A DNA stretch of 22,875 bases from a virus. The notes under the pieces were generated by a model. The model had not been told where the DNA came from and made no database searches. It saw nothing but the letters and a program-made list of their open reading frames with translations. The stretch spans positions 1-22,875 of the IMG/VR virus record IMGVR_UViG_3300005581_000145, one strand, 5' to 3'. Position numbers and translations under genes: made by a program. Positions 1 through 22,875 of the stretch are shown here, piece by piece. Every line of letters begins with the position of its first letter. The first letter of the stretch is position 1.

Positions 1-663
1 TACTACCCGCCAGCTGGGTCGACGTATCGAGAGCTCGTTGTCGACCAAGGTTTTCCGGGGCCTGGGCATCATTGGAAGATGTATCAGCGGCTCAAGGAGC
101 GGTGTCTTCGCCAGGCCCGTGCTCAGATTGTCTCGAACCCGCGAAAAGAACGGGTCGTCTTCCTTGCCGGCCGTCGTCGAACCGAGTCGGCCCGTCGAGC
201 CAACGTCCCGGAGCTGAATCGAGAAGGATCAGTCGTTTGGGTCTCGCCGCTCGTTAACTGGACGAAGACTGACCTCTACACCTACCGTGACTGGGCGGGC
301 GATGTACCGCGTAACCGAGTATCGGATCTGATTCATATGTCCGGCGAGTGCCTCTGTGGGGCCTTTGCGCACAAGGATGAACTGGCCGAGGTCGAGATGT
401 TCTTCCCGGACGTTGCTGCTCAAATCCGGGAACTCGAAGTCGAGGTCGCTGCCGCCGGACATCCGGCGAAGATCTGCAAGTGGGGCTGGGGAGCGACGGA
501 GAAGCTGACGCCCGAAGACATGAAGTCAGGCCCGCTTTGCTCGAGTTGCGAGTACCGACAAGAAGTCACGGAAAGCGAAGCTCCACGCCAGAAGTTCCCC
601 ATATACAACGTTGCGCGTTTTTACGATTGGGACATACCCCCCTTTGACGGTAACCAACAGTAA
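1..663 (+). CDS. PAPS reductase/adenine-nucleotide alpha-hydrolase family protein, 5'-truncated
   Basis: The frame is open from base 1 to the TAA at 661-663 (220 codons), so the true start lies upstream of the window; the ATG at 79 is internal. Family features seen: GPGHHWKMYQRLKER near codons 20-34, a basic GRRRTESARR stretch (about codons 57-66), and two C-terminal cysteine pairs, GECLCGAF and PLCSSCEYR. Phage members of this family resemble PAPS reductases and DndC-like sulfur-handling proteins. Whether this one acts in sulfate reduction, sulfur transfer to DNA or RNA, or elsewhere cannot be told, because the N-terminal nucleotide-binding P-loop is outside the window. There is no start-associated sequence nearby, and the gene carries two copies of the AGTCACG heptamer (286 and 564). 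The family call is confident; the reaction is not known. Confidence 0.8.
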   Translation, partial: YYPPAGSTYRELVVDQGFPGPGHHWKMYQRLKERCLRQARAQIVSNPRKERVVFLAGRRRTESARRANVPELNREGSVVWVSPLVNWTKTDLYTYRDWAGDVPRNRVSDLIHMSGECLCGAFAHKDELAEVEMFFPDVAAQIRELEVEVAAAGHPAKICKWGWGATEKLTPEDMKSGPLCSSCEYRQEVTESEAPRQKFPIYNVARFYDWDIPPFDGNQQ

Positions 664-680
664 AAGTCCGGGCAACAGAA

Positions 681-720
681 AGGCCCACGGCCGGCGGATT
701 TCTCCGTCTTCCGTGGGCCT
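681..720. terminator. Strong hairpin between convergent genes
   Basis: Perfect 10-bp inverted repeat AGGCCCACGG (681-690) / CCGTGGGCCT (711-720), with a small inner cgga/tccg stem. There is no clear T-run on either side, as is common for terminators of high-GC Gram-positives. It lies 18 bases after the PAPS-reductase stop and could serve both strands. Confidence 0.75.
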
Positions 721-770
721 CGCCGCGTTGTGTTGGTTATGGCTCGGGCCTATTGACCCGACCTGACGAT

Positions 771-800
771 GTTTCCACACCGCCGCCATCGGTGTCAAAC
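771..800 (-). terminator. Hairpin at the 3' end of the 153-aa gene
   Basis: GTTT..ACACCG (771-782) pairs with CGGTGT..AAAC (790-800), with a small internal loop. It overlaps the stop codon (795-797) of the minus-strand gene and probably ends the 1724-795 transcript. The T-run is weak. Confidence 0.5.
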
Positions 801-1256
801 CGGATTGAAAAGTCCCGGCATGATCGTCGACCACGGGTGGAAGGTATCGGACTGAATGTCCCGTTTGTCGTTCTCCCACATGTTGCCCGTCTCCACGACT
901 CGGGTGACGAGAAGGCCCTCAGTCGTCATGACATAGGCGTACGAGGCGTATGAGTACCAACCGCAGTCGTGGGTATACCACGAGTTCTCGTCGGTTAGAT
1001 CCTCGTCTTCGTGAAACGTTCCGTAGCCCTTGACTGAGTTAGGAGCGTCGTCTTCGTAGAACGGGTCAATGAACGACCACGACTGATGATCGGCCGTCAG
1101 GGTCTTGACGACCTTGTCGTAGCCGTCTCGCTCGACCAGGATGGCAAGAACGCCGACCATCCGTTCGGGATAGTTATCCCAATGGGAGTAGCTTCCACGC
1201 CACCCCTCGGCGATTGTGTCGTTGTTGGCGACTGCGATGATCCCTCTAGTTGCCAT
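795..1256 (-). CDS. Conserved phage hypothetical protein, 153 aa
   Basis: Starts ATG at 1256, two bases after the stop of the upstream gene (1259-1261), so it is probably translationally coupled. The protein begins MATRGIIAVAN and has a SHWDNYPE segment (about residues 24-31) and a Tyr/Trp-rich middle (WYTHDCGWYSYASY). The general style (MATR..IAV...GS...HWD.YP) resembles a hypothetical family common in phages of Actinobacteria; I know no function for it. It is soluble with no signal peptide or membrane segment. It is the last gene of a three-gene minus-strand unit driven from the promoter at 1761-1789, with a hairpin over its stop codon. Confidence 0.85.
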   Translation of the reverse strand: MATRGIIAVANNDTIAEGWRGSYSHWDNYPERMVGVLAILVERDGYDKVVKTLTADHQSWSFIDPFYEDDAPNSVKGYGTFHEDEDLTDENSWYTHDCGWYSYASYAYVMTTEGLLVTRVVETGNMWENDKRDIQSDTFHPWSTIMPGLFNPV

Positions 1257-1258
1257 AA

Positions 1259-1471
1259 TCAGTTACCTGCTTCGGCGAGAGTGACGGCCTGACGACTTGC
1301 GAGCATTACCTCGCAGTTGGAGATCAGTTCACTTGGTGAACCGCCGATCTCACGACAGATGGCTTCAATCCTGTCGGTCGCCGCAAAGCCTTGGGCCTTG
1401 TTGTATTCGCCGGCGAGTAGAAACAAACCTAGTTCTACCGCTTCCTTGCTGAGTTGTTCAATCTTGTTCAT
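1259..1471 (-). CDS. Small helical hypothetical protein, 70 aa
   Basis: ATG at 1471, preceded at 1475-1486 by a perfect start-associated sequence (ACCAAGGAGGTC on the coding strand), which fixes the start. The protein is short and mostly helical (MNKIEQLSKEAVELG, then a polar helix with two cysteines). I recognise no family. The 55-base gap to the upstream gene holds no obvious promoter, so it is probably co-transcribed with the 65-aa gene upstream and the 153-aa gene downstream. Confidence 0.8.
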   Translation of the reverse strand: MNKIEQLSKEAVELGLFLLAGEYNKAQGFAATDRIEAICREIGGSPSELISNCEVMLASRQAVTLAEAGN

Positions 1472-1526
1472 GGTGACCTCCTTGGTCGGTGTTGGTTGTG
1501 TCGAATCCCCGAGTGATCAGTTCCCG

Positions 1527-1724
1527 TTAGCAGACGAGATACTCGGTCTTGCTGAGGAGATCCTGAGCGAGGATGTAGCCCTCGTTGAGTGCGTTCCAGA
1601 GGAGCTGCTTCGTCTCCTTGGGCGTTTCCTTGGGAAGACCCTCAACGGCGTCGTAAGCCTCTCTCATGAGCGCCCACATCGCCTCGGCGTGTTCCCTGTC
1701 TTTCATCGTGTAGTTGATTTCCAT
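1527..1724 (-). CDS. Small hypothetical protein, 65 aa
   Basis: Start chosen at ATG 1724, because ACCAAGGAGGTC lies at 1728-1739 on the coding strand. A longer in-frame reading would run through the promoter and is rejected. The protein (MEINYTMKDREHAEAMW..) is acidic and helical with a Lys/Glu/Thr-rich middle and ends LVC. No family is recognised. First gene of the minus-strand unit 1724-795, with its own promoter at 1761-1789. Confidence 0.82.
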   Translation of the reverse strand: MEINYTMKDREHAEAMWALMREAYDAVEGLPKETPKETKQLLWNALNEGYILAQDLLSKTEYLVC

Positions 1725-1760
1725 AGTGACCTCCTTGGTCGTTATTCCTTGACAAAAAGA

Positions 1761-1789
1761 ATCGTACTCCCATTGACGATGGTTGTCAA
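1761..1789 (-). promoter_or_regulatory. Sigma-70-type promoter for the 65-aa gene
   Basis: On the minus strand TTGACA (1789-1784), 17-bp spacer, TACGAT (1766-1761), followed by the conserved TGTCAAGGAA tag. Unlike most promoters here, its spacer lacks the CACACCC element. It is divergent from the promoter at 1845-1873. Confidence 0.8.
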
Positions 1790-1800
1790 CCCCAAATGTC

Positions 1801-1818
1801 AAATAATCCCGATTATTT
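1801..1818. repeat. Inverted repeat between divergent promoters
   Basis: AAATAATC-CC-GATTATTT is a perfect 8-bp inverted repeat with a 2-bp centre, placed between two divergent -35 boxes (1784-1789 and 1845-1850). Candidate operator or UP-like element. Confidence 0.6.
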
Positions 1819-1844
1819 TTTCCGGGATTTCTTTGGGGAAATGT

Positions 1845-1873
1845 TTGACTTTGTCACACCCTTTTGGTACGAT
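1845..1873 (+). promoter_or_regulatory. Class I promoter for the 139-aa gene
   Basis: TTGACT (1845-1850), 17-bp spacer containing TCACACCC, TACGAT (1868-1873). The TGTCAAGGAGA tag follows at the predicted transcript start. Confidence 0.85.
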
Positions 1874-1918
1874 GATTTTTGTCAAGGAGATACCGAGACA
1901 ATGACCAAGGAGGTCGCC

Positions 1919-2338
1919 ATGGGAACAAAGCACATGACAGACAAAATGCAAGAAGCTTGGGACAACGTTGAGGAAGCGGTTGAAGACGCTCACCTGGTGG
2001 CCTTCGATGGCTGTCACAAGATCTACCTGGCCATGGATGAGGTTGAAGCCAAGTGGTTCGCTGAGAACTACAACGGCACCAACTGCGACGACCGAACATT
2101 CCGCGGCACTCCCGAGGAAATGCTCGCCATGGTTGAAGAGTGGTACAACGAGTCTTGCGCATTGAAGTTCGTACAAGCCGTCAGCCACAACGAGGAGAAC
2201 CCAAACGCAGGGTATATCAGCCTCGTTGATCAAGGTCTTGAAGACGAGAACGATCCTTGCGAAGACTGCGGTTACTCAGACTGCTCAGGCGGATGCGACG
2301 ACGACGATGAAGCCGAAGAAGACGACGACGACGAGTGA
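1919..2338 (+). CDS. Conserved phage protein with DGCHKIYLAMDE motif and acidic tail (paralogue A)
   Basis: Start chosen at ATG 1919, just after ACCAAGGAGGTC (1904-1915). An in-frame ATG at 1902 would translate the ribosome-binding site and is unlikely. 139 aa. A conserved core at about residues 25-105 includes FDGCHKIYLAMDE, NYNG..CDDRT, EW..ESC.L.FV.AV and NPNAGY.SL. It is followed by a Cys cluster (CEDCGYSDCSGGC) and a run of Asp/Glu to the end. It is a clear paralogue of the 145-aa protein at 17482-17919: about 50 of 81 core positions match by eye. The DGCHKIY core recurs in phage hypothetical proteins; its function is unknown. The Cys cluster may bind metal and is absent from the paralogue. 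Confidence 0.88.
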   Translation: MGTKHMTDKMQEAWDNVEEAVEDAHLVAFDGCHKIYLAMDEVEAKWFAENYNGTNCDDRTFRGTPEEMLAMVEEWYNESCALKFVQAVSHNEENPNAGYISLVDQGLEDENDPCEDCGYSDCSGGCDDDDEAEEDDDDE

Positions 2339-2343
2339 AAGGT

Positions 2344-2375
2344 GCGCACACTCTGCGGGCCAACGATCGTTCTAC
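2344..2375 (+). promoter_or_regulatory. Class II promoter-like element for the 120-aa gene
   Basis: GCGCACAC (2344-2351), exactly 12 bases, then CGATCGTTCTAC (2364-2375). One of eight copies with the same 12-base gap, all placed 5' of a start-associated sequence. Confidence 0.7.
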
Positions 2376-2404
2376 AACTACAACAACGACCAAGGAGGTC
2401 ACCT

Positions 2405-2767
2405 ATGAATGAAAACGAAGCAATAGACAAGATCATGTCCACGGCACTCACGATGAGCGAGGTCATCGCTCTGTGGGCCGGAGCAGACGACGAAGAGATC
2501 GCCGAGTTCGACCTCGGCGACAAAGCCAAGAACCGACTCGCCATCAAGGCGGCCCACAAGGTCCGAGACTCAGTCATCAAGGGCAACTACGACGACTTCA
2601 TGTTCGGCATCACCTCGCTCTGCTACGCCGGAGTATTCGGCGACGGCAGAGACAAGTGGAAGCTTCTCCCCATGGCTGCCGAGATGTCGTGGCGCATGGC
2701 CCGAGACTCATTCAAGGAAGAACTCGCCGATGTGGTTGAACGACTCATTGACGAGGTTCAGTCATGA
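2405..2767 (+). CDS. Helical hypothetical protein, 120 aa
   Basis: ATG at 2405 follows ACCAAGGAGGTC at 2389-2400. The protein (MNENEAIDKIMSTALTMSEV..) is helical and acidic, with no motif I recognise. It is the first gene of a two-gene unit behind the class II element at 2344-2375. Its stop overlaps the next start as ATGA at 2764-2767, so the two are probably translated together. Confidence 0.85.
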   Translation: MNENEAIDKIMSTALTMSEVIALWAGADDEEIAEFDLGDKAKNRLAIKAAHKVRDSVIKGNYDDFMFGITSLCYAGVFGDGRDKWKLLPMAAEMSWRMARDSFKEELADVVERLIDEVQS

Positions 2768-3012
2768 AGTGCTCGTGCGGCGAGGACGTCGAACTCAGGC
2801 CCACCGGAACCGTCGGTTTCTCCCACTACAAGAAGGTCGCCAGGGGTGACACGATCCTGGAGTGGGTTCTGACATCAACGCCAGAGGGAGCGGTCAATGA
2901 CCCTCAGTACAGTTATTGCTCTGGCACCAAGCTTCGACACAATGTGCGCGGGGTGATGGCCGAGTACCGCCGACGCGGGGTCGTGGTCTTCCGGCAGAGG
3001 CGTGGCCACTAG
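2764..3012 (+). CDS. Small protein with N-terminal CSCG, 82 aa
   Basis: Starts in a 4-base ATGA overlap with the upstream gene; GAGG about ten bases upstream could assist. It begins MKCSCGEDVEL (C3 and C5), has one later Cys, and ends basic (RRRGVVVFRQRRGH), which suggests nucleic-acid contact, but this is only an inference. No family recognised. Its stop lies beside the left copy of a 24-bp repeat (3010-3033). Confidence 0.75.
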   Translation: MKCSCGEDVELRPTGTVGFSHYKKVARGDTILEWVLTSTPEGAVNDPQYSYCSGTKLRHNVRGVMAEYRRRGVVVFRQRRGH

Positions 3013-3033
3013 CGCCTGAAGCGCCAGTCACGC
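3010..3033. repeat. Direct repeat, left copy, flanking the membrane-protein gene
   Basis: 24 bp matching 3699-3722 at 22 of 24 positions. On the minus strand the right copy encodes the C-terminal residues RDWHFRR of the 88-aa gene; this copy would read RDWRFRR followed by a stop. It therefore looks like a copied 3' end of that gene. It contains AGTCACG (3026-3032). Confidence 0.8.
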
Positions 3034-3039
3034 ATGGGT

Positions 3040-3666
3040 CTACCCGACAGCAATGACAGGAACATTCAAGATAACGATGCAGCCGAATACCCATAGGGAC
3101 GTAGCCAAGATAACCAATGGGGCCAGTAGTTCTTTGCGCTTCACGACCGATGCGATACCGAGCATAAACAAGGAAACAGCGAGCAAGGCCGTGAGCAACT
3201 GAAGCCTGTCGCTATGTCCACTTTCGTTCTCGGATACTACGAGTGACTCGGATGCTCTTTCCCAAACTTCTGCTTGCGGGACGTACAACTCATCCATATA
3301 GGGAGTGCAATCAGGGAGGTAACTCTGAGGTTGTGCAATCAAGCAGTCGTGTGCGTATACGGAGAACTCGTATGAACCATTGGCGGTTTGGAGATCATTA
3401 TAGATATCGTCAGTACTGACGCCGTCGATTAGGAGTCGTACTTGTTTGTCCTTCCAAACCGTCAAGTCAGCCCTGTATTTGACTTCAGATGTGATCCACA
3501 TATTGTTGGACTCGTTGAGATCTAGTTGATAAACCGAGTACGCCTCGTCGGCGGCCCCGCTGTGGAGCGAAGACTGAACTCCGGCCCAGGCCGTCGTCAC
3601 CGAGATAATGCCAAGCATTGAAACGATATAGATCTCGTGAGTCAATAACTTGAGCACTTTGTTCAT
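3040..3666 (-). CDS. Putative three-TM membrane protein, 208 aa
   Basis: Start chosen at ATG 3666, preceded by GAGAGG about 7 bases upstream; a longer reading would overlap the 88-aa gene. Predicted layout: an N-terminal membrane segment (about 11-30, rich in Ile/Val/Ala), a loop of about 120 residues with two Cys, then two C-terminal membrane segments (about 155-175 and 180-205) separated by KRKE. The fold suggests an anchored extracytoplasmic domain; no family is recognised. By eye the gene is clearly more AT-rich than its neighbours, lacks the start-associated sequence, and is bracketed by a 24-bp direct repeat. These are signs of a late insertion ('moron'). It could act in superinfection exclusion or host surface change, but nothing in the sequence proves this. 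Confidence 0.8.
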   Translation of the reverse strand: MNKVLKLLTHEIYIVSMLGIISVTTAWAGVQSSLHSGAADEAYSVYQLDLNESNNMWITSEVKYRADLTVWKDKQVRLLIDGVSTDDIYNDLQTANGSYEFSVYAHDCLIAQPQSYLPDCTPYMDELYVPQAEVWERASESLVVSENESGHSDRLQLLTALLAVSLFMLGIASVVKRKELLAPLVILATSLWVFGCIVILNVPVIAVG

Positions 3667-3697
3667 CAGCTGGCCTCTCGATATGCGCGAGTGTGTT

Positions 3698-3964
3698 TTA
3701 GCGCCTGAAATGCCAGTCACGCTCGTACTTGAGCGGCGAGTACTCACCCTCCGGCGAACTGAGATACTTCAACCATTCCCGGATCGCCTCTTCGGCGACC
3801 CAACAGCCATTCCACGTGAAGCAGTACTCAACGAAGCGTCTTGAAAACTCGACCCACTCCCGGCATCGGGGCCGCAGCAGGAAAGCTCCGGTGCAGTACC
3901 AGTCGATTTCCCGCTCAAATAGTTCTTCTTGGTCTTCATAGTTCATGTCAGTCACGCTACTCAT
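3698..3964 (-). CDS. Hypothetical protein, 88 aa
   Basis: ATG at 3964 with AGGA seven bases upstream; no start-associated sequence. The protein is rich in aromatic and charged residues (DWYCTGAFLLRPRCREWVEF, then YCFTWNGCWVAEEAIREWL) and carries five Cys in total. No family recognised. Its last codons (RDWHFRR) lie in the right copy of the 24-bp repeat. No promoter is evident, so it may depend on read-through past the terminator at 4014-4046. Confidence 0.72.
   Translation of the reverse strand: MSSVTDMNYEDQEELFEREIDWYCTGAFLLRPRCREWVEFSRRFVEYCFTWNGCWVAEEAIREWLKYLSSPEGEYSPLKYERDWHFRR
3699..3722. repeat. Direct repeat, right copy, flanking the membrane-protein gene
   Basis: 24 bp matching 3010-3033 with two adjacent mismatches. 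It is the 3' end, including the stop codon, of the 88-aa gene, so this is the likely parental copy. It contains AGTCACG (3715-3721). Confidence 0.8.
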
Positions 3965-4013
3965 AAGTGATCCTGCGTGACCGTTTGTCAGAGAAACCTC
4001 ACACCGGATACAA

Positions 4014-4046
4014 AAAAGAGGCGGCCCATTTCGGGTCGCCTCTTTT
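4014..4046 (-). terminator. Rho-independent terminator for the Api92-like operon
   Basis: 14-bp stem (4014-4027 / 4033-4046; one G-U pair) with a 5-base loop. Read on the minus strand it ends in CCTCTTTTTT, a classic U-tract. It lies 20 bases past the Api92-like stop. A T-rich right flank means it may also work on the plus strand. Confidence 0.9.
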
Positions 4047-4067
4047 CTTTCGTCGATCCGGGGATCG

Positions 4068-4673
4068 TTATGCGGTCTTCAACCACCGGGCTGTCGCCTC
4101 GCCGGCGAGTTCTTGCATCTTCACCACGTAGTCGTCTTCCCACTCGTAACGCTTCTCGTCGTCTTCACCATCGACCTCCCAATCAAACTTGGGTATCTCG
4201 GTCTCGGCGTCTTCCAGTGTCTTGCCGTCCTTGTGGATGGTGAAACCGGCAAAGGCGTGAGACTCTTCGGTGATCGTGGTGACGAAGAGAAGGTCGGGGA
4301 ACAGGGCCGAGATGTGCCGCACGAGTTCCGATGACGGACCCCAGGCTGACTGATACTCAATGCTCGTCTCCCACTCGTCGTGGTTGATCACGTTGGTCTC
4401 GTAGTCGCCCCACTTCGTCCCCCACTCGGCGTGTGCCCATGAGTACCAATCACCGTGCCCGTACTTGAGAAGGAGCGATGCGTGCCTCTCGGCGCGTGTC
4501 TTGGCTAGTTCCTCGTCGAGAGTAAAACCGACAAAGGTGCCGGAGAGTTCTTCCGGCATCGGGTGTAGAACTTTGAGCGATGGATATCCCTCGTCAACGG
4601 CGAGTGAGATGAATCTGTCTCGGGACTCTCGCGGCCCGTGTATCGCAGTCTGTTGTAGGCAGTGGTTTGGCAT
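4068..4673 (-). CDS. Api92-like / DUF1281-type protein (YubB ferredoxin-like fold)
   Basis: 201 aa. It begins MPNHC, close to the family's usual MPNWC, and has the signature W-Y-x-W...EWGTKWG (WYSW near 76-79, WGTKW 84-88). This is followed by the usual 'aWgPS..lv..is..FPdl.f' segment (about 109-132) and a C-terminal segment with GFTIHKDG. I recognise this as the Api92-like family found in phages and plasmids; its biochemical role is unknown. The start at 4673 is fixed by ACCAAGGAGGTC at 4679-4690, which itself encodes the last residues (TKEV) and overlaps the stop of the upstream gene. Last gene of the unit 5152-4068, with a clear terminator after it. Confidence 0.85.
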   Translation of the reverse strand: MPNHCLQQTAIHGPRESRDRFISLAVDEGYPSLKVLHPMPEELSGTFVGFTLDEELAKTRAERHASLLLKYGHGDWYSWAHAEWGTKWGDYETNVINHDEWETSIEYQSAWGPSSELVRHISALFPDLLFVTTITEESHAFAGFTIHKDGKTLEDAETEIPKFDWEVDGEDDEKRYEWEDDYVVKMQELAGEATARWLKTA

Positions 4674-4675
4674 GG

Positions 4676-4876
4676 CTAGACCTCCTTGGTCGTTTGTGTG
4701 GTGTCTGTGTCGTCGTATGGTGCGCCCATGGCTTTCTCATACTCTGAGTTGCCATCTTCGTCGTACAGGATCCCTGTGCCGTCCTCGTCGTCCAATGCGT
4801 CGATTCCGCAGTTCGGGCAGTACGCCTCATACTCGTGGTCGCAGGGGACTACTTCGCTTTCGGTCTGTGTCTTCAT
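4676..4876 (-). CDS. Acidic zinc-ribbon-like miniprotein, 66 aa
   Basis: ATG at 4876 after ACCAAGGAGGTC (4881-4892). A possible metal site is C12-x-H14-x5-C20-x2-C23 (CDHEYEAYCPNCG), followed by a strongly acidic tail. Its final TKEV residues are written by the ribosome-binding site of the next gene, so the two are tightly coupled. No known family; role unknown. Middle gene of the unit 5152-4068. Confidence 0.82.
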   Translation of the reverse strand: MKTQTESEVVPCDHEYEAYCPNCGIDALDDEDGTGILYDEDGNSEYEKAMGAPYDDTDTTQTTKEV

Positions 4877-4933
4877 AGGTGACCTCCTTGGTCGGTGTTG
4901 GTTATATCTTGCTAGATGAGTGTGACGACCCCG

Positions 4934-5152
4934 TCAGATGACGGTGACCTCTCCCTTGGACATCTGATCGGTGATGTAGTCAATGTCTTCCTCGGAGATG
5001 TCTCCCCACGAGGCGATCTCGTCCAATGAGTCAATGATTGAGTCAAAGTCCACCGAGATGACGAGTTTGCCGTCTTCTCCGGTTTCAATCGTGAAACTGC
5101 AACCACCACTCGCCGACACTTCTCTGACACTTGCTTTTGCTGATGCTTCCAT
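4934..5152 (-). CDS. Acidic hypothetical protein, 72 aa
   Basis: ATG at 5152 after ACCAAGGAGGTC (5156-5167). An upstream in-frame ATG inside that site is disregarded. The protein (MEASAKASVREVSASGG..) looks like a small beta-alpha domain: FTIETGEDGKLVISVDFDSI followed by acidic helices ending MSKGEVTVI. No family recognised. First gene of its unit, directly behind a class I promoter at 5189-5217. Confidence 0.83.
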   Translation of the reverse strand: MEASAKASVREVSASGGCSFTIETGEDGKLVISVDFDSIIDSLDEIASWGDISEEDIDYITDQMSKGEVTVI

Positions 5153-5188
5153 AGTGACCTCCTTGGTCATATCTTCTTGACATAAAGT

Positions 5189-5217
5189 ATCGTATACCTT
5201 GGGTGTGTCAAAGTCAA
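5189..5217 (-). promoter_or_regulatory. Class I promoter for the 72-aa gene
   Basis: Minus strand TTGACT (5217-5212), 17-bp spacer containing GACACACCC, TACGAT (5194-5189), then TGTCAAGAAGA. Divergent from 5274-5302. Confidence 0.85.
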
Positions 5218-5230
5218 TCATTGGAGCAAG

Positions 5231-5246
5231 AAATATCCGGATATTT
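5231..5246. repeat. Perfect 16-bp palindrome between divergent promoters
   Basis: AAATATCCGGATATTT is its own reverse complement. It lies between the -35 boxes at 5212-5217 and 5274-5279, a position matching the inverted repeat at 1801-1818. Candidate operator shared by two promoters. Confidence 0.65.
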
Positions 5247-5273
5247 TTTTTCCCGGGAAATACCCCGAATGAC

Positions 5274-5302
5274 TTGACTTCATCACACCCCTGTGTCATG
5301 AT
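5274..5302 (+). promoter_or_regulatory. Class I promoter for the 77-aa gene
   Basis: TTGACT (5274-5279), 17-bp spacer with ATCACACCCCTGTGT, CATGAT (5297-5302), then TGTCAAGGAAA. It has the CACA-CCCC-TGTG dyad. Confidence 0.88.
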
Positions 5303-5346
5303 GAATGTGTCAAGGAAATACCTTGACAGACCAAGGAGGTCAAGCC

Positions 5347-5580
5347 ATGAGAAACACAATCACCATCACATTTGATTCAGACCGAGAACTCACCGATGAC
5401 GAAGTCGCCGCCCTAATGAACGCGGTCGCCGTTCAGGTTGAAGAGCCGCAGGTTGAGAACGAAGACCCCACGAACATGTCAAGCCACGTCGATGCCACCT
5501 ACGGAACGAAGTTGCTCAAGATTGACCACTGGTCAAGTGAGACCCCCTGGACTGTCACCACATCGCTTCATGGTGAGTGA
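5347..5580 (+). CDS. Hypothetical protein, 77 aa
   Basis: ATG at 5347, six bases after ACCAAGGAGGTC (5330-5341). It begins MRNTITITFDSDRELTDDEV, a beta strand followed by 'DRELTDDEVAALMNAV', a pattern seen in small phage proteins where a helix follows 'LTddE'. The middle is acidic and the end is SSETPWTVTTSLHGE. Function unknown. Single-gene unit behind its own class I promoter, convergent with the SNF2 helicase, whose stop is only 18 bases away; no terminator is visible between them. Confidence 0.82.
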   Translation: MRNTITITFDSDRELTDDEVAALMNAVAVQVEEPQVENEDPTNMSSHVDATYGTKLLKIDHWSSETPWTVTTSLHGE

Positions 5581-5598
5581 CTTGACCTGACCGGCGGG

Positions 5599-7599
5599 TT
5601 AGTCGCCGACCATCCCCATCAGGAGGTCGGCGACGACGGAGCCGGAACGACCCGAGTCCTCGCCGCCGTCGGTCGCTGACTTGACGACGCTCCTTTTCGA
5701 CTCGACGAGTTCGTGGACGCGCTCGTCGATGGTGCCGGAGGCGAGGACGTGCCACGCCGTGACTGATCCTTCCTGGCCCATCCGGTGACACCGAGCGACG
5801 ACCTGATCGACATCTGCGGGCGTCCAGGGCTCTTCGACGAAGATGACGTCCTGCGACGCTGTCAGAGTGTGGCCGGTCGATGCTGCCATGATCGACAACA
5901 CGATCACTGGGGCCTTCTCGACCGAGAGCTCCTGGAAGTCACGCTTGGCTGACTCGACTTCTTCCGGCGACATCTGGCCCTGAATCTTCAAGCCGCCGAA
6001 ACGTTCGGCCAGCTCGTCGACGATGTCCCGGTGGTGGGCCGCAAGGACGACCTTTCGACCGGACTCGACCATCTCTTCGACCATTTCCTCGATTGCCGGG
6101 ATCTTCGCCTTCGCCGCCAAACGTCTCAACGCGCTGACCCGGACAAGATGCTCGTTCGCCTCAGCAGCGAACCGCGCCCGTACTGCTGCGTGACCTGCGG
6201 GTTTGCCGAGCTCTCGAGCTATCTCAGCAGCTCGATTAGCGGCGTACTCGACGATGTCTTCTTCGGCCTTCCGGTAGTCGAGCATCACCTTCGAGTCCGG
6301 CGGAACGAGCCGCACCGCTGTTTCGACCGGGGCCAGCTCCGGCATCACGTCGTTTTTCGTTCTTCTGACGTAACAAATCGACCGCAGCTTCTCGTTCAGC
6401 TCCGGGAGATTGGCGGCCCCGTCGAGATGCCATTGCCCCCAACGGTCACGGAAGGCGTTGCAGTAACGCTTGTAGAAGGCCCACCGGCCACCGAAGTCGT
6501 CGATGCGGCCCAATATCTCGAGCTGCGAAGCGTATTCAGCTGGCTTGTTCGTGATTGGAGTCCCGGTCAGGCAGAGAACCAGGCCCGGAGCTCGACGTGC
6601 GACCTTGATCGCAGCCTTCGTTCGAGCAGCGTCGTAGTTCTTCGCTGCGTGACTCTCGTCGAAGATGTAGCTGGGGAAGCCGGAGAGCAGCTCGGCGTGG
6701 GAGCTGAGGTTGGGCCACCCGACAATCACGAGGTCGATTCCGTCGAGTGATCCCGGGTCTTTCCGGCCTTGGATCACCTTCCACGTCTTACCCGGAAGCC
6801 ATTTGTCGAGTTCTCGGCCCCAGTTGAGTACAAGCGTTGCCGGACAGACCACGACCGCTGGCCACGAAGTCACGCCCTGCTGCGCTGCCGCTTCAAGGGC
6901 CACGAGCGATTGGATCGTCTTCCCGGTTCCCATGTCGTCAGCGAGGAACGCTCGCCGGGCTTCGACGACGTACTTGATGCCGGCCCGCTGGAAGTTCTTC
7001 AGCTGGCCGCCGATGCCGGGGACTTCAATGTCAGCATCAAGCGCTCTTGAAGCGTCAATCGACTCCTTCTGCCGGCGTGATGCTGCATCAGCGAGCTCTT
7101 CGACAGCTGGCTCAGCGTCGAAACCAAAACGTGCGCACAAATCTCGAACATGAGTCACGGCCGATAGCGGGGCCGAGAAGACACGGGCCTTCTTATCCCA
7201 CGTCACCCCCGGAGTTTTTCGAGCAGCTTCAGCTATCAGCTGGTCGTACCCGAACTCAATCAGCAGCTTCTTCCCGGAAATGCGCAGCCTTTTCTTCCCC
7301 GCCGTGACTCCGCCGGCCAGCGGGATCGGCAAGTTGAAAGTCATGACTTCCGGGGACACCCAGAATGAGCAGTCACGGGCGAAGGCCCGCGCTTCGGCCA
7401 GGCTCTCCATCGGAAGCCGCCAGACCCGTGCGATCTTGTCCCAGCGAGCTCCGTGCATGGCCTTCACTGTGGCCACTTGGTCAGCGTCGTAGGGGAAGTC
7501 CAGGACGAGGTGATCGTCGGCCAGGATCAACTGACTGCCCCCCGACTGTACGATCCTCGCCACGGGCCAATCGTAACGCCCGTACCGCGCAGGCGTCAA
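5599..7599 (-). CDS. SNF2-family helicase with HARP-like N-terminus (SMARCAL1-like)
   Basis: About 660 aa. Residues 15-170 hold two repeats of the form 'fpYDadqvatvKa..garWDkiaRvWrlP' (the second near YDQLIAEAARKTPGVTWDK), which resemble HARP domains of annealing helicases. The SNF2 motor follows: DMGTGKT (Walker A, 222-228), DESH box (314-317), LTGTPI (motif III), and a C-terminal half with STGHTLTASQ and QVVARCHRMGQ (about 599-609, motif VI). It probably remodels or anneals branched DNA during replication or repair. The start is uncertain: TTG 7599 gives 666 aa and GTG 7563 gives 654; neither has a good ribosome-binding site. It lacks the start-associated sequence and carries seven AGTCACG copies. 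It follows the zinc-ribbon gene by 27 bases. Confidence 0.9.
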   Translation of the reverse strand: MTPARYGRYDWPVARIVQSGGSQLILADDHLVLDFPYDADQVATVKAMHGARWDKIARVWRLPMESLAEARAFARDCSFWVSPEVMTFNLPIPLAGGVTAGKKRLRISGKKLLIEFGYDQLIAEAARKTPGVTWDKKARVFSAPLSAVTHVRDLCARFGFDAEPAVEELADAASRRQKESIDASRALDADIEVPGIGGQLKNFQRAGIKYVVEARRAFLADDMGTGKTIQSLVALEAAAQQGVTSWPAVVVCPATLVLNWGRELDKWLPGKTWKVIQGRKDPGSLDGIDLVIVGWPNLSSHAELLSGFPSYIFDESHAAKNYDAARTKAAIKVARRAPGLVLCLTGTPITNKPAEYASQLEILGRIDDFGGRWAFYKRYCNAFRDRWGQWHLDGAANLPELNEKLRSICYVRRTKNDVMPELAPVETAVRLVPPDSKVMLDYRKAEEDIVEYAANRAAEIARELGKPAGHAAVRARFAAEANEHLVRVSALRRLAAKAKIPAIEEMVEEMVESGRKVVLAAHHRDIVDELAERFGGLKIQGQMSPEEVESAKRDFQELSVEKAPVIVLSIMAASTGHTLTASQDVIFVEEPWTPADVDQVVARCHRMGQEGSVTAWHVLASGTIDERVHELVESKRSVVKSATDGGEDSGRSGSVVADLLMGMVGD
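5758..7377. repeat. Cluster of seven AGTCACG heptamers inside the helicase gene
   Basis: AGTCACG or its complement at 5758, 5937, 6648, 6868, 7153, 7303 and 7371, in both orientations. The motif falls in different frames and encodes different residues (Val-Thr, Arg-Asp, Ser-His), so it is not explained by protein sequence. See the findings. Confidence 0.7.
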
Positions 7600-7626
7600 A
7601 CCGACGTGAACCGCCGGCCCGGCCGA

Positions 7627-7785
7627 CTACTCGGCGCAAGCCTCGCAGCCGAAGCCTTCGGGATCGGTCACCTTGTCGGCATCGTCTACCAAGTAGATCG
7701 TTGCACAGTCAAGGCATCGGACACATTCGCAATAGTCCACGGGCGCTTCGCATACTTCGCACATCTCGGTGTTGGTTTTGTCCAT
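7627..7785 (-). CDS. Cys-rich zinc-ribbon miniprotein, 52 aa
   Basis: Start chosen at ATG 7785, preceded by GCCAAGGAGGTC (7790-7801 on the coding strand); the longer in-frame reading has no ribosome site. Eight Cys in 52 residues: C9-x2-C12, C19-x-C21, C24-x2-C27 and C47-x2-C50, enough for two zinc sites. The sequence is acidic between knuckles (YLVDDADKVTDPEGFG). No known family. It sits behind a class I promoter (7830-7858) and directly upstream of the SNF2 gene, with which it may be co-transcribed. Confidence 0.82.
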   Translation of the reverse strand: MDKTNTEMCEVCEAPVDYCECVRCLDCATIYLVDDADKVTDPEGFGCEACAE

Positions 7786-7829
7786 GTCGGACCTCCTTGG
7801 CCATATCAAGGCGTTTCCTTGACATATTC

Positions 7830-7858
7830 ATCATGCCGCAGGGGTGTGACAGGGTCAA
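7830..7858 (-). promoter_or_regulatory. Class I promoter for the zinc-ribbon miniprotein
   Basis: Minus strand TTGACC (7858-7853), 17-bp spacer with GTCACACCCC, CATGAT (7835-7830), then TGTCAAGGAAA. Likely also serves the SNF2 helicase downstream. Confidence 0.83.
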
Positions 7859-7902
7859 GTCATGCGGTCGAAAAATATCTAGAAGATTCCCCGCTTTAAT
7901 GT

Positions 7903-7931
7903 TTGACTTTGACACACCCAATGTGTAGAGT
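7903..7931 (+). promoter_or_regulatory. Class I promoter for the 7972-9775 operon
   Basis: TTGACT (7903-7908), 17-bp spacer with GACACACCCAATGTG, TAGAGT (7926-7931), then TGTCAAGGAAA. Divergent from 7830-7858. Confidence 0.83.
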
Positions 7932-7971
7932 GGTTTGTGTCAAGGAAATAGAAGCCACAAGGAGGCCCACT

Positions 7972-8451
7972 ATGAGCATAGAAACCACCACCATCAACCC
8001 ATGGAGCAACCGAGACGATGAGGTCGCCCGTTGGCACTTCACCGATGAGGACGCCAAGGCCGTTCTACAGGAATGGATCGCACCCGCCACCGTCTCAGTA
8101 CGCACCTTTGAGGGTCGTGGCTCAGAGGGCGATCTAGTGGCCATTGACTTCGGATATGTCGTCATCAACGAGGGCGATCAGATGCGTCGCCTTGAACTCC
8201 GCACGGTGAGTCATGTGTGGATCGCCACCGACGAGGAACTCCCCACCGACGTCCTGGCCTGGATCAAGACCACGGTGGCCTTCAACGAGACCGACGAGGA
8301 CGCCGACGACTTGTTCTCGGTGTGGGTTGAGGGTTGTAGTCATGACGGCTATCTCAGCAAGACGAAAGCATTTGCACTTGCTCAGGAGTTTGCGGCAGAG
8401 GGATACAAAAATGTCGAAGTTCGCAACGAGACCACCTTCACTATCTCCTGA
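7972..8451 (+). CDS. Hypothetical protein, 159 aa
   Basis: ATG at 7972 follows a variant start-associated sequence (core AAGGAGGCC, about 7956-7967). The protein has an acidic N-terminus (MSIETTTINPWSNRDDEVAR), a middle with VAIDFGYVVINEGDQMRRLE, and a C-terminal segment SKTKAFALAQEFAAEGYKNV that looks like an alpha-beta unit. No family recognised. First gene of a six-gene plus-strand unit under the class I promoter at 7903-7931. Confidence 0.83.
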   Translation: MSIETTTINPWSNRDDEVARWHFTDEDAKAVLQEWIAPATVSVRTFEGRGSEGDLVAIDFGYVVINEGDQMRRLELRTVSHVWIATDEELPTDVLAWIKTTVAFNETDEDADDLFSVWVEGCSHDGYLSKTKAFALAQEFAAEGYKNVEVRNETTFTIS

Positions 8452-8522
8452 ACTTGACACGGCACGCCGTTAGGCGTCAGACTGATCTAGTCAATGAATA
8501 CCAACGACCAAGGAGGTCACCT

Positions 8523-8750
8523 ATGAATGATTACAAACCGATAACTAACAACGACCGCGCAGATCGTGCCGGACGGTTGATTACGGCCTACGAGCCCGGA
8601 TCTGCCGATCTTTCGGACGAGTCAGTCGTGGGCGATCTGATCGCCGACATCATGCACTTCTGCGACAAGTGGGCACTGGACTTTGAGACGGCGCTTGCGT
8701 CGGCCCACAACCATCACGACGAAGAGGTGAACGATGAAGCCTTTAAGTGA
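8523..8750 (+). CDS. Conserved phage helical protein, 75 aa
   Basis: ATG at 8523 after ACCAAGGAGGTC (8507-8518). The C-terminal half (DLIADIMHFCDKWALDFETALASAHNHHDEE) matches a pattern I know from hypothetical phage and plasmid proteins, 'DLmHw.d..glDFd.AL..A..H'. The function of that family is not known to me. It overlaps the next gene by 17 bases, so the two are translated as a pair. Confidence 0.83.
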   Translation: MNDYKPITNNDRADRAGRLITAYEPGSADLSDESVVGDLIADIMHFCDKWALDFETALASAHNHHDEEVNDEAFK

Positions 8751-8943
8751 GTACGAAGTGAACTGGACGATGCTCTACGACGCCGAGAGTGCCGAGGACG
8801 CCGTCAGGCAGGCCCTCGCTCACTTTGCCGAGATCGCAGCTGATCCCTCGCAAGGCCCGAACATCTTCGTCGTCAGTGCGCCGGCGAGCGTCCGTTACAT
8901 CTTTGCGGACGCAGCATTAGTCGAAAATACAGAAACCGAATAA
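8734..8943 (+). CDS. Small phage protein, YEV-W-DAESAEDAVRQAL type, 69 aa
   Basis: ATG at 8734 inside the upstream gene; AGAGGTG eight bases before it is a good ribosome site. It begins MKPLSEYEVNWTMLYDAESAEDAVRQA, then 'DPSQGPNIFVVSA'. This is the small beta-alpha-beta pattern (YeV.W.i...A.s.eeAa..A......p....FvV) common in phage and actinobacterial hypothetical proteins. Function unknown. Third-party DNA or protein binding cannot be inferred from the sequence. Confidence 0.82.
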   Translation: MKPLSEYEVNWTMLYDAESAEDAVRQALAHFAEIAADPSQGPNIFVVSAPASVRYIFADAALVENTETE

Positions 8944-8970
8944 ACAACAACAACGACCAAGGAGGTCATT

Positions 8971-9348
8971 ATGTGGATAGCAACTCAAGACGGATATTTC
9001 AGTGCGGTACAACACCGCGACAAGCCCGACACGCTCATGGTGCGCGCACGGGACTCTAAAGACCTACAACACATCAGAGATTGGGGCTACGACACGGGCC
9101 GGATCATTGCGATGACCAATGCCGACTATCCGTATCGCATCATCATCAAGAAGGACGAATGGGCGCGGTATCTCGTTAATGCCACCACCGCCATTGACTA
9201 CGTCAACTTCAAGAGCCGTATCCACGAGGTCGACCGACCCCGTGGGGACATCTACCTCAAGGTGTGGCGCGAGCTTCTTCATATTGAGGACGACGATTGG
9301 GATCGTGAACTCGTTGCAGTCGTTGCGGCTGACGAGGACGCTCGGTGA
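8971..9348 (+). CDS. Conserved actinobacterial/phage protein of MWI-x-DG-fS type, 125 aa
   Basis: ATG at 8971 after ACCAAGGAGGTC (8956-8967). Pattern: MWIATQDGYFSAVQHRDKPD, LMVRARDSKDL, TNADYPYRIIIKKDEW, IDYVNFKSRI and KVWRELLHIEDD. I recognise this layout ('WI.T.dGffS.v.......l.vRaR...Dl....dYpyR......W......idY.NFK') as a widespread uncharacterised family of phages and actinobacteria. No catalytic motif is apparent. Its TGA overlaps the next gene's GTG (GTGA, 9345-9348). Confidence 0.87.
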   Translation: MWIATQDGYFSAVQHRDKPDTLMVRARDSKDLQHIRDWGYDTGRIIAMTNADYPYRIIIKKDEWARYLVNATTAIDYVNFKSRIHEVDRPRGDIYLKVWRELLHIEDDDWDRELVAVVAADEDAR

Positions 9349-9545
9349 AGCCGGCATCTCACACCTTCTACGTCGCCGTCAGCGTCCACACGGACGAGGC
9401 CGGCGATGTTGTTGGTTTCGACCAAGAGTGGGGCGGGTCGTATTCCGACTCCATAACCGACGATGGCGATCAGGTTGATGTGGCCGACGACAATGTTCAG
9501 GCGGCCATGGCCTTCGTTGAGACCCTGGGAGTCATAGAGCAATGA
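9345..9545 (+). CDS. Acidic hypothetical protein, 66 aa
   Basis: GTG start in a GTGA overlap with the upstream stop, so it depends on coupled translation. The protein (beginning MKPASHTFYVAVSVHTDEAG) is acidic with a beta-rich front and a short helix at the end (NVQAAMAFVETLGVIEQ). No family known. It ends in an ATGA overlap with the next gene (9542-9545). Confidence 0.75.
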   Translation: MKPASHTFYVAVSVHTDEAGDVVGFDQEWGGSYSDSITDDGDQVDVADDNVQAAMAFVETLGVIEQ

Positions 9546-9775
9546 GCGACAGCCGCTGGCCGTCACGCCACGAGGCCGACATTTGGGACGAGCTCGTCTT
9601 GGCCATTTCTCGACTTGACGACGTCATCAGCCAGTCTTCCGGGTTCCGGGGCCGTCGAAAGGCCAGGCGGCAACGCCGTGACTGGCCAGAGTTCTGGGAT
9701 GCGGTCGACGAACTGACGTCGCTGCTGACCCGGAAGCAGCCCTCGGCCTTAGAAAAGAATGGCCCTCGAACCTAG
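9542..9775 (+). CDS. Basic helical protein, 77 aa
   Basis: Starts in an ATGA overlap. Helical, with a strongly basic stretch (FRGRRKARRQRRDWPEFW) after a first helix (DIWDELVLAISRLDDVISQ). This suggests DNA or RNA contact, though that is only inferred from charge. It carries one AGTCACG site (complement at 9677-9683). Its TAG and the TAG of the convergent gene share the palindrome CTAG (9772-9775). Last gene of the 7972-9775 unit. Confidence 0.75.
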   Translation: MSDSRWPSRHEADIWDELVLAISRLDDVISQSSGFRGRRKARRQRRDWPEFWDAVDELTSLLTRKQPSALEKNGPRT

Positions 9776-10020
9776 AAAAGCTTCGGAGTGTCAGTCACGG
9801 ACTTCAACGAGCCGGCCTCGGCACACGCCCAGTGGGCATACGCAAGCGGTGGGCCTGGATTCCGAGCTGCGGTCGACCCATTCTTCATCCAGCACGTCAC
9901 ACGTTTGGCGGAGCCGGAAGCTGATGGATCAAGACCCTCGCCGCAGAACTCGCACCTATACGGGGAGTCACGGAAAAGGGCCACGGATCGAATATACGAC
10001 CCGTGGCCCTTTCTCGTCAA
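9772..10020 (-). CDS. Cys/His-rich (zinc-knuckle or HNH-like) protein, start uncertain
   Basis: The C-terminal 60 residues look genuine: YRCEFCGEGLDP (C23, C26), then a conserved-looking 'rvTcW' and 'AHWACAE' (H63, C66). The layout C-x2-C...H-x2-C is shared with phage proteins of the 'CyvCGkpLdp....rrvtGWe....C..C' kind. The start is doubtful. TTG 10020 forms a TTGA overlap with the upstream stop, like the gene at 20505. But the first 16 codons then span a perfect terminator-like hairpin (9975-10012). GTG 9984 lies within the hairpin and has no ribosome site. It may be attenuated, or a 5'-eroded gene. Function unknown. Confidence 0.6.
   Translation of the reverse strand: MTRKGHGSYIRSVALFRDSPYRCEFCGEGLDPSASGSAKRVTCWMKNGSTAARNPGPPLAYAHWACAEAGSLKSVTDTPKLF
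9975..10012 (-). terminator. 12-bp hairpin overlapping the start of the Cys/His-rich gene
   Basis: Perfect inverted repeat AAAGGGCCACGG (9975-9986) / CCGTGGCCCTTT (10001-10012) with a 14-base loop. On the minus strand it ends in CCCTTTTCC. It would stop transcription from 10853-10017 before most of the Cys/His-rich gene. Confidence 0.75.
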
Positions 10021-10214
10021 CCTATTCGGCCGGCTAGTCCCGTCGCCCTAATCCGGAGATCCAGGAGACTGTCGGCCACCTCAGAAGCCGCAACGACCTG
10101 ATGGCCCGCGGTGGCGGCAAGTAGCTCGTCAATGCCGGCCACGAGTTGGGCCACGGCGAGGCGGAGTTCGTCCTCTGCTTCGTCCATCACCTGAGCGATC
10201 TCTGTGGCGTTCAC
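10017..10214 (-). CDS. Small helical protein, 65 aa
   Basis: GTG start at 10214 in a TAGTG overlap with the stop of the upstream gene; no strong ribosome site, so it is likely coupled. Almost entirely helical (EIAQVMDEAEDELRLAVAQL, then AGIDELLAATAG) with an acidic front. Possibly a helical bundle or small coiled coil. No family recognised. Third gene of the unit 10853-9772. Confidence 0.7.
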   Translation of the reverse strand: MNATEIAQVMDEAEDELRLAVAQLVAGIDELLAATAGHQVVAASEVADSLLDLRIRATGLAGRIG

Positions 10215-10609
10215 TAACTCACGACCAATGCGGTCAGATCAACGTTGGCCTCGATGCGATGGTTCGTCCTAATGCGATCAACAATGTCAATCGGCATCGG
10301 GAGCGATCGGAGTTCTTTGATCTTGTCCACGATCACCGATGTTAGTTGGTCGCCGATCAGGAGACCAAGAAATGCGTCCCATCCGTCGTTGTTACTTATG
10401 TCAATGACCGACAGACCGTCGAAGATCAGTCCGGTCCGATTATGAGACGGCCCGTACTTCAACATCTCAACGATCATGTTGTCGCCGACCGGTTCGCGCA
10501 CCGAGCGTTCTGCGCGGTCTTCATCGGAGCCGACGATGTCAGTCCAGACCATCGCTGTGTCGGACGTGGGTCGGTAAGAGAACGTGAGTCTTACATTGTG
10601 CGCGTTCAT
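10214..10609 (-). CDS. Hypothetical protein, 131 aa
   Basis: Start chosen at ATG 10609, one base after the stop of the upstream gene (10611-10613), with AGGTGGG upstream. The protein starts MNAHNVRLTFSYRPTSD and has a hydrophobic middle (GLIFDGLSVIDISNNDGW, FLGLLIGDQLTSVIVDKI). That part is too polar for a clear membrane helix. No family recognised. Second gene of a unit expressed from the class II element at 10884-10915. Confidence 0.78.
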   Translation of the reverse strand: MNAHNVRLTFSYRPTSDTAMVWTDIVGSDEDRAERSVREPVGDNMIVEMLKYGPSHNRTGLIFDGLSVIDISNNDGWDAFLGLLIGDQLTSVIVDKIKELRSLPMPIDIVDRIRTNHRIEANVDLTALVVS

Positions 10610-10610
10610 C

Positions 10611-10853
10611 TCAACCCACCTGCATGAGTTCGTTGCAACGGCCACAGTAGTAAGCATCGCCGAGGAGTGAGTCCTCGTCGTACTCGTGATCCCATTCTTC
10701 GATGGGGTGTGGGCAACCGCCTGCGGCGATGCGGTCGGCTTCGGCCTTCACATCTGCTTCGTGCATGGCCTTCGCCTCGGCGACAGTCAGACGACGAAAC
10801 TCGCCGTTGATCATTGCCGACATATTTGACATTCCTTCTTGTTTGGTTTCCAT
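10611..10853 (-). CDS. Zinc-finger-like small protein, 80 aa
   Basis: ATG at 10853 after ACCAAGGAGGTC (10857-10868); an ATG just upstream would translate the ribosome site and is rejected. Met-rich N-terminus, a helix (LTVAEAKAMHEADVKAEADRI), then C47-P-H49 ... C70-x2-C73 (YYCGRC), a plausible zinc site split by an acidic linker. No known family. First gene of the minus-strand unit and directly behind a class II element. Confidence 0.82.
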   Translation of the reverse strand: METKQEGMSNMSAMINGEFRRLTVAEAKAMHEADVKAEADRIAAGGCPHPIEEWDHEYDEDSLLGDAYYCGRCNELMQVG

Positions 10854-10883
10854 ATTGACCTCCTTGGTCATTCGTTGTTGAGA

Positions 10884-10915
10884 GTAGAACGATCAGTAGT
10901 GCGCAAGGTGTGCGC
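10884..10915 (-). promoter_or_regulatory. Class II promoter-like element for the 10853-9772 operon
   Basis: On the minus strand GCGCACAC (10915-10908), exactly 12 bases, then TGATCGTTCTAC (10895-10884). Confidence 0.7.
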
Positions 10916-10921
10916 ACCCCG

Positions 10922-11143
10922 TCATGCGACGGTGGTGACTTCCATCCAGCCCGGTCCGTTGCCTTCAGGGTCGGCCATCAAGATCGCCGCCGTGCCATCG
11001 GTGAACACGATGACGGTGGTCTCGTCCTCATCGCAGTACCAACCGAAGTCTTCTTCGATTTGGCCTTTGTCCAAGTAAGCGACGTGCTTAATGGTTTTGC
11101 CGACGAGTCCGGCGAAGTAGTGCTTCTGCGCTGTTTTGCTCAT
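10922..11143 (-). CDS. Hypothetical protein, 73 aa
   Basis: ATG at 11143 after ACCAAGGAGGTC (11147-11158). It begins MSKTAQKHYFAGLVGKTIKHV and continues with a beta-rich segment (FGWYCDEDETTVIVFTDGTA), then ILMADPEGNGPGW. This 'gk.I..v.y......W.......viiFtDGt...l..D.egNG.gw' pattern is familiar from small phage proteins of unknown role. Single-gene unit behind a class I promoter at 11186-11214. Confidence 0.83.
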   Translation of the reverse strand: MSKTAQKHYFAGLVGKTIKHVAYLDKGQIEEDFGWYCDEDETTVIVFTDGTAAILMADPEGNGPGWMEVTTVA

Positions 11144-11185
11144 GGTGACCTCCTTGGTCTGTCTCGGTGTTTCCTTGACAAACAC

Positions 11186-11214
11186 ATCATGACACATGGG
11201 TATGACATAGTCAA
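11186..11214 (-). promoter_or_regulatory. Class I promoter for the 73-aa gene
   Basis: Minus strand TTGACT (11214-11209), 17-bp spacer with TCATACCCATGTGT, CATGAT (11191-11186), then TTGTCAAGGAAA. A second overlapping TTGACT lies 5 bases further upstream. Confidence 0.85.
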
Positions 11215-11248
11215 GTCAATCGGCCAAAAAGATTTCTGAAAATAATCC

Positions 11249-11286
11249 TTGACAGGCGCACACTTCTGAGTCATAGTATCGTTATC
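11249..11286 (+). promoter_or_regulatory. Hybrid class I/II promoter upstream of the 143-aa gene
   Basis: TTGACA (11249-11254)-N17-CATAGT (11272-11277) makes a class I-like pair. Inside it, GCGCACAC (11256-11263)-N12-GTATCGTTATC (11276-11286) makes a class II element. Both frameworks are superimposed in 38 bases. Confidence 0.65.
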
Positions 11287-11309
11287 ATCTTGACAGGAAG
11301 TGAGTCGGA

Positions 11310-11338
11310 ACAACTCTGACACACCCCCCTGGCACTAT
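11310..11338 (+). promoter_or_regulatory. Degenerate class I promoter for the 143-aa gene
   Basis: ACAACT (11310-11315), 17-bp spacer with GACACACCCCCC, CACTAT (11333-11338). The -35 is weak but the CACACCC position is kept. Second promoter for the same gene. Confidence 0.6.
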
Positions 11339-11372
11339 GAGTAAGTAACCCAAACGACCAAGGAGGTCAACC

Positions 11373-11804
11373 ATGAAAACAACCCATGAAACCCAAATAC
11401 AGTCAGTATCCACCGAGCTCGCCAAGTATGCGACCCAAGCTCTCGTCCTCGCTCGCATCGCCGAGAAGGATGCCAAGGCCGCCGCAAAGCGCGCCCAGGA
11501 CGATGCCATTGAAGCCTTCAAGGCCGCCGGCATCGTCAAGGTTGAACTTGCCGACGAGACCCAAGTGACTCTCGTTGAGTCAGACGGCCGATTGAGCGTC
11601 GACGCAGAAGTCCTCGCCGAACTCGTGCCGAGCAAGGTGTACGACAACCTCACCAAGAAGTCCGTTGATCTTGACGCCTTCAAGGGTGCTGTTGAGTCGG
11701 GCTACATCTCGCAGGACATCGCAGACAAGGCCTCAAGCCTCGTCCCGGTCGCCGCGAGCATCAAGGTGACACCGAAGCCCAAAAAGCCCTCGGTCAAGAA
11801 ATAA
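11373..11804 (+). CDS. Coiled-coil phage protein, 143 aa
   Basis: ATG at 11373 after ACCAAGGAGGTC (11357-11368). Residues about 8-50 form a long Ala/Lys/Glu helix (AEKDAKAAAKRAQDDAIEAF), followed by a short beta unit (IVKVELADETQVTLVESDG) and 'LSVDAEVLAELVP..VYDNLTKKSVDLDAFKGAVESG', then a Lys/Pro tail. The layout resembles uncharacterised phage proteins with an N-terminal coiled coil. Role unknown; the coiled coil suggests oligomerisation. It has two or three promoters in front, which hints at strong or repeated expression. A 9-bp hairpin (11811-11842) follows. Confidence 0.83.
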   Translation: MKTTHETQIQSVSTELAKYATQALVLARIAEKDAKAAAKRAQDDAIEAFKAAGIVKVELADETQVTLVESDGRLSVDAEVLAELVPSKVYDNLTKKSVDLDAFKGAVESGYISQDIADKASSLVPVAASIKVTPKPKKPSVKK

Positions 11805-11810
11805 GCGGTT

Positions 11811-11842
11811 TCGGGGTCGGAGTGCGCACACTTCGACCCCGA
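11811..11842 (+). terminator. Hairpin whose loop is a class II promoter box
   Basis: TCGGGGTCG (11811-11819) pairs perfectly with CGACCCCGA (11834-11842). The loop contains GTGCGCACAC, the upstream box of the class II element serving the next gene. Terminator and promoter are thus interlocked. Confidence 0.65.
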
Positions 11843-11857
11843 CCGATCGTTCTATAA
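11824..11857 (+). promoter_or_regulatory. Class II promoter-like element for the 158-aa gene
   Basis: GCGCACAC (11824-11831), 12 bases, CGATCGTTCTATAA (11844-11857). It is followed 18 bases later by a class I promoter, so this gene has a tandem pair. Confidence 0.7.
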
Positions 11858-11874
11858 ATATCGGGAATAAAGAC

Positions 11875-11903
11875 TTGACAGTCTCACACCCGTGTGTCAT
11901 ACT
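11875..11903 (+). promoter_or_regulatory. Class I promoter for the 158-aa gene
   Basis: TTGACA (11875-11880), 17-bp spacer with CTCACACCCGTGTGT, CATACT (11898-11903), then AGTCAAGTAAA. Good CACA-CCC-TGTG dyad. Confidence 0.87.
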
Positions 11904-11938
11904 GAGTTAGTCAAGTAAACAACGCCAAGGAGGCAACT

Positions 11939-12415
11939 ATGGGATTAGACCAAACACTTACAGTAACCAAGTATCAGAGCATCGCCCGATGGAACAAGGA
12001 CGACGAGAACAACGCGGCCCGAAGCATCATTAGCTTCGCCGGAGCCGACGAGTTCATCACCCCGGATCCGAACGGCTACACCATGACCGAAGTCAAGATC
12101 AGTGTCGCTCAGTGGCGCAAGGCCAATCAAATACACGGTTGGTTCGTTCAGAACATTCAGAACGGCGACGACGACTGCCGCGAGTACTACGTTGAACGTA
12201 CGCAACTCGCAGAACTTGCGTCGCTCTGTCAGTCCGCATTAGACAACCGCGACAACGCCGGCGAGATCTTGCCACCCGTCGATGGTTTCTTCTTCGGTTC
12301 GGGCAACTTTGATGAGTGGTACTACGAGCAACTCTCGTGGACTGCCGAGACCATCACCCGTCTCCTCAACACCGTCCCTGAGGACTGGAGTTTCTCCTAC
12401 TCGTCATCTTGGTGA
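11939..12415 (+). CDS. Conserved phage protein of MGLD/WRKAN-IH-WFV-N type, 158 aa
   Basis: ATG at 11939 after GCCAAGGAGGCA (11924-11935), a variant start-associated sequence. The signature is QWRKANQIHGWFVQNIQNGDD..EYYV near residues 57-81, then GFFFGSGNFDEWYYEQL and a W-rich end (DWSFSYSSSW). I recognise it as a very widespread phage family ('MGLDmyl....YWRKaN.IH.WFV.N.q.g.DdC..yyV....l..L'). No biochemical function is established to my knowledge. Length and both ends fit the family. It has tandem class II and class I promoters and a terminator after it (12426-12454). Confidence 0.9.
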   Translation: MGLDQTLTVTKYQSIARWNKDDENNAARSIISFAGADEFITPDPNGYTMTEVKISVAQWRKANQIHGWFVQNIQNGDDDCREYYVERTQLAELASLCQSALDNRDNAGEILPPVDGFFFGSGNFDEWYYEQLSWTAETITRLLNTVPEDWSFSYSSSW

Positions 12416-12425
12416 CGATCGTCAG

Positions 12426-12454
12426 GTCGGCCCGTGCATCGGGCTTGGGCCGAC
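12426..12454 (+). terminator. Terminator hairpin after the 158-aa gene
   Basis: Perfect 8-bp stem GTCGGCCC (12426-12433) / GGGCCGAC (12447-12454). The next base begins the TTGACA of the following promoter. Confidence 0.7.
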
Positions 12455-12483
12455 TTGACAACCATCTAGTTATCACATACCAT
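12455..12483 (+). promoter_or_regulatory. Sigma-70-type promoter for the AAA+/VWA operon
   Basis: TTGACA (12455-12460), 17-bp spacer without CACACCC, TACCAT (12478-12483). It abuts a terminator stem. It lacks the spacer dyad, so it is probably controlled differently from class I. Confidence 0.7.
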
Positions 12484-12513
12484 TGACATAAACAACGACC
12501 AAGGAGGTCAGCT

Positions 12514-13227
12514 ATGAAAACATCAGAACTACCCAAGTGCTGGAAGTACGCACAAGACGCATTGGAGTCGGGCATCGACCGTCTCCTACTTTTCGGGCCA
12601 CCAGGAACCGGCAAAACATTCGCCGGCCTGACATTCGGCAATGTCCGCAACGGAGCATGGAAGGTCAACTGCACGGAGGATATGACATCCGCCGACGTGA
12701 CCGGACACTGGCTCCCCACCGGCGACGGTGTGTGGGCTTGGCGCGACGGCGGTGCGACCAATGCACTCCGCAACGGTGGCCGGCTCATCCTGGACGAAGT
12801 TGACAAGGCATCAGGCGATGTCCTTGCGACCCTCCTCGCCGTCACCGACAGTGACGACTCAATCGCCCTTGACCACCCCGGTCTGAACGGCAACGTTGTC
12901 GCATCGGCGGGGTACAGCGTCGTCTGTACGACCAATGCCGAGGACATGGACGAACTGCCCGAAGCCCTCGTGGATCGCTTCCCCGTCCGTATCAGGATCA
13001 ACGAACCTCACCCCGACGCTCTCCTGCGTCTGTCGCCAAACTTACGCGACTACGCACGGCGTGCCGCCGACCTCGGTGAACGTCGTATCTCACTCCGTCA
13101 GTTCATGGCTTTCGACAAGTTGACCAAGTCGCTCGGCGATCAGGTCTATGCGGCCGAGATGGTATTCGGCGAGAAACTTGCTCAGGCCGTACTTGATGCG
13201 ATCGCCATTGACACGGTGATCAAGTGA
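12514..13227 (+). CDS. MoxR/CobS-like AAA+ ATPase
   Basis: ATG at 12514 after ACCAAGGAGGTC (12498-12509). 237 aa. Walker A GPPGTGKT (28-35), Walker B LILDEVD (91-97), sensor-1 TTN (139-141), and EALVDRF with a likely arginine finger (R155), all typical of AAA_5/MoxR ATPases. Family members work with VWA-domain partners as chaperone-like remodelling machines. The next gene encodes such a partner and overlaps it as GTGA, which supports a two-component complex. Phage copies are often labelled CobS because of similarity to cobaltochelatase, but cobalt insertion is not implied. The target is unknown. The C-terminal lid region is short, so the protein is compact for the family. Confidence 0.92.
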   Translation: MKTSELPKCWKYAQDALESGIDRLLLFGPPGTGKTFAGLTFGNVRNGAWKVNCTEDMTSADVTGHWLPTGDGVWAWRDGGATNALRNGGRLILDEVDKASGDVLATLLAVTDSDDSIALDHPGLNGNVVASAGYSVVCTTNAEDMDELPEALVDRFPVRIRINEPHPDALLRLSPNLRDYARRAADLGERRISLRQFMAFDKLTKSLGDQVYAAEMVFGEKLAQAVLDAIAIDTVIK

Positions 13228-14690
13228 GTACGCCGACCATAGTCATGCCCGACCTGTTGGGCCGCGATGATGCGGAACACGGGTCGTGGGATGTCAATGA
13301 GGTCTCACTCGCTCCCGGTCAGTCGTGGACGAATGTCACCGAACGCAAGATACAAGTGCCGAAGGGCGACAATGCCCTGGAGCGTTGTATTCGTGCGCAC
13401 GAGATGATGCACGCCAAGGTCTCGCCCGTTGCCGAGGACACGAGAGTGTGGCTCGCCAGGGGTCGCGCACCAATGGCCGCCTTCGTCGCTGCTGAGGAGT
13501 TCCGCGTGAACACCCTCTGCAAGCGCGCAGGCTTCGACATGGCCAGTGTCGCCGATGGTACAGAGAAGCCCGGCGGTGAGTATCTCGCCGAGAACGATCG
13601 GTGGGCCGATGCGGTCTACGCCGCGGTCGCCTCCGGTAACACAGGACGCATCACGGAGTTCCTTAAGGGCGTACGTAAGCACAAGCCTGAATGGGCCAAG
13701 ACACTCCGTACCCTCAACGACAATCTGGTCAAGTGGATCAACAACGTCCCCTCGGTCAAGCTTGCCGACACATCGGTGCATGAACTCGCAGGAGTCGCCC
13801 CTTGGGGATACTCGTATACCGAGGCCATCGCCGTCATGATCGAACAGATCGCCAACCCACCCGCACCGCCGGCCGACGATCCTCACGAGGACGACACCGA
13901 GGAGCAGGATGCCGGCGAGGCTCAGGCATCGCCCAAGAAACCTGAACCACCAAAGGCTGAGGAGATCAAGGGCATGAAGCCCTCCGATGCCGGGGCGTGG
14001 TGGGATGACCTCCGTGTCGCCCGTCTGCCGTTGACCAAGCCAGCACCAGGCGGTCTCGGTCGCAAACGAAAGGCATCCAACATCGGCACATCGCCAAGGC
14101 GGATGTCTCGGATGCTGACCGACCCTGATCGCAAGGTATTCGACACCACCAGGAAAACTGTCGGTGGCGTTGTGCTCATTGACGGTTCGGCATCCATGCA
14201 GTTCTCTCAGGAGGACATCAAGTCAATCCTTGAGTCCGCACCCGGCTGTACCGTCGCCGTGTATTGCTCCAACAGCAACGACAGAGTCAGGCCAAACCTG
14301 CTCGTCATCGCCGACAAGGGCAAGATGGTCGCCGAGATGCCCGAACGAGTTCAGGGCAACGGCGTCGATGGTCCTGCCGCGCGTTGGGCCATTGAACAAC
14401 GTCAGAGTCGCAAGGCTCCTGTCGTTTGGATCACCGATGGTCTCGTCCACGGGCCGAGCCAACGGTACAAGGACTCACAGGGCATTGAATGTGCCAAGCT
14501 CGCAATCACCAACGGCATCATTATGCGACCGAATGTTGAGTCAGCGATCACGATGCTCAAGGAACTGCGCAAGGGCAGGAAGCCAAAACGTTGGTATCCG
14601 CCGGTGTGGCGACGTTCGTGGGCTAGTGCCTATGGCAAGGAGTTGCGCACGGTGACTCTCCCCGGGGAACGCGACAAGCATTACCGCTGA
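13224..14690 (+). CDS. VWA-domain protein with HExxH motif, partner of the AAA+ ATPase (CobT-like)
   Basis: GTG start in a GTGA overlap with the ATPase gene. 488 aa in three parts. An N-terminal domain (about 1-215) carries AHEMMHAK with HExxH at 59-63, as in VWA/metallopeptidase-like proteins. A Pro/Asp/Glu/Lys-rich linker follows (about 215-250). The C-terminal VWA domain has a MIDAS motif DGSAS (320-324) and a late TDG (404-406), with conserved hydrophobic strands (GGVVLIDGSASM, APVVWITDG). The MIDAS site should bind Mg2+ and a substrate or partner; HExxH may bind zinc, but cleavage is not shown. The C-terminus is basic. Together with the MoxR ATPase it probably remodels a host or phage complex. 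A terminator follows at 14718-14750. Confidence 0.88.
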   Translation: MSTPTIVMPDLLGRDDAEHGSWDVNEVSLAPGQSWTNVTERKIQVPKGDNALERCIRAHEMMHAKVSPVAEDTRVWLARGRAPMAAFVAAEEFRVNTLCKRAGFDMASVADGTEKPGGEYLAENDRWADAVYAAVASGNTGRITEFLKGVRKHKPEWAKTLRTLNDNLVKWINNVPSVKLADTSVHELAGVAPWGYSYTEAIAVMIEQIANPPAPPADDPHEDDTEEQDAGEAQASPKKPEPPKAEEIKGMKPSDAGAWWDDLRVARLPLTKPAPGGLGRKRKASNIGTSPRRMSRMLTDPDRKVFDTTRKTVGGVVLIDGSASMQFSQEDIKSILESAPGCTVAVYCSNSNDRVRPNLLVIADKGKMVAEMPERVQGNGVDGPAARWAIEQRQSRKAPVVWITDGLVHGPSQRYKDSQGIECAKLAITNGIIMRPNVESAITMLKELRKGRKPKRWYPPVWRRSWASAYGKELRTVTLPGERDKHYR

Positions 14691-14717
14691 AAGATCTCGC
14701 AGCCCTATCTGCGGGAT

Positions 14718-14750
14718 GAGCCGGTCTTGACCAATGGTCGAGGCCGGCTC
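14718..14750 (+). terminator. Terminator after the AAA+/VWA operon
   Basis: GAGCCGG (14718-14724) / CCGGCTC (14744-14750), with an inner GACC/GGTC stem, followed by TCTTGCTATTT. It also sits just past the end of the minus-strand gene at 14756, so it may be shared. Confidence 0.75.
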
Positions 14751-14755
14751 TCTTG

Positions 14756-14962
14756 CTATTTCTTGGCCCGCTGTTGGTCGGCCACATACCTCGAGCCGGC
14801 GATAAGGAACAACACCGGGGGCATCAGGCACCAGGCAATGCCGGAGGCCTGGTCGTAACCGAGCGTGTGGGCCGTGAAGCCAACGGAGTGCAGGATGCCC
14901 ACGACGATCATCAAGGCCCACGAACACCACGAGATGAATAGAGCGAGAGTCACGGCAGGCAT
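14756..14962 (-). CDS. Two-TM small membrane protein, 68 aa
   Basis: ATG at 14962 in a TGATG overlap with the upstream stop. Two predicted membrane helices (about 4-25, TLALFISWCSWALMIVVGIL, and 40-57, SGIAWCLMPPVLFLIAG) joined by a short loop, with a basic C-terminus (DQQRAKK) that would face the cytoplasm. It is small enough to be a holin-like or regulatory membrane protein, but no lysis genes are nearby, so this is only a possibility. It contains one AGTCACG (14948-14954). Partner of the DNA-binding protein gene upstream. Confidence 0.75.
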   Translation of the reverse strand: MPAVTLALFISWCSWALMIVVGILHSVGFTAHTLGYDQASGIAWCLMPPVLFLIAGSRYVADQQRAKK

Positions 14963-15462
14963 CAGCGCGATACCTTCCGGTTCTTCGCTGCCGACATGGC
15001 GGCCCTAACCTTCTCGACGTTCAGCTTTGCGCGCTGCTTCCGGCGCTTCTCGAGGTGGGCCTCGTGCCTCGACTCTTCCGGGGCATCCGGCGCAATCTGA
15101 TGTACGCGCTGCCTCGACATCTCGAACTTGTCAGCGATCTCGGCGAGAGTCACGCCCTGAGCGCGCATCCTGCGGATCTCTTCGTTCCGTGACTCCTTGC
15201 CCTTCGGCCCCGGCAGAAGCCTGTCCCATGTCCATCCGGGGATGCGTGACAGCTCGCGGATGCGGCGTTCGTCGAGTAGGCCCTTCCGGTAGCGGGATCG
15301 AGCGTATGCCACAAACGTCCCGACGTTGGCCGTCCGGCCGTCACGCAGGCGGATCGTTGACCCCGCCGGAGCCATCGGGCTTCCGTTCTTGTCGGCCCAA
15401 GCTTTGATGCCTTCGACGTTGGTTGCCCATCGGGCGTCGTAATGGTGGCTCTCGGTTGTCAT
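14962..15462 (-). CDS. Helicase-associated-domain plus HTH DNA-binding protein
   Basis: Start chosen at ATG 15462, with AGAGGGAA about eight bases upstream; a GTG at 15477 lies in a hairpin and is less likely. 166 aa. Residues 11-82 follow the helicase-associated (HA) domain pattern (W..nv..i..wa...G.......ti...dGr..nvGtfv.y.RsrYrkG.Ld..Ri..L..IPGW.W). Residues 94-123 form a helix-turn-helix (EEIRRMRAQGVTLAEIADKF, then MSRQRVHQI). The tail is very basic. A DNA-binding regulator or accessory factor is likely; its site is unknown. No start-associated sequence; contains two AGTCACG copies (15148 and 15188). Confidence 0.85.
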   Translation of the reverse strand: MTTESHHYDARWATNVEGIKAWADKNGSPMAPAGSTIRLRDGRTANVGTFVAYARSRYRKGLLDERRIRELSRIPGWTWDRLLPGPKGKESRNEEIRRMRAQGVTLAEIADKFEMSRQRVHQIAPDAPEESRHEAHLEKRRKQRAKLNVEKVRAAMSAAKNRKVSR

Positions 15463-15474
15463 GTCGTTCCCTCT

Positions 15475-15488
15475 CACCCTTCGGGGTG
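15475..15488 (-). other. Small stable hairpin in the 5' leader of the HA/HTH gene
   Basis: CACCC-TTCG-GGGTG (plus strand), read on the transcript as CACCC-CGAA-GGGTG. It lies immediately upstream of the AGAGGG ribosome site, so it could influence translation. Confidence 0.5.
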
Positions 15489-15534
15489 TCTAGTTGTCAC
15501 CGACATACTAGCCACCTGAACGGAGGAACGGCAA

Positions 15535-15560
15535 AGCCCCGACCGATGAAGGTCGGGGCT
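15535..15560 (-). terminator. Terminator after the 99-aa zinc-finger gene
   Basis: Perfect 10-bp stem AGCCCCGACC (15535-15544) / GGTCGGGGCT (15551-15560) with a 6-base loop. On the minus strand it ends in GGGGCTTTG. Confidence 0.85.
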
Positions 15561-15585
15561 CGGTTCCGGTGGCCTCTCGGCGAGC

Positions 15586-15885
15586 TCAGTACTCGGCGAT
15601 CGGGCCGTGTTTCGTTCGGGAGTAACAGGCCTCGTGGTAGTTGCCGTATTGGTACTCGCCACCGACGGCGAGGTGGTCAACCCTGACCTCTGCGTCAAGG
15701 TAGATCTGCTCGCCGCACTCGTCGCACTCGTAGCCTGCGCACTCGGCGCAAGCCCAACCGTCGACCGTGGCCTCTTCGTCGTCCCGATCTGCCGGAATCC
15801 GGTTTACGAAACGACCCAAGCCGAAAGCGGTGGACTCACCGCACCAAATGCACGGATCTTTGACTGTCTTTGTCGTTGCTTCCAT
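15586..15885 (-). CDS. Zinc-finger protein with three CxxC pairs, 99 aa
   Basis: ATG at 15885 after ACCAAGGAGGTC (15889-15900). C12-x2-C15 (CIWCGE), C46-x2-C49, C54-x2-C57 (CDECGEQIYLD) and H84...C87, so enough ligands for two zinc ions. The CDECGEQIYLD...H..C part resembles LIM-like or treble-clef knuckles. It may bind protein or nucleic acid; no family is assigned. Its promoter is a degenerate class I (15917-15945), and a strong terminator follows. Confidence 0.82.
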   Translation of the reverse strand: MEATTKTVKDPCIWCGESTAFGLGRFVNRIPADRDDEEATVDGWACAECAGYECDECGEQIYLDAEVRVDHLAVGGEYQYGNYHEACYSRTKHGPIAEY

Positions 15886-15916
15886 AATGACCTCCTTGGT
15901 CGTTGTTGATAATGAG

Positions 15917-15945
15917 ATTGTGCCGCGAGGGTGTGGCGCAGTTGC
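15917..15945 (-). promoter_or_regulatory. Degenerate class I promoter for the 99-aa zinc-finger gene
   Basis: Minus strand GCAACT (15945-15940), 17-bp spacer with CCACACCC in the usual place, CACAAT (15922-15917). It lies within the terminator hairpin of the upstream gene (15925-15957). Confidence 0.5.
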
Positions 15946-15957
15946 CGACACCCCCGC
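15925..15957 (-). terminator. Terminator hairpin after the 135-aa gene
   Basis: GCGAGGGTGT (15925-15934) pairs with ACACCCCCGC (15948-15957) with one mismatch. It begins 11 bases past the stop of the minus-strand gene at 15969 and overlaps the next promoter's spacer. Confidence 0.65.
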
Positions 15958-15968
15958 TTTCGTTCCGA

Positions 15969-16376
15969 TCAGACTGCGTTGGCGATCATGTCCAAGTAGC
16001 CCATGAGGACGTCCTCAAGTTCGTACTTGTCTCGCGGGAACGCCTTCTGTGCGTCAGCCTTGAGTGTGTCCGCATACTCGTCCCAGTTGGCCCGATTGCC
16101 GACTGAGGGGAAGTACTTGTTTGGCCCGCCGTCGCCGTCGTTCGAGACCTCAAGGATCGCCACGCCGTCTCGGTAGAGCAGTGCGTCCCAGAACGCACCA
16201 TCGTCGGTCAGGTCGGACTTCAGGATCACGAGGGCGTACTTGCGGACAGGTTCAATGTCGTCCGGCACACAGGTGTGTGTGCCGTCCTTGACGCACCATT
16301 GTGGGTACTCGCAAATGGCGACTACTCGCTCCGAGAGTTCGGGTGTGGGGTGGACTAGCTTCGTTGATGTTTTCAT
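15969..16376 (-). CDS. Hypothetical protein with CEYPQWC motif, 135 aa
   Basis: ATG at 16376 after ACCAAGGAGGTC (16380-16391); an in-frame ATG upstream would translate the ribosome site. An N-terminal Cys/His-containing segment (CEYPQWCVKDGTHTC) could bind metal. A beta-rich segment follows (YALVILKSDLTDDGAFWDAL, VAILEVSNDGDGG), then a helical end. No family assigned with confidence. Single-gene unit driven by a class II element at 16412-16439, with a hairpin after it. Confidence 0.8.
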   Translation of the reverse strand: MKTSTKLVHPTPELSERVVAICEYPQWCVKDGTHTCVPDDIEPVRKYALVILKSDLTDDGAFWDALLYRDGVAILEVSNDGDGGPNKYFPSVGNRANWDEYADTLKADAQKAFPRDKYELEDVLMGYLDMIANAV

Positions 16377-16411
16377 GGCGACCTCCTTGGTCATTGTTGG
16401 TATATATCTGT

Positions 16412-16439
16412 AACGATCGTTTACTGCCGAAGTGTGCGG
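16412..16439 (-). promoter_or_regulatory. Class II promoter-like element for the 135-aa gene
   Basis: Minus strand CCGCACAC (16439-16432), 12 bases, CGATCGTT (16419-16412), continuing ACAGAT. First two bases of the upstream box differ from the other copies. Confidence 0.65.
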
Positions 16440-16444
16440 CCCGT

Positions 16445-16669
16445 TCAGCAGAACTCGCCCGAACCGTTGAGGACGAGCTCGGTGACGGCTACGCCGAAGT
16501 AGTCGGCGATCTCCGACTCCTTGAGGTCAGTACCGACTCCGGAGAGATACTCCCACGCCTTATTGGCGACCGCTTTACGTGCGCCCTCCTCGGTGTCGGC
16601 CACAGCCATCACTTCGTACTTGGTTTGGATAACTGCTACGAAAACCTTGATTTCATTGGTCTTTTTCAT
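16445..16669 (-). CDS. Small phage protein, 74 aa
   Basis: ATG at 16669 after ACCAAGGAGGTC (16673-16684). It begins MKKTNEIKVFVAVIQTKYEV, then 'MAVADTEEGARKAVANKAWEYL', a small beta-alpha pattern with a DTEEgA helix cap that recurs in phage proteins that I cannot name. The end is ELVLNGSGEFC. Role unknown. Single gene behind a class I promoter (16714-16742), divergent from the 60-aa gene. Confidence 0.82.
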   Translation of the reverse strand: MKKTNEIKVFVAVIQTKYEVMAVADTEEGARKAVANKAWEYLSGVGTDLKESEIADYFGVAVTELVLNGSGEFC

Positions 16670-16713
16670 AGTGACCTCCTTGGTCGTGTCTCGGCGTTTC
16701 CTTGACATAATCC

Positions 16714-16742
16714 ATCGTACACCTTAGGGGTATGAGAGTCAA
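16714..16742 (-). promoter_or_regulatory. Class I promoter for the 74-aa gene
   Basis: Minus strand TTGACT (16742-16737), 17-bp spacer with CTCATACCCC, TACGAT (16719-16714), then ATGTCAAGGAAA. Confidence 0.83.
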
Positions 16743-16776
16743 CTATTGGAGCGTCGAATCTTTTTGGCCGATTGAC

Positions 16777-16805
16777 TTGACTCTGACACACCCCTGTGTC
16801 ATGAT
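16777..16805 (+). promoter_or_regulatory. Class I promoter for the 60-aa gene
   Basis: TTGACT (16777-16782), 17-bp spacer, CATGAT (16800-16805), then TGTCAAGGAGA. It contains the best operator dyad of the set, TGACACA-CCCC-TGTGTCA (16785-16802). A second TTGACT overlaps at 16772. Confidence 0.88.
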
Positions 16806-16843
16806 GGTCTCTGTCAAGGAGAAATAAGAAACTTTCAGAACCT

Positions 16844-16875
16844 GCGCACACTTTGGTAGGAACTGATCGTTCTAC
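16844..16875 (+). promoter_or_regulatory. Class II promoter-like element for the 60-aa gene
   Basis: GCGCACAC (16844-16851), 12 bases, TGATCGTTCTAC (16864-16875). In tandem, downstream of a class I promoter. Confidence 0.7.
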
Positions 16876-16908
16876 TCTCAACAGTAAGAAACGACCAAGG
16901 AGGTCATT

Positions 16909-17091
16909 ATGGAAACATCAGTGAAGGTTTACAGGTTCAGGGAAGGCCGCGACGGCTACGGCAACACTTATTGTGTCCTACTGCCGGTCGTTGACTACGG
17001 CGACGAGTACGACTTGATTTTCAAGTCACTTGATCAGGCTCGTCAGTGGTGCTTAGACAATGGCCACGGATTCCTAGATCCAGACGAATGA
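16909..17091 (+). CDS. Small paralogue ending in WCL-GHGFLDPD (copy A), 60 aa
   Basis: ATG at 16909 after ACCAAGGAGGTC (16894-16905). It starts METSVKVYRFREG and ends ARQWCLDNGHGFLDPDE. It is a paralogue of the 71-aa protein at 19358-19573, which shares METS.KV.VYRF and AREWCLEQGHGFLDPD but differs in the middle. The two ends appear constrained and the centre variable. No function known. Tandem class I and class II promoters precede it. Confidence 0.83.
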   Translation: METSVKVYRFREGRDGYGNTYCVLLPVVDYGDEYDLIFKSLDQARQWCLDNGHGFLDPDE

Positions 17092-17101
17092 CAGGGCCGT
17101 C

Positions 17102-17134
17102 GGCAGAGTCAAGAAACAAATACTTGACTCTGCC
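17102..17134 (+). terminator. 12-bp hairpin that contains the next promoter's -35 box
   Basis: GGCAGAGTCAAG (17102-17113) pairs perfectly with CTTGACTCTGCC (17123-17134), loop 9 bases. The right arm includes TTGACT (17124-17129), the -35 of the following class I promoter. Confidence 0.8.
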
Positions 17135-17152
17135 ACACCCATATGTCATGAT
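17124..17152 (+). promoter_or_regulatory. Class I promoter for the 76-aa gene
   Basis: TTGACT (17124-17129), 17-bp spacer with GCCACACCCATATGT, CATGAT (17147-17152), then TTGTCAACGAAA. The -35 lies in a terminator stem. Confidence 0.86.
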
Positions 17153-17188
17153 GTACTTGTCAACGAAACAGCCCCAAGGAGGCCAACT

Positions 17189-17419
17189 ATGAACACCGAA
17201 ACCAACCAACCGAATACAGAACACTACGAAGAGATGGAAGACATTATGTCCGACATCTTGGACCGATATATTGTCGACAACCTTGAAGGTATGAGCGAAG
17301 CAATCGCCGCGGCCCGACTCTTCATTGACGCCATGCCGGACACATTGGGGGGCAACCTTCACGACAACCTGTGCGACGGCTGGATCGCCAAACTTGACAG
17401 CATTGAGGAAGCGATCTAA
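17189..17419 (+). CDS. Acidic helical protein, 76 aa
   Basis: ATG at 17189 after CCCAAGGAGGCC (17173-17184), the second dialect of the start-associated sequence. Acidic and helical (YEEMEDIMSDILDRYIVDNL, GMSEAIAAARLFIDAMPD, then DGWIAKLDSIEEAI). No family known. Its stop TAA lies inside the -35 region of the next promoter. Confidence 0.82.
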   Translation: MNTETNQPNTEHYEEMEDIMSDILDRYIVDNLEGMSEAIAAARLFIDAMPDTLGGNLHDNLCDGWIAKLDSIEEAI

Positions 17420-17444
17420 CTCTGTCACACCCCCCTGTCAAGAT
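17416..17444 (+). promoter_or_regulatory. Class I promoter (weak -35) for the 145-aa gene
   Basis: CTAACT (17416-17421) in place of TTGACT, 17-bp spacer with GTCACACCCCCC, CAAGAT (17439-17444), then CTGTCAAAGAAA. The -35 overlaps the stop codon of the upstream gene. Confidence 0.65.
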
Positions 17445-17481
17445 ACAACTGTCAAAGAAACAAGCCCCAAGGAGGCCAACT

Positions 17482-17919
17482 ATGAAAACACAAACCCAAT
17501 ACCAACCACACAACGCAGACGATCTAGACGAGGGCTGGGACGCTGTCGCCGAGTACGCCGAGTACGCCCACCTCGCCGCCTTCGATGGCTGTCACAAGAT
17601 CTACCTCGCCATGGACGAGGAGCAGGCGAACTGGTTCCGTGCCAACTACAACGGAGTCCACTGCGACGACCGCACCGTTGAGGTGGACACCGAAGACCTC
17701 GCCACCGTGGTTCGTGAGTGGTGGGCCGAGTCCTGCGGACTCCGGTTCGTGAACGCAGTGTTCACCAACGTCGCCAACCCAAACGCAGGTTATGTCAGCC
17801 TCATCAACCAATGGGCGAACGGGAGCGAGGACGACGACGATGACGACGACGAAGCCACTATGGAGATGTTCTACGACGAGATCGCTGATCGGTTGAACGA
17901 CAAGGACGAGGTCTGCTGA
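17482..17919 (+). CDS. Conserved phage protein with DGCHKIYLAMDE motif and acidic stretch (paralogue B)
   Basis: ATG at 17482 after CCCAAGGAGGCC (17466-17477). 145 aa. Shares the core FDGCHKIYLAMDE...NYNG..CDDRT...EW..ESCGLRFV.AV...NPNAGYVSL with the 139-aa protein at 1919-2338 (about 50 of 81 positions by eye). The acidic run (SEDDDDDDDE) is here internal and is followed by a further helix (MEMFYDEIADRLNDKDEVC). The Cys cluster of the other copy is absent. The two copies lie about 15.5 kb apart and have different tails, suggesting an old duplication with divergence. Function unknown; a DNA-mimic or protein-binding role is possible from the acidity but is speculation. Confidence 0.88.
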   Translation: MKTQTQYQPHNADDLDEGWDAVAEYAEYAHLAAFDGCHKIYLAMDEEQANWFRANYNGVHCDDRTVEVDTEDLATVVREWWAESCGLRFVNAVFTNVANPNAGYVSLINQWANGSEDDDDDDDEATMEMFYDEIADRLNDKDEVC

Positions 17920-17945
17920 CCGATCCGAATAATCCACGGAATACG

Positions 17946-17979
17946 ACGCACACTTTCGTGCGGCCCGATCGTTATAGAC
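17946..17979 (+). promoter_or_regulatory. Class II promoter-like element for the 109-aa gene
   Basis: ACGCACAC (17946-17953), 12 bases, CGATCGTTATAGAC (17966-17979). It also forms a small CGCAC/GTGCG stem. Confidence 0.68.
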
Positions 17980-18008
17980 ACAACAACTAAGCCCCAAGGA
18001 GGCCAACT

Positions 18009-18338
18009 ATGAAGACCAAATACGAAGTCATCGACAAGAACACCACCTACAAGCCGAACGATGCGATCCACACCGAGATCCGCCTCTACGAGTCCGCCGG
18101 CGAGCATGGCCCACACCGAGTCAAGGTCACCATTACCAAGAACCACTACGAGCATCAGTCAGATGTGACCGTGTCGGCGTGGAGCGGTTCAGATGGTTGG
18201 CTCATGATCGCCAAGCACGACCTCAAGTTCTACGCCGCGTCAAGGGCATGGACGAAGTTCCACGAGAGTAACGAGGATCTATTTGTAATGACGACAGATT
18301 CCATGTTTCGGATCGCCGAGAAGTTTCTCGTCGTCTGA
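18009..18338 (+). CDS. Hypothetical protein, 109 aa
   Basis: ATG at 18009 after CCCAAGGAGGCC (17993-18004). Beta-rich N-terminal half (IHTEIRLYESAGEHGPHRVK, VTITKNHYEHQSDVTVSAWS) and a helical C-terminal half ending MFRIAEKFLVV. No family recognised. Single-gene unit behind a class II element. The next class I promoter starts two bases past its stop, and no terminator is seen. Confidence 0.82.
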   Translation: MKTKYEVIDKNTTYKPNDAIHTEIRLYESAGEHGPHRVKVTITKNHYEHQSDVTVSAWSGSDGWLMIAKHDLKFYAASRAWTKFHESNEDLFVMTTDSMFRIAEKFLVV

Positions 18339-18339
18339 C

Positions 18340-18368
18340 TTGACTCTGTCACACCCATCTGTCATAAT
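18340..18368 (+). promoter_or_regulatory. Class I promoter for the 139-aa/58-aa unit
   Basis: TTGACT (18340-18345), 17-bp spacer with GTCACACCCATCTGT, CATAAT (18363-18368), then CTGTCAACGAAA. With its CATAAT -10 it and 19001-19029 are the closest to consensus. Confidence 0.88.
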
Positions 18369-18403
18369 GAATCTGTCAACGAAATAGCCCCAAGGAGGCA
18401 ACC

Positions 18404-18823
18404 ATGAGAAAACTCACCAACAACCAAGCAAAAATACTTCTAGGCCGAGGCTTCGACCGCAAGGGCCGCGAATGTTCCGCACGAGTCATCGCCGAGCAGA
18501 TCGGCATGATGAACACCCTCGCTCTATGTGGTGGCCAGATGTCCGCCATCATGGGCGAACCGGATCCGGACGTCGTCGGTACCTACATCGTCGGTCTAAT
18601 GATGTTCACTACACCCACCCGTGCCATCGAGGTCATCCTTGACTTTGACGACACCTACAGTGTCCGCACCCTTCGCCTCGTCACCAACGGCAAGAACAAG
18701 GGCCAGGTCGTCGTTATGAACGAGATCTCGGATGTCTACTGTTTCCAACTCGCCGAGGTCTGCTTCTCCGCAGAACGCTCCTTCTTGTTCCCTCTTGAGA
18801 CCGAAGGGTCGGTGTCGGCATGA
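18404..18823 (+). CDS. Hypothetical protein, 139 aa
   Basis: ATG at 18404 after CCCAAGGAGGCA (18389-18400). It begins MRKLTNNQAKILLGRGFDRK (basic) with a hydrophobic middle (NTLALCGGQMSAIMG, TYIVGLMMFTTPTRAIEVIL) and beta strands (DDTYSVRTLRLVTNGKNKGQ, VVVMNEIS). The middle is not long enough for a clear membrane segment. No family recognised. It overlaps the next gene as ATGA at 18820-18823. Confidence 0.82.
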   Translation: MRKLTNNQAKILLGRGFDRKGRECSARVIAEQIGMMNTLALCGGQMSAIMGEPDPDVVGTYIVGLMMFTTPTRAIEVILDFDDTYSVRTLRLVTNGKNKGQVVVMNEISDVYCFQLAEVCFSAERSFLFPLETEGSVSA

Positions 18824-18996
18824 GTTGGGTCGTGAGTCGGGACGGCAAGGACATCAGTACCCACGAGACGCACGCAGATGCCTTTGGGGCACTCCACCGC
18901 CTTCAGCCGCACAGCGTCCACCACGCGACCACCTACGAAGGGTGGAGCATCTACCTCCGGCAGACAACGCCGAAGAAGGCCCGAGCTAGTCGCTGA
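18820..18996 (+). CDS. Small protein, 58 aa, ATGA-coupled
   Basis: Short open frame starting ATG at 18820 in an ATGA overlap with the upstream stop and ending TGA at 18996. It begins MSWVVSRDGKDISTHETHAD and continues AFGALHRLQPHSVHHATTYEGWSIY with a basic tail. The 'dG..is...t...Af.aLhrlQphSvhhA...eGwsI' pattern resembles small proteins of other actinophages, as I remember them. It fits the coupling rule seen throughout the window, and the next class I promoter begins right after it. Function unknown. Confidence 0.78.
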   Translation: MSWVVSRDGKDISTHETHADAFGALHRLQPHSVHHATTYEGWSIYLRQTTPKKARASR

Positions 18997-19000
18997 CGAT

Positions 19001-19029
19001 TTGACTTTGTCACACCCCTGTGCCATAAT
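19001..19029 (+). promoter_or_regulatory. Class I promoter for the 68-aa zinc-finger gene
   Basis: TTGACT (19001-19006), 17-bp spacer with GTCACACCCCTGTGC, CATAAT (19024-19029), then CTGTCAACAAG. Confidence 0.87.
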
Positions 19030-19064
19030 GAATCTGTCAACAAGTTACGACCAAGGAGGTCACT

Positions 19065-19271
19065 ATGAAAACAACTACCAAGCGAGTGTGCCCAGAATGT
19101 AAAGGTCATGGCGGCGTGTGGGCCGGCCACGGCGATGCGACGCAGTGCGACGTGTGCGATGGTTGGGGAAGCCTGCCCGTAAATGTCTGCCCCGAATGTG
19201 AGCGAGCCTTCAATATGGCCGACGATGTCGACGCCCAGGAATGGCTCTATGGCCACGACTGCGAAGCTTGA
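19065..19271 (+). CDS. DnaJ-like CxxCxGxG zinc-finger miniprotein, 68 aa
   Basis: ATG at 19065 after ACCAAGGAGGTC (19050-19061). CPECKGHGG (C9, C12), CDVCDGWG (C28, C31) and CPEC (C42, C45), with a last Cys at 66. The first two pairs match the CxxCxGxG repeat of the DnaJ central zinc domain, which binds zinc and contacts proteins. There is no J domain, so this is not a full co-chaperone. It may be a stand-alone zinc module. The 187-aa protein at 19673 carries the same kind of repeats, so the two may be related. Confidence 0.84.
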   Translation: MKTTTKRVCPECKGHGGVWAGHGDATQCDVCDGWGSLPVNVCPECERAFNMADDVDAQEWLYGHDCEA

Positions 19272-19290
19272 CAAATAAGTCCGGGAAGTC

Positions 19291-19322
19291 GCGCACACAT
19301 TGCGCACACCCGATCGTTCTAT
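19291..19322 (+). promoter_or_regulatory. Class II promoter-like element for the 71-aa gene
   Basis: GCGCACAC (19291-19298), 12 bases, CGATCGTTCTAT (19311-19322). A second GCGCACAC lies in the gap at 19302-19309. Confidence 0.7.
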
Positions 19323-19357
19323 AAACAACAGCAACACAATGACCAAGGAGGTCTGCC

Positions 19358-19573
19358 ATGGAAACATCAGCGAAGGTAAAGGTATACAGATTCATCTACA
19401 GCCCTGACGGCAGGTGCGCCGAAATGACCAGTGGGTCATGGGCACTACAGGACACGAAGACCGGCGAGCTTCTCACGTACAACACGCTCGGCCCTGTCCG
19501 TTTCTTCTCATTGGAGAACGCCCGCGAGTGGTGCTTGGAGCAGGGACACGGGTTCCTCGATCCCGACAACTGA
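19358..19573 (+). CDS. Small paralogue ending in WCL-GHGFLDPD (copy B), 71 aa
   Basis: ATG at 19358 after ACCAAGGAGGTC (19342-19353); an out-of-frame ATG lies within the site. It starts METSAKVKVYRFIYSPDG and ends AREWCLEQGHGFLDPDN, matching the 60-aa protein at 16909-17091 at both ends. An 11-residue longer middle (SWALQDTKTGELLTYNTLG) separates them. No function known. Preceded by a class II element and followed by a hairpin (19583-19616). Confidence 0.83.
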   Translation: METSAKVKVYRFIYSPDGRCAEMTSGSWALQDTKTGELLTYNTLGPVRFFSLENAREWCLEQGHGFLDPDN

Positions 19574-19582
19574 TCGGATCCG

Positions 19583-19616
19583 GTGGCGGGGTCAAGGTAA
19601 GACTTGACTCCGTCAC
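19583..19616 (+). terminator. 14-bp hairpin that contains the next promoter's -35 box
   Basis: 19583-19596 pairs with 19603-19616 over 14 bp (two G-U pairs), loop 6 bases. The right arm carries TTGACT (19604-19609) of the following class I promoter, as at 17102-17134. Confidence 0.75.
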
Positions 19617-19632
19617 ACCCATGTAGTACAGT
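19604..19632 (+). promoter_or_regulatory. Class I promoter for the 187-aa operon
   Basis: TTGACT (19604-19609), 17-bp spacer with GTCACACCCATGTAG, TACAGT (19627-19632), then TTGTCAAGGAAA. Confidence 0.84.
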
Positions 19633-19672
19633 TATTTTTGTCAAGGAAATACAAGCCCCAAGGAGGCCGACT

Positions 19673-20236
19673 ATGAAGATCAACCACGAAACAAGAACAC
19701 TCACACTAGGCAAGACAAGTTGCCGAAACTGCCGCGAAGGTAGTGTCCCCACCAAGGTGGACTGCCCCAAGTGCCTCGGTACCGGAAACGGCCCACGAGG
19801 CGGTCGCAGGACTTGCCGTCCTTGCCACGGTTTCGGAACCAAGTACAACCAGGACGTGCGCGAGGTCTGCCCGACTTGCCACGGCGATTGGGAGTTCGCC
19901 GCAGACGAGAACATCTGCACCTACATCAACAACTCCGAATGGGTTGACTTCGTGAACTGGGATGTCCAACGATTCCACGGGATGTCGTACAACATTTGGC
20001 AGATGAATATCGGTGTCGGTGCCTCGATCTATACCTGCGTCGACTACGGGCGTGCGATGAAAGACATGAGCGACTCTGAAATCATGGAGGCGGTACTTGA
20101 GTCCATTCGGAGCACGCAGGCGATCAACGTCGTGCGTCGGGCCGACATGAAACTCTGCGATCGCGTCGTCATTGCTGTTACCGAAAACGGTTACGCACCG
20201 ATGCCCGTGTGGGATGGAAGTTGGGTGGCGGCATGA
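19673..20236 (+). CDS. DnaJ-like zinc-finger protein, 187 aa
   Basis: ATG at 19673 after CCCAAGGAGGCC (19657-19668). Residues 17-70 hold four Cys pairs: CRNC (17, 20), CPKCLGTG (31, 34), CRPCHGFG (48, 51) and CPTCHG (66, 69). This matches the four-repeat zinc region of DnaJ, with CxxCxGxG in the middle two. No J domain is present. The remaining 115 residues (a Trp/Tyr-rich region, then helices and VVIAVTENGYAPMPV) are unlike DnaJ. A zinc-dependent protein-binding role is plausible but not proven. First gene of a three-gene coupled unit. Confidence 0.85.
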   Translation: MKINHETRTLTLGKTSCRNCREGSVPTKVDCPKCLGTGNGPRGGRRTCRPCHGFGTKYNQDVREVCPTCHGDWEFAADENICTYINNSEWVDFVNWDVQRFHGMSYNIWQMNIGVGASIYTCVDYGRAMKDMSDSEIMEAVLESIRSTQAINVVRRADMKLCDRVVIAVTENGYAPMPVWDGSWVAA

Positions 20237-20508
20237 GCACACTTGAAGTCTCGATTGTCAAGAATGTGCGATTCCTTACCGAAGAACATTCGGGCGAGGG
20301 ACGTTTCCGTGCCGACATGCACACGACATCGTCGGACCGTTGGGTCATCTCGTACGAGTGGTTCTACCAATGGAGCATGGTGGACTCGAAGACCGAGGTC
20401 TTCACATCTGCTGAGGAGTGCCTCTCGTGGTTGCGTACCGCACCGTACAAATATCTGTCATCGTTCGCCCTCAGGGCGGCCGATGCGCTCGCTGAGGCAT
20501 TGCCTTGA
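20233..20508 (+). CDS. Hypothetical protein, 91 aa
   Basis: Starts at ATG 20233 in an ATGA overlap with the upstream stop. The body (STLEVSIVKNVRFLTEEHSG, then WVISYEWFYQWSMVDSKTEV) is beta-rich with many aromatics, and ends in a helix (SSFALRAADALAEALP). No family recognised. Its TGA overlaps the TTG of the next gene. Confidence 0.78.
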   Translation: MSTLEVSIVKNVRFLTEEHSGEGRFRADMHTTSSDRWVISYEWFYQWSMVDSKTEVFTSAEECLSWLRTAPYKYLSSFALRAADALAEALP

Positions 20509-20687
20509 TCGGTGCGTACATGGTCGTCCATGGCCGAATGACGGACGTCGTCTACTTCGGGCCGTTCGCAACGCTGGAGGAAACCTGGGCGTGGCTAGAT
20601 GCCCACCCTCGCGTTCAGCGAAGGATCACCCACCTCATCTCGCCGGACACGCCGGCAGAAGAAATGTGGTTCATGCCAAACGCTTGA
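20505..20687 (+). CDS. Small protein with TTG start, 60 aa
   Basis: TTG at 20505 overlaps the upstream stop as TTGA, with GAGG nearby; an ATG five codons later (20520) is the alternative. The protein (beginning MIGAYMVVHGRMTDVVYFGP) has a short beta-alpha pattern and an aromatic-rich helix (FATLEETWAWLDAHP), then ISPDTPAEEMWFMPNA. No family recognised. Its stop codon falls inside the -35 box of the next promoter. Confidence 0.7.
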   Translation: MIGAYMVVHGRMTDVVYFGPFATLEETWAWLDAHPRVQRRITHLISPDTPAEEMWFMPNA

Positions 20688-20713
20688 CAAGCACATGGAT
20701 CACGCATTACACT
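20684..20713 (+). promoter_or_regulatory. Putative promoter for the Myb-like gene
   Basis: TTGACA (20684-20689), 18-bp spacer, TACACT (20708-20713). No CACACCC dyad and no TGTCAAGGAAA tag. It overlaps the stop of the upstream gene. Confidence 0.55.
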
Positions 20714-20765
20714 CAACACATCGCGTCACACGACACGACACACATAATGACCAAGGAGGTCAGCT

Positions 20766-21215
20766 ATGAAACAACCAAGCCAAGCCCGGAAGGGCACAAA
20801 TACACGAGCACTCCTCGAAGTGATTCGCGACAACTCACTCGGCCTGATCTGGCAGGACAAGGGACTCACGCTTTCGTGGATCGCTGAAGTCGTCTTGACT
20901 CAGGCCGGTTTCACCGATGCCGAGATCGCCTCGCTCTTCGGAGGCAAGACCACACCGAAGGTCGCACCAAAGGCCACCAAGCCGGCGAAGAATACCGTGC
21001 GCCGAGTCAACAACGGACAGTCCTGGACTAGGGACGAAGACGACTCCATCGTGAAGATGTGGGCACAGGGACTCACCGCGGCGAAAATCGCCAAGGAGCT
21101 CAAGCGCACCGACGGTTCAATCAACCTGCGCGTGCATCTGCTCCGCAAGCAACGTGGCGACAAGGTCGTACAGTTGCGCCGGCCCGACACTCGTCTCCGT
21201 TTCTCGAAGAAATAA
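20766..21215 (+). CDS. Myb/SANT-like HTH DNA-binding protein, 149 aa
   Basis: ATG at 20766 after ACCAAGGAGGTC (20750-20761). Residues 10-60 form a helical domain; a basic, Pro/Lys-rich linker follows (about 61-82). Residues 86-130 (SWTRDEDDSIVKMWAQGLTA, then AKIAKELKRTDGSINLRVHLL) match the three-helix Myb/SANT-type fold used for DNA contact ('W...Ed..i..l...G.s...IA..l.Rt..si..R...L'). The basic C-terminus ends RLRFSKK. It is a good candidate for a regulator of the repeated promoters here, though no direct link is visible. A terminator (21234-21267) follows. Confidence 0.82.
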   Translation: MKQPSQARKGTNTRALLEVIRDNSLGLIWQDKGLTLSWIAEVVLTQAGFTDAEIASLFGGKTTPKVAPKATKPAKNTVRRVNNGQSWTRDEDDSIVKMWAQGLTAAKIAKELKRTDGSINLRVHLLRKQRGDKVVQLRRPDTRLRFSKK

Positions 21216-21233
21216 CTAGGGCGGGTTGCCGCG

Positions 21234-21267
21234 GGTACGGGAGGGGCGCTAGACACTCTCCCGTACC
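21234..21267 (+). terminator. Strong hairpin after the Myb-like gene
   Basis: Perfect 10-bp stem GGTACGGGAG (21234-21243) / CTCCCGTACC (21258-21267), 14-base loop. No T-run. Confidence 0.75.
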
Positions 21268-21504
21268 AACCTAGGCGCGCCGAAATGCCGAGGCTAAGCA
21301 CCGTCAACGAAGACAGGGGCCTGCTTCAAGTCGCACCAACACCCGAAACTCACCCGGAAACGATGGGGGGAGGGGGGGTGTAAGACCTTCTACCAAGTAC
21401 AAAATCTCTTACTCCTACAGAGTTTAGAGATCTCTACCAAATATCTAACTCCTACGGAGAAGAACTATGCTGCCGTTGGCCTCGCCGCGACGGAAGGGAT
21501 ACCT
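21268..21504 (+). other. Leader/regulatory region before the replication genes
   Basis: The longest gap in the window (289 bases with the terminator), with no convincing protein gene. It holds a G tract (G6-A-G7, 21365-21378), two imperfect copies of a TCTACCAA...ACTCCTAC(A/G)GAG block (21389-21422 and 21433-21459), a 12-bp palindrome TAGAGATCTCTA (21425-21436) and a CTCC-TAC-GGAG mini-hairpin (21449-21459). A 35-codon frame starts at ATG 21467. No class I or II promoter is seen. Candidate leader, operator or origin sequence. Confidence 0.55.
21425..21436. repeat. 12-bp palindrome in the leader region
   Basis: TAGAGATCTCTA is its own reverse complement, lying between the two copies of the ACTCCTAC(A/G)GAG block. 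Possible operator. Confidence 0.55.
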
Positions 21505-21864
21505 ATGTCTGAAAATGAAACACCCAACAACCCCACGACCCCGGAGATCAACGAAGTCTTTGACCTTTGGATAGAACTCCTACGGCCTGGTTCGCACGTA
21601 AAGCCGAGGCTCGACACCAAACGCACCACGCTCATCAAGCGGGCCGTCCGGGACTACGGTGCCGAGACATGCAAGGACGCCGTGCGCGGTTGCTCAGTCT
21701 CCGAGTTCCACCTAGGGAAGAACCCACGGGGCAAGGTCTACACGGACATCGAGCTAATCCTTCGGGATAGCCGACACATTGAACAGTTCGCTACCGCGTG
21801 GCACGAGCATCTTGAATCCGACGGTCAAGCAACGAGTGCGGCCCGCGAAGGCGATGCCTGGTGA
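21505..21864 (+). CDS. Putative phage replication protein, 119 aa
   Basis: ATG at 21505 with GGAAGGGAT upstream; no start-associated sequence. The pattern EVFDLWIELL.PG..VK..LD.KR..LI.rAv.dYG.e.c.dAv.G...S.fHlG.N..GkvY.DIELILRD..HIE.Fa is familiar from phage genes placed next to helicase loaders and primases, where it is described as a helical replication or replisome-organiser-like protein. The residues N-terminal to it are disordered (ETPNNPTTPE). First gene of a GTGA-coupled chain with the next two, which supports a replication role. The exact function is inferred. Confidence 0.75.
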   Translation: MSENETPNNPTTPEINEVFDLWIELLRPGSHVKPRLDTKRTTLIKRAVRDYGAETCKDAVRGCSVSEFHLGKNPRGKVYTDIELILRDSRHIEQFATAWHEHLESDGQATSAAREGDAW

Positions 21865-22331
21865 ACCGTACGGAGCTGGTCAGGCTCGTCGACATCTACC
21901 GCGCCGCTTGGCCAACCCGTGACTCTTCGGATCGTCAGGAGGCCGCCGCGATGCGGACCTGGTGGCGTTACCTCCAGGATCTTGATTATGCCGATGTCGT
22001 CAAGGAGCTTGACTCCCACGTCGTCCGGGGCGGCTGGCCACCACGGGTCGGTGAACTTCGCCGAGCTGTTGTTCTTAAAGGCGAGAAGTTTGAGACGCCG
22101 GCCGAAGCCTGGGCATCGGTCCAGGAACGCTTGCGGGCCGTCGAGACCGGGACGGAATGGAATGAGCTGTCTGTTGAAGCTGCGTCAGCGATGCGCCGAG
22201 CCGGCATGGACGGAAGGTCACGCCCGGACGAGAAGTCGTTCAAGGCCGCCTTCGAGGAACTGTGTATTGAACGCGACGAGATGATCCTCGAAGTCGTCGA
22301 CCCCGAACCATTTGGAGAAGTGCCTAAGTGA
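21861..22331 (+). CDS. Putative helicase loader-like replication protein, 156 aa
   Basis: GTG start at 21861 in a GTGA overlap. The first 75 residues (TELVRLVDIYRAAWPTRDSS, then WWRYLQDLDYADVVKELDSH, then GGWPPRVGELR) follow the pattern of phage helicase-loader-like proteins ('...i...yp.......W...L.d.dy..v..a....v....fpPrvgelr'). The rest is helical and acidic. Such proteins load the replicative helicase at the fork. The match is by pattern only, so the call is tentative. It contains one AGTCACG (complement at 21918-21924). It overlaps the primase gene as GTGA (22328-22331). Confidence 0.68.
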   Translation: MNRTELVRLVDIYRAAWPTRDSSDRQEAAAMRTWWRYLQDLDYADVVKELDSHVVRGGWPPRVGELRRAVVLKGEKFETPAEAWASVQERLRAVETGTEWNELSVEAASAMRRAGMDGRSRPDEKSFKAAFEELCIERDEMILEVVDPEPFGEVPK

Positions 22332-22875
22332 GCCTTGACCCAGTATCAGATTTCCTCGCACGGTTATCCGGCGTTCATAAGGCCGGCGCAAAGAACGAAT
22401 GGGCTGCTAAGTGCCCATGCCGGGCCGATGATAAGAACCCATCGCTCTCGGTCGGTGTCGGTTCGCAAGGTCAGGTTCTTGTTACGTGCCATCGCGGCAC
22501 ACCGTGCGACCTCGACGAGATTTGTAAAGCGGTAGGCATCGAAGCGACCGAGCTATGGCCGGACGACGCTGACCGGGCAACCCCGATCCCGCGCCCAAAG
22601 AAGAACACCGACGACAAAACGAAGGGTCACGCATTGACGCAGCCAAAGAAGAAGTCAGGCCCAGGCGAGCTAGTCATGACGTACCCGTACACCGACCCCG
22701 ACGGCACGCTCGTCATGGAGGTGCTCCGGTACCGGACGGAAGAAGGCGGGAAGACGTTCCGGCAACGGTGCCCCGACGGTAACGGCGGCTGGACATGGTC
22801 GACATCGCATCTTGAAGAACGGCCCCTCTATCGGTTACCCGAGGTGATGGCGGCCGTCTCAGCTGGAGAACCGGT
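22328..22875 (+). CDS. DNA primase (CHC2-type zinc domain; primase/helicase), 3'-truncated
   Basis: GTG at 22328 in a GTGA overlap; open to the end of the window (182 codons seen). Residues 1-75 form a CHC2-like zinc domain: CPC (C29, C31), then TCHRGTPC (C54, H55, C60), with DLDEICKAVG after it. A basic linker (about 85-112) follows. Next comes the segment 'Y.YtDpDGtlvmEVlRYrte.gGKtFRQrcPDGnGGW.W' and ERPLYRLPEV (about 115-177), typical of plasmid and phage primase/helicase proteins ahead of their Toprim domain. The Toprim and any helicase part lie beyond the window. Probably primes lagging-strand synthesis for this replicon. Confidence 0.88.
   Translation, partial: MSLDPVSDFLARLSGVHKAGAKNEWAAKCPCRADDKNPSLSVGVGSQGQVLVTCHRGTPCDLDEICKAVGIEATELWPDDADRATPIPRPKKNTDDKTKGHALTQPKKKSGPGELVMTYPYTDPDGTLVMEVLRYRTEEGGKTFRQRCPDGNGGWTWSTSHLEERPLYRLPEVMAAVSAGEP

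Follow-up and report, generated by a model that had tools for sequence, protein, structure and literature searches.

A selected short DNA word set out by gene class in the early region of uncultured actinophages

Introduction

In phage P1 the master repressor acts at dispersed sites, the c1 operators. In Escherichia coli, MatP reads matS, a palindrome of 13 b that lies in a macrodomain; Chi, KOPS and DNA uptake sequences occur genome-wide, some with a bias towards one strand. The stoperators of L5, from the cluster A mycobacteriophages, are 13 b long and lie mostly in short intergenic gaps, in one orientation relative to transcription, and are inactive when reversed (PMC9283540, PMC6550527). 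The SPBRE sites of MrpR, from the Bacillus phage SPbeta, lie in promoter regions and have a motif of 15 b (PMC10516654), and the portion of PMC3203893 drawn on here describes a start-associated sequence (SAS) at translation starts in cluster K mycobacteriophages. A literature search on intragenic dispersed phage motifs returned nothing comparable to the signal described below.

Here, we analyse a viral DNA stretch of 22,875 nucleotides (the window), for which it had been predicted from the letters alone that the heptamer AGTCACG is enriched, is confined to genes without an SAS and serves as a signal in the DNA and not in the protein.

Results

The window covers part of an actinophage genome, and the word is carried by a family of viruses that infect actinobacteria and have not been cultured. 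Its closest complete relative, G001, is circularly complete at 130,481 b (~130 kb) and 94-98% identical to the window; a close cultured relative was searched for and none was found. Chimeric assembly was ruled out, as the junction of late and early regions is spanned by G008 and G010 and the circle is closed by G012. A search of bacterial genomes with the primase, aimed at the host, yielded nothing beyond a Pirellula MAG contig and one weak match.

All 19 AGTCACG sites of the original prediction were recovered at their positions, and the observation proved stronger than first described. The enrichment over chance holds, although the expectation of three copies given for it was slightly low: dinucleotide shuffles yield 5.0±2.4, with a maximum of 12. 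A G or C follows 19 of 19 copies, where nearly all had been claimed. AGTCACG stands as the core and not as the exact word, since the functional word is RGTCACGS and copies of GGTCACGS count as well. This asymmetric, non-palindromic word is itself enriched, and none of its single-mismatch variants is. The window holds 27 GTCACGS in all.

On the G001 circle, 41 of the 42 AGTCACG copies fall within 88,203-123,853 (36 kb), leaving a single copy for the remaining ~94 kb; no other of the 5,360 7-mers tested is as regionally confined. The early region contains all 54 copies of GTCACGS, and the rest of the genome (about 93-94 kb) none. The carriers, all early and without SAS, include the genes for primase, helicase loader, SSB, SNF2, PAPS reductase and HTH proteins, and the predicted confinement holds within the window too, where SAS-led genes contain 0 of the 19 AGTCACG copies. 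Codon-preserving shuffles give 12.1±3.0 GTCACGS for the non-SAS early genes, where 44 are observed (a 3.6-fold excess), 20.2±4.0 for the late genes (0 observed) and 4.2±1.8 for the SAS genes (0 observed). The codon-matched shuffle had been named beforehand as the way to refute the claim; run for AGTCACGS within the non-SAS early genes, it gave 4.0±1.8 copies against the 33 present, an 8-fold excess over synonymous within-gene shuffles that leaves the claim standing.

Of the 54 GTCACGS sites, 44 lie within assigned ORFs, with no strand pattern relative to the gene (25 sense, 19 antisense), and sites are more evenly spaced than by chance (CV 0.62 versus 1.03±0.13), ~300 b apart. No conserved partner or flank was found within 60 b of the sites, and a hairpin partner exists at only 7/41, which together rule out a promoter or terminator element. 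The synonymous shuffles likewise rule out codon usage as the cause. The broader proposal that the word is a by-product of how the non-SAS genes are composed, of their codon usage or of a foreign origin is very improbable and largely refuted: TCGA, CCGG, GGCC and AGCT are indeed depleted in late and SAS genes and not in non-SAS genes, but the 3.6- to 8-fold excess survives the synonymous shuffles, the spacing is even, conservation exceeds that of control words (see below), and the same class split recurs in a relative of 69% GC.

The window begins within a partial PAPS-reductase-family gene (1-663, plus strand) that carries two AGTCACGG sites, at 286-292 (minus) and 564-570 (plus). Three AGTCACGC sites on the plus strand follow at 3026-3032, 3715-3721 and 3950-3956, the third facing a GTCACGC in the opposing direction at 3975-3981. 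The first of these marks the edge of a 689-b segment that is present in the window and missing from G001, flanked by a 24-b direct repeat, one copy of which contains this first site and the other (3699-3722) the second. This boundary, together with a density and strand-independence like those of uptake sequences, speaks for a recombination or transfer word (Chi- or uptake-like) steering how core early genes are exchanged or repaired when phages co-infect. We regard such a role as quite unlikely: only one of several breakpoints between the window and G001 falls on a site, and Chi and uptake words occur genome-wide, whereas here ~94 kb lack the word.

Nine sites lie in the SNF2-family helicase gene (5599-7599, minus): AGTCACGG at 5758-5764 (minus), 7153-7159 (plus), 7303-7309 (minus) and 7371-7377 (plus), AGTCACGC at 5937-5943 (plus), 6648-6654 (minus) and 6868-6874 (plus), GTCACGC at 6188-6194 (minus), which is GGTCACGC in G001, and GTCACGG at 6445-6451 (plus), which is GGTCACGG in G001. 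Further AGTCACGG sites occupy a small non-SAS gene at 9542-9775 (9677-9683, minus), a non-SAS ORF at 9772-10020 (9793-9799 and 9966-9972, both plus) and the start of a small membrane gene behind the gene for a protein with an HA domain and a sigma4/resolvase-like HTH (HA/HTH; 14948-14954, plus). The HA/HTH gene itself (14962-15477, minus) has the densest cluster, four GTCACGS within 15148-15346 (15149 plus, 15187 minus, 15244 minus and 15340 plus). At the far end, a helicase-loader-like gene (21861-22331, plus) contains two sites, AGTCACGG at 21918-21924 (minus) and GTCACGC at 22217-22223 (plus), and a partial DNA primase/helicase gene (22328-22873, plus) contains GTCACGC at 22626-22632 (plus); both GTCACGC are GGTCACGC in G001. 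Tagged genes alternate with site-free genes at a scale of ~500 b. Small genes of the window bear an SAS-like element, CAAGGAGG, and the cassette genes have promoter-like sequences of their own; a unit encoding an AAA ATPase and a 488-aa protein (12500-14690, plus) exemplifies the SAS-led units without sites.

This alternation bears on whether the sites might serve as a regional organiser or replication signal, loading a matS/MatP-like or iteron/initiator-like protein to structure or replicate the early region. Confinement to a single region, even spacing and the presence of primase, loader and SSB genes among the tagged genes would fit, as would the hyper-dense cluster that every clade member has inside one gene for a DNA-binding protein; this cluster would then form the core, much as lambda O contains the origin iterons. 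We consider the signal unlikely to be of this kind, as the cassette genes of the same region are site-free, a feature that a regional mechanism would not call for, and the site flanks show no matS-like palindrome.

Sought in related phages, the word is either kept or replaced. Between the window and G001, 27/27 sites are kept versus 82% for control words; G009 keeps 9/15 (29% for controls) and G010 keeps 5/7 (18%). The split between SAS, non-SAS and late genes recurs in G008, G009 (GC 69%) and G010, and in L125 when judged by site position. Other related phages carry a sister word, AGCCCCGS, in orthologous genes and not in late genes. Among the 7-mers of orthologous genes on four contigs, AGCCCCG ranks first (20 versus 2.8). 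In G003 it stands in for AGTCACG in the SNF2 homologue, where it is the top 7-mer (4 versus 0.33), and on that contig it is restricted to the early part; it is absent from the late genes of G015 (0 versus 8.0±2.5). In G016, AGTCCCG likewise keeps to the early part, though mostly outside gene calls, and is only suggestive of a further such word. Copies of AGCCCCG or AGTCCCG in L147, L044 and L041 were not counted, being mainly intergenic terminator hairpins. The cultured Arthrobacter phage Pointis, examined as a control, has no comparable confined word. Separately, CGCGCGC is enriched in the group of L131, L132, L138 and L141, where avoidance of CGCG elsewhere may explain the enrichment.

Taken together, the excess in non-SAS genes, absence from late genes, use of both strands, even spacing and conservation identify RGTCACGS as a selected, lineage-specific DNA-level signal and not a protein or codon effect, with selection for it in non-SAS early genes and against it elsewhere. 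The predicted DNA-level nature is thus borne out by the synonymous shuffles, the two strands, the several reading frames, the spacing and the conservation across relatives.

In six genomes, 3-6 sites are packed into the ~500 b of the HA/HTH gene, the densest cluster in every clade relative. Three of the four positions in the window are common to G008 and two to G009, which has a third with its strand flipped; one Val-Thr site is retained between relatives with its strand flipped. A search of the PDB gave no significant match to the protein fold, and the protein was not found on G003, a partial contig. Two further HTH proteins are encoded near the gene, and the HA/HTH protein is perhaps the reader of RGTCACGS, as a positional candidate only.

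Discussion

These observations point to a sequence-reading mechanism that treats one viral gene set differently from all others. Our tentative proposal, held with less than even confidence, is that a phage DNA-binding protein, possibly HA/HTH, binds at RGTCACGS and silences or organises the non-SAS early genes. A sequence-specific protein would recognise the word and act on the bodies of non-SAS early and replication genes; we infer that it is phage-encoded and most likely the HA/HTH protein, given the dense cluster in that gene. Bound at regular intervals, it could serve as a roadblock or nucleation point and silence the tagged genes except during their own time window. Cassette genes, with their own promoter and SAS, and late genes would require transcription while the protein is present, and would therefore have lost every site. 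A tyrosine integrase was looked for and not found, so lysogenic silencing is not indicated. Intragenic position and indifference to strand also set RGTCACGS apart from the L5 stoperators, the best-known dispersed silencer sites, and speak against the proposal.

Possibly, then, each lineage uses a 7-8 b word (RGTCACGS, AGCCCCGS) as a gene-class-specific tag through which a phage protein acts on the whole class. Such a tag might be written in synonymous codons ~300 b apart, in nearly every core early gene without a cassette promoter. It might sit on any strand or in any frame and be erased from all other genes.

The all-or-none exactness of the word, which tolerates no mismatch, would equally be expected of a recognition site for a phage or host nuclease, nickase or DNA-modifying enzyme. 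That ~94 kb contain no copy at all would also fit, and G001 encodes a cytosine methyltransferase and a queuosine-precursor-type transporter, with a neighbour that reads like DpdA (our own reading, without database support); AATT is missing from the whole genome (0 versus ~187 expected), a sign of restriction pressure. We nevertheless judge an enzyme site improbable, and doubt the corollary that non-SAS early genes are marked, nicked or cut while sites in late and cassette genes are harmful. Both strands are used without pattern, and host restriction predicts avoidance everywhere; a plain restriction site avoided by the phage does not explain enrichment and conservation in one interspersed gene class.

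If the proposed phage-protein tag is true, it would strongly exemplify a regulatory or marking DNA code overlying viral protein-coding sequence. Such a code would follow gene class, and not promoter or region, and would change from lineage to lineage. The most regionally confined k-mers offer a simple probe for how common hidden tags are across phage genomes.

Compared with known systems, RGTCACGS resembles the cluster A stoperators in its many short asymmetric sites, its lineage-specific word variants and, if the candidate is right, in being read by a small HTH protein of the phage. It differs in being 8 b long, mostly intragenic, in both orientations and tied to one gene class, and the HA/HTH protein has a domain make-up other than that of the cluster A repressor. 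SPBRE, too, are dispersed sites of a phage master repressor, whereas RGTCACGS lies inside coding sequence. As with matS/MatP, the word is confined to one part of the replicon; unlike matS, it is asymmetric and gene-class specific at the 500-b scale. With Chi, KOPS and uptake sequences it shares a short exact word set in coding sequence by synonymous choice, but unlike Chi and uptake sequences it is not distributed genome-wide, and unlike a restriction-avoidance word it is enriched in non-SAS genes and not depleted throughout. Finally, CAAGGAGG resembles the SAS of cluster K, as the portion of PMC3203893 drawn on here presents it, and RGTCACGS marks the complementary gene set.

Genome context of the window

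The window is the entire IMG/VR record (22,875 b). It has no near match among cultured phages, in which a conserved 488-amino-acid protein likewise has no relative whatever, and all sequences are from uncultured phages. Through the SNF2 protein we reached G001, a near-identical relative of 130,481 b, which matches most of the window at 94–98% identity (112.6 to 90.4 kb of G001, in reverse orientation) and is more variable at 93–96 kb. The G001 genome is circularly complete, because another contig, G012, crosses both of its ends, and a chimeric assembly was rejected since two further contigs (G008 and G010) span the late/early junction. G000, G001 and G008, being closely related, are not independent of one another. 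The window also holds a 689-b segment without a counterpart in G001, on either side of which lies a 24-b direct repeat (window 3010–3033 and 3699–3722) that includes AGTCACGC.

A word confined to one class of early genes

The original prediction described 19 copies of AGTCACG in the window, confined to genes lacking a start-associated sequence (SAS), and took them for a DNA-level signal. All 19 lie exactly where stated, against 5.0±2.4 (maximum 12) in dinucleotide shuffles, and each is followed by G or C. In G001, 41 of 42 copies fall inside 88,203–123,853, the exception being AGTCACGT, and AGTCACG ranks first among 5,360 7-mers for confinement to any part of that genome; GTCACGS occurs 54 times in 88–124 kb and never in the remaining 93 kb.

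The genes of G001, as called by our own simple scorer, form three classes: late genes, early genes that are small and carry a leading SAS (CAAGGAGG), and early non-SAS genes. The last class includes primase, helicase loader, replication-O-like, SSB, SNF2, PAPS reductase, WhiB, DUF932, three HTH proteins and a queuosine-precursor-type transporter. With the protein and codon counts of each gene held constant in synonymous shuffles, the proposed confinement is borne out: non-SAS genes contain 44 GTCACGS (12.1±3.0 expected) and 33 AGTCACGS (4.0±1.8), whereas GTCACGS is absent from late genes (20.2±4.0) and SAS genes (4.2±1.8). Sites fall in five of the six frame and strand combinations, 25 of them in sense and 19 in antisense orientation. 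The 45 gaps between sites average 298 b and vary less than chance predicts (CV 0.62 versus 1.03±0.13), a regularity that none of 5,000 random placements reached; the non-SAS segments were hand-drawn around known site-bearing genes, which somewhat inflates mean density, and the null keeps the count per segment.

Promoter-like sequences lie 5′ of SAS genes (for example, upstream of 1906, 5158 and 7792 in the window; G001 equivalents), in two families of operator-like cassette promoters. One is TTGACT-N17-CATGAT, whose spacer carries a CACACCC.TGTG inverted repeat, and the other is GCGCACAC...GATCGTT or GCGCACACTTTGCGC...GATCGTT.

In G001, G009 and G010 taken together, the base before GTCACGS in non-SAS early genes is preferentially A (41 versus 5.3 expected) or G (16 versus 5.1). 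The core is followed almost only by G or C (29 and 28 versus about 5; A and T once apiece), and changing any one base of the core gives a word that is not enriched. This defines the word as RGTCACGS, and its specificity is all-or-none.

Conservation and turnover among relatives

The same class split is found in G009 (GC 69%, about 74% nucleotide identity) and G010, with a non-SAS excess of 13 versus 5.9±1.9 and 12 versus 3.9±1.8, respectively, and no sites in SAS genes. Measured against control words of the same letters at aligned positions, with P values that take sites as independent, sites are retained at 27 of 27 positions between the window and G001 (82% of controls, P=0.004), 9 of 15 in G009 (29%, P=0.012) and 5 of 7 in G010 (18%, P=0.003); for G008, 11 of 14 versus 69% is not significant. 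In the primase, site number is constant and positions turn over. G001 and G009 both carry a site at one Val-Thr pair encoded in the HA/HTH gene (window 14962..15477, minus strand), but on opposite strands, so position is conserved, not orientation. In a further relative, L125, six GTCACGS lie inside the HA/HTH gene, one in the following 7 kb and others in loader and primase, and other bases fill the first position of the word. Shuffles, strands, spacing and conservation together uphold a selected, strand-independent DNA-level signal of one gene class.

A sister word in more distant phages

More distant relatives retain homologues of HA/HTH, the sigma4-like HTH protein, loader and primase, and show no RGTCACGS excess. 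When these genes of four contigs (L127–L130) were searched without supervision, AGCCCCG came out as the top 7-mer (20 versus 2.8), with copies in each of the four and G or C after 17 of the 20. In G003, which is related through SNF2 (56%), SSB and others, the 37 copies all precede 28.6 kb, ahead of late-gene homologues, and within the SNF2 gene AGCCCCG ranks above every other 7-mer (4 versus 0.33). AGCCCCG also commonly forms terminator stems in phages of this type, and contigs with intergenic, hairpin-forming copies were left out; in G015, where all 17 copies occupy the last 15 kb, the early-gene part (late genes, 0 versus 8.0±2.5), some are of this kind. Coding copies in L002/L025, the same phage (99.99%) and counted once, form few hairpins and are not of this kind (13 versus 2.2±1.2; 17 versus 3.8±1.3). 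The signal has apparently been rewritten between lineages.

G016 has 29 AGTCCCG in its first 32 kb and 4 in the other 85 kb, possibly a third lineage word with copies partly outside gene calls; CGCGCGC is confined likewise. In Arthrobacter phage Pointis (L184, L185), CCGTGACG is equally enriched early and late (16 versus 3.3 and 16 versus 4.4).

Candidate reader and role

We infer a trans-acting reader of the word. On positional grounds the HA/HTH gene is the leading candidate: in each clade member the densest site cluster lies within it, and phages using the other word have kept it. Its AlphaFold model (pLDDT 80) resembles resolvase and RcsB HTH domains only weakly. Since the word has been eliminated from cassette and late genes, a protein bound there would more probably hinder than help their activity; a roadblock or silencing role, exerted by the predicted reader bound to the word, is thus our tentative first choice. 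That the word serves a nuclease or modification system seems rather unlikely, a replication or organiser role equally so, and a recombination role is improbable.

Possible restriction and modification traits

AATT is absent from the 130-kb G001 (L029–L035; about 187 expected), from related stretches L113–L117 and from G008, G013 and G014, which suggests a host or phage nuclease against it. Palindromes such as TCGA, ACGT and AGCT are scarcer in late and SAS genes of G001 than codon usage predicts, and non-SAS early genes show no such depletion; DNA restriction alone does not explain avoidance that differs between gene classes of a single genome. The queuosine-precursor-type transporter adjoins a 224-amino-acid protein (phrog_15826; L034:16267–17443, G001 116,267–117,443) that looks DpdA-like on our own reading, with no family or PDB support, and 7-deazaguanine DNA modification is possible in G001. 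The genome also encodes a ParB-like protein adjoining a second PAPS reductase, as well as a tryptophan halogenase and a split cytosine methyltransferase (36,833–39,744; 69,883–71,370; 24–27 kb); the ParB-like protein and second PAPS reductase we take to be an IbrB/IbrA-like pair.
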